DNA of 48,887 nt from Halochromatium roseum (lineage in GTDB: Bacteria > Pseudomonadota > Gammaproteobacteria > Chromatiales > Chromatiaceae). The DNA lies in NCBI RefSeq assembly GCF_016653315.1, contig NZ_NHSH01000088.1, forward strand, positions 1 to 48,887, given 5' to 3'. The position numbers and the translations under genes were made by a program. Of the stretch, positions 1 to 48,887 are shown one piece after another. Under the pieces are notes generated by a model, which saw nothing but the letters and a program-made list of their open reading frames with translations, searched no databases and was not told the origin of the DNA. The stretch's first letter is position 1; each line of letters begins with the position of its first letter.

Positions 1-170
1 CGGGTCACCCGGGACAACCCATCGCGTTCAACCAGGGCGATCGCCGCGCTCCAGAGTGACTCGGGAATGCGCTCCCCGGGTCGCTTGTGTTGGCGCCAGT
101 GCGCGAACTGTTCGGCGAGCGCTTCCAAGGTCAATGGCGATGGCGATGGCGGGACGGTTGCGGTGTTCAT
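1..170 (-). CDS. Insertion-sequence accessory protein, N-terminal part (runs off the window)
   Basis: The first 56 codons of a leftward gene are present; the rest lies beyond the left edge. Translation from the ATG at 170 gives a Pro/Ser-rich start followed by FAHWRQHKRPGERIPESLW and IALVERDGLSRVTR. This pattern (FxxWRxxRxxxxRIPExLWxxAxxLxxxxGxxxV) is typical of the small helix-turn-helix accessory ORF that precedes the transposase genes of IS66-type elements, where it probably binds DNA. A good Shine-Dalgarno (GGAGG, complement of 176-180) supports the start. The gene is divergent from, and directly next to, a 5'-truncated traN, which suggests the element inserted in traN. Family assignment is from motif memory; the transposase itself is not visible. 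Confidence 0.6.
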   Translation of the reverse strand, partial: MNTATVPPSPSPLTLEALAEQFAHWRQHKRPGERIPESLWSAAIALVERDGLSRVT

Positions 171-217
171 GAGGGCCTCCGGTGATGGCTTTGCACCGGC
201 GACATCCTAGTCACTAC
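1..217 (-). mobile_element. Edge of a probable IS66-like insertion sequence
   Basis: The leftward accessory ORF and its leader fill this stretch. TraN-like sequence starts in the other direction right after about position 217. Read leftwards, the proposed end begins GTAGTGAC; IS66-family ends usually begin GTA, which is why I place the boundary at 217. The other end, the transposase genes and the target duplication (expected to be 8 bp, so CCTGTCAA at 218-225 on this side) cannot be seen. The boundary is tentative. Confidence 0.4.
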
Positions 218-1540
218 CCTGTCAAGGGATCACGCACGTTTGCCGGAACTACACGCTCGACCTGCATCGACGGTGCCCGCGATCGCTATGGGGTCTGCTA
301 TGCCACCGAGTCACGTTACGACTGCGGTACCACCGCCGAGATCCCGGACATCACCCGCGAGACGGCGATGAACTGCGCTGGGCCGGTGCGTTGTCTGGGC
401 AATGACTGTCTGGATCTGACGTTCGAGCAATCGGATGACTTCGGCGAGGCCGCGGCAGCACTCCAAACCGTGCAGTACGTGCTCAGCGACAGCGACTGCA
501 CGAGCCCCGGTCAGTGTCAGATCTTCAAAGGCAAACCGGCCGAGTGCAAGCATGCCGTCGGTGGCATCGTCGATTGCTGCGAGACCCCCGCAGGCGTCTC
601 GCTGGTCGACTACATCCAGCTGATCGTGGCGATGACCAAGATCGACGCCGCGATCATGGCCAGCGAATCCGGCAGCACCCTGCGCGGTGGCTGGGAGCTG
701 CTGCGCGATCCACTGGTCGACACCTGGGATGCGGTGACCGAGACCATCACCTCGGCGGCGAACAACCTGGTCGGCAATACTGCAGCAGCCACCAGCGAAG
801 CGGGCGCCAGGCTCTCGCTGGATGCGGCCAAGCAGGCACTGTTGCGCCAGACCGTGGACTGGACCGCGCAGGTGTTCGGCGACGCGGCGGCCAATGCGCT
901 GTTTGCGGTCGAGGGCGGTGGATCGGCGGTGGTCAACGGCACCGTGCAGGCGGGCAACATCCAGCTTGGCGGGTTGATCGGCACCACCCTGGCCTGGGCG
1001 ATGACCGCCTATCTGATCTACAGCGTGGTGATGATCCTGATCCGCATCATCTGGACCTGCGAGGAGGAGGAGTTCGAGTTGGGGGTGCAGCGCGAGCTGC
1101 GGGCCTGCCATTACGTCGGCAGCTATTGCGACAGCGATATCCTCGGGATCTGCATCGAGAAGCAGAAGGCCTTCTGCTGCTTCAATACGCCCTTGGCACG
1201 GATCATCAATGAGCAGGCCTATCCGCAGTTGGGTCGCAGCTGGGGGGAGCCTGAGCATCCGAACTGCCGAGGATTGTCGCTGCAGGAGTTGGAGCGGTTG
1301 GATTGGTCGCGGATCGATCTGTCGGAGTGGATCGCGCTGTTGACCCAGGCCGGGCAGTTTCCGCTGCCGGAGAACCTTGATCTGGAGGCGCTGACTGGAA
1401 CAGGCTCGGAGCTGAGCACTGGGGCGCGGGCGGATGCGGCCGAGCGCAGTGCGGTGAGGGCTGAGGGGCTGGATGCGGGTGAGATCGGGCAGCAAGCGGC
1501 CGATCAGGTTTGGGAGGAGGTACGGCGAGGGTTGCCCTGA
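182..1540 (+). CDS. traN: TraN mating-pair stabilization protein, C-terminal fragment
   Basis: TraN is a large cysteine-rich outer-membrane protein of F-like conjugation systems that steadies contact between donor and recipient. About 440 residues of the C-terminal part remain. They show the usual spaced cysteines (CIDGARDRYGVC, NCAGPVRCLGNDC, DCTSPGQCQIFKG, VDCCETP) and the diagnostic tail (GICIEKQKAFCCFNTPLARI, then PQLGRSWGEPEHPNCRGLS and LDWSRIDLSEW). A hydrophobic stretch lies near residues 265-295. The open frame starts at a GTG at 182, but the first dozen codons belong to the adjacent insertion sequence and the usual signal peptide and N-terminal half are missing. I therefore read it as a truncated, probably non-functional remnant. 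The rest of the transfer operon is not in the window. Confidence 0.75.
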   Translation: MMALHRRHPSHYPVKGSRTFAGTTRSTCIDGARDRYGVCYATESRYDCGTTAEIPDITRETAMNCAGPVRCLGNDCLDLTFEQSDDFGEAAAALQTVQYVLSDSDCTSPGQCQIFKGKPAECKHAVGGIVDCCETPAGVSLVDYIQLIVAMTKIDAAIMASESGSTLRGGWELLRDPLVDTWDAVTETITSAANNLVGNTAAATSEAGARLSLDAAKQALLRQTVDWTAQVFGDAAANALFAVEGGGSAVVNGTVQAGNIQLGGLIGTTLAWAMTAYLIYSVVMILIRIIWTCEEEEFELGVQRELRACHYVGSYCDSDILGICIEKQKAFCCFNTPLARIINEQAYPQLGRSWGEPEHPNCRGLSLQELERLDWSRIDLSEWIALLTQAGQFPLPENLDLEALTGTGSELSTGARADAAERSAVRAEGLDAGEIGQQAADQVWEEVRRGLP

Positions 1541-1593
1541 GTCCAGTTGACTCGAATCGAACACTTCGGTTTAAGGGAGCCCTCGATCCCCAG

Positions 1594-2157
1594 TCACATC
1601 GATGCCGCGCGCGCCTGGAGCTGACCGAGAAAGGCGCGTAGCTCTCGTTCCAGGCCAACCTTCATCAACGCTTGTCCCACCAGGGGAAACAGCTGAAATC
1701 CGGGCTCAAGCTCGGCGCGATAGTCGACCCGAACCGAATCCTCTTGCGGTGTCAGGCGCCACTCAGTGCGTCCCGCGGCGAAATCACTCTGTTCGGGAAC
1801 GATCACTGCGACCTGGCGCCGTGGGCTTTCGCGCACATCTTCCACCCGTCTCAGTGTCTGACAATGGATCAGGACACAGGCGCGAATGCGCGTGCTGACC
1901 CGCACCTGCGTCGGCGTTGGCGTAGCGAGCACCTCGCTCTCGAGGATCGACGGACTGAGCCTGGAGAGTTGCTCATAATCGGTCAGCAGCCCATGCACCA
2001 ATGCCAAGGGTGCATCGACCAGAAAACGCGCCTCGATGCGGTATCGCTGCTTCGACTCGCTGATCTGAAGCATCAGCAGATTCGCCGCATGCGTCTCCAG
2101 AGCGGTTGCGCCGCAGAGCACCAAGAGCGCGCTCAGGATGGAACGGGTGAGTCGCAT
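1594..2157 (-). CDS. Exported SRPBCC/START-fold protein
   Basis: A 187-residue protein. It has a signal peptide (basic MRLTRS start, hydrophobic core, cleavage near ETHA-AN at about residue 23) followed by a polyketide-cyclase/START-like domain. Seen in sequence are the ligand-pocket pattern FLVDAPLALVHGLLTDYEQLS, then SRLSPSILESEVL and WRLTPQEDSVRVDY, and a C-terminal amphipathic helix (VGQALMKVGLERELRAFL). Proteins of this kind bind a hydrophobic ligand; the ligand here is unknown and a periplasmic location is inferred. I start at the ATG at 2157 because it opens the signal peptide; the upstream extension is not protein-like. No strong ribosome-binding site is visible. The gene stands alone, divergent from the small secreted repeat gene at 2401. 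Confidence 0.75.
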   Translation of the reverse strand: MRLTRSILSALLVLCGATALETHAANLLMLQISESKQRYRIEARFLVDAPLALVHGLLTDYEQLSRLSPSILESEVLATPTPTQVRVSTRIRACVLIHCQTLRRVEDVRESPRRQVAVIVPEQSDFAAGRTEWRLTPQEDSVRVDYRAELEPGFQLFPLVGQALMKVGLERELRAFLGQLQARAASM

Positions 2158-2268
2158 GACTCGGCTGGATACCACGATTCGTTCAACGCAAGCGTGCATG
2201 GTGTGAATCGTTCGTGACGTTCCGATTGCGCTCGCAGGCGGAACCCGTTCGTGCAAGAGGCTGGTGGC

Positions 2269-2286
2269 AACAGTCAATCGACTGTT
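2269..2286. promoter_or_regulatory. Perfect inverted repeat AACAGTC-N4-GACTGTT, possible activator site
   Basis: Two 7-bp arms flank a 4-bp spacer, 42 bp upstream of the -24 box of the sigma-54-type promoter at 2328. A second element, GGAACCCGTT at 2240-2249, resembles GGAACGTGTT at 23239-23248, upstream of the other sigma-54-type promoter. Enhancer sites for NtrC-type activators lie at such distances. That this palindrome is one is inference. Confidence 0.3.
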
Positions 2287-2327
2287 TTTATTGGCTTTCA
2301 TGGAGTGATTCCAAAGTTGGCACAGGG

Positions 2328-2343
2328 GCTGCAATCTCTCTGG
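2328..2343 (+). promoter_or_regulatory. Sigma-54-type -24/-12 promoter
   Basis: TGGCACA-GGGG-CTGCA matches the RpoN consensus (TGGCACG-N4-TTGCA) with the correct GG-to-GC spacing and one change in each box. It lies 58 bp upstream of the start codon of the small secreted protein at 2401, with the transcription start expected near 2355. The same architecture recurs at 23314 before the ECF sigma gene. Confidence 0.6.
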
Positions 2344-2400
2344 CAAGTCCCGGCAACGGCCAGGACGTCTACCAACCCACTGTCCAACGAGGAACACAGC

Positions 2401-2709
2401 ATGAAAACCATCACCACCACACTGACCGCAACCCTGTTCAGCCTGGCTGCCGCTGGTGTCAGCGCCGCCGATGTCTACCAGGGCCTGAGCGCCGGTCATC
2501 CGGACCTCTCCAGCCAACCGACTGGCATCGAGGACGGCTTTAGCGTCAGTGCCACACCGCCCGGCGTCGGCAGCCAGATCGATCGCTATCACGGCCTCGC
2601 CGATGGCAACGCGGATCTGTTCAATGTCCGTATCCAGGGGCCATCCGACAGCGGTGAGCGTCCGAACATCTATGGCGCAGCTGAGGGCAATCCGGATCTG
2701 TCGTTCTAA
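2401..2709 (+). CDS. Small secreted protein with three Y-x-G-L-x-x-G-N-x-D-L repeats
   Basis: A 102-residue protein. It has a clear signal peptide (MKTITTTLTATLFSLAAAG, cleavage after VSA at about residue 22) and three imperfect repeats in the mature part: YQGLSAGHPDL (26-36), YHGLADGNADL (63-73) and YGAAEGNPDL (91-100), ending GNPDLSF. It has no cysteines or catalytic motif and I do not know its function. The start at 2401 follows GAGGAACACAGC, a usable ribosome-binding site, and opens the signal peptide; a longer upstream frame is not protein-like. A sigma-54-type promoter lies upstream and a hairpin downstream, so it is probably monocistronic. An orphan C-terminus of the same family (ending EGNPDLSF) occurs at 41187-41285. 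Confidence 0.75.
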   Translation: MKTITTTLTATLFSLAAAGVSAADVYQGLSAGHPDLSSQPTGIEDGFSVSATPPGVGSQIDRYHGLADGNADLFNVRIQGPSDSGERPNIYGAAEGNPDLSF

Positions 2710-2727
2710 GAGGGTTTGAGGCGTTGA

Positions 2728-2770
2728 CGTCAGGATTGCAGTCTGGGGCCATCGGCCCCAGAGCCTGACG
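2728..2770 (+). terminator. Hairpin after the small secreted protein gene
   Basis: TCTGGGGCC (2742-2750) and GGCCCCAGA (2754-2762) form a perfect 9-bp stem with a 3-base loop. The stem is extended by CGTCAGG (2728-2734) and CCTGACG (2764-2770). It begins 18 bp after the stop codon at 2709. There is no T-run after the stem, so it is a strong hairpin but not a textbook intrinsic terminator. Confidence 0.5.
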
Positions 2771-2994
2771 CCTGACGACGTCTCTCTCTGGATCTGCCGC
2801 CGTTTTCACCTCGTTCCCCCTTGCTCCGCCCGGAGCAATGCGTACAGGATGCCGAGCAGGTATCGCAATCAGCTCGCCGATTTCCCCAATCCCCAGCAGG
2901 TACCACCTGGTGCCAGCGAGCAGGATCGTCTTCAGCGACTTGGCGCAGACCTCTGCGCGCCGATCCCCCTATCAGCCCGACACTAGGGTTTCCC

Positions 2995-3612
2995 GTGACC
3001 GACATAGCCACCTCCACCGATCTGACCATCGCCCGCTATGACGCCGATGCCGAGCCGTTCTTCGCCGCGACGGTCGACGTCGACATGTCGCCGCTCTATT
3101 CGCCGTTTCTGGCCAAGCTGGCGCCCGGTGCGGCGATTCTCGACGCTGGCTGCGGTTCCGGTCGCGATGCCCGTGCGTTTCGCGAGCAGGGTTATGCCGT
3201 CACGGCCATTGAGCCGTCACCGCCGCTGGCGCGCCTGGCCGAGATACACACAGGACTGCCGGTCGAGGTGAAGCGCTTCCAGGCGATCGACTGGTGCGAG
3301 CGCTTCGATGGCATCTGGGCCTGCGCGAGCCTGCTGCATGTGCCGCTGGCCGAGCTGCCCGTTGTGCTGCAACGTCTCGCGCGGGCGCTGCGCCCCGAGG
3401 GTGTGCTCTACGTCTCGTTCAAGTATGGACACGGCGAGCGCGACAGCGGCGGCCGTCACTTCACCGACCTGAATGAGACCGCGCTGGCCGAGCTGCTCGA
3501 CAGCGTGCCCGAGCTGACGCTGCTGGAGACCTGGACCACGGCTGACCGGCGCTCCTGGCGCGAAGCCGAGCAGTGGCTCAATGCGCTGCTGCGATTAACG
3601 CCACTGGGATGA
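2995..3612 (+). CDS. Class I SAM-dependent methyltransferase
   Basis: A 205-residue methyltransferase of the small Methyltransf_11/25 type. Motif I (ILDAGCGSGRDA) binds S-adenosylmethionine, followed by AVTAIEPSPPLARLA, FDGIWACASLLHVP and LRPEGVLYVSFKYG. The N-terminus (DLTIARYDADAEPFFAATVDVDMSPLY) resembles a group of stand-alone methyltransferases often found near DNA or RNA metabolism genes, but the substrate cannot be told. I chose the GTG at 2995, giving the normal length for the family; the frame upstream is open but low in protein-like character. No close partner gene is seen: the next gene is convergent. Confidence 0.75.
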   Translation: MTDIATSTDLTIARYDADAEPFFAATVDVDMSPLYSPFLAKLAPGAAILDAGCGSGRDARAFREQGYAVTAIEPSPPLARLAEIHTGLPVEVKRFQAIDWCERFDGIWACASLLHVPLAELPVVLQRLARALRPEGVLYVSFKYGHGERDSGGRHFTDLNETALAELLDSVPELTLLETWTTADRRSWREAEQWLNALLRLTPLG

Positions 3613-3738
3613 CAGACAATAGGGTCGCTGCCAGCCTGGCTTGTCTGCGCGTGAGGCGCCCGGAGTTGCACCTCATGCCGCGCGATCTGGCTCACAGCAC
3701 TCCCCATCTGCGACGGGATGGAGCGCTCGTCTCCGCCG

Positions 3739-4497
3739 CTAATCGCCGACCTGCTCCAATGCCGCAATGATTGCGGCCGGCTCCATGCGCTGGCGATAAT
3801 CGACGTCGGCAAACGCAGCGCGAATCACGCCGTCCCCATCGATCACGAAGGTTGCCGGTACCGGCAACACCCGCCGATCGGGGCCGTTGTACTCAGCCAG
3901 GTCCAAGCCGAGACGCTCACGGTAGACGGCATCCAGATCAGCAGGGACCTCGAAGTAGAGGTCATAGGCTTGCATCACACGATCATCCAGGTCGCTCAAC
4001 ACCTCAAACGCATAGCCGTCGTCCTCGACCTGCGCACGGGACTTGTCCGGCAATTGCGGCGTGACCGCGACGAGCTGCGCGCCGCGAGCCTCGATCTCGG
4101 GCAGGGATTGCTGCAGCGCGCGCAGCTGCAGATTGCAGTAGGGACACCAGGCACCGCGGTAGAAGGTCAGCACCACCGGTCCTTCGGCGAGCAGATCGGA
4201 GAGCCGCACGCGCTCACCGAAGGCGTTCGGCAGGCTGAAGTCAGGCGCCTGAGTGCCGACCGCCAGTCCCGGCTCTGGCATTGCAGTCGCCAGATCCTCA
4301 GCGGCCCGTTGCATGATGGCCCGATCGGCCGCATCGAGCTTGGGTCTGCCGGTCTTGGCGCGTTCCGCCTGAAAGGCGTCCAGTGCCTGTTGATAGCTGG
4401 GCAGGGGCGCCTCGGTCGCGGTCTCGGCTTGCGCGGCTGACGCCAAAAGCAGTGAGGAGGAGATTAGCGCGATCAGGGGAAAGGATTGCTTCTGCAT
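3739..4497 (-). CDS. Exported AhpC/TSA-type peroxiredoxin-like protein
   Basis: A 252-residue thioredoxin-fold protein with a signal peptide (MQKQSFPLIALISSSLLLAS, cleavage near AAQA-ET). The redox centre is FYRGAWCPYC, with C118 and C121, within an AhpC-TSA domain (TQAPDFSLPNAFGERVRLSD, then PATFVIDGDGVIRAAFADVD). Cytoplasmic relatives reduce peroxides; export suggests a periplasmic or envelope role. The ATG at 4497 opens the signal peptide; the frame continues upstream but is not protein-like. Upstream at 4611-4638 lies a copy of the GAAAGA-N15-GGTCTT promoter motif shared with the bufferin, DoxX and anti-sigma units, so it is probably part of the same ECF regulon. Confidence 0.82.
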   Translation of the reverse strand: MQKQSFPLIALISSSLLLASAAQAETATEAPLPSYQQALDAFQAERAKTGRPKLDAADRAIMQRAAEDLATAMPEPGLAVGTQAPDFSLPNAFGERVRLSDLLAEGPVVLTFYRGAWCPYCNLQLRALQQSLPEIEARGAQLVAVTPQLPDKSRAQVEDDGYAFEVLSDLDDRVMQAYDLYFEVPADLDAVYRERLGLDLAEYNGPDRRVLPVPATFVIDGDGVIRAAFADVDYRQRMEPAAIIAALEQVGD

Positions 4498-4610
4498 GAT
4501 GGTCTCTCGAGAAGGGGTGACAGCCAGAGGGCGATGGTTGCGCAAGCGGATCGAGCCTGGTCGATGATTGCGCACGCAGGTCAAGGTTGGTTGCGACGAA
4601 CTGACCCCTT

Positions 4611-4638
4611 AAGACCGGTGTGATGGCCGAGTTCTTTC
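4611..4638 (-). promoter_or_regulatory. Putative ECF-sigma promoter of the peroxiredoxin-like gene
   Basis: Read leftwards: GAAAGAA (4638-4632), 15 bases, GGTCTT (4616-4611). Box sequences and spacing match the copies at 23154, 36501 and 45129, apart from the last base of the first box. The start codon is 113 bp downstream. Confidence 0.6.
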
Positions 4639-4814
4639 AACCGAATTGGTCAATCTTTCAACCGGGCTTTCAATTCAGTCAGTCCTCTCGATGCTGAGTC
4701 TGCGCATGCTCCTGCTTTCGGTGCAGCCGCCTCACGGGTGGCGATTTGAGCCCCTGGAGTCAATTCGACGCCGGTCGCTTGAAATGATCCGGCATCGCGG
4801 CAGGTCCAATCCCT

Positions 4815-5570
4815 ATGATGAACGCGCATGCCTGCAACTACCCGCTCCGTGATCTGCGCCTGCTGCCGTCCGCATGGATGCGGATCGGGAGCAGTGTCGT
4901 CAGCATCCCAGTAAGCTATCGCGCGACTTGGCCCGATGGCCTCGGTGCGCGTGGTTGGAAGCTCGATGCCAACCTTGATGACCCCGAGATCATCGCCGCG
5001 ACCAGCGATGCCAGCGGCGCGATCCCCACATCGGTCTTGGTCCATGATGCACTGGATCACCTGCTCTGCGGGTTCGCGCCCAGCGGTCATCGCGCCGAAG
5101 CGATGGCCCTTGAGCAGCTGGCGCGACGCACCGGCTCCGACCCAACGCCCGACTATCGGCAAATGGCCCGCGAGGATCTGCTCACCGGCCAGGTGGTTGG
5201 CGAGCCACTGTACCGATTCATCGGCGCAGAGCTCCGTCATCAGCTCCCGATGACGGCGACCGACTGGGATGATCGCTCGGTGGTGAATGCGCTGCGCGAG
5301 CGACTCGGTGACGAGGCACTGATCGAGCAGCTGGTACAGCGCATGGCCGGGCTCGGGCATGCCGGTCGACCGCACGCCCTGCTGAGTTGGCGCGTCACCG
5401 GCTTTGCGTACTCCCACCGCACCGAGCTTGGACTGCGCCTGCAGCGCCTGCTCGAGCAGATGGACGCCTGGGTCGACGCCGAGGGATTGACCGAAACGTC
5501 CGGCGAGATCCGCATCGGGCAGGGCGGCTGTGCCTTTGCCGCCGAGCAGGGACCGCGCTTGGAGGTTTAA
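4815..5570 (+). CDS. Protein of unknown function, 251 residues
   Basis: I do not recognise this protein. It is soluble-looking, with no signal peptide or membrane segment. Notable stretches are SVLVHDALDHLLCGFAPSG (residues about 73-91, with a His-Asp-x3-Asp-His pattern that could bind metal), RAEAMALEQLARRTG and a C-terminal helical part (LGLRLQRLLEQMDAWVDAEG). The HDxxDH-like run suggests a helical metal-binding fold, but this is a guess. Two ATGs in a row open the frame; a weak GGCAGG precedes them. A long open frame also exists on the opposite strand over the same DNA, but its protein is repetitive and has no recognisable domain. Neighbours give no clue. Confidence 0.55.
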   Translation: MMNAHACNYPLRDLRLLPSAWMRIGSSVVSIPVSYRATWPDGLGARGWKLDANLDDPEIIAATSDASGAIPTSVLVHDALDHLLCGFAPSGHRAEAMALEQLARRTGSDPTPDYRQMAREDLLTGQVVGEPLYRFIGAELRHQLPMTATDWDDRSVVNALRERLGDEALIEQLVQRMAGLGHAGRPHALLSWRVTGFAYSHRTELGLRLQRLLEQMDAWVDAEGLTETSGEIRIGQGGCAFAAEQGPRLEV

Positions 5571-5644
5571 CAAGGCTGTTCGTCGAGACTGCGTTCGGCA
5601 GCCTAGACGCCATTCTGGACCCGGGACGGAGCTCTGTCATCGCA

Positions 5645-6520
5645 TCACCGGCCCCGCGGCTCGAGCCCGAAGCAGTCCAGATCCGAGGCAACGCTCAGCG
5701 CGCCCTGATAGACAGCGCGAATCCGCGCCAGACTGTCATCCAGTGCCCGCTCCGAGCGGCGCATCAGATGGCTCAGCACCAGATGCTTGACCTCGGCCGC
5801 CTTGGCGATCTCGGCAATCTCCGAGGGCAGGGCATGCAGCCGTGCGGCGACCTGTCCTGCCTGCTCCGGCACGGCATGGTCCATGATCAACAGATCGGCA
5901 TCGCGCGCAAAGTCGACGAACCAGGGATCATCGCCATTCAGATCCCCGCTGAAGACGATGCGCTGATCGCCCACGTCGATGCGGTAGGCCAGCGCCGGGA
6001 CCGGGCCATGGCTGACGCCGATGGCACTGACCCGATAGTCATCGGTCTCAAGCACCAGGATCGGCTCGCGGCTGTCGGCCTCCAGCGTGTGGCGCTCCAG
6101 CCTGACCAGCCCATCGCTGCCATCGAGATAACCGGCGAGGTAGCCGAACGCCCCGGTCTTTGCAGCGAACAGCCCCTGCAGATAGCCCTCGAGATCCGGG
6201 TAATCCCCGCCGCCGGTTGGGCCGGCTATCGGCAAGGCCCGATTACGCGGGCTGAAATAGCCGCTTTTCAGCAGCGCCGGCAGGTCGGTCGCATGGTCGG
6301 CGTGCAGATGCGTGAGCGCGATCAGCTCGAGGTCGGCAAAGCGCGCGCCGCTGGCCCCATAGCGCGCGAAACTGCCGCCACCGAGGTCGACCAGCACCCG
6401 CGACTTGCCCTCCAGCCACAGCAGATAGCCCGCGCTGGCGCGCTCCTGCTGGGCCTCCGGACCGCCGGAGCCGAGCACCCGCACCCGCAACCGGTGCCTC
6501 GCAGGTGCTGGCAGCGGCAC
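5645..6520 (-). CDS. MBL-fold metallo-hydrolase (RNase Z/arylsulfatase-like), 5' end probably frameshifted
   Basis: A metallo-beta-lactamase-fold hydrolase. Seen are VRVLGSGGPEAQQERASAGY at the N-terminus, the metal motif HLHADH (71-76), later metal ligands in SHGPVPAL, VFSGDL and MDHAVP, and the C-terminal LVLSHLMRR. This matches the RNase Z/ElaC-like subgroup often annotated as arylsulfatase or beta-lactamase-like; the substrate is not predictable. The open frame begins at a GTG at 6520 with no signal peptide. The overlapping frame just upstream encodes a signal-peptide-like run (RLAKGLLILASLGAGSSAAA, about 6510-6570). Shifting one base joins the two, so the natural protein was probably exported and this copy carries a frameshift or sequencing error. 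A weak copy of the ECF-type promoter motif lies at 6784-6811. Confidence 0.75.
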   Translation of the reverse strand: MPLPAPARHRLRVRVLGSGGPEAQQERASAGYLLWLEGKSRVLVDLGGGSFARYGASGARFADLELIALTHLHADHATDLPALLKSGYFSPRNRALPIAGPTGGGDYPDLEGYLQGLFAAKTGAFGYLAGYLDGSDGLVRLERHTLEADSREPILVLETDDYRVSAIGVSHGPVPALAYRIDVGDQRIVFSGDLNGDDPWFVDFARDADLLIMDHAVPEQAGQVAARLHALPSEIAEIAKAAEVKHLVLSHLMRRSERALDDSLARIRAVYQGALSVASDLDCFGLEPRGR

Positions 6521-6783
6521 TGCTCCCAGCGCCCAGGCTGGCCAGGATCAACAACCCCTTGGCGAGTCGCCATCGTCTTGATGGTCGGGCCGGGGCGTTG
6601 CTGTGCAGGTTGATCCAAAACGGATCGAGCGGGTGCCAGCGCAACGTTGAAGTGAAGGTGCTGCGGAAACGGCTGAGAAACGAAATGGCACTATCGAGGG
6701 TCTCTTGCATGATGATGGCGTCATTCCGGGATAGATTCATGGTGGCTGAGATGGCCGCGAAGGTTTGCTGCAGATCACCCGTT

Positions 6784-6811
6784 ATGACCGTCCTCGCGGC
6801 GGCCTTCTTTC
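6784..6811 (-). promoter_or_regulatory. Weaker copy of the ECF-type promoter motif upstream of the MBL-fold gene
   Basis: Read leftwards: GAAAGAA, 15 bases, GGTCAT. One base of the second box differs from the four good copies (GGTCTT). Orientation and place fit a promoter for the leftward MBL-fold gene. Confidence 0.35.
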
Positions 6812-6931
6812 GCCATCCATCGAGCGCTCATAAAGAGCACTAAAAGGAATACCGCGCCGCGCGGGTCCAAGAGGCAAACGGATCAGATCCACTGATCACA
6901 TCCACCCAACCCGAGGCCCGAAGACCACCCG

Positions 6932-7078
6932 ATGCCGGCCGAGATCGATCTCACCACCCATGTCGAGCTACCGCGCGCCGAGCTGCCCCAGGCCGAGCCC
7001 GGCGTCCTGGTGATCTTCGGCGCCCGCACGCTGATTCCCCACAGACACCGTTCAACCGGACCACAGGAGCAGCAATGA
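6932..7078 (+). pseudogene. Short ORF resembling a glucose-6-phosphate dehydrogenase N-terminus
   Basis: The ATG at 6932 opens 48 codons that end in a TGA overlapping the start of the invertase gene (ATGA). The peptide contains ELPQAEPGVLVIFGA, close to the first strand and loop of glucose-6-phosphate dehydrogenases (usually xxLVIFGASGDLTxRK), but it then diverges (RTLIPHRHRS) before the rest of the nucleotide-binding motif. It may be the scar of a deleted zwf gene, or a chance ORF translationally coupled to the invertase. The match rests on about ten residues. Confidence 0.3.
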
Positions 7079-8469
7079 ATCACGAGGCCAGACAGCGCGC
7101 TTGGCGACTCCTCGAGGAATCCGTGGTCACCTATCGCGGCCAGCCGGTCGGAACCGTCGCCGCCCATGATCCCGAGACCGAGGCGCTCAACTACGACCAG
7201 GTCTTCACCCGCGACTTCGCCATCTCCGCCTTTGCCTTCCTGCTCGACGGCCGCCCCGAGATCGTGCGCCACTTTCTGACCACCGCCGTGCGCCTGCAGA
7301 GCCATGAGCGTCAGCTCGATTGCTTCAAGCCCGGCGAAGGGCTGATCCCGGCCAGCTTCAAGGTCACTGGGGACGGTGTCGACGAACGGCTTACCGGCGA
7401 CTTCGGCGAGGCGGCGATCGCCCGGGTAGCGCCGGTCGATTCCGGCTTCTGGTGGCTCTTGACCCTGCAGGCCTACGTGCGCGTGACCGGCGATCAGGCG
7501 TTCCGCGTGGACCCGTCGGTGCAGGAAGCGATCCGCCTGGTGCTCGATCTGAGCATGACCAGTCGTTTCGACATGTTCCCGACCATGCTGGTGCCGGACG
7601 GCTCCTTCATGATCGACCGGCGCATGGGCGTCTATGGCTATCCGATCGATATCCAGGCGCAGTTCTTTGCCGCGCTCTGTGCCGCCGCCGATCTGCTCGA
7701 TGCCGATGAGCCGGCGAACGCGCGCTATCGCGATGCCCTGCACGAGCGCCTGCCGCATCTGGCCCATCACGTGCGCACCTACTATTGGCTCGACCTCGAG
7801 CGGCTGAACCAGATCTACCGCTACGGCATCGATGAATACGGACCGGCCGCGGTCAACAAATTCAATATCCATCCTGACGCCATCCCCGACTGGCTCATGG
7901 ACTGGCTGCCGGAGACCGGCGGCTATCTGCTCGGCAACGTCGGCCCCGGCCGGCTCGACTATCGCTATTTCGCTCAGGGCAATCTTCTCGCCTGCGCCGC
8001 CGGGCTGGCCACCGAGGCGCAGACCGCCGCGCTGATGCAGCTGATCGCGCAGCGCTACGACGACCTGATCGGCCAGGTGCCGCTCAAGCTCTGCTTCCCG
8101 GCGCTGGAGGGCCAGGACTGGCGCCTGCTCACCGGCTGCGACCCGAAGAACCGCCCCTGGTCCTACCACAATGGCGGCAACTGGCCAGTGCTACTCTGGC
8201 TGCTGGCCCTGGTCGGTCTGCGCACCGGTGCCGATGAGCTGGTCGAGCGTGCGATGAGCGATGCCGAACGACGCCTCGTCCAAGACGACTGGCCGGAGTA
8301 TTACGACGGCCGTCGTGGCCGCCTGGTCGGTCAGCAGGCACGCCGGCGCCAGACCTGGAGCGCCGCCGGCTATCTGGTCGCCAGCCAACTGCTGGAGCGC
8401 CCCGAGCGCATCGAGCTGCTGCACCTGGGTCGGACGGTGGAGGGTGCTAGCTGCGCGGCTCCGGTCTGA
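7075..8469 (+). CDS. Neutral/alkaline invertase, glycoside hydrolase family 100
   Basis: A 464-residue enzyme, the usual length for bacterial GH100 neutral/alkaline invertases, which split sucrose into glucose and fructose in the cytoplasm. Family landmarks are LNYDQVFTRDFAISAFAFL (near residue 40), DFGEAAIARVAPVDSGFWW, the catalytic-region motif MIDRRMGVYGYPIDIQAQFF, NKFNIHPDAIPDW and the C-terminal WSYHNGGNWPVLLWLL. There is no signal peptide. The ATG at 7075 follows AGGAGCAGCA, a good ribosome-binding site. It overlaps the stop of a short ORF that may be a gene remnant. No sucrose synthase or phosphatase gene is next to it. In salt-adapted bacteria sucrose can be a compatible solute, which would fit the potassium-transport block that follows; that link is inference. 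Confidence 0.88.
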   Translation: MNHEARQRAWRLLEESVVTYRGQPVGTVAAHDPETEALNYDQVFTRDFAISAFAFLLDGRPEIVRHFLTTAVRLQSHERQLDCFKPGEGLIPASFKVTGDGVDERLTGDFGEAAIARVAPVDSGFWWLLTLQAYVRVTGDQAFRVDPSVQEAIRLVLDLSMTSRFDMFPTMLVPDGSFMIDRRMGVYGYPIDIQAQFFAALCAAADLLDADEPANARYRDALHERLPHLAHHVRTYYWLDLERLNQIYRYGIDEYGPAAVNKFNIHPDAIPDWLMDWLPETGGYLLGNVGPGRLDYRYFAQGNLLACAAGLATEAQTAALMQLIAQRYDDLIGQVPLKLCFPALEGQDWRLLTGCDPKNRPWSYHNGGNWPVLLWLLALVGLRTGADELVERAMSDAERRLVQDDWPEYYDGRRGRLVGQQARRRQTWSAAGYLVASQLLERPERIELLHLGRTVEGASCAAPV

Positions 8470-8586
8470 ACGGTTGCGTCTCAGGCAAGCACTGGCACCC
8501 GTTGCCCGCAGTGGGTCAGTCCATCCTCGTCCTTGGGCTCCAGCATAGGGACCAGCAGGCGGGCGTTCGGCGCGAGCGGGATGGGC

Positions 8587-9927
8587 TCATCCCAGAAATA
8601 CCTTGCTCGCCGGATAGGCGACCCGAGCCTTGGCCCGCGTGGCGAGGAAGAAGCCGAGCGTCAGCGGGCCGACGCGCCCGATGAACATCACCGCGATGAT
8701 CACCGTCCGTCCCAGCTCGTCCAGCGCGCCCGTGGTGCCACGCGAGAGACCGACCGTGCCGAACGCGGAGGTGACCTCGAAGGCGGCGTCGAGGAAATCG
8801 CCCTCATAGGTCAGCATGATCAGGAAGATAGCGACCAGCACTGTCATCAGGCTCACCATGGCCAGCGCCAGGACCTTCATGACCTCCTCAGCCCCCAGAC
8901 TGCGCCCAAAGACGTGAAGCTGTGAGCGGCGTTTGAAAAAGGCCAGGGTGGCCAGCAGCAGCACGATGAAGCTAGTCACCTTGATGCCGCCCGCCGTCGA
9001 TGTGCTGCCGCCGCCGATCACCATCAGCGACATGAACATCATCGCCGTGCTGTCATAAAGGCCACCGATATCGACCGTGTTGAACCCAGCGGTGCGCGTC
9101 GTCACCCCCTGGAACCAGCTGGCCCAGAGCCGCTCGCCGATGCCATCGAGACCACCCAGCGTTGCCGGATTGGTCCATTCCAGCACGGCGAAGAGCAGCA
9201 CCGACCAGAGGATCAGGCCCAGCGTGCCGACGATCATCAGCTTGGTGTGCAGCGAAAAACGGCGCCAGCTGCGCTTGCCGTAAAGCTCGGTGACGACGAC
9301 GAAGCCGAGGCCGCCGAAGATGAACAGCGCCGGAATCACCAGGTTGATGATCGGATCAGCGACCCAGCGCGACAGGCTATCCGGGAACAGCGCGAAGCCG
9401 GCGTTGTTGAAGGCCGAGACGGTGTGAAACAGTGCCTGCCAGAGCCCGTTGGCCCAACCGAACTCGGGCACGAAGACGATGGCCAGCAGCGCCACGCCGA
9501 GCAGCTCGCAGGCCAACACCACTTGGATGATGCCGCGCACCAGCGCTAGCAGGTCGGTGATCGAGGTCTGGTTGAGGTCGTCGCGCAGGTAGATGCGGTG
9601 GGAGATGCTCAGCGGCAGGCCAAGCATGGTCAGCACCAGCACCGCGAAGGTCATCAGCCCCAGCCCGCCGAGCTGGATCAGCACCATGACCACGGCCTGT
9701 CCGAACAGCGTGAGCTGGCTGCCGGTATCGATCACCACCAGGCCGGTGACGGTGACTGCCGAGGTGGCGGTAAATAACGCGTCGGACCAGGAGATCGGCG
9801 CCGGGGTGGCGATCGGCAGTTTCAATAGCCCGGTTCCGACGGCGATCAGCGTCGCATAGAGCAAGGCGAGGATGGCGGGTGGCGGAATCTGGAGCCTCCC
9901 GCCCTTGCGGAGCCATTTCAGGCGCAT
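8587..9927 (-). CDS. ktrB: Potassium transporter subunit KtrB (TrkH/KtrB family)
   Basis: A 446-residue polytopic membrane protein forming the ion-conducting subunit of a sodium-coupled potassium uptake system. It has four membrane-pore-membrane units with the selectivity-filter motifs in order: TSAVTVTGLV (near residue 60), HTVSAFNNAGFAL, VTTRTAGFNT, and TSAFGTVGLSRG near the C-terminus, plus the flexible gate segment GGGSTSTAGGIKV. Length and motifs fit KtrB rather than the longer TrkH, which is also present at 20361. It follows the RCK subunit KtrA by 44 bp on the same strand, so the two form an operon. The ATG at 9927 gives a short basic leader before the first membrane helix. Confidence 0.9.
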   Translation of the reverse strand: MRLKWLRKGGRLQIPPPAILALLYATLIAVGTGLLKLPIATPAPISWSDALFTATSAVTVTGLVVIDTGSQLTLFGQAVVMVLIQLGGLGLMTFAVLVLTMLGLPLSISHRIYLRDDLNQTSITDLLALVRGIIQVVLACELLGVALLAIVFVPEFGWANGLWQALFHTVSAFNNAGFALFPDSLSRWVADPIINLVIPALFIFGGLGFVVVTELYGKRSWRRFSLHTKLMIVGTLGLILWSVLLFAVLEWTNPATLGGLDGIGERLWASWFQGVTTRTAGFNTVDIGGLYDSTAMMFMSLMVIGGGSTSTAGGIKVTSFIVLLLATLAFFKRRSQLHVFGRSLGAEEVMKVLALAMVSLMTVLVAIFLIMLTYEGDFLDAAFEVTSAFGTVGLSRGTTGALDELGRTVIIAVMFIGRVGPLTLGFFLATRAKARVAYPASKVFLG

Positions 9928-9971
9928 GGGCCGAATCAGAACGCTTGTCAGAGAGCCGGTGGGCGCACCGA

Positions 9972-10637
9972 TCAGAGGCTGTCACCGAGGCGACGCATGT
10001 CCTCGCGGCGCCCCAGCAGCAGCAGTTTGTCGTCAGCTTGCAGCTCCTCCTCCGTGCGCTTGCAGGAAATGAACTCCGTGCCACGCATCAGGCCGAGGAC
10101 GCGCACCTCGAACGCATCGCTCAAGCCCAGCGCATCGATCCGTTTCCCGGCAAGCCCATCGGGCACGCGAAAATCCACCACATGGAAGCCGTTACCAAGG
10201 CTGACATAATCGCGCACCAGTGGGTTGTGCAGCATCTGCGCGATGTGGCGGCCGATCTCCTGCTCGGGCTGGATCACGCGATCGGCGCCCAACTTGCTGA
10301 GGATGCGGTGATGGGTGCGGCTGATCGCCTTGACCCAGACAGTGGGCACACCGAGCATCTTGACGTTCATGGTGCAGAGGATGTTGGCTTCCAGTTCCTC
10401 GCCGATGGCCACCACCGCCACGTCGTAATTACCCACGCCAGCCTCGCGCAGGGCCTGTTCATCACGCCCGTCGGCGATCAACGCCTCGGCCAGCGTCTCG
10501 GCGACGTTGGCCACGTTTCGCTCCAGGATGTCGATCCCCAGCACGTGATTATTGAACCGCGCAAGCTCGGAGGCGACCGTGGTGCCGAAGGTGCCAAGGC
10601 CGATCACCGCGAAGCTGCGCTTTTGTTGTGTTGACAT
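9972..10637 (-). CDS. ktrA: Potassium uptake regulatory subunit KtrA (RCK domains)
   Basis: A 221-residue cytoplasmic protein with one RCK_N Rossmann domain (FAVIGLGTFGTTVASEL, then LGIDILERNVANV, GVGNYDVAVVAIGEELEAN and GADRVIQPEQEIGR) and an RCK_C domain at residues about 140-221. It binds nucleotide and gates KtrB. This single-unit length is typical of KtrA, as against the doubled TrkA at 18915. I use the ATG at 10637, which directly precedes the Rossmann strand; the upstream frame extension is unlike protein. It is the first gene of the ktrAB operon and is divergent from kdp, sharing a 195-bp promoter region. Confidence 0.9.
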   Translation of the reverse strand: MSTQQKRSFAVIGLGTFGTTVASELARFNNHVLGIDILERNVANVAETLAEALIADGRDEQALREAGVGNYDVAVVAIGEELEANILCTMNVKMLGVPTVWVKAISRTHHRILSKLGADRVIQPEQEIGRHIAQMLHNPLVRDYVSLGNGFHVVDFRVPDGLAGKRIDALGLSDAFEVRVLGLMRGTEFISCKRTEEELQADDKLLLLGRREDMRRLGDSL

Positions 10638-10832
10638 CGTGGCTATGCGGGTCGTGATTCCAAGAATGGCGGCGATTCTAGTCCTTGGGCGCCCGCTTGC
10701 AAAAGCGACGACGACGCGCTCCGACAAAATAGTATGCCTTTGTTACGCGCTTCCCCGGTCGGTGCCTAGCGCTGTTACGCCCGCGCTCTCTAACCTTACC
10801 CGCCTTGGTTAACAACGCTGTGTGAGGTCATC
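10638..10832. promoter_or_regulatory. Divergent promoter region between ktrAB and kdp
   Basis: This 195-bp stretch must hold the promoters for both leftward ktrAB and rightward kdpFABC. GTTACGC occurs twice in the same orientation (10742-10748 and 10774-10780), with starts 32 bp apart, about three helical turns, which suggests a regulator site such as one for KdpE. An AACCTTACC/GGTTAAC stretch follows near 10793-10813. I could not assign -35/-10 boxes with confidence. Confidence 0.4.
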
Positions 10833-10913
10833 GTGTACGCCATCCTGCTGTTCGTCGTGCTGGCGTTGCTCGTCTATCTGTCGGTCGCCCTGCTGCGGCC
10901 AGAGAGGTTTTAG
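10833..10913 (+). CDS. kdpF: KdpF, small subunit of the Kdp potassium ATPase
   Basis: A 26-residue hydrophobic peptide starting at GTG and ending LLVYLSVALLRPERF, which carries the invariant KdpF tail (YxxxALLRPExF). It forms a single membrane helix. KdpF stabilises the KdpFABC complex in the inner membrane. It is preceded by TGTGAGGTCATC, a moderate ribosome-binding site, and followed after two bases by another tiny ORF and then kdpA. Confidence 0.85.
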   Translation: MYAILLFVVLALLVYLSVALLRPERF

Positions 10914-10915
10914 CC

Positions 10916-10996
10916 ATGGGCATCATCGGCGCACTGATTCTCCTGGCCCTGTTCGGGCTGTGTTTTCTGTTCGTGGAATGGGAGGACCAGCTATGA
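10916..10996 (+). CDS. Second tiny single-helix ORF between kdpF and kdpA
   Basis: A 26-residue peptide (MGIIGALILLALFGLCFLF, then VEWEDQL) starting 2 bp after the kdpF stop and overlapping the kdpA start (ATGA). It would form one membrane helix with an acidic C-terminus. Tight spacing on both sides and the overlap argue for real translation. It does not carry the KdpF tail. Some kdp operons carry a similar extra small hydrophobic ORF near kdpF, so it may be a further accessory subunit; no function can be stated. Confidence 0.55.
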   Translation: MGIIGALILLALFGLCFLFVEWEDQL

Positions 10997-12702
10997 ATGA
11001 AGTCCTGCTCATCTACGCGGTCGCACTGTTATTGGCCTGGCCGTTGGGACTCTACTTGGCGACGATCTATTCGCCCAGACCGACCGCGCTCGATCGGCTG
11101 TTCGGGCCGGTCGAGTGGGTCCTTTACCGCGCCATCGGCGTTGATCCGCTGGCGCCCATGCACTGGAAAGCCTACGGCAAGGCGCTGCTCAAGCTGCATG
11201 TCGTCCTTGCGCTCCTTGTGCTGGTGATTTTGATGCAGCAGGGGCGGCTGCCGCTGAATCCGGACGGCATCGCGGGCATGAGCTGGGATCTGGCGCTGCA
11301 TACCACGGCGTCCTTCATCACCAATACCAACCAGCAGCACTACTCGGGGCAGGCGCAACTGTCCTATTTCGCCCATCTGGTCGCCATCGTCAGCCTGCAG
11401 GTGATCACGCCGGCCGCAGGCATCGCGGCGCTGGTGGCCATCCTGCGCACGGCCTTTGCGCGGCGCGAAGCGTCTGCATTGACCACCGACGGCGCGGTAT
11501 CGGTTGGCAACTTTCATGCCGATCTGGTCCGCGCCATTGTCCGGCTGATGCTGCCGGTAGCCTTCATCACCGCGCTGCTGCTCGCCTGGCAGGGGGTGCC
11601 CAACACGCTTGAAGGCGCCCAGACCGCCACCCCGCTCGATCCCAGCGCGGAGCTTGCCGAGCAGCGTATCCCGGTCGGCCCGGTGGCGCCCATGGTCGCG
11701 ATCAAGCAGGTGGGCACCAACGGCGGCGGCTGGTATGGGCCGAACAGCTCCGTGCCGCTGGAGAACCCGACGCCGGTGTCCAATGTCGTCGAGACCGTCG
11801 CCATCGTGTTGATCCCGATGGCCTTGGTGTTCATGGCCGGTTATCTGACGGGCCGGCGTCGTCTGACGCTCCTGGTGATGGGCGTGATGCTGTCGATGTC
11901 GGTGGTCCTGACGGGCATCAACATTTGGTCGGAGAACCAACCCAACGCCTCCTTTGCCGGCCTCGCGGCCGAGGGTCCGAATTTGGAGGGCAAGGAGGTG
12001 CGCTTCGGCGCGACGGCCACGGCGCTTTGGGGCAGCTTCACCACCCAGACCTCCAACGGCTCGGTGAACGGCATGCACGACTCCTTCAACCCGCTGGGCG
12101 GCGCCGCGACGCTGATGGATATGTTCATCAACGCCACCTTTGGCGGCGTCGGCGTGGGGCTGATCAACTTCCTGCTGTTCCTGCTGCTCGCGGTCTTTCT
12201 CGGCAGCCTGATGGTAGGTCGCTCACCAGAGGTCTATGGCCGCGCGCTGGAGGCCAAGGAGATCAAGCTGATCTGCATCGCGCTCTTGATCCAGCCGCTG
12301 CTGATCCTCGGACTGACCGCCACGGCGGTGGCGATTCCGGGCCTGGCTCAGAACTCCAATCCGGGCTTCCATGGCCTGAGCCAGGTGCTCTACGAATACA
12401 CCTCCGCCTTCGCTAACAACGGTTCCGGCTTCGAGGGGTTGGGCGACGATACGCCCTGGTGGAACATCAGTTGCGCCCTGGCGCTGATCCTCGGGCGGTT
12501 TATTCCCATCCTGGCACCGCTGGCGTTGGCCGCCCACCTGGCGGGCAAGCGCGTCGCGCCCACCACCTCGGGCAGCCTGGCCGTGGAGACGCCCACCTTC
12601 GCCGTGCTGACCCTGGGGGTGATCCTGATGTTCGCGCTGCTCAGCTTCTTCCCGGTCCTGGCCCTCGGCCCGTTCGCCGAGTTCCTGTCGTTGGCGAGCT
12701 GA
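10993..12702 (+). CDS. kdpA: Potassium-transporting ATPase, potassium-binding subunit KdpA
   Basis: A 569-residue polytopic inner-membrane protein, the channel-like subunit of KdpFABC, homologous in fold to KtrB and TrkH. Landmarks are the N-terminal YLATIYSPRPTALDR, the filter regions TTASFITNTNQQHYSGQ, KQVGTNGGGWYGPNSSVPLE, TTQTSNGSVNGMHDSFNP and TSAFANNGSGFEGL, and GRFIPILAPLALA near the C-terminus. Length is normal. The ATG at 10993 overlaps the stop of the preceding tiny ORF; a GGAGGACC ribosome-binding site lies inside that ORF. kdpB follows after 15 bp. Confidence 0.95.
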   Translation: MNEVLLIYAVALLLAWPLGLYLATIYSPRPTALDRLFGPVEWVLYRAIGVDPLAPMHWKAYGKALLKLHVVLALLVLVILMQQGRLPLNPDGIAGMSWDLALHTTASFITNTNQQHYSGQAQLSYFAHLVAIVSLQVITPAAGIAALVAILRTAFARREASALTTDGAVSVGNFHADLVRAIVRLMLPVAFITALLLAWQGVPNTLEGAQTATPLDPSAELAEQRIPVGPVAPMVAIKQVGTNGGGWYGPNSSVPLENPTPVSNVVETVAIVLIPMALVFMAGYLTGRRRLTLLVMGVMLSMSVVLTGINIWSENQPNASFAGLAAEGPNLEGKEVRFGATATALWGSFTTQTSNGSVNGMHDSFNPLGGAATLMDMFINATFGGVGVGLINFLLFLLLAVFLGSLMVGRSPEVYGRALEAKEIKLICIALLIQPLLILGLTATAVAIPGLAQNSNPGFHGLSQVLYEYTSAFANNGSGFEGLGDDTPWWNISCALALILGRFIPILAPLALAAHLAGKRVAPTTSGSLAVETPTFAVLTLGVILMFALLSFFPVLALGPFAEFLSLAS

Positions 12703-12717
12703 TGCATTGGAGAAAAC

Positions 12718-14775
12718 ATGATGAAACATCAACGCAATGCATCCAAGTTGCTCACCGCCGAGACCCTGGCCCGCTTGGCGGGCGAGTCGCTGCGGCGGCT
12801 CGACCCGCGCTGGCTGGCGCGCAACCCCGTGATGTTCGTGGTCGGGGTCGGCACCCTGGTGACCCTGTGGCTGACGGGCGACGCGCTGCTGGCCGGTCGT
12901 CCCTGGGGCTTCGATCTGGCGATCAGCCTCGTGCTGCTGTTCACCCTGCTGTTTGCCAACGCGGCCGAGGCGCTGGCGGAGGCGCGGGGCCGGGCACAAG
13001 CCGAGAGCCTGCGCTCCACTCGAGAGCAGCTCGTGGCCCGGCGTGTGCGGGGGAAGGGGTTCGGGAATGGCTCTGGCCAGGGCGACGATGAGGAGCAGGT
13101 GCCGGCCACGGCCCTGCGTCGCGGCGACTGGGTGCGGGTGCTGGCGGGAGAGCTGATTCCCGCCGACGGTGAGATCGTCGAAGGGGCCGCCAGCATCAAC
13201 GAGTCGGCGGTCACCGGCGAATCGGCGCCGGTGCTGCGCGAGGCCGGTACCGACAACAGCGGCGTCAGCGCCGGCACCAAGCTGCTGACCGACAGCATCC
13301 TGGTCGAAGTGACGGTGGAGTCGGGCCAGTCACTGCTCGATCGCATGATCGCGCTGGTGGAGAGCGCCAAGCGGCAGAAGACGCCCAACGAGATCGCGCT
13401 CACGGTGCTGCTGGCCGCGCTCACCATGGTGTTCCTGATCGTGGTGGCGACCCTGGTGCCTTTTGCCCTGTTCGTCGGTGGCGAGGTCTCGGTGCCGGTC
13501 TTGGTCGCGCTGCTGGTCTGCCTGATCCCCACCACCATCGGCGGGCTGCTGCCGGCCATCGGCATCGCCGGCATGGATCGGGCCATGCGCGCCAACCTGG
13601 TCGCCAAGTCGGGCAAGGCGGTGGAGGTGGCCGGCAACATCGACACCCTGCTGCTGGACAAGACCGGCACCATCACCCACGGCGACCGCCAGGCCAGCGA
13701 CTTCCTGCCGCTGACCAAGGTCGCGCCGGAGCGGCTGCGGGATGCGGCCATGCTCGCCTCGCTGGCCGACCCCACGCCGGAGGGCAAATCCATCGTCGCG
13801 CTGGCGCGAGATCGCGGCGCGACGGTCGCGGCCGACCCCGAGGCGCGCGTCCTGGCGTTTTCCGCCAAGACCCGCCTCTCCGGCATCGACCAGCCCGACG
13901 GCCGGCGTATCCGCAAGGGTGCGCCGGATGCCATCCGCCGCTTCGTCACCGAGAACGGTGGCGCCTATCCCGACGAGACCACCGCGCTGGTGGAGCGCGT
14001 GGCGCGAGGCGGCGCGACGCCGTTGGTGGTCGCGGAGGACGACCGGGTGCTCGGCGTCGTGCCCCTGTCCGACATCATCAAGACCGGCATCAAGGAACGC
14101 TTCCAGCGCCTGCACGCCATGGGCATCCGCACGGTGCTGATCACCGGCGACAATCCGCTGACCGCCGCCGCCATCGCCGCCGAGGCTGGCGTGGCGGACT
14201 ACATCGCCGAGGCCACGCCGGAAGACAAGCTGGAGTACATCCGGTGCGAACAGGCCCAGGGACGCCTAGTCGCCATGATGGGCGACGGCACCAACGACGC
14301 GCCGGCCCTGGCCCAAGCGGATCTCGGGCTGGCGATGAACTCCGGCACCCAGGCCGCCAAGGAGGCGGGCAACATGGTGGATCTCGATTCCGATCCGACC
14401 AAGCTGCTGGAGGTGGTGGAGATCGGCAAGCAGTTGCTTGTCACCCGTGGCGCGCTAACCACCTTCTCGCTGGCCAACGACGTGGCCAAGTACTTTGCCA
14501 TCCTACCGGCCATCTTCATCGCCAGCGTGCCGGCCATGCAGGCCCTCGACATCATGCAGCTCAACAGCCCGGCCACGGCGGTGCTGGCGGCGGTGATCTT
14601 CAATGCCCTGGTGATCCCGGCGCTGATCCCGTTTGCGCTGCGTGGGGTGCGCCTCCGCCCGCTCAGTGCCGACGCGCTGTTGCGCCGCAACCTGTTGATC
14701 TATGGGCTTGGCGGGCTGTTGCTGCCGTTCCCGGCGATCAAGCTCATCGATCTTGGTCTTGGTTTGGTGATGTAG
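12718..14775 (+). CDS. kdpB: Potassium-transporting P-type ATPase subunit KdpB
   Basis: The 685-residue catalytic subunit that couples ATP hydrolysis to potassium transport. The phosphorylated aspartate is D314 in [13 protein letters not shown]-type actuator sequence ([11 protein letters not shown]), the nucleotide-binding domain, [19 protein letters not shown] and the membrane helix [14 protein letters not shown] are all intact. The N-terminal region has a Gly/Glu-rich insert near residues 118-128 ([11 protein letters not shown]), slightly longer than usual. The start ATG ATG at 12718 follows GGAGAAAAC. kdpC follows directly. Confidence 0.96.
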
Positions 14776-14784
14776 GAGATGGTG

Positions 14785-15411
14785 ATGAATCACGCCCCAT
14801 CCTTTGCCCCGACAGTCTCCGCGACCCCAATCGGACGCTGGCTCCAGGCGCTGCGCGGCGCCCTGGTGCTGATGCTGCTCTGCGGTGTCCTCTACCCGCT
14901 GCTCACCGTGGCGATCAGTGGCGTCCTGTTTCCCAGGCAGTCCACCGGCAGCCTCATCGAACGCGATGGCACGGTGATCGGCTCGGCACTGGTCGGTCAG
15001 CCGTTCAAGGCGCCGGGCTATTTTCATGGCCGCCCCTCGGCTGCCGGCTATGATCCCTTTGGCGTCTCCGGTTCCAACCTCGCATCCAGCAACCCAGCGT
15101 TGCGCGAGCGGGCCAGGGCCAGCTCAAGCGAGATCGCAGCCGCCAATGCCGTGGAACCGGCGGCGATCCCGGTCGATCTCATCGCTGCCTCCGGGTCGGG
15201 CATCGACCCGCACATCAGCCCGGAAGCGGCCGAACTCCAGATCGACCGGGTCGCCGCCGCGCGCGGGCTGCCCCGCGCGGCCATTGCGGCCTTGGTGGCG
15301 GCACATGTGGAGTCTCCGGTGCTTGGGGTACTGGGGCAGCCGCGGGTCAATGTGCTGCGGTTGAACCTGGCACTTGCCGACCTCGGTGTAGAGGCCGGCG
15401 TAACGCCATGA
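14785..15411 (+). CDS. kdpC: Potassium-transporting ATPase subunit KdpC
   Basis: A 208-residue subunit with one N-terminal membrane helix (ALRGALVLMLLCGVLYPLL) and a periplasmic domain. Signature runs are QPFKAPGYFHGRPSAAGYD, SGSNLASSNPALRERA, PVDLIAASGSGIDPHISPEA and the C-terminal RVNVLRLNLAL. KdpC probably raises potassium affinity and stabilises the complex. I choose the ATG at 14785 because TAGGAG then sits at normal spacing; an in-frame ATG at 14779 is too close to it. The stop overlaps the start of kdpD, which indicates translational coupling. Confidence 0.95.
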   Translation: MNHAPSFAPTVSATPIGRWLQALRGALVLMLLCGVLYPLLTVAISGVLFPRQSTGSLIERDGTVIGSALVGQPFKAPGYFHGRPSAAGYDPFGVSGSNLASSNPALRERARASSSEIAAANAVEPAAIPVDLIAASGSGIDPHISPEAAELQIDRVAAARGLPRAAIAALVAAHVESPVLGVLGQPRVNVLRLNLALADLGVEAGVTP

Positions 15412-18077
15412 AGGTGACAGCGGATCATCGGCCCGACCCCCAAGCCCTGCTATCGGCCATCAAGCGCGAGCGGCACGGGGCTCTCAAGATATTCTTGGGC
15501 GCCTTCCCCGGCGTCGGCAAGACCTACAAGATGCTGGAGGCCGCGCGTGAGGCGCGGCGCGAGGGCGCCGATATCGTCATCGGGATCATCGAGAGCCATG
15601 GCCGGCAGGAAACCGAGTCGCTGTGCGAAGGACTGGAGTCCATTCCCCTGATGCCGGTCGCGTATCGGGGCGCACAGTTTCGGGAGCTGAACCTGGATGC
15701 CATTCTCAAACGTGCGCCGGCCGTGGTGCTGATCGACGAACTGGCCCATCGCAACATTCCGGGAACCCGCCACCCACGCCGTTATCAGGATATCGATGAA
15801 CTGCTAGAGCACGACATCGATGTCTGGACCACGGTCAATATCCAGCACCTGGAGAGTCTGAACGATGTCGTCGCACGCATCACCGGCGTGCGCATGCGCG
15901 AGACGGTTCCGGACACCCTGCTCGGCGAGGCGCGCGACCTGGTGCTGGTGGATCTGACGCCGCGCGAGCTGATCGAGCGACTCAAGCAGGGCAAGGTCTA
16001 CATCCCTGAACAGGCCCGCGCGGCACTCGATGGGTTTTTCAGTCCGACCAATCTGTCGGCCCTGCGCGAGCTGACCTTGCAGACGGTGGCCGAGCGCATC
16101 GACCGCGATGTGCGTGAGGTCATGCGCACGCAGGGGATCGCGGGACCCTGGCCGGTGCGCGCGCGCATCGTTGTTGCCGTCGATGGCGTCGGTAACGGTG
16201 ACGAGCTAGTGCGTCTTGGCCGGCGTCTCGCCGAGCGGCGTCGGGCACCCTGGAGCGTCGTGTTCGTCGAACGCGGTGACATCGGCCCCGAACAGCAGGC
16301 CGGTGTCGAGCGCACCTTCGAGCTGGCCGCGCGTTTAGGCGGCGAACCCGTGACCCTGCGCGGCCACGATCCCGTGGAGGAGTTGATCGCCTTCGCGCGC
16401 GACCACAACGCCACCACGCTGGTGGTGGGGCGCAGTCGGCACCGACCCTGGGCGGGATGGTTTGGCTCGACCTTGAGTCAACGCCTGTTGCGTCAGGCCG
16501 AGGAGTTCGAGATCACCTTCGTCGCCTCACGTTCCGCCCGCGTGCGCCGTCGGCGGCGCTGGCTCCGGCGACTTGAGCCCGCGCGTGACTATGTCCTGTT
16601 ACTGGCCGTGGTGGCAGCGGCGACCGGGATGGCCGCTGTCATCGAGCCGCTGGTTCCCTTGCCCAGCTTGTCGCTGGTCTTCCTGACCGCCGTGTTGCTG
16701 GTCGCGGTACGCACGGCCATGCGCCCGGCACTGATCACCGCAGTCCTGAGCGCTGCCGCTTACAACTTCTTCTTTACCGAGCCGCGTTACACCTTTGCCA
16801 TGCATCACACGCATGAGCTGGTGACCGTCGGCTTTTTTCTGATCATGGGCTTGATCGGCGGCCAGTTGGCCGGTCGCCTGCGCCACCAGGTGCTCGCGCT
16901 GCGCGGCACCAATGAACAGACGCAACGGCTGCTGTCCTTGAGCCGCCGACTGGCGGCCGCGGTCGACCTCGCGACGGTCCATCGCGAGGCGACCCTGGCC
17001 ATCGCCGAGCATCTGCACGTTCCGGTCGTGCTGCTCGCACCCAGTGATGGTGGTCAGCTGGCACAGGCGGCCTCCTCACAGGACGAGCTGGCGCTCAATG
17101 ACAAGGCCTGGTCGGCGGCACAATGGGCATTCGATCATCGGCAACCGAGCGGCTTTCAAACCCAAACCCTCTCGGCGATCGATTGGCGCTTTCTGCCCCT
17201 GGCCATCGACCAGGACTGCTTCGGTGTGCTCGGTGTCCATCAACCAAGCCAGGGCTTCCAGAGTGAGCAACTCGCCGCCATCGATGCTCTCACCACGCAG
17301 GTGACCATGGCCATGGCGCGTACCCGCCTGGCCACCACCCTGGAGCAGGCCAAGGTCGCGGAAGAGACCGAGCGCTTGCGTTCGGCATTGTTGTCATCGG
17401 TGTCCCACGACTTGCGCACCCCGCTGGCGTCGATGATCGGCGCGGCCAGCAGCTTGCGTTCGTTGGACGAAGCGCTCTCCACCAAGGACAGACAAGAGCT
17501 GCTGGATTCTGTCATCAGTGAAGGCGAGCGGCTCAACCGCTACATCCAGAATCTGCTCGACATGACGCGGCTCGGACATGGCACACTGAAACTGGAGCGG
17601 GATTGGATCGGCATCGACGATATCCTCAACTCGGCGCTGCGCCGCACCCGCGAGCTGCTGAGCCCGTGTCGTCTGGTCAGGAACATCGAGCCGGGCCTGC
17701 CGCTGCTCTATGTGCATCCGGCATTGATCGAGCAGGCGCTAGTCAATGTCATCGAAAACGCGGCAAAATTCTCACCTGATGGCGGCGAAGTGCGGGTGGC
17801 GGCAACGCGGGAGGGCGCCGAGCTGCTGATCACCGTCGCGGATGAAGGACCGGGCATTCCGCCCGATCAACGCGAACAGGTATTCAATATGTTCTTCACC
17901 GGCGGCGAAGGCGATCGGGGCAAGCATGGCAGCGGACTGGGGCTGGCCATCTGCAGCGGCATGATCGGCGCCCATGGCGGGCGCATCGAGGCGCTTCCAG
18001 GACCGGGCGGTCGGGGCACCAGCATCGCCATCCATCTGCCGCTGATCGAGCCTCCCGTCGGCGAACAAGCGGAGTGA
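15408..18077 (+). CDS. kdpD: Sensor histidine kinase KdpD
   Basis: An 889-residue sensor of typical KdpD length. Order of parts: KdpD N-terminal domain with Walker A GAFPGVGKTYKML (near residue 25) and DELAHRNIPGTRH; a universal-stress-like domain (about 250-370, VVGRSRHRPWAGWFGSTLS); four closely spaced membrane helices (about 390-500, with FFTEPRYTFA); a GAF region; the HisKA H-box SSVSHDLRTPLASM; and the HATPase with NVIENAAKFSP, DEGPGIPPDQRE and GSGLGLAI. It senses low potassium or turgor and phosphorylates KdpE. It overlaps kdpC by four bases (ATGA). Confidence 0.95.
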   Translation: MKVTADHRPDPQALLSAIKRERHGALKIFLGAFPGVGKTYKMLEAAREARREGADIVIGIIESHGRQETESLCEGLESIPLMPVAYRGAQFRELNLDAILKRAPAVVLIDELAHRNIPGTRHPRRYQDIDELLEHDIDVWTTVNIQHLESLNDVVARITGVRMRETVPDTLLGEARDLVLVDLTPRELIERLKQGKVYIPEQARAALDGFFSPTNLSALRELTLQTVAERIDRDVREVMRTQGIAGPWPVRARIVVAVDGVGNGDELVRLGRRLAERRRAPWSVVFVERGDIGPEQQAGVERTFELAARLGGEPVTLRGHDPVEELIAFARDHNATTLVVGRSRHRPWAGWFGSTLSQRLLRQAEEFEITFVASRSARVRRRRRWLRRLEPARDYVLLLAVVAAATGMAAVIEPLVPLPSLSLVFLTAVLLVAVRTAMRPALITAVLSAAAYNFFFTEPRYTFAMHHTHELVTVGFFLIMGLIGGQLAGRLRHQVLALRGTNEQTQRLLSLSRRLAAAVDLATVHREATLAIAEHLHVPVVLLAPSDGGQLAQAASSQDELALNDKAWSAAQWAFDHRQPSGFQTQTLSAIDWRFLPLAIDQDCFGVLGVHQPSQGFQSEQLAAIDALTTQVTMAMARTRLATTLEQAKVAEETERLRSALLSSVSHDLRTPLASMIGAASSLRSLDEALSTKDRQELLDSVISEGERLNRYIQNLLDMTRLGHGTLKLERDWIGIDDILNSALRRTRELLSPCRLVRNIEPGLPLLYVHPALIEQALVNVIENAAKFSPDGGEVRVAATREGAELLITVADEGPGIPPDQREQVFNMFFTGGEGDRGKHGSGLGLAICSGMIGAHGGRIEALPGPGGRGTSIAIHLPLIEPPVGEQAE

Positions 18078-18149
18078 GCTGAGAGGCGTGAGTATAAAGC
18101 GCACTGTTCTCAGGTCTCATCCTGCATTTCTGGTGATGACAAAGCACGC

Positions 18150-18860
18150 ATGACGGAAAACCCGACATCGACGCGCATCCTCATCATCGACGATGAGGAG
18201 CAGATCCGTCGATTCCTGCGCATCAGTCTCAAGAGCCAGGGATATCAGGTCATCGAGGCGGAGACGGCGGGGAAGGGGCTCGAGCTCGCGGCGACCCAGA
18301 CGCCGGATTTGATCGTGCTCGACCTGGGCCTACCCGATGCCGATGGCCAATCCGTGCTGAGTGAGCTACGACACTGGTCGAGCGTGCCGGTCATGATCCT
18401 GTCGGTCCGGTCATCGGAGAGCGACAAGGTCGCCGTGCTGGACGCGGGTGCGAATGACTATGTGACCAAGCCGTTCGGCATCCAGGAGTTCTTAGCGCGC
18501 GTGCGTAACTTGCTGCGCTTGCCTAGGGCGACAGAGAAACCCGATGCCGGGATTTACGATGACGGCTATCTCTGTATCGATCTGGTCAAACGCTTGGTGT
18601 CCGTGATGGGCGACGATGTGCATCTCACGCGCAAAGAGTTCGCCATCCTCAAGCTGTTGGTCTCGAACCCCGGCCAGGTCATCACGCAAACCCAGCTGCT
18701 GCGTGAGATCTGGGGGCCGACGCATACCCATGACACACACTATCTGCGCAACTTCATCGGTCGCATCCGACAGAAGCTTCGCGAAGACACCGATGAGCCC
18801 CGCTATCTCCGCACCGAGCCTGGTGTTGGGTATCGCTTTCTCGATGGCAGGGGCCATTGA
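18150..18860 (+). CDS. kdpE: Response regulator KdpE (OmpR family)
   Basis: A 236-residue regulator. The receiver domain has acidic pocket IIDDEEQ, phospho-acceptor D58 (LIVLDLGLPDADG) and the conserved lysine in YVTKPF. A winged-helix DNA-binding domain follows (LTRKEFAILKLLVSNPGQVI, then HYLRNFIGRIRQKLRED and GVGYRF). It activates kdpFABC when phosphorylated by KdpD. A 72-bp gap separates it from kdpD and could hold a secondary promoter. The ATG at 18150 gives the usual short N-terminus before the first strand. Confidence 0.94.
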   Translation: MTENPTSTRILIIDDEEQIRRFLRISLKSQGYQVIEAETAGKGLELAATQTPDLIVLDLGLPDADGQSVLSELRHWSSVPVMILSVRSSESDKVAVLDAGANDYVTKPFGIQEFLARVRNLLRLPRATEKPDAGIYDDGYLCIDLVKRLVSVMGDDVHLTRKEFAILKLLVSNPGQVITQTQLLREIWGPTHTHDTHYLRNFIGRIRQKLREDTDEPRYLRTEPGVGYRFLDGRGH

Positions 18861-18914
18861 CGCTGGCCGGTGCAGCAGAACGAGGCCTGGGCTATCAGGA
18901 ATGCATAAAGCGCT

Positions 18915-20291
18915 ATGAAGATCATCATCCTCGGCGCTGGCCAGGTGGGCACCTCGGTGGCTGCGAACCTGGTCAGCGAGGCCAACGACATCACCGTGGT
19001 CGATACCGACGCACGGCGTCTGCGCGAGCTCGCCGACCGCTTTGACCTGCGTACACTGCAGGGGCATGGCGCTCAGCCGGATGTGCTACTGCGCGCGGGT
19101 GGCGAGGATGCCGAGATGATCATCGCGGTGACCAACAGTGATGAAACCAATATGGTCGCCTGCCAGGTCGCCTACACGCTGTTTCATACGCCGACCAAGA
19201 TCGCTCGGGTGCGCGCTCAGGGCTTCCTCGATCATCATCAGGCCTTGTTCGGCGGCGATGCCTTCCATGTGGACGTCACCATCAGCCCTGAGCAGCTGGT
19301 GACCGACTACACCCTGCGCCTGATCCAAACCCCCGGCGCGTTGCAGGTGACCGATTTCGCCAATGGTCGGGTGCGGCTGGTGGCGGTGCGCGCCTACTAC
19401 GGTGGCTCATTAGTCGGCCAAGAGCTGCGCGCCCTCTACGATCACATGCCGCATGTCGAGGCGCGGGTGGCGGCGATCTACCGCCAGGATCGGGCCATTC
19501 AACCCGAGGGCGATACCGTCATCGAGGCCGATGATGAGGTCTTCTTCGTCGCCGCGCCTAAGCACATTCGCTCGGTGATGGGCGAGCTGCGGCGACTGGA
19601 TAAGCCCTATAAGCGGCTGATCTTCGCCGGCGGCGGCAACATCGGCACCCGCCTCGCGCGGGTCACCGAGCATGACTACCGGGTCAAGGTGATCGAGAGC
19701 AATCTCGAGCGCTGCAAGCAGATCGCCGAGTCGCTCGAGCGCACCATCGTGCTGCATGGCGATGCCGCCGACGAGGAACTGTTGTTGGAAGAGAATATCG
19801 AGGACACCGATGTCTTCTGCGCCGTCACCGATGACGACGAGGCCAATATCCTCTCAGCCATGCTCGCGAAGCGTCTCGGCGCACGCAAGGCGATGGCGCT
19901 GATCAACCGCGCGGCCTATGTGGACCTGGTGCAGAGTGGCCCGATCGATGTCGCGATCTCACCGCAACAGGCTACGATTGGCACCCTACTCAAGCACGTG
20001 CGTCGCGGCGATGTGGTGATGGTGCATTCGTTGCGCCGCGGCGCCGCCGAGGCGATCGAAGCCATCGCTCACGGGGACCAAAGCTCGTCGAAGGTGGTCG
20101 GACGGGCAATTGAGGCGATCAATCTGCCCAAGGGTGCCAGCATCGGCGCCATCGTGCGTGGCGATCAGGTGTTGATTGCCCACCGCGACACGATCATCGA
20201 ATCCGAGGATCATGTGATTCTCTTCTTGCAGGACCGTCTGCGGGTGGCCGAGGTCGAGAAGCTGTTCCAGGTCGGCGTGACCTTTTTCTAG
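18915..20291 (+). CDS. trkA: Trk potassium uptake regulatory protein TrkA
   Basis: A 458-residue peripheral membrane protein with two RCK units: Rossmann motif [16 protein letters not shown] at residue 3 and [16 protein letters not shown] near 235, each followed by an RCK_C domain. This doubled form is the classic gammaproteobacterial TrkA, which binds NAD(H)/ATP and gates TrkH. It lies 54 bp downstream of kdpE and 69 bp upstream of trkH, all in one direction. TrkA is more often near rsmB/fmt or alone in gammaproteobacteria, so its place here beside kdp is notable. Confidence 0.95.
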
Positions 20292-20360
20292 CGGCGTGCC
20301 TAGAGCCCGATGCACGAACCGCGTTGACGTTGATTCACGACCCTAGGAGACGATCCCCGC

Positions 20361-21806
20361 ATGCACTGGCGAGCTATCGTGCGCCTGTTCGGTATCTTGT
20401 TGCTGCTCTATAGCATCAGCTTTTTACCCTCTATCCTGGTCTCATTCTGGTACGCCGACGAACAGTGGCCGGCCTTTGCGCTGTCCCTGGCGCTGACCGC
20501 GAGCGCGGGTCTGGTTCTCTGGCTGCCAAACCTGCGGGAGCGTGAACAGCTCTCGGTGCGCGATGGCTTCTTGATCGTCACCCTGTTCTGGGCGGTGCTT
20601 GGTATGCTGGGCGCGCTGCCGTTCATCCTCGGCCTGGATTGGGGCATCACCGATGCGGTGTTCGAATCCATCTCTGGATTCACCACCACTGGGGCAACGG
20701 TGATCGAAGGCATCGACCGCTTGCCGCGGTCGATCCTCTACCATCGCCAGCAGATCCAATGGCTCGGGGGCATGGGCGTGATCGTGCTCGCGGTCGCAAT
20801 CCTACCGCTGCTCGGTGTCGGTGGCATGCAGCTCTATCGGGCCGAGACCTCCGGCGTCGCCAAGCACGAGAAGCCGACCCCGCGCATCGCCGAGACCGCG
20901 CGTGTGCTCTGGACCCTCTACTTCGCGCTGACCGCAGCCTGCGCGCTGAGCTTTTGGGTCGCTGGCATGAGTCCCTTCGATGCCATTGGCCATGCCTTCA
21001 CCACGGTGGCGACGGGCGGTTTCTCAACCCATGATGCGAGCCTCGCCTATTTCGACAGCGTCGCCATCGAGCTGATCGCGATCGTCTTCATGGTTGCCGG
21101 CGGAGTCAACTTCGCCGTCCACTTCCTGGCTTGGCATAAACGCGATCTCGGCGCCTATCTGCGCGACACTGAGGTGCTGGTCTACCTGCTAATCTTCGTC
21201 GGCGGTGCGCTGCTGATCAGTCTCAGCCTGTTCATGACCACGGCTTATGCGACGCTCGCGGAGGCATGGCGCTATGGCTCCTTTCAGGTTGCTTCGATCC
21301 TCACCAGCACCGGTTTCGGCACCGCCACCTTCGGTCTTTGGCCGCTGCATATCCCGCTGCTGTTGGTGGTGCTCTCCTTCACCGGCGGCTGCGGAGGCTC
21401 CACTGCGGGCGGCATCAAGGTGTTGCGCGTGCTGATCCTAGCCAAGCTCGGCATTCGCCAGCTCAAACAGCTGGCCCATCCGCATGCGCTGATCAACGTC
21501 AAGGTCGGCAATCGCCCGATCATGGAGGACGTGCTGTTCTCGATCTGGGGCTTCTATGTGCTCTATGTGGCGGTCTGCCTGGCGCTGACCATCGCCATGA
21601 TGGCAGCGGGACTCGACCTGGAATCGGCCTTCGGCGCCGTGGTCGCGACCGTCAACCTGCTCGGTCCCGGCCTGGGTGAGGTCGCTGCCAACTTCGCAAG
21701 CGTCGATGATGTGGTCAAATGGCTCGGCGTCTTCGGTATGCTTGCCGGGCGGCTGGAGATCTTTACCCTGTTGATCCTGTTTCTTCCTGCGTATTGGCAC
21801 CATTGA
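20361..21806 (+). CDS. trkH: Trk potassium transporter TrkH
   Basis: A 481-residue polytopic membrane protein, the pore subunit partnered with TrkA. Two extra N-terminal helices distinguish it from KtrB. Filter motifs in order: SISGFTTTGATVIEG, TTVATGGFSTHD, TSTGFGTATFG and VNLLGPGLGEV. QQIQWLGGMGVIVLAVAILP and the gate GGCGGSTAGGIKV are intact. The ATG at 20361 follows CTAGGAGACGATCCCCGC, a good ribosome-binding site. The length and motif set fit TrkH/TrkG of gammaproteobacteria. Confidence 0.95.
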   Translation: MHWRAIVRLFGILLLLYSISFLPSILVSFWYADEQWPAFALSLALTASAGLVLWLPNLREREQLSVRDGFLIVTLFWAVLGMLGALPFILGLDWGITDAVFESISGFTTTGATVIEGIDRLPRSILYHRQQIQWLGGMGVIVLAVAILPLLGVGGMQLYRAETSGVAKHEKPTPRIAETARVLWTLYFALTAACALSFWVAGMSPFDAIGHAFTTVATGGFSTHDASLAYFDSVAIELIAIVFMVAGGVNFAVHFLAWHKRDLGAYLRDTEVLVYLLIFVGGALLISLSLFMTTAYATLAEAWRYGSFQVASILTSTGFGTATFGLWPLHIPLLLVVLSFTGGCGGSTAGGIKVLRVLILAKLGIRQLKQLAHPHALINVKVGNRPIMEDVLFSIWGFYVLYVAVCLALTIAMMAAGLDLESAFGAVVATVNLLGPGLGEVAANFASVDDVVKWLGVFGMLAGRLEIFTLLILFLPAYWHH

Positions 21807-21865
21807 CGTGGGGGGCTGTTCGCACCGGACGCCGTTTCGCTGAATGCTGTGTCGCGTAAACCGCG

Positions 21866-22000
21866 ATGCAGAAGGGGCAGTCGGAAAGCGGCGGCTTTGC
21901 CTTGACCATCCAGCTCGGCGTCTCCGGGGTGGTCGCGGTGCTTTGCGTTGGGCTCCTGTTCGGCCAACACCGGCGCCGGGAGTCCGACGACGAGGCCTAA
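21866..22000 (+). CDS. Small single-helix membrane protein of unknown function
   Basis: A 44-residue ORF starting 59 bp after trkH. A polar N-terminus (MQKGQSESGG) leads into one hydrophobic helix (FALTIQLGVSGVVAVLCVGL) and a basic then acidic tail (QHRRRESDDEA). This is a plausible small membrane protein in the positive-inside orientation. No family is recognised and the ribosome-binding site is weak (CGTAAACCGCG upstream). It could be a Trk accessory peptide, or unrelated. Confidence 0.4.
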   Translation: MQKGQSESGGFALTIQLGVSGVVAVLCVGLLFGQHRRRESDDEA

Positions 22001-22090
22001 TCGGTGCTCTGGGCCTACAAGGTCTGGCTTACGAATAGGTTGTTGTTCACTCTCGGAGCGTCTGAAGGCCGAACCTGGCGTGAGGAGATT

Positions 22091-22339
22091 TCAACTGTCG
22101 TTTTTGCGGTCAGAGTCTGCGCTCGGCGGCTCATCCAGCGGTACCGCGAACAGATCGAGAAAGAAGCTCAGCGCGATGAACAGCTCGATCACACTGGCCA
22201 GCTCGACCACAGCGGCATCGCTCAGTCCCAGCGACCACAGGCGCGCGATATCGGCGTCCGTGATGGCATGGACATCGGTCGCCGCCCGCCGTGCCAGCTG
22301 CAACAGCTCGATCCAATCGGCGGGTAAGGGCACCCGCAT
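22091..22339 (-). CDS. Short AhpD/carboxymuconolactone-decarboxylase-like C-terminal protein
   Basis: An 82-residue protein. The stretch ITDADIARLWSLGLSDAAVVE followed by SVIELFIALSFFLDLFAVPLD matches the C-terminal helices of alkylhydroperoxidase AhpD-like proteins (DxDxxxLxxLGLSDxxIxExxxxxxxFxxxNRxxxxLGxPL). The catalytic CxxC half is absent, so it is either a fragment or a protein reduced to the helical scaffold. Its ATG overlaps the stop of the upstream exported protein (ATGA), which supports real translation as the third gene of the DUF3379 operon. Two full AhpD-like paralogues are at 24476 and 40624. Confidence 0.55.
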   Translation of the reverse strand: MRVPLPADWIELLQLARRAATDVHAITDADIARLWSLGLSDAAVVELASVIELFIALSFFLDLFAVPLDEPPSADSDRKNDS

Positions 22340-22806
22340 CAGCGCCGCTCGCTGACCGGGTCACTGACTGGTGGCGTGGCGTCCCAGCCACGGTGATAGA
22401 TATCCCCAAAGGCTTGCTGCTGCGCCTGCGGACTCCAGACCTCGCGGTAGCCATCACCATCCTCGACGAGCAGTCTGTCGACGGAGATCCATCGATGAGG
22501 CTCAATCACCGTGCCGATCACCCTGACCTGCTTGCGCACATGACGGACCTTGGTGTCGCGCGGGACGTTGGAGAGGAAATAGTACTGGCCATCGGACAAC
22601 TGCAGCACCAACTCCAGCTCGAATGAGAGATGGGCATCCAGATTCTCGAGCGGGCAGACATGGCCGCCCTCGGCACAGCGCAGGCCGTTGATCCGGCCCT
22701 CGATCGTCGTCTCGGCCAGCACGGGCGTGCCACTCAGTAGGGTGATGAGGCCAATACAGGAGGTCAGGCCGGCGAGCGGGAGGCGAGGCGGTCGCTGTGT
22801 CGACAT
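22339..22806 (-). CDS. Exported protein of unknown function in the anti-sigma operon
   Basis: A 155-residue protein with a signal peptide (hydrophobic run LAGLTSCIGLITLLSG, cleavage near VLA-ET at about residue 31). The mature part has GRINGLRCAEGGHVCPLENL with a cysteine pair, then LQLSDGQYYFLSNVPRDTKV, VRVIGTVIEPHRWISVDRL and a tail rich in Gln and Pro. Fold hints (small beta-barrel, OB-like) are guesses; no family is recognised. It lies 42 bp after the DUF3379 gene and its stop overlaps the next gene. It should be transcribed from the ECF-type promoter at 23154-23181, placing it in the putative regulon. Confidence 0.65.
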   Translation of the reverse strand: MSTQRPPRLPLAGLTSCIGLITLLSGTPVLAETTIEGRINGLRCAEGGHVCPLENLDAHLSFELELVLQLSDGQYYFLSNVPRDTKVRHVRKQVRVIGTVIEPHRWISVDRLLVEDGDGYREVWSPQAQQQAFGDIYHRGWDATPPVSDPVSERR

Positions 22807-22848
22807 GGCACTGAATCTCTCGACGGGGACGAGGAAGAGGAGGCTGCC

Positions 22849-23106
22849 TCAGCAACCGTTCACGCAGTAGACCGACTCCTGCGGGTCGGCATCGCCACGG
22901 TCATCGGACTCGCCTTCGCGATGCGCGTCGTCGTCATCACCGTCTGAATAATCCAGCAGCAATGCCGCCTTGAGGCTCGCCTCGAAGGCTAGCGCCCGCT
23001 TGAGCGCGCGCGCACAAGGCGCGCACTGCGCCGCATGGGCTTGGAGATCGGCTTGTCGTCCTTGCGGATCGACCAACAGTTGGCGGCGAAAGGAGAGACA
23101 GTTCAT
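22849..23106 (-). CDS. Short zinc-finger anti-sigma factor (DUF3379-like)
   Basis: An 85-residue protein beginning MNCLSFRRQLLVDPQGR, the hallmark of DUF3379/ZAS-type anti-sigma factors. Cys3 plus H24-x3-C28-x2-C31 (HAAQCAPC) form the zinc site. Members usually continue to about 200 residues with a membrane helix; this one has no membrane segment and ends in an acidic linker (YSDGDDDDAHREGESDD) and a Cys-containing tail (SVYCVNGC), so it would be soluble. The start at 23106 opens the motif. It is divergent from the ECF sigma gene at 23371, an unusual arrangement since anti-sigma genes normally follow their sigma gene. The promoter motif at 23154-23181 suggests it belongs to the sigma factor's own regulon, giving negative feedback. 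Confidence 0.75.
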   Translation of the reverse strand: MNCLSFRRQLLVDPQGRQADLQAHAAQCAPCARALKRALAFEASLKAALLLDYSDGDDDDAHREGESDDRGDADPQESVYCVNGC

Positions 23107-23153
23107 GGGTGGAGCCTGCTGCGCGACGCGGATAGCGCTTGGAATACCGGATG

Positions 23154-23181
23154 AAGACCCGCCGTGCGCAGCAGATCTTTC
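23154..23181 (-). promoter_or_regulatory. Putative ECF-sigma promoter of the anti-sigma operon
   Basis: Read leftwards: GAAAGAT (23181-23175), 15 bases, GGTCTT (23159-23154), 48 bp before the anti-sigma start codon. Boxes and spacing are identical to the copies before bufA (36501) and doxX (45129). Confidence 0.65.
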
Positions 23182-23313
23182 GTACCGATGACCGACAGCT
23201 GATGACCGCACTGCAGCGAACCGATACCGCGTTGCAACGGAACGTGTTAACGAAACGTTCTATTGGTCTTGCTCGCTTTCTCGAAAGACAAACAAAAACA
23301 AGGCATTAAAAGC

Positions 23314-23329
23314 TGGCACGACGGCTGCA
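23314..23329 (+). promoter_or_regulatory. Sigma-54-type -24/-12 promoter of the ECF sigma operon
   Basis: TGGCACG-ACGG-CTGCA: a perfect -24 box and a one-base change in the -12 box, with correct spacing. It lies 42 bp before the ECF sigma start codon. It agrees with the promoter at 2328 in 13 of 16 bases. Upstream, GGAACGTGTT (23239-23248) within a partly palindromic stretch may bind the activator. Confidence 0.65.
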
Positions 23330-23370
23330 CTAGGACAGGCAGATTGCTCATCGACTTCGGGAGTCCTTCC

Positions 23371-23901
23371 ATGTCTGCTTCTGCCGCGCTGACCTCCGCC
23401 CCATCGACCACCGCCAGCGAGGCGCCAAGCTTCGAGGCCCTCGCCGAGACCCATCGGCACAGCCTCTTCAAGTACGCCTACCGGCTCTCCGGTAACAAAG
23501 AGATCGCTGAAGACCTGGTCCAGGACAGTCTGCTGCGGGCCTGGCGCTCGTTCGCACGGCTGCAGAACCCAGCGGCTGCCTTGGGCTGGATGAAGACCAT
23601 CGTACGCCGCGAGAATGCGCGCCGCTTCGAGCGCATCCAACCGCGCGAGAGCGCGATGCCGACCGAGGAGCTGCCGACGCAGCCTGCGCAGGACTATGAC
23701 ACCTCCACCGACGCCTTTGTCTTGCGCCGGGCGCTGCGGGCGCTGCCGGCGGAGTATCGCGAGCCGTTGATCCTGCAGGTGCTACACGGCTATTCGCAGC
23801 AAGAGATCGCCGCGCGGCTTGGCCTCAGCTGCGCAGGGGCTGGCACGCGGCTGTTCCGGGCTCGGCAGAAGCTGCGCGCTGCGCTGGGCGAGCGTTCATG
23901 A
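23371..23901 (+). CDS. ECF-type RNA polymerase sigma factor
   Basis: A 176-residue sigma-70 of the extracytoplasmic-function type. Region 2 is FEALAETHRHSLFKYAYRL through EIAEDLVQDSLLRAWRSF and GWMKTIVRRENARRFER. Region 4 is ALRALPAEYREPLILQVLHG with helix-turn-helix QQEIAARLGLSCAGAGTRL. The ATG at 23371 follows GGGAGTCCTTCC; the longer frame upstream runs through the promoter and is rejected. It is probably expressed from the sigma-54-type promoter at 23314. Its stop overlaps the start of a receiver protein (ATGA). Divergent from a DUF3379 anti-sigma gene, it is the best candidate to read the GAAAGAT-N15-GGTCTT promoters in this window; it has no such motif upstream of itself. Confidence 0.88.
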   Translation: MSASAALTSAPSTTASEAPSFEALAETHRHSLFKYAYRLSGNKEIAEDLVQDSLLRAWRSFARLQNPAAALGWMKTIVRRENARRFERIQPRESAMPTEELPTQPAQDYDTSTDAFVLRRALRALPAEYREPLILQVLHGYSQQEIAARLGLSCAGAGTRLFRARQKLRAALGERS

Positions 23902-24371
23902 TGGCCGCCTTGGATCGGGTTCAGAGCGACCTTGGCCGACGCGGCTTGCTGGGCATGGCGCAGCGCGGCTTTGATCCAGCGATGCCATTGCTGCTGGTCG
24001 AAGACAACGCACCGCTGCGCCAGATGCTGAGCTGGGAGCTGAGTGACCTCGGCTATCAGATCCATGCCGCCGGCGACTGCGCCGAGGCTCGAGCGCTCAT
24101 CGCGCGACAGCCGGTGCGCGGAGCCCTGATCGATATCCGCTTGCCAGATGGTGATGGCCGTGCGCTAGCGGCCGAGCTGGCGGCGTGCGCTCCGGGACTC
24201 GCGATCGTGCTGATGAGCGGTGCCCATGATCTGCAGCCTGATCCAGGGCTGGCGCCGCATGTCTACGCCTATCTGAAAAAGCCGGTCAATCTGCACAGTA
24301 TCCACCAGCTGTTTGTTGCGAGCGGCAAGCCTGCTCGAGCGGCCTTCAACAACGACTCACGCGCTCCATGA
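23898..24371 (+). CDS. Stand-alone response regulator receiver protein
   Basis: A 157-residue protein with a single CheY-like receiver domain: acidic pocket LLLVEDNAPLR (near residue 35), phospho-acceptor D79 (GALIDIRLPDGDG), the Ser/Thr switch in VLMSGAHD and lysine in YLKKPVN. No output domain follows. About 30 extra residues precede the receiver. It overlaps the sigma gene by four bases, so production of the two is coupled; it may signal to a kinase or interact with the sigma/anti-sigma pair. Its phosphodonor could be one of the orphan-looking kinases at 36791 or 45172; that is inference. Confidence 0.82.
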   Translation: MMAALDRVQSDLGRRGLLGMAQRGFDPAMPLLLVEDNAPLRQMLSWELSDLGYQIHAAGDCAEARALIARQPVRGALIDIRLPDGDGRALAAELAACAPGLAIVLMSGAHDLQPDPGLAPHVYAYLKKPVNLHSIHQLFVASGKPARAAFNNDSRAP

Positions 24372-24475
24372 ATCAAGTGCTCAATGAGCCCAGCCCCTCG
24401 CCTCGCCGGCGCGGGTTGTCCAGTCGTTTGCCTTCAAGGCGCAGTGATCCGCCCAACCGATGCCAGGAGCACCTC

Positions 24476-25051
24476 ATGCCCTCGCTGATTCCGGACCCGG
24501 ATGTTCAAGCGGAATTGCCGGACGCCCTGCCTGCCATTCCTGCCAAGCCGGCCATGCCGGCGCTGAGCGAAGCCGAGCGCCGCTTCAGCCGACTACCCAA
24601 GCCGCTGCGCACGCTCGAGGCAGCGCCGGCGTCCCTGAAAAGCTATTTGGCCCTCGGCGCCTTGTTGGAGAAGACCTCACTCTCGAGCGAGGAGCAGCAG
24701 GTGGTGCTGCTCAGCGTCAGTCGCGAGAGCCGCTGCGCCGTCTGCATGGGTGCCCACGGTCTGCTCGCGGACATGACGGACTTGCCACCGGAGATGACCG
24801 AGGCGTTGCGCGAAGGAGGCTGCCTTCCCGATCAACGCCTGGAGTCTCTCAGGCAGTTCACCGCCGCGCTGGCCAAGGCGCACGGGCGCATCGATGAGGC
24901 CGCGGTCGCCGCGCTGGAGCAGGCCGGCTACGACCGGCAGCAGGTCCTTGAGGTGATCCTCGGGATCGGCATGAAGACCCTCGCGCGCTACAGCGATCAG
25001 ATCCCCGGCACCGATGGACAGCCCTGGCCGGCAGCCTGTCTCGCCTGCTAG
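24476..25051 (+). CDS. AhpD-like carboxymuconolactone decarboxylase family protein
   Basis: A 191-residue protein of the AhpD/CMD family. The redox motif SRESRCAVCMGAH has C87-x2-C90-x3-H94, typical of peroxidase-type members. The N-terminal LSEAERRFSRLPKPLRTLEA and C-terminal ALEQAGYDRQQVLEVILGIG, MKTLARYSDQI match the group. AGGAGCACCTC before the ATG at 24476 decides the start over a longer frame at 24368. It is the last gene of the sigma operon and a close paralogue of the protein at 40624. The Pro/Ala-rich N-terminal 28 residues are an extension not seen in the paralogue. A likely role is thiol-based handling of oxidants. Confidence 0.85.
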   Translation: MPSLIPDPDVQAELPDALPAIPAKPAMPALSEAERRFSRLPKPLRTLEAAPASLKSYLALGALLEKTSLSSEEQQVVLLSVSRESRCAVCMGAHGLLADMTDLPPEMTEALREGGCLPDQRLESLRQFTAALAKAHGRIDEAAVAALEQAGYDRQQVLEVILGIGMKTLARYSDQIPGTDGQPWPAACLAC

Positions 25052-25081
25052 CGAGACCCCTTCAACCTTTGGAGTCCCCCC

Positions 25082-25138
25082 ATGCATGCCGCTGAGCTCT
25101 TTGTCCGCTGTCTCGCCGCGCTGCAGTGCCCGGTCTAA
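25082..25138 (+). pseudogene. Remnant: N-terminus of an acetolactate-synthase-like TPP enzyme
   Basis: An ATG at 25082 behind TTTGGAGTCCCCC opens 18 codons. The first eleven, MHAAELFVRCL, match the conserved start of acetolactate-synthase-like thiamine-diphosphate enzymes (MxAAELFVxCLExEGVxxIFGxPGE); after that the frame reads AALQCPV and stops. The ribosome-binding site and start survive, while the rest has been deleted up to the next gene's leader. In many genomes such an enzyme is near CMD-family and aldehyde dehydrogenase genes, both present here, so a local deletion is a reasonable reading. Confidence 0.5.
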
Positions 25139-25152
25139 GAGGAGTCCTGACG

Positions 25153-26841
25153 ATGCTGACGCTATTCGATTCCACCCAAGACTTCCTGCTGACCTCGCTG
25201 CAGCTGATGTCGGCGCTGTTCATCTTCGTCATCGGCCTGGCGGCCCTCTGGGCCGTCTACGCCTATCTGGTCGACAGCACCCAGAAGTCGCAGGCGATCC
25301 GGCGCAACTATCCGGTCATCGGCCGTTTTCGCTACCTGTTCGAGCGTCTCGGCGAGTTCTTCCGCCAGTACTTCTTTGCCATGGACCGCGAGGAGCTGCC
25401 ATTCAACCGGGCGCAGCGCAACTGGGTCTATCGCGCGGCCAAGGATGTCGATAACACGGTCGCCTTCGGCTCGACCCGTAACCTGACGGTGCCGGGGCAG
25501 GTGATCTTCGTCAACTGCCCGTTTCCGACCCTGGGCGAGGATGCGGTGCCGCCGCAGCCGCTCACCATCGGCCCCTTTGCGCGGCAGCCCTATACCACCG
25601 CAGGGCTGTTTCATATCTCCGGCATGAGCTACGGCGCCATCTCCAAGCCGGCGCTGGAGGCCCTGGCGAGCGGGGCGGCCAAGGCTGGCTGCTGGCTCAA
25701 CACCGGCGAGGGCGGGCTCTCTCGCTATCATCTGGAGAGAGGGACCGACCTGGTGTTTCAGATCGGCACCGCGAAATACGGCGTGCGCGATTCAGCCGGC
25801 AACCTCAGCGATGAGCGCCTGCAAGCGGTCGCCGCCCATCCCCAGGTGCGGATGTTCGAGATCAAGCTCAGTCAGGGTGCCAAGCCCTGCAAGGGCGGCA
25901 TCCTGCCGGCGGCCAAAGTGACGCCGGAGATCGCCGAGATCCGGGGCATTCCGGTCGGGGTCGATAGCATCAGCCCGAATCGCCATCCCGATGTCGGCAA
26001 TACCGCCGAACTGCTCGATCTCATCGAGCGGGTGCGGCGGGTCACCGGCAAGCCGGTCGGCTTCAAGGTGGTGCTTGGCGCCTATGGTTGGCTCGATGAG
26101 CTGCTGGGCATGGTGCATGCGCGCGGTGTGGCCTCGGCGCCGGATTTCATCACGGTTGACGCTGCGGATGGGGGTACCGGCGCGGCGCCGATGCCCTTGA
26201 TGGACGACATGGGCCTGCCGTTGCGTGTCAGCCTGCCGATGCTGGTCGATAAGCTCAACGAGTACGGCCTGCGCGAGCGCATTCGGGTGATCGCCTCCGG
26301 CAAGCTCATCACCCCGGCCGATGTCGCCTGGGCGCTCTGTATCGGTGCCGATTTTATTACCTCGGCGCGTGGGTTCATGTTTGCGCTTGGCTGCATCCAG
26401 GCGTTGCAATGCAACAAGAACACCTGCCCGACCGGGATTACCACCCATCAGCGCAAGTTCCAGCGTGGCCTGCATGCGCCGACCAAGGCCGTGCGCGTCG
26501 CGGCCTATGTGCAGAATCTCTCCAAAGAGGTCGGCATCATCGCCCATTCCTGCGGCGTGCGCAGCCCGCGTGAGCTGCGGCGCTTTCATGCCCATCTGGT
26601 GCAGGCGGATGGACGCACGATCGGCTTGGATCAGCACCATCCGGAGGCGAAGCGCCGCGTGGTCGAGTCCTTGAGCCAACCAGGGCAACCAGGGCATGCA
26701 GCGGATCTTGCTGCTGCGGGCTCGGTGAGTGCGGCGAGCAGCCCGATCGCGCCGCCGGCCGATCTATGGGGTCGTCTTGAGATCACACGTCCCCCTCAGA
26801 TCGAGCATGCCGCCGAGGAGCGAAAGGTCCCCCTCCAATGA
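25153..26841 (+). CDS. Membrane-anchored FMN-binding glutamate synthase-like protein
   Basis: A 562-residue protein. An N-terminal membrane helix (SLQLMSALFIFVIGLAALWA, residues about 14-33) is followed by a GltB FMN-binding domain: SGMSYGAISKPALEALASGA, TGEGGLSRYH, KPCKGGILPAAKV, DFITVDAADGGTGAAP. The cluster motif C-x5-C-x4-C in GCIQALQCNKNTCPTG matches the 3Fe-4S site of glutamate synthase. The amidotransferase domain is missing, as in the GltB2-like family, so the substrate is unknown. The C-terminal 60 residues are Ala/Pro-rich. AGGAGTCCTGACG precedes the ATG at 25153. It lies directly after the remnant of a TPP enzyme. Confidence 0.85.
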   Translation: MLTLFDSTQDFLLTSLQLMSALFIFVIGLAALWAVYAYLVDSTQKSQAIRRNYPVIGRFRYLFERLGEFFRQYFFAMDREELPFNRAQRNWVYRAAKDVDNTVAFGSTRNLTVPGQVIFVNCPFPTLGEDAVPPQPLTIGPFARQPYTTAGLFHISGMSYGAISKPALEALASGAAKAGCWLNTGEGGLSRYHLERGTDLVFQIGTAKYGVRDSAGNLSDERLQAVAAHPQVRMFEIKLSQGAKPCKGGILPAAKVTPEIAEIRGIPVGVDSISPNRHPDVGNTAELLDLIERVRRVTGKPVGFKVVLGAYGWLDELLGMVHARGVASAPDFITVDAADGGTGAAPMPLMDDMGLPLRVSLPMLVDKLNEYGLRERIRVIASGKLITPADVAWALCIGADFITSARGFMFALGCIQALQCNKNTCPTGITTHQRKFQRGLHAPTKAVRVAAYVQNLSKEVGIIAHSCGVRSPRELRRFHAHLVQADGRTIGLDQHHPEAKRRVVESLSQPGQPGHAADLAAAGSVSAASSPIAPPADLWGRLEITRPPQIEHAAEERKVPLQ

Positions 26842-26880
26842 CACAAACTCAAAACAGCAGCGGTGGTCAGGTTCGCCCGC

Positions 26881-27627
26881 TCAGCGACGGTGCTCGGGGT
26901 TCTCGAAATCGAACCGGCAGCCTGCCGACCAGGCGCGGCGGTCGTTGCCGTGGTTGGGCAGTCCACCGGCGTCTTTCAGCATCCGCGCCATATGCATCAG
27001 GTTCCAGGTCATGATCGTGGTATTGCGTTGCGTGAACTCGTTGTCGAAGCCGGCGCCGTCGTCGCCATAGCTCGGCCCTGGCCCGGCCTCGCCGAGCCAG
27101 CCGCAATCGGCCTGCGGCGGGATGACGTAGCCGAGATGCGACAGCGAATAGAGCACGTTCATTGCCACATGCTTGATCCCGTCTTCGTTGCCGGTGACGA
27201 CCACGCCCCCGGTCTTGCCATAGAAGATGGATTGCCCGTGATCGTTCAGAAGCCCGGACATGGCGTAAAGACGCTCGATCAGAAGGCGGCAGAGGGATGA
27301 TTGCTCGCCGAGCCAGATCGGCGTGCCGATGACCAGGATCTCGGCGGCCTCGACCTTGGGCCACAGATCGGGCCAGTCGTCATGCTCCCAGCCATGCTCG
27401 CGCATGTCGGGCTGGACGCCGAAGGCGATGTGGTGCGCGCTCATGCGGATCTCCTCGACCGCGATGCCGCTCTTGCGCATGATCTCGGCCGATGTCCCCA
27501 TCAACAGTGCTGTGTGCGACGCCTGATCGGGATGCTTGAGCGTGCAATTGAAGAACAGGGCGCGCAGATCGGAAAAATCGGTGGTGTTCTGCTGGCACAA
27601 CGCGGATTGTCGTTCGCTAAGACTCAT
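26881..27627 (-). CDS. Flavodoxin-fold NAD(P)H-dependent oxidoreductase
   Basis: A 248-residue flavoprotein of the NADPH-dependent FMN reductase type: strand LRALFFNCTLKHP, then AAEILVIGTPIWLGEQSSLC for FMN phosphate/isoalloxazine contact, and KTGGVVVTGNEDGIKHVAMN. The C-terminal extension (FTQRNTTIMTWNLMHMARML) is usual in this subgroup. It probably reduces flavin or quinone using NAD(P)H. The ATG at 27627 (MSLSERQSA) fits family length; the upstream extension is rejected. It is convergent with the glutamate synthase-like gene and divergent from the aldehyde dehydrogenase. Confidence 0.82.
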   Translation of the reverse strand: MSLSERQSALCQQNTTDFSDLRALFFNCTLKHPDQASHTALLMGTSAEIMRKSGIAVEEIRMSAHHIAFGVQPDMREHGWEHDDWPDLWPKVEAAEILVIGTPIWLGEQSSLCRLLIERLYAMSGLLNDHGQSIFYGKTGGVVVTGNEDGIKHVAMNVLYSLSHLGYVIPPQADCGWLGEAGPGPSYGDDGAGFDNEFTQRNTTIMTWNLMHMARMLKDAGGLPNHGNDRRAWSAGCRFDFENPEHRR

Positions 27628-27967
27628 GAGACCGTACCTGTTGCTGATGGTGGGCGCTAACCGACGGGTGACTGTCGGACAGGTTCGCGTAGTTTGGCCG
27701 AGCCGAAAGGATACGCCGGCGAGGAATCGCTCGTCTGTCAACGTACGGGTGCAGCCTATAGGGGCCAACGATCCCGGTCAGCGGAGCGCCACTGCCCGCC
27801 GGAGCAGCACTCGGGGGTCGTCGGGTATGCGCCTAATGTCCTTGCCTTTCAGAGTCGGCCGGTGCATCTGAATCCTATCCAGCAGCGGTTTGTCGCGGCT
27901 GGCCAGCATCCGCGACAGCCTGGCGACAGCTGCTAAACAGAGCAATGAGCCGAGCAGGAGCCTTCCG
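27628..27967. other. 340-bp intergenic region, no feature assigned
   Basis: It lies between the divergent reductase and aldehyde dehydrogenase genes and must hold both promoters, but no convincing promoter, hairpin or ORF is visible. The ECF-type and sigma-54-type motifs are absent. GCAGGAG before 27968 is the dehydrogenase ribosome-binding site. Confidence 0.5.
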
Positions 27968-29413
27968 ATGACCGAAGACACAGACCAGAATCAATCCCAT
28001 CGCATCGCCACCGAGGTCAGGCCTGCCGGGTCGCTCGAGGTGCTCAATCCGTTCAATCTGCAAGCGATCGCGACCGTCGACACTGTTGATGGCCAAGGCG
28101 TCGAGCAGGCGATCGCGGTGGCCGATGCCTGTTACCGGCAGCGCGACGGCTGGCTGCCCGACTTTGAGCGCATGGCGATCCTGCGCCGGGCCGCTGAGCT
28201 GATGGCGACCCGGATTGAGGAGCTGGCCCTTCTGATCGCGCGTGAGGGCGGCAAACCACTGACCGATGCACGGGTCGAGGCCGAGCGCGCGGTCGATGGC
28301 CTGCGCTGCTGCGCGGAGCTGCCGCGCCAAAGCGGCGGGCACGAGGTGCCGATGCAGGCCACCGCCGCTGGTGCCGGGCGCTGGGCCTTCAGCACCCACG
28401 AGCCGATTGGCCCGGTGGTGGCGATCAGCGCCTTCAACCATCCGTTGAACCTGATCGTGCATCAGGTGGCGCCCGCAGTGGCAGCCGGCTGTCCGGTGAT
28501 CGTCAAGCCGGCTGAGGACACGCCGCTGTCGTGCCTGCGGTTCATCGATCTGCTGCGCGAGGCCGGCCTGCCTCCGGCCTGGGCGCAGGCTTTGGTGACG
28601 GATTCGCCGATGACCGCCGAGGCGCTGGCGACCGACCCCCGCGTCGCCTTCCTGAGCTTCATCGGCAGTGCGCGCGTTGGCTGGCATCTGCGCTCGCGGC
28701 TCGCGCCCGGAGCGCGCTGCGTGCTCGAGCATGGCGGCGTGGCGCCGGTGCTGGTCGATCGTGGCGTCGATCTGCAGCATGTCGTGCCCTTGTTGGCCAA
28801 GGGCGGTCTCTATCATGCCGGTCAGGTCTGCGTCTCAGTGCAGCGCGTCTACGTGCATCAGAATCAGGCACTGAGGCTGGCACAGGCACTGGCCGAGACC
28901 GCAGCCGAGATGCGGGTCGATGATCCGACCCTGGCCGAAACCGCGATCGGACCGCTGATTCGCCCGGCCGAGGTCGAGCGCGTGGATCAGTGGGTGCGCG
29001 AGGCGATCGGGCAGGGCGCAACCTTGCTCTGCGGGGGCGAGCCGCTCTCGCGCACCTGCTATGCGCCGACGGTGCTGTTCGACCCGCCGGTGACGGCCAA
29101 GGTCAGCACACAGGAGCTGTTCGGGCCGGTGATCTGTGTCTATCCCTATGTTGAGGTCGATGCGGCGATTGAGGCGGCCAATGCCTTGCCGTTTGCGTTC
29201 CAGGCGTCGGTGTTTACGCGCGAGCTAGCGTATGCGAGGCATGCGGCCAGCCGATTGGCGGCCTCAGCGGTGATGATCAATGATCACACCGCCTTCCGCA
29301 CCGACTGGATGCCCTTTGCCGGATTACGTCAATCGGGGCTGGGTACCGGCGGGATGCCCTATAGCTTCGAGGAGATGCGCATCGAGAAACTGGTGGTTTG
29401 GCGGGCGGACTGA
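27968..29413 (+). CDS. NAD(P)-dependent aldehyde dehydrogenase
   Basis: A 481-residue aldehyde dehydrogenase superfamily member. The NAD-binding part has PVVAISAFNHPLNLIVHQVA and VIVKPAEDTPLSCL. The catalytic glutamate is E254 (VLEHGG) and the catalytic cysteine C288 (HAGQVCVSVQRV); EELFGP-type motif TQELFGPVICVYPY and the C-terminal PFAGLRQSGLGTGG are present. ELGGNAP of classic members reads EHGGVAP here, a change seen in some subgroups. The substrate is not predictable. GAGCAGGAGCCTTCC precedes the ATG at 27968. No partner gene is obvious. Confidence 0.88.
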   Translation: MTEDTDQNQSHRIATEVRPAGSLEVLNPFNLQAIATVDTVDGQGVEQAIAVADACYRQRDGWLPDFERMAILRRAAELMATRIEELALLIAREGGKPLTDARVEAERAVDGLRCCAELPRQSGGHEVPMQATAAGAGRWAFSTHEPIGPVVAISAFNHPLNLIVHQVAPAVAAGCPVIVKPAEDTPLSCLRFIDLLREAGLPPAWAQALVTDSPMTAEALATDPRVAFLSFIGSARVGWHLRSRLAPGARCVLEHGGVAPVLVDRGVDLQHVVPLLAKGGLYHAGQVCVSVQRVYVHQNQALRLAQALAETAAEMRVDDPTLAETAIGPLIRPAEVERVDQWVREAIGQGATLLCGGEPLSRTCYAPTVLFDPPVTAKVSTQELFGPVICVYPYVEVDAAIEAANALPFAFQASVFTRELAYARHAASRLAASAVMINDHTAFRTDWMPFAGLRQSGLGTGGMPYSFEEMRIEKLVVWRAD

Positions 29414-29468
29414 GGCTGATACGCCATACGCCAACTGCGGTTAACGTGAATCTCACGCGATTCATTTT

Positions 29469-29497
29469 CCGGGGTGGCACTGCGCCATGAGAGTTAG
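29469..29497 (+). repeat. 29-bp dispersed repeat, copy 1
   Basis: CCGGGGTGGCACTGCGCCATGAG plus six bases matches 43315-43343 in 26 of 29 positions. This copy is in non-coding DNA 55 bp beyond the stop of the restriction gene. Read as codons it gives SGVALRHES followed by a stop, like the tail of an ORF. It may be the remnant of an insertion sequence. Confidence 0.55.
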
Positions 29498-29551
29498 GTC
29501 CGTTGGCTAATTGCCAGGCATGCCTATGTCATCTAGGGAAGTGGGTTGTGT

Positions 29552-30583
29552 TTACCGAGACCGAAACTCTCTCAATCTTGTCCAAGCAACGAGCTGGTCC
29601 ATGTTTTGGAGCGTAAACACCTTCCCTCGCGTCGCGAGTAAGAGCTTCTTCATGTCTTCGCGGCGCACACCGAAGCCGCGTCCGGCGATGCATGCAACGA
29701 CCTCAAATCTGGGCTGACCCGGCGGTTGGCCGAGCAGGCTGAGCGCGCCGAGATGCTGAACGCGAGTGACCTTGTCGCGTGCTGTACCGTCGTCTTCGGT
29801 CAGTTTGGCCTCAATGATGATTTGAGGATTGATCTCATTGGGGATCACAAAGTCTGGAGCTTGATCGAAGCCAGGCAGGCGCTCAGCGCGCTTGGTTTTT
29901 CGGAAGCTGATGCCCTCTCGGCTCAGCACCTCCTCGATGGCATTCTCGACGATGTTTCCGATGAGCTCGCTGATCGAGTCACGATGTCCAGCGAAAGGGC
30001 GGCCGAGAAAACGCTCGTAGAGGAGGGAGGAGTAGGGTGCACCAAGCTCGGCGAAGCTGCGGACGCTGTCGAGACCGGCTGCGGTGTCTGGCTTATCGAT
30101 TCGATGCAAACGGTCTCTTGGCACTTGAGGCGCACCCGAGGCAAGGATGTGGCAGGCAGCTTCAACAAGCGCGCTGATACGCGTGTTTGTGACGCCACCG
30201 GCCTGTCGCAGTGGCGCAGCTGGGTTCATCCGTATCTTTCGGTCGATGCTTCGCGCCGCGCCTTGGCCGATCTCGATACCGGTGTGCTGCGATGCAAAGT
30301 AGGCCCATTCCGGTGGGGTGAAGCCGAGTATGCAGCGGAGGACGATCAACGTGATCGGTGTTTCGTAGACCGCCGGCAGGATGGTCTCGGGAGTGACCTG
30401 ATTGAAGTTTCGTGTCGCACGTTTCAACGCTTCGTAGCCCGTGTCGAAGATGGCAAACTCAACGAATCCTGGGCCTTTCGGCATGACCAGAAACTCGGAG
30501 GTGAGGCAGGCAAAGACCTCGTCGACGTACTGATCGAGGTTGGTTTGAATCTCATCGAACGGCGTTTCAAAAGGATACGGCAT
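29552..30583 (-). CDS. Putative type II restriction endonuclease with PD-(D/E)xK core
   Basis: A 343-residue protein. The C-terminal third has a PD-(D/E)xK nuclease signature: PD (243-244) in QAPDFVIPNEI, then E258-A-K260 in QIIIEAKLTEDDG. The N-terminal two thirds are helical and unassigned. It begins inside the 3' end of the DNA methyltransferase gene (17-bp overlap), the classic arrangement of a restriction-modification pair, which is the main reason to call it an endonuclease. Recognition sequence unknown. The pair appears lower in G+C than the neighbours and has dispersed repeat DNA at its downstream edge, so it was probably acquired horizontally. A long ORF on the opposite strand is rejected as a shadow. 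Confidence 0.72.
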   Translation of the reverse strand: MPYPFETPFDEIQTNLDQYVDEVFACLTSEFLVMPKGPGFVEFAIFDTGYEALKRATRNFNQVTPETILPAVYETPITLIVLRCILGFTPPEWAYFASQHTGIEIGQGAARSIDRKIRMNPAAPLRQAGGVTNTRISALVEAACHILASGAPQVPRDRLHRIDKPDTAAGLDSVRSFAELGAPYSSLLYERFLGRPFAGHRDSISELIGNIVENAIEEVLSREGISFRKTKRAERLPGFDQAPDFVIPNEINPQIIIEAKLTEDDGTARDKVTRVQHLGALSLLGQPPGQPRFEVVACIAGRGFGVRREDMKKLLLATRGKVFTLQNMDQLVAWTRLREFRSR

Positions 30584-32762
30584 CCATGACCTCTGGCTCG
30601 GCCGCTAATGCCAACGGATACGGCAGTGGCGTCGTTTCCGCAATCTTTAGGGTCTTGATGCTGGCAACGATCTCGTCCAAATCCCCCCAAGTGTGGACGG
30701 CGTCGGCGACGCGGGCGAGCTTGTCGGCCATTGGCAGCGTCGGGTCCCAGCTGGAGCGCAAATTCCAGATGGCCATCCGAGTCAAGTGGCCGTAGGCGAT
30801 GCAGCGGGTATCGCCGAGCGTTGGTGTGCGGCCGGCCTCGGTGAGCTGGGCGATGTCTGAGGCGATGACGGCATTCAGCTCCACAGCAGTCTCGAACAGC
30901 CAACGGCGGCGGGTATTGCCGGTGGCGCGGCAGACGAAGACGGTGTCGATGATGGAGGAGCCGGTGCCATGAATATGGATGGAGCCGCTCATTTCCGCCG
31001 GGCAGGGTAGCGACGCAGAGCAGACGAGACCCGCATCGAGCAGTGCGGCCGCAACGGCGAGGTAGGCCTCAATCCGATTATGGTGGTAGGTGAAGGCAAG
31101 CGGCGCACCGGGCTTCAGGGCTTCGGCCATGCCGCGGTAGACGGCAGCGAGCCCTTCGGCGAAGCCGGCAAGATCGCGCTTTTGAGTCACATTACCAGTC
31201 AATTCGTCGACAGAGTGTGTCGAGCTGCGGTCGAAACCTTCCGCCTCCCGACCGACGAGCCGTCGCAGCCAGACATAGCAGAAGTCCATCAGCTCGGCGT
31301 ATTGGACGTTGCCGAAATAGGGCGGGTCCGTGAATACGGCATCAAGGCTGTTGGTGGGGAACTCAGCAGTGGTTGAACTGGCGCAGCGAATGCTAACAGC
31401 TCGGCTGCGGCTGCCGTTGCGCTGCTCGCCGACCCATTCCCCGCCGATGGGTACCTGGGCCTTACGGCTGCCCTGCCGGCGAATCTCGAACGGGGCCTCG
31501 CACCAGCGCTTGGCCTTGCTGTATTTTTCTGTGATGTTGACCCAGCCGCCGGAACCGACGCCGGAACCGTTGCCGTTGCGGATACCGAGGATATTTGATT
31601 CACACTGGACCAAGCCGACCGGAAAGCCGTGGACAGAGAAGATGTCCAGGGACTTGAGTGCCATGGTGTCGTAGCGACAGAGCATGTTCTGGTAACGCAG
31701 CAGGTCCGATAAGTTGGTGGCTAGCGCGTGGCGCAGGCGCTCGTTGCTGATGGCAGCAATATGTCGGCAGCTCAGTTCGAGACCGAGCAGCTGACGCGGA
31801 TTGAACAGTTCGCGATACTGGCGATAGCCCCAGCGCAGCAGGCGACCGGTCTCATCACCGGGAGGGATCAGCTGGTCTGGGACAAAGTCCGGCGCTAGCG
31901 CCTCGAAGCGGGCTGAGGCGCGTTGGACTTTCTCCAAATCCCGGCCGTCTGGCTTCTTGAAGAAGCGTCCGCGATGTTGGCCCTTGCGAGCAGGGTTGTA
32001 ATACTCAATCGCGAACAGCCGGTGCCGAAGCGGGCCAGTTTCCGAGCGTGGATAGCTGTTCGTGTGGCCACAGTCGGGGCAGTTGCAGCGATTGCGCCGG
32101 GCTGGTCCCTGGGTTGTCAGCGTTGCACCGCAGCGATGACAAGCGCCGGGTTGCTTACGATCATCGACCTCGTTCAGGTCGCCGCAGTCTGGGCAGATCA
32201 AGACGTTCATCGGGTGGCGCTTATTCTCTGCGATCAGATACCCGGGAAATAGATCGATCGCCCGACCGCAGGCTGTGCAGTCCAGCACTTTGACCCAGAG
32301 GAAGTATTTCACCGGCACGGCCTTGTCGCCGTAGAGGGGACAGTCAGTGCGGTACAGGTCGCCGATTTCGGCATCCAGCGATTGACTGAGCTTTTCGACG
32401 GCGGTTGCGTATGCGCTGAGGTCGAGATGCTCGATCTCCTCGCGGACAATCCAGGCAGCCATCGGATTGATGTCTAAGCCTTGAACATCGCAGCCGATGC
32501 GGTTTGCTTCGATGATGGGGGTGCCACCGCCCATAAAGGGATCGGCGATCTGGATGCCGGCAAAGTCGTGGGCCTGGTAGAAGCTCTCCGGCAGCGAGCA
32601 GTCTGCGAGCTCAGAAAGCAACAGTGCGCGGAAGAGCGTGCCAGGGCGGCGCGCGAACCACTTGTGTACCGCGATGATGGGACGGTAGTTCTGCTGGACT
32701 TGCTTTTCCTGGAGTGCCAGTGCGGCGACGAAGGGAATCTCGAAGACGTGCTCGATCGACAT
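30567..32762 (-). CDS. DUF1156-like DNA methyltransferase with zinc ribbons
   Basis: A 731-residue DNA methylase. The N-terminus (VHKWFARRPGTLFRALLLSE) is the DUF1156-type motif. The SAM-binding motif DPFMGGGT starts at D74 and the catalytic motif DPPY at D479 (FTDPPYFGNVQYAELMDF), an order of binding motif before catalytic motif that suits N6-adenine or N4-cytosine methylation. Between them are four CxxC pairs (CTAC, CPDC, CHRC, CPDC; about residues 160-235), probably two zinc ribbons. DUF1156 methylases are best known from multi-gene phage-defence islands; here it is paired only with a nuclease gene, which it overlaps. The ATG at 32762 starts directly at the conserved region. Confidence 0.82.
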   Translation of the reverse strand: MSIEHVFEIPFVAALALQEKQVQQNYRPIIAVHKWFARRPGTLFRALLLSELADCSLPESFYQAHDFAGIQIADPFMGGGTPIIEANRIGCDVQGLDINPMAAWIVREEIEHLDLSAYATAVEKLSQSLDAEIGDLYRTDCPLYGDKAVPVKYFLWVKVLDCTACGRAIDLFPGYLIAENKRHPMNVLICPDCGDLNEVDDRKQPGACHRCGATLTTQGPARRNRCNCPDCGHTNSYPRSETGPLRHRLFAIEYYNPARKGQHRGRFFKKPDGRDLEKVQRASARFEALAPDFVPDQLIPPGDETGRLLRWGYRQYRELFNPRQLLGLELSCRHIAAISNERLRHALATNLSDLLRYQNMLCRYDTMALKSLDIFSVHGFPVGLVQCESNILGIRNGNGSGVGSGGWVNITEKYSKAKRWCEAPFEIRRQGSRKAQVPIGGEWVGEQRNGSRSRAVSIRCASSTTAEFPTNSLDAVFTDPPYFGNVQYAELMDFCYVWLRRLVGREAEGFDRSSTHSVDELTGNVTQKRDLAGFAEGLAAVYRGMAEALKPGAPLAFTYHHNRIEAYLAVAAALLDAGLVCSASLPCPAEMSGSIHIHGTGSSIIDTVFVCRATGNTRRRWLFETAVELNAVIASDIAQLTEAGRTPTLGDTRCIAYGHLTRMAIWNLRSSWDPTLPMADKLARVADAVHTWGDLDEIVASIKTLKIAETTPLPYPLALAAEPEVMDAVSF

Positions 32763-32986
32763 GGACTTAGGATGGAGACTCCATTCCAGGTGGTTAGGGC
32801 CGCCGAGCGGCTCGCGATAGAGAGTCTACGGCATCTTAGTCAGATTAGGGTGTACCTGCTCTCACGTACATGCTGCGCTCCTCAGCCGTTGGCGCACAGA
32901 GTCCTTAATCGTCGTGCATGGCCTGCTGTGTCAGCGGGCAGACTGAGGCCTAGCCTCAAGCGAGACGATCGTCGATTACTCCGGCG

Positions 32987-34366
32987 TCAATCACGCTCGG
33001 CAACAGGGGTTGGCGAGCGTTCCGTCACGCCTTGGGCACCCTGATCCTGGGACACCTCATCGCCGCTGTCCTCGACCGTGCGCGTAAACCGCAGATGGGC
33101 GATATCAGGAGGGAAGAACATCGCCCAGTTCCACTCCAGATAGAGCCGCGCCTTGCGCGCCAGGGTCGGGATATAGAGCAGGTAGAAGCCGCGCCAGAGC
33201 AGCCAGGGGATGAACCCGGACAGATTGATGCCATAGACCCGAGCCACGGCGCGGTTATGACCGATGGCCGACATCAGGCCCTTGCGCTTGTAGCCGAACG
33301 CGCGGGTCGGCTCGCCGCGCTCGCGCCGGGCGATGTTGGCCGCGAGCTGCGGTCCCTGGCGCAACGCGAACTGGGCCGTCGGTGGGCAGGACGCGCCGTC
33401 CTCGCGGCTGTTCGGCACCGCCGCACAATCGCCGATCGCCCAGACGCCCGGCAGACCAGGCACCGACATATCGGCCTCGACACGCAAGCGACCGCGCTGC
33501 TTCTCAGCAGGCAGAGCATCGATGAGCCGGTTCGCCGTGGTGCCGATGGTGCTGACGATGGTGCCGGCATCGATACGGCTGCCTCTGTTGAGCGTCACGC
33601 CCTGCGCATCAATAGCCTCACTACGGGTCCCGAGCCGCACCTCGACCCCGCCATGCCGGGACAGCTTGCGCTCGGTAAAGCGGCCCAGTCGCTCCGGCAG
33701 CTCCGGCAACAAGTGTGGACCCCCATGGACGATCACCACGCGCGCGGGCTCGAGCTGCGACTGCCGATACCAACGTTGGCTCTCGGTGAGAAAGTCGCTG
33801 ATCTCGCCGGCGACCTCGACCCCGGAGAAGCCGCCACCGATGACCACGAAGGTCTTCAGCCAGCGGCGCAAGGTCGGGTTCTCGGTCAGCTCGGCGTCCT
33901 CGAGCCGGGCGATGACCCGATTGCGCAGATAGAGCGCATCGCCGACGGTCTTCAGCGGCAGCGTGTGCTCGGCCATGCCGGGGATCATGTGCAGATTGGC
34001 CCGGCTGCCGCAGGCCAGCACCAGATGATCGTAGTCGAGGCGGCCAGTTTCGGAGCTGTTGCGGAAATGGACGCAGCGGGCCTCTGTATCGATGCCGGTA
34101 ACTTCGACCTGGTGGACCTTGGCGTGACGCACCATCTGGCGCAAGGGCGCGACCACATGACCGGGCAGCACCGAGGCCCCGACCACCTCCGGCAGCAGTG
34201 GGTTATAGGTCAGATGGTTCTCCGCCGAGAGCAGATGGATCTCGGCCGAGCGCAGGTGCCGCTCAAGGGCCTTGGCCGCGGTCGCACCGGCGAAGCCGCC
34301 ACCAATGATAACGATCCGGGGGCGACGGTCGGGGTCCGTAATGGGCGTGCTGGAGGCATCGGGCAT
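32987..34366 (-). CDS. ndh: Type II NADH dehydrogenase (NDH-2)
   Basis: A 459-residue FAD-dependent pyridine nucleotide oxidoreductase. It has the FAD-binding GGGFAGATAAKAL near residue 22, the NAD(P)H-binding VVIGGGFSGVEVAGEI near 174, VWAIGDCAAVPN, and a C-terminal hydrophobic/amphipathic stretch (INLSGFIPWLLWRGFYLLYI) for membrane attachment. This matches NDH-2, which passes electrons from NADH to quinone without pumping. It starts 21 bp after the bufC stop on the same strand and is probably the last gene of the bufferin operon, an association that hints at a redox role there. The C-terminus is acidic and unstructured. Confidence 0.85.
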   Translation of the reverse strand: MPDASSTPITDPDRRPRIVIIGGGFAGATAAKALERHLRSAEIHLLSAENHLTYNPLLPEVVGASVLPGHVVAPLRQMVRHAKVHQVEVTGIDTEARCVHFRNSSETGRLDYDHLVLACGSRANLHMIPGMAEHTLPLKTVGDALYLRNRVIARLEDAELTENPTLRRWLKTFVVIGGGFSGVEVAGEISDFLTESQRWYRQSQLEPARVVIVHGGPHLLPELPERLGRFTERKLSRHGGVEVRLGTRSEAIDAQGVTLNRGSRIDAGTIVSTIGTTANRLIDALPAEKQRGRLRVEADMSVPGLPGVWAIGDCAAVPNSREDGASCPPTAQFALRQGPQLAANIARRERGEPTRAFGYKRKGLMSAIGHNRAVARVYGINLSGFIPWLLWRGFYLLYIPTLARKARLYLEWNWAMFFPPDIAHLRFTRTVEDSGDEVSQDQGAQGVTERSPTPVAERD

Positions 34367-34387
34367 GACGGGCTCCGGTTGGTCTGT

Positions 34388-35221
34388 TTACTGTCGGCGC
34401 GTGCCCAGTAGAATCTGGCGCTCACGCAGATCGTCCAGCAGGCTGCGCCCGGCCTCGATCAGCTGCGCCGGCCTTGGATGCTGAAGCTCGAGCGCGATGC
34501 TGTTGAGCAGATCCCGTCCGCTCCGGTGGCTCTGTTCTCGCAGCAGCACCAGCAGTCGCTGGGTCACCACGTTGATCTTCAGAAACGCGATGCGCTCCTG
34601 TCGCGTGCGGTACACGACCAGATGCGTCGGCTCAGGGTCCGGCGCGTGCGGCTGGAAGTCCGCGCTGATGCGATGCACCGGGAAGCGGTAGCTGAGGTTC
34701 CAGGCCAGCGGTGAGACCACCGGGACGCCGTCGAGCAGATCACCGTTCGGATCGGCGAGCGCGGGTCCGGCCTCGGCCTCGCTGAAGATCAAGGCGGTCT
34801 CGACCCACTCGTAGTGGGCAAGCTCCAGCACAAAGGGCGGGTCTTCAGGGCGCAAGGCCCCCGCTGTGCTCAGATAGGCCAACAGCTCCTGGCCCAGCTC
34901 CGGGAACAGGGGCGTCTCGGCGCGATGGGCGATCAAGAATCCGCGGATCAGCGCTCGCCAGCGCTCGCGACCCAGACACTGGTAGAGGACCGGAAAGCCC
35001 TGCTCGAGCAGCGACGCGACATTGTTGAAGATCAGCTCCCGATAGATCCGCAGACGGCGATCCTCGATGCCCGCTGGCGGCGGTTGCTGCGGGTCGCGCA
35101 GATGAGCGGTGAAGGCCTGCTGAATCTGCATGAATCCGGGCGCTGCCTGAACGTTGGCCTGAACGTTGGCCTGAGCGTCGGCCTGAGCGTCGGCCTGTGA
35201 GTGGGAATGGGTCTCAGGCAT
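34388..35221 (-). CDS. bufC: BufC, bufferin biosynthesis accessory protein (DUF2063)
   Basis: A 277-residue protein with the DUF2063 putative DNA-binding-like N-terminal domain ([20 protein letters not shown], then [20 protein letters not shown] and [13 protein letters not shown]). DUF2063 proteins serve as partner proteins of MNIO enzymes, delivering the precursor peptide. A Gln/Ala/Asp repeat ([17 protein letters not shown], residues about 9-25) encoded by 12-bp tandem repeats precedes the domain. It overlaps bufB by 8 bp. The ATG at 35221 is chosen because a longer frame runs into bufB. Confidence 0.85.
35145..35197. repeat. 12-bp tandem repeat inside bufC
   Basis: Four full copies and a part of GCCTGA(A/G)CGT(T/C)G in a row, the first two identical and the next two identical. 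It encodes the (QAxA)-type low-complexity N-terminus of BufC and is probably variable in copy number. It is too short and gap-free for a CRISPR. Confidence 0.75.
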
Positions 35222-36092
35222 GAGCAAGGTGTCCGTTGGCAGTGACCCGCGGGGCTCCGAGCTGGTCGGTGTATTGCCGCTGAATGTCGCTGATCCGCTG
35301 CACCTCGGCCGTGAGCTCAGCGAGCGGCGGGATGTTGAAATCCCGCTCGAGCAGGGTCGGGAAGACGCCAAAGCGCGCATAGGCCTGCTCCAACAGCGCC
35401 CACACCGGCTCGATCACATCGGCCCCATGGGTATCGATGCGCAGGTCCGGCGCCTCTTCGTAATGCCCAGCGATATGGCCGTAAACGATGCGCTCGGCGG
35501 GCAGGGCATCAAGGAAGGCGATCGGGTCGTAGCGATGATTGATGCTGTTGACGAGGATGTTGTTCACATCCAGCAGCAGGTCACAGTCGGCTTCGTCGAG
35601 CACCGCGTTGATGAAATCGATCTCGCGCATCTCTTGGCCTGGTGCGGCGTAATAGGAGACGTTCTCCAGGGCGATGCGTCGCTCGAGGATCTCTTGCACC
35701 TGACGGATGCGCCGGGCGACATGCTGTACCGCCTCGGCGGTGAACGGGATCGGCATCAGGTCATACAGCTGTCCATCATCCGAGCAGTAGCTCAGATGCT
35801 CGGTGTAGACCGCGATCTGGTGTGCATCGAGAAAGGTCTTGATGCGGTTGACGAACGGCACATCGAGCGGCGCGGGTGAGCCGATCGAGAGGGACAAGCC
35901 GTGGCAGACGAAGGGATGGCGCTCGGTCAGGCCGCGCAGCAACCGCCCCCAGCGGCCACCAACAGCGATCCAATTCTCCGGCGCGATCTCCCAGAAGGAG
36001 ACCTCCAGCGGAGGCTGTTCGGCTGCGGCGGCGATGAACGCGCGCCGCAGACCGAGACCGGCGCCATGAACGGGGTCGGGAGTCATGTTCAT
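35214..36092 (-). CDS. bufB: BufB, multinuclear iron oxidative enzyme (MNIO, DUF692)
   Basis: A 292-residue DUF692 TIM-barrel enzyme. MNIOs use two or three iron atoms to modify cysteines of RiPP precursors; in bufferins they make copper-binding heterocycles. Conserved pieces seen are [10 protein letters not shown] at the start, [68 protein letters not shown] and DTHG, together supplying the His/Asp/Glu metal ligands. It lies between bufA (42-bp gap) and bufC (8-bp overlap). The start ATG at 36092 is weakly supported; an ATG two codons in is possible. Confidence 0.92.
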
Positions 36093-36134
36093 GGCTGGCT
36101 TCTGGCGTGGGTCTATGCGGTGGTCAGGGCGGGA

Positions 36135-36389
36135 TCAGCCCTTATTGCCGCACTTACCCTCGCCGCACTTGCCTTCGCCTTCGCCCTTGCCGTCATCCTT
36201 ATTGCCGCACTTGCCCTCGCTGTCGCCTTTAGCCCCGCAGCTGCCCTCGGCCAGCTGCAGATAGCCGCTGTCGAGTTGCTCGGTGACGAAGGGGTTGTCG
36301 CTGGCCTGGGCCAGATTGGCGACGCTCAGGGTGCCGACGAGGGTGGCACCGGCGATCATGGCGGCTGAGGTGATGATCTGCTTGGACAT
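36135..36389 (-). CDS. bufA1: BufA1, bufferin precursor peptide
   Basis: An 84-residue RiPP precursor. It has a signal peptide (MSKQIITSAAMIAGATLVGT, cleavage near QAS-DN at about residue 30) and a Gly/Lys-rich core with four cysteines in EGSCGAKG, EGKCGNK, EGKCGEGKCGNKG. The EGKCG pattern and four-Cys core are typical of the bufferin 1 family, whose cysteines are oxidised by BufB to bind copper in the periplasm. The start at 36389 follows CGGAGTGTTTCC; the same leader sequence precedes doxX. A putative ECF-sigma promoter lies 112 bp upstream. It is the first gene of bufA-bufB-bufC-ndh. Confidence 0.9.
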   Translation of the reverse strand: MSKQIITSAAMIAGATLVGTLSVANLAQASDNPFVTEQLDSGYLQLAEGSCGAKGDSEGKCGNKDDGKGEGEGKCGEGKCGNKG

Positions 36390-36500
36390 GGAAACACTCC
36401 GAAAGAATCTAAGGTTGGTATGCTGATAGCCCTTGTGGTGGCCTCGAGTCGCAGCGGTCGGCTCGCCGGCTTGCCCTTGGCCAGTGGCTATCACTCGTTA

Positions 36501-36528
36501 AAGACCGCAGTGGTCGGTGAAATCTTTC
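36501..36528 (-). promoter_or_regulatory. Putative ECF-sigma promoter of the bufferin operon
   Basis: Read leftwards: GAAAGAT (36528-36522), 15 bases, GGTCTT (36506-36501). It matches the anti-sigma and doxX copies exactly in both boxes and in spacing. The remainder of the 400-bp region to the divergent kinase at 36791 shows no gene. Confidence 0.65.
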
Positions 36529-36790
36529 AGCGGATGTTGGCGAGGCTGCCGAGAGACGTCGTCCAGGGGTTTTTAGATGACGTGCGGGCGATGCCACGAT
36601 CGGCTGAGCCTCTGTGGCGCAGCGGAGCAGGCGTGTTACCCGCATGCTGAAACCTCGAGCCAGGCCGAGGACAGCGCATCGGGCGCGATGGCCGACGATC
36701 CTCAGAGCACCGCGTCGATGCCTGCCTGGCTGTATTCGCTTAGCCGAGGCGCGGGATCAGTGACCACCTCGATCACCCAGGCCTTTACCC

Positions 36791-38914
36791 ATGTCGTTGT
36801 CCCGGCACCTCGCCAGTCTGAGTCTGCAAGTCGCCGCAGCCTATCTCGCGCTCGGGCTGCTGCTGAGCGCGGCGAGCCTCTACACCCTCAGCGCCTTTCA
36901 ACGCCAATTGGGTGCGATTGAGCTGGTCAACCGGGCCGGGCAGCTCGAGCTGGCGGTCGAGCAGATGCACGCCCAGGCGATGAACTATTGGCAGAACGCC
37001 CCGCGCGACTATCCGACCTACTACCGCGATGTGCGCCTGTACTACCAAGACCTGCTGACGCAGATCGAGACCATCGATGGCATCGTCGCCACCTTCATGA
37101 GCGGCGACTTCAGCGACGCGATGCCCATGCCGATGCCGGCCTGGCTGCAGCCGCACCTCGGCCTCGAGGCCGAAGCAGCGATTGCCGCACTTGAAGACAC
37201 CTGGGAGACCTGGCGCGCGACACTCTTTGACGCCCTCGGTGACGACGCGGACGAGCCGCGCCTGGAATGGGCCGCTGAGCAGGTGATCGAAGACCATAGC
37301 CGTCTGAATGCCGCCGTGGAGGTCTTCGCCAAGGCCCTGCGCAGCTGGTCCGCGCGCGAGTACCAGCTGATGATCCAAGGCACCCTGGCGGCCGCGGGTA
37401 TCACCCTGGTGATCGCCGTGCTCCTGCTCTGGCTGCTGCAGTGGAAGGTGTTGGCGCCGCTGCGCCGCACCACGGCCGGCTTTCAGCGCGTCGCCGATGG
37501 CGACGTCCGCTATCAGCTGCCGGTGGTCGGCACCACCGAGCTGCAGGATCTCAGCAGCAGCTTCAATCGGCTCTCCGAGCGGCTCGACCTGCTCTACCGG
37601 CTGATCCACGCCCTGCAGCAGGGCCAGGACCTGGATCAGCTGATGGGGCTGCTCAACACCGAATTCAGGCCGCTGCTGGGCTGCGACTGGAGCGGCCTGG
37701 TGTTCATCGACGAGCGCCGGGCTAGCGCCCGCGTCGAGACCAGTTGGCTCGACGGCCTGCCGCAGCCGGGCGCTCAGCGGCTGTACCGGCTGCAGGGCAC
37801 GCTGCTCGAGCGGGTGTTGGCCGACGAGACGCCCCTGCATGTGCAGGCCATGGCCGAGCGCGCGAGTGCCAATCCGGCCTATGAGCTGCTGCGCCATCTG
37901 GTCGCGCTCGGCATGCGCGACGCCATCTTCTTGCCGCTGACCCCGCAAACGCAGACCCCGATCCCGGCGGTGGTGGTATTTGCGACCCGCGATCCCGCCG
38001 GGTTCGGCGATGCCCGTCAGCGACTGCTTGGCAACATCGGTCAGCTGCTGACCCAAGGGGTTGGGCGCACCGCGCGCCTGGCCGAGCAGGGGCGGCTCGC
38101 CGCCATTGGCGAGTTCGCATCGGGCATCGTGCACGAGCTGCGCACGCCATTGAGCACCATCGCCATGGCCCTCAATTACATGGCCGAGCGCACCCCAGAG
38201 CCGCGGGCCAAGCGCCGTTTGGACCTGGCACTGGGTGAGGCCGAGCGCACGCGCCGGCTGCTCGAGGAGATCCTGCTGTATGCGAAGCCGTTGAGCCTGG
38301 ACCCGCGCCCGGTGGCGCTCCGGCCCCTGCTCGAGGAGCAGATCGCCATGGCGGCCGAGCGCCATCCTGGGCATTCGATCCGGCTCGAGCAGGCGTCGGT
38401 CGGGCTTCAGGTGCTGGCTGATCCGGATCGACTGCGCCAGATCCTGACCAACCTCACCGACAATGCCTGCGAGGCCGCGCCTGTGGGCAGCGTCGTTACC
38501 TGGCGGATCGCGAAAACCGCCGAGACTGCTGGGGCTGCCAAAACTGCAGAGGCTGCTGGTACTGCTGATACTGCTGGTGCTGCTGGGACCGTCGAAACCG
38601 CTGAGGCTGCCGAGACTGTTGGGACTGCTGAGCACGTCAAGCAAAGCGACGCGGACGAGGTCAGGCTCTCGGTGCACAACACCGGTGAGCCGATCCCGGC
38701 GGAGCGCTTACCACGTCTGACCGAGCCCTTCTTTAGCACCAAGGCCAGCGGTACCGGGCTTGGGCTGGCGATCGTGGCGCGGCTGGTCGAGCAACATGGT
38801 GGGCGTCTTTCGATTCGGTCGACGGCAGAGCAGGGCACCTGGGTCGAGATCGTGCTGCCGCAATGGGTCGATGAAACGCGCGGGATGGCAGCTGCGGCTG
38901 ATCCCAGCAGATAA
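36791..38914 (+). CDS. Membrane sensor histidine kinase (HAMP-GAF-HisKA-HATPase)
   Basis: A 707-residue NtrB-like kinase. A membrane helix near residues 10-33 and another near 197-219 flank a periplasmic helical sensor. A HAMP domain (LAPLRRTTAGFQRVADGDV), a GAF-like domain (about 270-415), HisKA with H448 (GIVHELRTPLSTIAMALNY) and a HATPase (LTDNACEAAP, GTGLGLAIVARLVEQHGG) follow. Between the N-box and the G1 region there is a Thr/Ala/Glu-rich insert (residues about 574-617) absent from normal kinases. Its HisKA part is closely related to the kinase at 45172. It is convergent with the NtrC-type regulator at 39008, its likely partner, and divergent from the bufferin operon. Confidence 0.85.
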   Translation: MSLSRHLASLSLQVAAAYLALGLLLSAASLYTLSAFQRQLGAIELVNRAGQLELAVEQMHAQAMNYWQNAPRDYPTYYRDVRLYYQDLLTQIETIDGIVATFMSGDFSDAMPMPMPAWLQPHLGLEAEAAIAALEDTWETWRATLFDALGDDADEPRLEWAAEQVIEDHSRLNAAVEVFAKALRSWSAREYQLMIQGTLAAAGITLVIAVLLLWLLQWKVLAPLRRTTAGFQRVADGDVRYQLPVVGTTELQDLSSSFNRLSERLDLLYRLIHALQQGQDLDQLMGLLNTEFRPLLGCDWSGLVFIDERRASARVETSWLDGLPQPGAQRLYRLQGTLLERVLADETPLHVQAMAERASANPAYELLRHLVALGMRDAIFLPLTPQTQTPIPAVVVFATRDPAGFGDARQRLLGNIGQLLTQGVGRTARLAEQGRLAAIGEFASGIVHELRTPLSTIAMALNYMAERTPEPRAKRRLDLALGEAERTRRLLEEILLYAKPLSLDPRPVALRPLLEEQIAMAAERHPGHSIRLEQASVGLQVLADPDRLRQILTNLTDNACEAAPVGSVVTWRIAKTAETAGAAKTAEAAGTADTAGAAGTVETAEAAETVGTAEHVKQSDADEVRLSVHNTGEPIPAERLPRLTEPFFSTKASGTGLGLAIVARLVEQHGGRLSIRSTAEQGTWVEIVLPQWVDETRGMAAAADPSR
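38512..38640 (+). repeat. Degenerate ACTGCTG-like repeats inside the kinase ATPase domain
   Basis: About 40 codons read as KTAETAGAAKTAEAAG, TADTAGAAG and TVETAEAAETVG, built from degenerate units such as ACTGCTGG and GCTGAGGCTGCC. It inserts into the loop between the HATPase N-box and G1 box. The repeat probably expands and contracts by slippage; whether the kinase tolerates it cannot be told from sequence. Confidence 0.65.
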
Positions 38915-38915
38915 A

Positions 38916-38992
38916 GTCACCACGGAGACACGAAGGGCACAGAGAAAGACAGACATCCGCACCCTCCGTGTACCCCGTGCCTCCGTGGTGAC
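38916..38992. repeat. Dispersed palindromic repeat between convergent genes, possible bidirectional terminator
   Basis: GTCACCACGGAG (38916-38927) and CTCCGTGGTGAC (38981-38992) are perfect inverse complements; the inside contains further complementary runs (ACACGAAGGGCAC with GTACCCCGTG-like bases). The sequence belongs to a widespread class of CACCACGGAG...CTCCGTGGTG intergenic palindromes found in many bacterial genomes. Here it sits exactly between the convergent stops of the kinase (38914) and the regulator (39008). Confidence 0.7.
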
Positions 38993-39007
38993 ACTGAGCG
39001 ATGAGCG

Positions 39008-40420
<1,413 letters not shown>

Positions 40421-40623
40421 CGCGTCGTCCTCTCAGGTGTCGGAATCGGGCTTTTTGCTTGGGCTTGGGCGGTGAGGCTTGGGCGGTGGCCAGTCCGTCC
40501 TCTGACGGCGCTGGTTGGGTTCGCGATCGGTGTCCACGCGCAGTGAAATGATCTCGTGTCTGAACCGGTCCGGTCTCTAAACTCACGGTGAGTGACCCTG
40601 TTAACGGACCCTTGGAGAACGCC

Positions 40624-41190
40624 ATGTCTTTCAACTTTCCTAATCACGACACTGAATCGGCGCCGAAGGATGCGCTGCCGGCACTGACCGACGCCGAGCG
40701 CCATTTCGGCATGCTGCCCAACCTGATGCGCAAGATGGCCACCGCGCCAGCGCTGCTGAAGGGCTACCTGGCCCTGGGTGAGCTGTTCGAGCAGACCTCG
40801 TTCTCGCCAGCGGAGCAACAGGTGGTGTTGCTGAGCGTCAGCCGCGAGAACCGCTGCGACTATTGTATGGGGGCGCACAGCGTGCTTGCGGACATGGCGG
40901 ATGTGCCCAAGCCGGTGACCGACGCGCTGCGGGCGGGCCAACCCTTGCCTGATCCACGACTCGAGGCCCTGCGACGCTTCACCACCGCAGTGGTCGTGGC
41001 GCGGGGCTGGGTCGATGAGGCAGAGGTCGCCGCGTTTCAGGAGGCCGGCTACGACGCGCAGCAGGTCTTGGAGGTGGTGCTCGGGGTCGGTATGAAGACC
41101 CTGTCGAACTACACCAACCACATCGCTGGCACCGAGCTGGACGCCCCTTTTCAGCATCGTGCCTGGCAGGCGACTGAGGCTGATGACTGA
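40624..41190 (+). CDS. AhpD-like carboxymuconolactone decarboxylase family protein
   Basis: A 188-residue protein, a close paralogue of 24476. The redox motif SRENRCDYCMGAH has C78-x2-C81-x3-H85. Shared runs are LTDAERHFGMLPNLMRKMA, FSPAEQQVVLLSVSREN, ALRRFTTAVV and AGYDAQQVLEVVLGVGMKTL. The start at 40624 follows TTGGAGAACGCC. A weak GAAATGA-N15-GGTCCG similar to the ECF-type motif lies at 40545-40572, too degenerate to call. The 3' flank carries the orphan tail of a secreted repeat protein. Confidence 0.85.
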   Translation: MSFNFPNHDTESAPKDALPALTDAERHFGMLPNLMRKMATAPALLKGYLALGELFEQTSFSPAEQQVVLLSVSRENRCDYCMGAHSVLADMADVPKPVTDALRAGQPLPDPRLEALRRFTTAVVVARGWVDEAEVAAFQEAGYDAQQVLEVVLGVGMKTLSNYTNHIAGTELDAPFQHRAWQATEADD

Positions 41191-41285
41191 GGTGGGCTGG
41201 AGCGCATGCACATCACTTGCCCAACCTGTTCAGACGCCTGAGATCGATGGGTCTGCCGAAGGCAACCCAGATCTCAGCTTCTGAG
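41187..41285 (+). pseudogene. Orphan C-terminus of the secreted Y-G-L-G-N-D-L repeat family
   Basis: Directly behind the AhpD-like gene the frame ending at 41285 reads EIDGSAEGNPDLSF and stops. This matches the C-terminus of the secreted protein at 2401 (NIYGAAEGNPDLSF). There is an in-frame stop at 41184-41186 and no ATG, so signal peptide and the first two repeats are gone. It is the scar of a second family member. Confidence 0.55.
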
Positions 41286-41444
41286 ACCAACGTCTCGAAT
41301 CAGCCGGCCGGTCTCTGAGGCCGGTGCAAGCAACGCTGAGTCCAGGATGGAGCTCGGCGTTGTTCTTTGTGTTGGGTGTTTGTATTGGGTGGTCTTCGCT
41401 GTCTACACTGCAGGCATTGCTGCTGCACTTTAGGCAACCGCGAC

Positions 41445-43343
41445 ATGACGCCACCGGGACGACCCGCCCTGTTACTGCTCCTGGCCCTAAGTGCAATGGC
41501 TGCGGCCGAGCCCCAGTCTGAACCCACACCTGCGCCTGTGCCAATCCAAGGCGAGACGGAGGCCCTCATCGTCGATGAGATGGACCCCCTGCGCGAGGCG
41601 CTGGCACCCTTGATCCGTGCCGCGCAGTCCGACTACCACATTCCCGGCCTGAGTCTGGCACTGGTGCGCCACGACCGCATCCTCTGGCTCGAGGGCTTCG
41701 GCCTCGCCGACCCCGAGCAGCAACGCCCGGCCCAGGCCCAGACCCGCTACCGCGCCAGCTCCTTGGCAAAACCGATCACCGCCTTGCTGGTCCTGGCCCA
41801 GCAGGCCCAAGGAACCATCGACATCGACCAGCCGGTTGGCTCGGCGCTGCCGGGCTTTCGTCTCAAGGCCCGTTTCGACCAGACCGCGCAGCCGATCACC
41901 CTCCGCCAGCTCCTGAGCCATCATTCCGGGCTACCGTCCGATCTGAACAAGGGCCTCTGGTCGGATGAGCCCTTCACCGAGGTACGCACACGCTTGCGGG
42001 ATGAGTATGCCGCCTTCCCCCCGAACCTGATCTTCAACTACTCCAACCTCGGCTACAGCCTGCTAGGCCATCTGCTGCAGGTGGTCACGCAGACACCCTT
42101 CGCCGCGCACGCCCAGCAGACCCTGTTCGAGCCGCTGGGCTTGGCGCACACCCGCTTTGCCGCGCAGCCGACGTTCGATGACGCCTTGGCCATGGGCCAC
42201 CGCAACGGCGATCGCTTTGTGCCGCTGCCGTTGCGCGATCTGCCGGCGCAGGGCTTGGAGACCAGCGCCGCGGACATGGCGCGCTTGAGCATCGCGCTGC
42301 TCTGTGCCGGCGAGCTTGAGGGCCGGCAGGTGATTGAGCCGAGTCTGATCGAGGCGATGATCGAGCCGCAGAATGCCGAGGTTGCGCTGGACCTGGGCCT
42401 GAGCGTCGGGCTCGGCGTCTTCCTCGAGGAGCAGAGCATCCTGGGAGCCACGCGCGTGGTGCGCCACAGCGGCAATAGCCTGGGCTATACCGCCGAGTGG
42501 GTGCTGTTGCCGGAGCAGGGTCTGGGCGTGGTGGTCCTGGCCAATGCCGGGCACGCCGAGCGCGTGGTCAAGCCGCTGGCCGAGGCGATCCTCAGCAATG
42601 CCATGAAGCTCGAGCCCGAGCCGATTCCGGCCGACCTCTTTATCGCCGCGGCGAAGACACCACCAACGCCGACCGCGGCCACAGAGCCGACCGAGAGGCT
42701 CCCGGCCGAAGGCCATTTTGCGACCGACCTTGGTCTGATCGCGATCCAGCCACAGCAGGACAGTCTCTGCGCCTGTATGACTGGCGAGCAGCTCGACCTG
42801 ATGCCCTATCCACAGGGCTGGATTGGCGCTGCGCCATCGGATCAACGCGGTGACGAGCCCGAGCCCGCGAGCCTGGGCAGCGCAAGCCTGCGCCGACTCC
42901 GGGAGCTGCGCATGCAAACGCGTCGCATCGAAGGCCGCGAGGTGATGATCGCCGACACCCCGCAAGGTGAGCGCATCATCGGCGAGAAGGTGCCGCAGGA
43001 GCCGGTTCCACGCGCCTGGCGTGAGCGTCTCGGCTCCTGGCGCATCCTCAATCCAGACCCCGGCTTTCCGGTCACTGACCTCAAGCTCACCGATGGCAAG
43101 CTCTGTCTCAGTTATCGGATGCCGGTGCTCTCGCCGGATCGGATTCAGGTGCCGCTGCGCGCGGTCACCAACGAGCGCGCGATCCTGCTTGGACTGGGGC
43201 GCACGCGCGGGGATTCGGTGCAGATGGTTGATCACGAGGGACAGACGCGGCTGCGCTGGTCGGGGTATCTGGCTGAGCCTGTTGGCCGTTCCGATGACCC
43301 AAAGGCGTCATCTGCCGGGGTGGCACTGGGCCATGAGCTTTAG
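41445..43343 (+). CDS. Exported serine beta-lactamase-like hydrolase
   Basis: A 632-residue protein of the serine hydrolase/class C beta-lactamase-like family. A signal peptide (RPALLLLLALSAMAAAE) is followed by the catalytic S-x-x-K in ASSLAKPITALL, the Y-x-N in FNYSNLGYSLLGHLL and the third motif HSG in VVRHSGNSLGYTAEW. A C-terminal 200-residue beta-rich domain of unknown role follows. Substrates in this family range from peptides to esters, so beta-lactam hydrolysis cannot be claimed. The ATG at 41445 opens the signal peptide. The last codons (SAGVALGHEL) come from a 29-bp dispersed repeat also found at 29469, so the natural stop may have been replaced. Confidence 0.85.
   Translation: MTPPGRPALLLLLALSAMAAAEPQSEPTPAPVPIQGETEALIVDEMDPLREALAPLIRAAQSDYHIPGLSLALVRHDRILWLEGFGLADPEQQRPAQAQTRYRASSLAKPITALLVLAQQAQGTIDIDQPVGSALPGFRLKARFDQTAQPITLRQLLSHHSGLPSDLNKGLWSDEPFTEVRTRLRDEYAAFPPNLIFNYSNLGYSLLGHLLQVVTQTPFAAHAQQTLFEPLGLAHTRFAAQPTFDDALAMGHRNGDRFVPLPLRDLPAQGLETSAADMARLSIALLCAGELEGRQVIEPSLIEAMIEPQNAEVALDLGLSVGLGVFLEEQSILGATRVVRHSGNSLGYTAEWVLLPEQGLGVVVLANAGHAERVVKPLAEAILSNAMKLEPEPIPADLFIAAAKTPPTPTAATEPTERLPAEGHFATDLGLIAIQPQQDSLCACMTGEQLDLMPYPQGWIGAAPSDQRGDEPEPASLGSASLRRLRELRMQTRRIEGREVMIADTPQGERIIGEKVPQEPVPRAWRERLGSWRILNPDPGFPVTDLKLTDGKLCLSYRMPVLSPDRIQVPLRAVTNERAILLGLGRTRGDSVQMVDHEGQTRLRWSGYLAEPVGRSDDPKASSAGVALGHEL
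43315..43343 (+). repeat. 29-bp dispersed repeat, copy 2
   Basis: CCGGGGTGGCACTGGGCCATGAG plus six bases, 26 of 29 identical to 29469-29497 and in the same orientation. It forms the last codons and stop of the serine hydrolase gene. Confidence 0.55.
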
Positions 43344-43421
43344 CCGCCTCCACCACTGATCCGTCGCTCGTTGCTGGGCCTAGGCGCGCCGATCTCAGGC
43401 ATTCGCACCGTTCACCGATGC

Positions 43422-44387
43422 TCAGTTCGCCCGATAGACCTCAGTCTCGGGGTGAAAGGCATACCAAGCAAACCAGAACAGGGTCGTAGCCGGGAGTGGG
43501 TCGCCCTCAGCATCAAAGGCGCGCGCACTGGGCTGTGCCCAATCGAAGCGCACCTCAATGGACTCACCGCCAAGCTGATCAGACACGCGGCCATCGGTCT
43601 GCGAGAGCTCCGCGAACGGATAGGCCTTGAACTGTCCATTCACCTCAACCCCAAGCACGCGCTCCTTCGGGTGATAACGCTTGGAGCGCGCGCTCACAGG
43701 AAAGTAAAGCTCGTCATGGCTGCTATAGCCGCCATAGGGGGCACGATCATAGTTGTGGCGATGGCCGGTCTCGGTGGACAGCACCTGGGTCTGCGGATGG
43801 GTGCGACGCCAGGCGCCCCAGGTCGTGTGGGTCAAGGGCAGGGCGGTGAGCTTGGTCCCGGCCAAGGGGCCGGCGATGGCCTGTTTGGCGATCTGACTCC
43901 AGAGGCTCTCGGTCTGACGGTCGTAGAGTAGCAGATCGCTGTTGTAGAGCAGTCCGGAGACGCCGAAGCTGAGCTCGCGGCCCGCCTGCTCGGCGCGGAA
44001 CGCGATGCCTGAGCCGCACAGCGGGCAATAGGTGATCGCAATCGGCTCGCCCTCGATGCGGTCATTGACGATCTCATGCCAATCCATGATCTTGATCGGA
44101 TAGGCGCGGGCCTCGCCTTGATGGACCAGGCCCAGGACCTCGTCGTCACGCGTAAGAAAATCCACCGCCTCGGCCTCGACAAAGCGCGGCTGATCGATCG
44201 CCGGGATGCCATCCCGATCCGGCCCACCGGCATGGATCTCAGCGACCGGGACCAGGCTGTTGTGCACGTCAAAGCCGTTGAGTTGTTGTGCCGTCGGTGC
44301 CGCATCCAGCAGCACACTGGCACTGAGTGCGACGAGACCGACGACGGCAAAGACGGCTGGGAGTGCTGAACTGAGGCGTTGAGTCAT
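43422..44387 (-). CDS. DUF3179 domain-containing exported protein
   Basis: A 321-residue protein with an N-terminal signal/anchor (SALPAVFAVVGLVALSASVL). The DUF3179 landmarks are present: IPAIDQPRFVEAEAVDFL, GEARAYPIKIMDWHEIVND, TYCPLCGSGIAF with two cysteines (CPLC), SGLLYNSDLLLYDRQTESLW and HTTWGAWRRTHP. Function of DUF3179 is not established; the CPLC pair suggests metal or redox chemistry. It is 48 bp downstream of doxX on the same strand and should share its promoter at 45129. Confidence 0.85.
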   Translation of the reverse strand: MTQRLSSALPAVFAVVGLVALSASVLLDAAPTAQQLNGFDVHNSLVPVAEIHAGGPDRDGIPAIDQPRFVEAEAVDFLTRDDEVLGLVHQGEARAYPIKIMDWHEIVNDRIEGEPIAITYCPLCGSGIAFRAEQAGRELSFGVSGLLYNSDLLLYDRQTESLWSQIAKQAIAGPLAGTKLTALPLTHTTWGAWRRTHPQTQVLSTETGHRHNYDRAPYGGYSSHDELYFPVSARSKRYHPKERVLGVEVNGQFKAYPFAELSQTDGRVSDQLGGESIEVRFDWAQPSARAFDAEGDPLPATTLFWFAWYAFHPETEVYRAN

Positions 44388-44435
44388 GCGATGGCTCCTT
44401 GGCTGGCCGGGGTCGGATGGCGGGTTCGGATGAGA

Positions 44436-45086
44436 TCAGGCGTGAGCGGTTGCGAACCTGGCCTCCGTCTTGCGGGACCGTGCGCTGCGACGCTCCAGCC
44501 AACGCCCGATCCAATCATCGACCGACAGGTAGCGCCCGGCGCCGATGAACAACAGCGCCACCAGCATGATCAGGTAGGTCGCGGCAAACTCGATGCCATT
44601 GTTCAGGATCACCAGGCTGCCGTTCTCGGTCAGCCACTCATAATTGCCATGCTCGCGCAGGATGTCCTTCGCCCGATCCAGCCGCTCAACCGCGCCGATG
44701 GTGCGCTCGTTGGCGAACAACGAGCCACTGCCCTCGGCGATCGCCAGCCAGCCGTGCTGCCAGTGCACCGTCACCATGGCCACGAGCATGGTCACGATCA
44801 ACGGCACCGAGATCAGCCGCACGCCAAGGCCAAACACCAATAAGACCGCGCCAACGGTCTCGGTTGAAGCCGCCAGGAACGCCATCACTGTTGGAAAGGG
44901 CAGACCTAAACCCCAGTCCGGATTACCAAACCAGGCCACCGTGCTGTCGAAGCTGGCAAACTTCTTGGTCCCCGCCATCCAGAAGATCGGCGCCAGATAG
45001 AGCCGCAACAGAAGCGGGGCGATGAAATCGACGCGCCTTGTGGCATCGAGTAGGCTGCGCGCCTGAGTCATGAGACGAATGAACAT
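44436..45086 (-). CDS. DoxX family inner-membrane protein
   Basis: A 216-residue DoxX protein with four membrane helices: LLLRLYLAPIFWMAGTKKFA near residue 25, PTVMAFLAASTETVGAVLLV, LISVPLIVTMLVAMVTVHW and FAATYLIMLVALLFIGAG. DoxX proteins often accompany bufferin and other MNIO operons and are linked to thiol or quinone redox functions. The ATG at 45086 follows CGGAGTGTTCCCC, almost the same leader as bufA (CGGAGTGTTTCC). A GTG three codons upstream is in frame but lacks spacing. It has the ECF-type promoter 34-43 bp upstream and is divergent from the kinase at 45172. Confidence 0.88.
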   Translation of the reverse strand: MFIRLMTQARSLLDATRRVDFIAPLLLRLYLAPIFWMAGTKKFASFDSTVAWFGNPDWGLGLPFPTVMAFLAASTETVGAVLLVFGLGVRLISVPLIVTMLVAMVTVHWQHGWLAIAEGSGSLFANERTIGAVERLDRAKDILREHGNYEWLTENGSLVILNNGIEFAATYLIMLVALLFIGAGRYLSVDDWIGRWLERRSARSRKTEARFATAHA

Positions 45087-45128
45087 GGGGAACACTCCGA
45101 TTGGGTTGCTGAGTCGCTGATAGCGAAC

Positions 45129-45156
45129 AAGACCCGATCAGCGCGGTTGATCTTTC
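45129..45156 (-). promoter_or_regulatory. Putative ECF-sigma promoter of doxX-DUF3179
   Basis: Read leftwards: GAAAGAT (45156-45150), 15 bases, GGTCTT (45134-45129). Box sequences and spacing are identical to the bufA and anti-sigma copies. GCTATCAGC follows downstream here (45116-45124) and also occurs between bufA and its promoter. Confidence 0.65.
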
Positions 45157-45171
45157 GCGGAGGATGGCAGG

Positions 45172-46617
45172 ATGTCTGAAGCAAGTGAACCGAGTGCGCT
45201 GCCCACACGGGAGCAGGCCGCTGAGCCGGCGCACCCACTGCGCAAGATCTTCGACCACGCCAACGATGCGATCCTGCTGATCGACCCCGAGCGCGATCGC
45301 ATCCTCGAGGCCAATACCCAGGCCTCGCGCATGCTCGGCTACGACCCGGCCGAGCTGACCCGCGACGTGCGCGTCTCCAGCGTGCATCCGCACGAGATGG
45401 AGCGCTTGCGCCAGTTCGCCCAAGACGTCAAGGCGCGCGGCCAGGGCTGGACCGACGAGCTCAGCTGTATGCGCAAGGACGGCCTGCAGCTGCCCTCCGA
45501 GATCTCCGCCTCGGTGGTCCAGGTCGACGGCCGCGACTGCATCGTCGCCATGGTGCGCGACGTCTCCGCGCGCAAGGCGGCCGAAGCGGCTTTACGCCGC
45601 AGCGAAGCCCGCTTCCGCGCCTTCGTCGAGAACGCCGGCGACGGCTTCTTCCTGGTCGCCAGTGATGGACGCATCCTCGACACTAACAGCCGGGCTGCCG
45701 AGATGCTCGGCTATCAGCGCGCGGAGGAACTGGTCGGCCGCTCGGTGCTCGAGATCGATGTCGGCCTGACGCCAGAGACCTTCGCGCAGCTCCTTGCCGA
45801 GCTCGAGATCGACCAGCCCAAGCTGCTCGAGAGCCGGCATCGTCGTCGCGACGGCTCGGTCTTCCCCAGCGAGGTCAGCCTCTGTGCCCACGGCGAGGCG
45901 CAGGCGCCGAGCTACATCGCCCTGCTGCGCGACGTCAGCCAGCGAAAGACCGCTGAGGCGGCTATCGCCCGCTTGGCCGAGATGGGCGAGTTCGCGGCAA
46001 TGATGGTGCACCAGATCCGCAATCCGCTCTCGACCCTGCGCATGGCGCTGGATTATCTCGGTAGGCAGTCGCTCACTGATGCGGCGAGCAAGCGGCTCAC
46101 CCTGGCGCAACGTGAGTCCGATCGGCTCGGCCGGCTGCTCGAGGACGTGCTCGCCTATGCCGGCCGCCGCACCGTCTCACCCGAGCCGGTCGCGCTCGAT
46201 GCGCTGATTCGCGCGCTGCTGCCGTCGCTGCAGGCGCTGCCGAGCGTTGCCGATCGGCGGCTGCAGGTCGACTTGGGAGTGCCGGAGACCGAGATCCAAG
46301 CCGATCCGACGCAGCTGCGCGAGGTCCTGATCAACCTCGTCGTCAATGCCTGCGAAGCGGTGGCAGCTGGCGAGCCGGTGTCCCTGCGCACCGCTCGGCA
46401 GCCTGGCACGGCGAGCCCGATGATCGAGGTGCGCAATGGTGGCGAGCCGATCCCGCCGGAGGTGCTTGCGCGCATCGGCAAGCCGTTCTTCTCGACCAAA
46501 GACACCGGCAATGGCCTCGGCGTGGCCTATGTGCGGCGGGTGGCCGCGGCGCATCATTGGGTGTTCTCGCTGGAATCGACAGCAGATTCTGGGACCGTTG
46601 CGCGGTTGCTGCTGTAG
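45172..46617 (+). CDS. Soluble PAS-PAS sensor histidine kinase (NtrB-like)
   Basis: A 481-residue kinase without membrane helices. Two PAS domains (IFDHANDAILLIDPERDRIL near 26, FVENAGDGFFLVASDGRIL near 150) precede a HisKA with H280 (MMVHQIRNPLSTLRMALDYL) and a HATPase (LVVNACEAVAAGEP, GNGLGVAYVRRVAAAHH). The H-box reads HQIRNP, and G-box GLGVAYV differs slightly from the usual GLGLAI. The HisKA is closely related to that of 36791. It has no adjacent response regulator; the NtrC-type protein at 39008 is the likely partner. AGGATGGCAGG precedes the ATG. It is divergent from doxX. Confidence 0.87.
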   Translation: MSEASEPSALPTREQAAEPAHPLRKIFDHANDAILLIDPERDRILEANTQASRMLGYDPAELTRDVRVSSVHPHEMERLRQFAQDVKARGQGWTDELSCMRKDGLQLPSEISASVVQVDGRDCIVAMVRDVSARKAAEAALRRSEARFRAFVENAGDGFFLVASDGRILDTNSRAAEMLGYQRAEELVGRSVLEIDVGLTPETFAQLLAELEIDQPKLLESRHRRRDGSVFPSEVSLCAHGEAQAPSYIALLRDVSQRKTAEAAIARLAEMGEFAAMMVHQIRNPLSTLRMALDYLGRQSLTDAASKRLTLAQRESDRLGRLLEDVLAYAGRRTVSPEPVALDALIRALLPSLQALPSVADRRLQVDLGVPETEIQADPTQLREVLINLVVNACEAVAAGEPVSLRTARQPGTASPMIEVRNGGEPIPPEVLARIGKPFFSTKDTGNGLGVAYVRRVAAAHHWVFSLESTADSGTVARLLL

Positions 46618-46647
46618 CCCAACCATGTTGGCCTCATCGAGATTGCC

Positions 46648-47538
46648 ATGACAGCAACACAACAATCCGCCGATCACCCGGTCGAGACGGTCCTGCGCTC
46701 GCGCGGCGTCGAACGATTGGTCATTGGCCAGCCGACCAGCGATGGCGCTGGCGTCAAGCTCACCCGGGTGCTGACCCAGTCCTTGCAGCGGCGGCTTGAT
46801 CCCTTTCTGCTGCTGGACAACTTCGACAGCGATCAGGCCGATGACTACATCGCCGGTTTCCCCGAGCATCCGCATCGCGGTTTCGAGACCGTCACCTACA
46901 TGATCAACGGGCGCATGCGTCACCGCGACAGTGCCGGCCACGAAGGACGGGTCGGGCCTGGCGGCGTGCAATGGATGACGGCCGGTCGCGGCCTCATCCA
47001 CTCCGAGATCCCGGAGCAGCAAGCCGGGCTGATGGAGGGCTTTCAGCTCTGGCTGAATCTTCCAGCACGCGACAAGCTGCGAGCGCCCTGGTATCGCGAC
47101 GTCCAGGCCACCGAGCTGCCAGGCTTTACAACCGAAGCCGGTGCCGAGGTGGTGCTGATCGCCGGTGAGAGTCATGGCCTGTGCGGGGCGGTGACGCGCC
47201 TGGTGACCGAGCCGCTGATCTTGGATCTCCACCTGAGCCCGGGCGGCTACTTTGCGCAAACCTTGGCCGCCGATCGCAATGCCTTCGTCTATGTCTATCG
47301 CGGCGAGCTGAAGATTGCGGGGAACCGTGTGCCGCGCAAGCAGATGGCGATCCTGGACAACCCTGCCGACAGCGATGGCGTGTTGGTCGAGGCGACTGAG
47401 GGCGAGACCCGCGCCCTGTTGATCGCCGGCCGTCCGCTGAACGAACCCATCGTGCAGCACGGGCCGTTCGTGATGAACAGTCGTCAAGAGATCAATCAGG
47501 CGGTGTTGGACTTTCAGGCTGGGCGTTTGGAGCGCTGA
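46648..47538 (+). CDS. Pirin family protein
   Basis: A 296-residue bicupin of the pirin family. The N-terminal cupin carries the metal site FPEHPHRGFETVTYMINGR, HRDSAGHEGRVGPGGVQWM and GRGLIHSEIPEQ, giving three His and one Glu ligands for iron. The C-terminal cupin has lost these ligands, as is normal. Some pirins are quercetinases or redox-state sensors. It starts 30 bp after the kinase stop and may be cotranscribed with it. Confidence 0.9.
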   Translation: MTATQQSADHPVETVLRSRGVERLVIGQPTSDGAGVKLTRVLTQSLQRRLDPFLLLDNFDSDQADDYIAGFPEHPHRGFETVTYMINGRMRHRDSAGHEGRVGPGGVQWMTAGRGLIHSEIPEQQAGLMEGFQLWLNLPARDKLRAPWYRDVQATELPGFTTEAGAEVVLIAGESHGLCGAVTRLVTEPLILDLHLSPGGYFAQTLAADRNAFVYVYRGELKIAGNRVPRKQMAILDNPADSDGVLVEATEGETRALLIAGRPLNEPIVQHGPFVMNSRQEINQAVLDFQAGRLER

Positions 47539-47540
47539 TG

Positions 47541-47756
47541 TCAGCGCCGACTGCTGTGATCCGCTGATCGATTGATGCAGAAGGGGATGCAGGGATGCCT
47601 GGCAACCAGACGGACGCCGCCCGAGTGACTGCTGGCGAGGTCAGCCATTGTTCGATAGAACCGCGCCAATGCCCAAGCAGTCCGCTCGCTATCGCGCTCG
47701 ACAGCTCGGCGCACTAGCGCTGCCAACGCTCTTGCACGACCGCGCAGCTTGAGCAT
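47541..47756 (-). CDS. Possible small basic protein coupled to the esterase gene
   Basis: A 71-residue Arg-rich ORF (MLKLRGRARALAALVRRAV, then RTAWALARFYRTMADLAS) whose ATG overlaps the stop of the upstream esterase gene (ATGA). The overlap favours translation, but composition is like that of spurious high-G+C frames and no family is recognised. Confidence 0.3.
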   Translation of the reverse strand: MLKLRGRARALAALVRRAVERDSERTAWALARFYRTMADLASSHSGGVRLVARHPCIPFCINRSADHSSRR

Positions 47757-48337
47757 CAGTCGGGTCTTTCGCTGACCCTTGCGATGAAATCCGCCAGCGT
47801 TTCGGCATAGTCCTCGGTATTCGCCAGCTCATGGCCACCACGCGGAAGCACCAGCCTCTCACTGCCAACAGCCAACGCCTGAGTCTCCTGCGCGTCGACC
47901 ACCTCATCATCCTGCGCGACCACGATCAGACCCGGCACCGACGGATCTACCGGCTCCTCCTCATACGCCCTATAGGCGAGGGCATCCTCCAGCGCCCAGT
48001 CGAAGCTCGCCTCGACATCAAAGCGTTGCAAGCGGCCCTGATAACGCGCCAGTGTTGCCGACGGGCGCAGGGCTGGATTCAAACCGATCCAGGAGTGGCC
48101 GTGCCGCGCACCCAGGTAACGCGCCCAAAACCCGCCCAGGCTACTGCCGACCAACAGCTGTGGCGCTGGCGACATGCTCAGCGCTGCCTCGGCAGCATGC
48201 AGATAGTCCTCGGGCCGATAGCCGCCCTGCGTCGCCAGACAACGGACCTCATGGCCGATTGCATGCAGGAGATCGATCTTGGGGCTCTTGGGCTTCGGTC
48301 CGCTGGCAAAACCGTGCAGATAGAGGATCAGGGCCAT
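47756..48337 (-). CDS. YqiA/YcfP-like alpha/beta-hydrolase esterase
   Basis: A 193-residue small esterase. It begins MALILYLHGFASGPKPKSPK, with the oxyanion loop HGFASGP, and has the nucleophile elbow GSSLGGFWARYL near residue 65, the acid in VVAQDDEVVD and the catalytic His in LPRGGHELAN. This is the YqiA family pattern. The substrate is unknown. The ATG at 48337 is chosen since it begins the first strand; an extension upstream would overlap the divergent gene. Confidence 0.85.
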   Translation of the reverse strand: MALILYLHGFASGPKPKSPKIDLLHAIGHEVRCLATQGGYRPEDYLHAAEAALSMSPAPQLLVGSSLGGFWARYLGARHGHSWIGLNPALRPSATLARYQGRLQRFDVEASFDWALEDALAYRAYEEEPVDPSVPGLIVVAQDDEVVDAQETQALAVGSERLVLPRGGHELANTEDYAETLADFIARVSERPD

Positions 48338-48502
48338 GGTCAAGACTCCGGTTGCAGGGGAGAACAGCGGTGACGGTGGCTTGGCAGAGGCTAGGGCTGC
48401 AGCGTCGGCGCGTTCTGCAGCATCACCGGCGCAATCTGCGGCATCATGTCGGCTTTGACGCACCTGGCTCAAATCGCTATCGCTTATCCGATCCGGCCGC
48501 CC

Positions 48503-48887
48503 ATGATTGACCCCATCCAAAAGCCCGCCTATCACTGGCTGCTGCATCCAGACAGCGCCCGTGCTGTGGCCGACTACCGCCAGCAACTGGCCGAGCAAGG
48601 CCTGGCCCAGGCCGGCGCCTATCTGCGAGAGCAACTGAGTGATCAAGCCCCCGACAGCCTCAGCGAGGCCGCCTTCCTCGAGCACCTGATCAACACCAGA
48701 CGCCCGCTGATCTTCGCCGAGTCGGCGGTCTATGGCGATGGGCGCGACTGGTCACCGACCGAGCTGTCGCTGCTTGGCGATCTGGGTGTGGCCGTCCCGG
48801 TGCGCATCTTCGATGACGGCCGCCATCACCGTCCAGCCGTGCATCCCGAGCCGCTGTCGGGAACGCTGCTGTTCATCCCTGGCGCCC
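48503..48887 (+). CDS. Protein of unknown function, N-terminal part (runs off the window)
   Basis: 128 codons from the ATG at 48503 remain open to the right edge. The peptide starts MIDPIQKPAYHWLLHPDSAR and contains FLEHLINTRRPLIFAESAVY, GDGRDWSPTELSLLGDLGVA and VPVRIFDDGRHHRPAVH. It has no signal peptide. I do not recognise the family. Composition and codon pattern look coding, unlike the other frames. It is divergent from the YqiA-like esterase with a 165-bp gap. Confidence 0.65.
   Translation, partial: MIDPIQKPAYHWLLHPDSARAVADYRQQLAEQGLAQAGAYLREQLSDQAPDSLSEAAFLEHLINTRRPLIFAESAVYGDGRDWSPTELSLLGDLGVAVPVRIFDDGRHHRPAVHPEPLSGTLLFIPGA

What the first reader, a model, noticed from the sequence alone, without database searches (positions are those of the whole stretch)
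4611..45156. A shared two-box promoter, GAAAGA(T/A)-N15-GGTCTT, before four leftward units, marks a putative ECF regulon around a bufferin operon
Exact copies of GAAAGAT-N15-GGTCTT lie upstream of the DUF3379 anti-sigma operon (23154-23181), bufA (36501-36528) and doxX (45129-45156). A copy with one changed base lies before the exported peroxiredoxin-like gene (4611-4638). All keep exactly 15 bases between boxes and point toward their gene. The same window encodes one ECF sigma factor (23371), adjacent to the anti-sigma gene. The simplest reading is that this sigma factor controls bufferin synthesis, DoxX/DUF3179, an exported peroxiredoxin and its own anti-sigma. The unit membership, not only the motif, seems undescribed.
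Basis: partly seen in the sequence, partly recalled or inferred. Interest (0 to 1): 0.85.

Follow-up and report, generated by a model that had tools for sequence, protein, structure and literature searches.

The report
Shared stress promoter for copper-peptide genes
In a purple sulfur bacterium, four separate gene groups near one stress-response sigma factor carry the same start signal, so a copper-binding peptide, its membrane partner, a peroxide-type enzyme and the sigma factor's own inhibitor are probably switched on together.

Summary
GAAAGAW-N15-GGTCTT occurs four times in the 5.17-Mb assembly, all in this window (about 0.07 expected). A codon-usage gene caller puts each outside genes, 34-114 bp before a same-strand start. 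Sites recur before orthologous genes in related Chromatiaceae; in H. glycolicum, where hvfX and DUF3179 are apart, each has its own. Variants cluster beside homologues of the sigma gene: 14 hits in 28 kb against 6 in 730 kb. A site lies within 1 kb upstream of hvfB in 12 of 63 places in genomes with this sigma factor, 0 of 37 without. Best reading: an ECF promoter of the sigma factor at 23371. The 'bufferin' operon is HvfABC (EGKCG/oxazolin type), with hvfX 8 kb away under a twin promoter; a second hvfABC operon has a near-match. ECF control of such operons is known in Neisseria, Haemophilus and Caulobacter. What seems new is the wider membership (DUF3179, redoxins, a new exported Cys protein) and a soluble anti-sigma cut down from the membrane DUF3379 form. 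There are no expression data.

The parts
23371..23901 (+). ECF sigma factor gene (176 aa), proposed reader of the motif
   Evidence: Pfam Sigma70_r2 and r4_2 above cut-off; 79 related loci; motif clusters beside its homologues
22849..23106 (-). small soluble ZAS-like anti-sigma (85 aa; C3, H24-x3-C28-x2-C31, ends CVNGC), cut-down DUF3379
   Evidence: DUF3379 residues 1-54, 29.1 bits, below the 33.2 cut-off; no strongly hydrophobic segment, while 8 of 8 distant relatives tested are full-length DUF3379 with one
23154..23181 (-). promoter site of the anti-sigma operon (-35 at 23175-23181, -10 at 23154-23159)
   Evidence: conserved in L005, L007, L008 and as a one-base variant in L006
22339..22806 (-). 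exported Cys protein of unknown family, second gene of the anti-sigma operon
   Evidence: no Pfam/NCBIfam family above cut-off; C44, C51, D57 invariant in the 14 sequences aligned
36501..36528 (-). promoter site of hvfABC(-ndh) (-35 at 36522-36528, -10 at 36501-36506)
   Evidence: directly before hvfA in G066, G078, G079 and, by distance to hvfB, in G077
36135..36389 (-). hvfA-like precursor peptide (84 aa, signal-peptide-like start, 3 EGKCG, 4 Cys)
   Evidence: sequence and count; NF050137 19.2 bits against cut-off 19.5
35214..36092 (-). hvfB, MNIO maturase
   Evidence: NF003818 HvfB 444 bits, cut-off 360; Pfam MbnB_TglH_ChrH 349 bits
34388..35221 (-). hvfC, MNIO partner (DUF2063/NGO1945_C); internal ATG start proposed at 35221
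   Evidence: NF050145 HvfC 298 bits, cut-off 142; PDB 3dee; start position
32987..34366 (-). NDH-2-like NADH dehydrogenase, 22 bp after hvfC, probably same operon
   Evidence: Pfam Pyr_redox_2; same order in H. salexigens L148
45129..45156 (-). promoter site of hvfX-DUF3179 (-35 at 45150-45156, -10 at 45129-45134)
   Evidence: 34-45 bp before hvfX in 7 of 25 hvfX places
44436..45095 (-). hvfX (DoxX family)
   Evidence: NF050144 HvfX 241 bits, cut-off 80
43422..44387 (-). DUF3179 protein, downstream of hvfX
   Evidence: Pfam DUF3179 331 bits; has its own site in H. glycolicum L158
4611..4638 (-). promoter site of the peroxiredoxin-like gene (-35 at 4632-4638, -10 at 4611-4616)
   Evidence: H. 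salexigens carries a site before g22339b-tlpA-prx
3739..4497 (-). AhpC/TSA-family redoxin, signal-peptide-like start
   Evidence: Pfam AhpC-TSA 112.6 bits; start at 4497 by the gene caller

Best explanation
GAAAGAW-N15-GGTCTT is the -35/-10 promoter pair of the ECF sigma factor at 23371. A small zinc-finger (ZAS-like) anti-sigma encoded divergently (22849-23106) holds the sigma factor inactive. Copper or thiol stress oxidises or displaces the zinc site and frees it. RNA polymerase with this sigma factor then starts four leftward units: hvfABC(-ndh), which makes an exported EGKCG peptide whose cysteines are probably turned into copper-binding groups; hvfX-DUF3179; an exported peroxiredoxin-like protein; and the anti-sigma operon, which gives negative feedback. 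A second hvfABC operon on contig 54 has a near-match (GAAACA-N16-GGTCTC) and is probably included. Shown by sequence: the sites, their position, recurrence and rarity, and the gene families. Inferred: sigma dependence, start sites, anti-sigma action, the signal and the peptide chemistry.
For: Own genome: 4 of 4 exact sites in this window, control 0; all four intergenic, 34-114 bp before starts. H. salexigens (G066): 7 matches to GAAAGA-N16-GGTCTT, control 0. Six lie before hvfABC (C95), an hvfA unit with only the start of hvfB (C81), hvfX-DUF3179, anti-sigma-g22339, and two units beginning with a g22339 paralogue and a TlpA-like gene, one of which also holds prx; the seventh (C5, contig end) lies beside the PAS kinase that adjoins hvfX elsewhere and faces away from it. 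H. glycolicum: separate sites before hvfX (GGTCTC form) and DUF3179 (L158). Thiocapsa: sites before hvfA and, as GGTCCT and further off, before doxX. hvfB: 12 of 63 places with a same-strand site within 1 kb, 0 opposite, about 0.025 expected; hvfX: 7 of 25. Without the sigma factor 0 of 37. At sigma homologues 14 hits in 28 kb against 6 in 730 kb (13 of 55 loci). Full-length DUF3379 follows the sigma gene in 8 of 8 distant loci tested. Published analogue: Neisseria SigE -35 GTMAGBWTT, 12-13 bp, -10 CGTCTAAH (PMC2893595, passages): boxes 21-22 bp apart start to start against 22 here (my arithmetic).
Against: No expression or binding data. The sigma gene has no relaxed site on its own strand in the window, L005, L006 or L007, so positive autoregulation is not supported here. 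51 of 63 hvfB places in sigma-bearing genomes lack the relaxed site within 1 kb, and 42 of 55 sigma loci lack the stricter pattern nearby. In G015, of the same genus, the two sites do not precede homologues of window genes at tblastn E 1e-3; one precedes another DoxX protein (31.1 bits, cut-off 23.6), the other a 109-aa frame with no Pfam match. Other genera of the family also have scattered matches, mostly 0-3 per genome and 6 in G032. The genome may hold other ECF factors: 19 first-look candidates, 1 passed E 1e-20. The relaxed pattern has appreciable background genome-wide.
Confidence: 0.86

Rival explanations
1. The boxes are an operator for a dimeric repressor or activator: AAGA-N18-TCTT is an inverted repeat.
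For: Sites of the exact GAAAGA-GGTCTT form contain AAGA/TCTT; 23 of 41 collected sites keep this symmetry.
Against: 18 of 41 break it: position 5 is T or C in 13 of 41 while position 26 stays C in 41 of 41 (sites were chosen by pattern, so partly circular). A spacer one base shorter occurs before the sigma gene in L036 and L041. The asymmetric pattern points at the gene: hvfB 12 same strand, 0 opposite.
Confidence: 0.06
2. The sites are promoters of another ECF sigma factor or another form of RNA polymerase in the same genome.
For: Other ECF candidates may exist in the genome (19 first-look candidates).
Against: Site variants cluster beside homologues of this sigma gene, and sites before hvfB were seen only in genomes that carry it (12 of 63 against 0 of 37).
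Confidence: 0.07
3. The four sites are a chance or repeat-element match, not functional.
Against: 0.07 expected per genome against 4; the four spacers differ, so they are not copies of one repeat; they recur before the same genes in other species.
Confidence: 0.01

Closest known systems
Neisseria meningitidis SigE/MseR (NMB2140-2145; PMC2893595 and PMC3240639, passages seen)
   Same: ECF factor plus small ZAS anti-sigma; controls an operon with a DoxX-family gene and three 'hypothetical' genes, which I take to be the MNIO/EGKCG set from passages of PMC7907618 and PMC12668002; small regulon; -35 GTMAG.. and -10 CGTCTAA at nearly the same spacing
   Different: one polycistronic operon that includes the sigma gene, plus msrAB; here four separate units, anti-sigma divergent from sigma, -10 is GGTCTT, and DUF3179, a redoxin and a new exported protein are members
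Haemophilus influenzae RpoE2/HrsE (PMC7907618, passages seen)
   Same: small 67-aa anti-sigma; RpoE2-dependent induction of the doxX cluster with UPF0276 (MNIO) and DUF2063 genes by hypochlorite
   Different: msrAB, dmt and mtsZ as other targets; no promoter motif in the passages I saw; gene order differs
Caulobacter crescentus SigF/NrsF (PMC3511200, passages seen)
   Same: ECF factor controls two MNIO operons, start sites mapped, GTAACC-N16-CGAA promoters
   Different: DUF2282 bufferins, six-TM DUF1109 anti-sigma, different -10, YedY as another target
Cupriavidus metallidurans RpoQ/RsqA and gigPABT (PMC10304878, passages seen)
   Same: ECF and anti-sigma genes beside an operon with DUF2063 and DoxX-like genes, induced by copper and gold
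   Different: RpoQ dependence not shown there; anti-sigma predicted membrane-bound

Membership tests
HvfABCX (EGKCG/oxazolin) MNIO system | HvfB-type MNIO | tested here: met
   NF003818 444 bits, cut-off 360
HvfABCX (EGKCG/oxazolin) MNIO system | HvfC partner and HvfX DoxX protein | tested here: met
   NF050145 298 bits, cut-off 142; NF050144 241 bits, cut-off 80; hvfX is 8 kb away, not in the hvfABC operon
HvfABCX (EGKCG/oxazolin) MNIO system | secreted precursor with EGKCG repeats | tested here: inconclusive
   3 EGKCG by count; NF050137 19.2 bits, just below cut-off 19.5; secretion not tested
Bufferin 1 (DUF2282) system | DUF2282 precursor and BufB-type MNIO | tested here: not met
   no Pfam family on the precursor; MNIO_BufB 268 bits, cut-off 310
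ECF sigma factor | sigma-70 regions 2 and 4 only | tested here: met
   Pfam r2 49.7 bits and r4_2 58.2 bits, 176 aa
ZAS anti-sigma factor | C/H-X23-26-H-X3-C-X2-C (motif as given in PMC7907618) | tested here: inconclusive
   H24-X3-C28-X2-C31 present, preceded by C3 with X20, shorter than stated (sequence); zinc binding not tested
DUF3379 anti-sigma | Pfam DUF3379 above gathering score, full length | tested here: not met
   29.1 bits against 33.2, residues 1-54 of a 232-position model; 8 of 8 distant relatives tested do meet it, 109-177 bits
Neisseria SigE-type (ECF13) regulon | sigma factor in the same ECF group | not tested
   no named Neisseria or Haemophilus sigma sequence was fetched; group number taken from PMC7907618
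ECF-dependent promoter | sigma-dependent start site after the -10 box | not testable with these tools
   needs transcript mapping

The most novel reading that the evidence does not exclude
In this branch of Chromatiaceae a membrane-anchored DUF3379 anti-sigma has been cut down to a soluble zinc-finger domain with a new acidic tail ending CVNGC, and only the anti-sigma, not the sigma gene, is under the sigma promoter. This makes a negative-feedback-only, cytoplasmic thiol/copper switch. One promoter word reunites a scattered copper-peptide pathway (hvfABC twice, hvfX) with DUF3179, periplasmic redoxins and a new exported Cys protein, which makes these unknown proteins candidates for steps of copper-peptide handling.
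Probability: 0.42. Interest if true: 0.65.

Novelty: new variant of a known kind. Interest (0 to 1): 0.5.

Why it matters
MNIO-made copper peptides are a growing family whose partners and signals are poorly known. A rare promoter word that recurs before each unit gives a sequence-only way to list the pathway's unknown partners (DUF3179, the g22339 family, TlpA/peroxiredoxin), and to recognise a split cluster that gene-neighbourhood searches could miss. It also links a short soluble anti-sigma to the longer membrane DUF3379 form, a testable change in where stress is sensed.

Tried and rejected
AlphaFold2 of the exported protein 22339-22806 with a 4-sequence alignment gave pLDDT 43, so no fold search was made. 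Solved-structure search for the same protein: best E 0.25. Looser own-genome pattern GAAANA-N16-GGTCTY: 10 sites. Of these 4 are the window sites, 1 is before the second hvfABC (C54), 1 is 54 bp before a TusA-like gene (C48), 3 lie inside predicted genes and 1 (C77) is unclear. I did not count the TusA site as a member. The bufferin-1 reading was rejected on family cut-offs. The inverted-repeat operator reading was rejected on loss of symmetry in 18 of 41 sites. In one search one row (L043) had its last two bases typed from assumption; one search shows the last base is C, not T. I dropped that row and use only one search counts for box positions. The box-versus-spacer conservation is partly circular, because sites were picked by pattern, and is not used as an argument. 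The match list was cut by the tool and was used only to look at listed rows. The 0.025 expectation rests on a typed estimate of 176 Mb for the 45 genomes. Literature: 'DUF3379' gave 0 papers. The rows listed by the searches named no promoter for an hvf operon in Chromatiaceae, but only 3 to 20 papers per search were listed, only the open PMC subset is held, and I saw passages, not whole texts (one full section; an abstract). PMC12538549 and PMC12153292 were looked up by search terms and are not close parallels (no term found; passages).
Full report
Observation. The motif GAAAGAW-N15-GGTCTT is present at the four stated places on the - strand. In the whole assembly it occurs exactly four times, all in this window, with none for the backwards control. 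At the window's base composition 0.072 are expected per genome. A gene caller trained on codon usage of window genes places each site outside genes and 114, 48, 112 and 34 bp before the next start on the same strand. At up to two mismatches there are 95 matches against 39 in the control, so the looser motif is mostly not informative.

Anatomy. The sigma gene (23371-23901, +) has sigma regions 2 and 4 only. Divergent from it is a short protein (85 aa) whose first 54 residues match DUF3379 below the curated cut-off; it carries C3 and H24-C28-C31, a ZAS-like pattern, and ends CVNGC. Next is a 155-aa protein of no known family with a signal-peptide-like start. The peptide operon is of the Hvf kind: HvfB 444 bits against cut-off 360, HvfC 298 against 142, and a precursor with three EGKCG, 19.2 bits against 19.5. 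HvfX (241 against 80) is 8 kb away in its own unit with DUF3179. An NDH-2-like gene follows hvfC by 22 bp and keeps that place in H. salexigens. A possible role as a copper reductase is my recall about E. coli Ndh and was not tested.

Recurrence. H. salexigens (G066) has seven matches to GAAAGA-N16-GGTCTT (two with G at position 7) and no control match. They lie before hvfABC-ndh (C95), an hvfA unit with only the start of hvfB (C81), hvfX-DUF3179 (C81), the anti-sigma operon (C94), and two units that begin with a paralogue of the exported protein followed by a TlpA-like gene (C13, C15); the C13 unit also holds the orthologue of the window's peroxiredoxin. The seventh (C5) is near a contig end and faces away from the PAS kinase that neighbours hvfX in the window. 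In the window's genome the exported family has one hit only, so the paralogue found between site and peroxiredoxin in H. salexigens is absent. In H. glycolicum, hvfX and DUF3179 are apart and each has a site (L158). The second hvfABC operon on own contig C54 (precursor with six EGKCG) has GAAACA-N16-GGTCTC, and its counterparts in G066 and G078 have GAAATA and GAAACA forms. Thiohalocapsa relatives show GGTCTC forms before exported-protein units (L152, L153, L155).

Link to the sigma factor. I took 55 loci with a sigma homologue (L005-L058 and L075 of the 79; the other 24, L059-L074 and L076-L083, mostly from distant phyla, were left out). The pattern GNAANA-N15..17-GGTCTT gives 14 hits in the 28 kb next to the sigma starts and 6 in the other 730 kb; a looser first box gives 19 and 17, and its reversed control 1 and 9. 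The near hits are in 13 of 55 loci, 18 of 55 for the looser form; three of the 13 are close relatives of the window. Eight of the 14 near hits are on the sigma strand, six of them centred 41-59 bp before the homology start. In 8 of 8 distant loci tested the gene after sigma is full-length DUF3379 (109-177 bits, cut-off 33.2) with a hydrophobic stretch near residue 80 (19-residue Kyte-Doolittle mean 1.64-2.44), against 0.86 at most in the window's protein. In the window, L005, L006 and L007 no relaxed site precedes the sigma gene on its strand, so feedback there would be through the anti-sigma only.

Enrichment. In 45 sigma-bearing genomes, 41 of which have hvfB matches, 12 of 63 hvfB places (in 10 genomes) have a site within 1 kb upstream on the same strand and none on the other strand, against about 0.025 expected. 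For hvfX it is 7 of 25 and for the exported protein 6 of 17, both searched in 26 of those genomes. In 28 family genomes without a sigma match at E 1e-20 but with hvfB, 0 of 37 places have one (Fisher p 0.003 by place, 0.004 by genome, relatedness not corrected; the sigma-bearing set was drawn by similarity to this sigma and so lies closer to the window).

Limits. 51 of 63 hvfB places in sigma-bearing genomes do not have the relaxed GGTCTT site within 1 kb; two of these (own C54, G066 C54) have GGTCTC forms, and others may be read by other factors. The two sites of G015 do not precede homologues of the window genes, though one precedes a DoxX protein of another kind. Other ECF candidates may exist in the genome.

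Comparison. The nearest published system by anatomy is Neisseria SigE/MseR and its Haemophilus counterpart RpoE2/HrsE: a small anti-sigma and control of a DoxX/MNIO/DUF2063 cluster. The Neisseria promoter (GTMAGBWTT, 12-13 bp, CGTCTAAH) puts its boxes 21-22 bp apart start to start against 22 bp here. Caulobacter SigF (GTAACC-N16-CGAA) controls DUF2282 bufferins with a membrane anti-sigma. PMC12452194 reports sigma and NrsF genes in Buf1 clusters but not in Buf2 (section 14). So ECF control of this kind of operon is known; the variant seen here is its wider, scattered membership and the cut-down anti-sigma.

Verdict. The finding is real and its interpretation is supported, as a new variant of a known kind. 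Sigma dependence and the inducing signal remain to be shown at the bench.

Noticed in passing
L172 (own contig C48:152216-152243): GAAATA-N16-GGTCTT lies 54 bp before a TusA-like sulfur carrier gene; similar sites with some changed spacer bases occur in G066, G077, G078 and G079. Could be a further member or an unrelated promoter.
   Followed up: partly
L146 217-713, L160 5362-5837, L157 8771-9118: In some relatives the hvfA unit next to the site keeps hvfA but only the first residues of hvfB, or no hvfB match right after it; the peptide may then be modified by the second HvfB of the genome.
   Followed up: no
L008 8410 and 10001; L156 17810-17965 and 19401: In H. glycolicum a partial second match to the sigma gene (from residue 53) lies between the anti-sigma and the full sigma gene, as if the sigma gene was partly duplicated or interrupted.
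   Followed up: no
window 31713-31797: ARAGORN calls a tRNA-Ile(GAT) on the + strand inside a long - strand open frame (30567-32762) with a weak DUF1156 match; gene call or tRNA call may be wrong.
   Followed up: no
window 8587-21806: kdpA, a P-type ATPase gene, two TrkH genes and a TrkA gene: a potassium-uptake cluster next to this regulon, fitting a halophile.
   Followed up: no
window 182-1540: TraN-like (F-type conjugation) protein at the window edge, so part of the contig may be a former mobile element.
   Followed up: no
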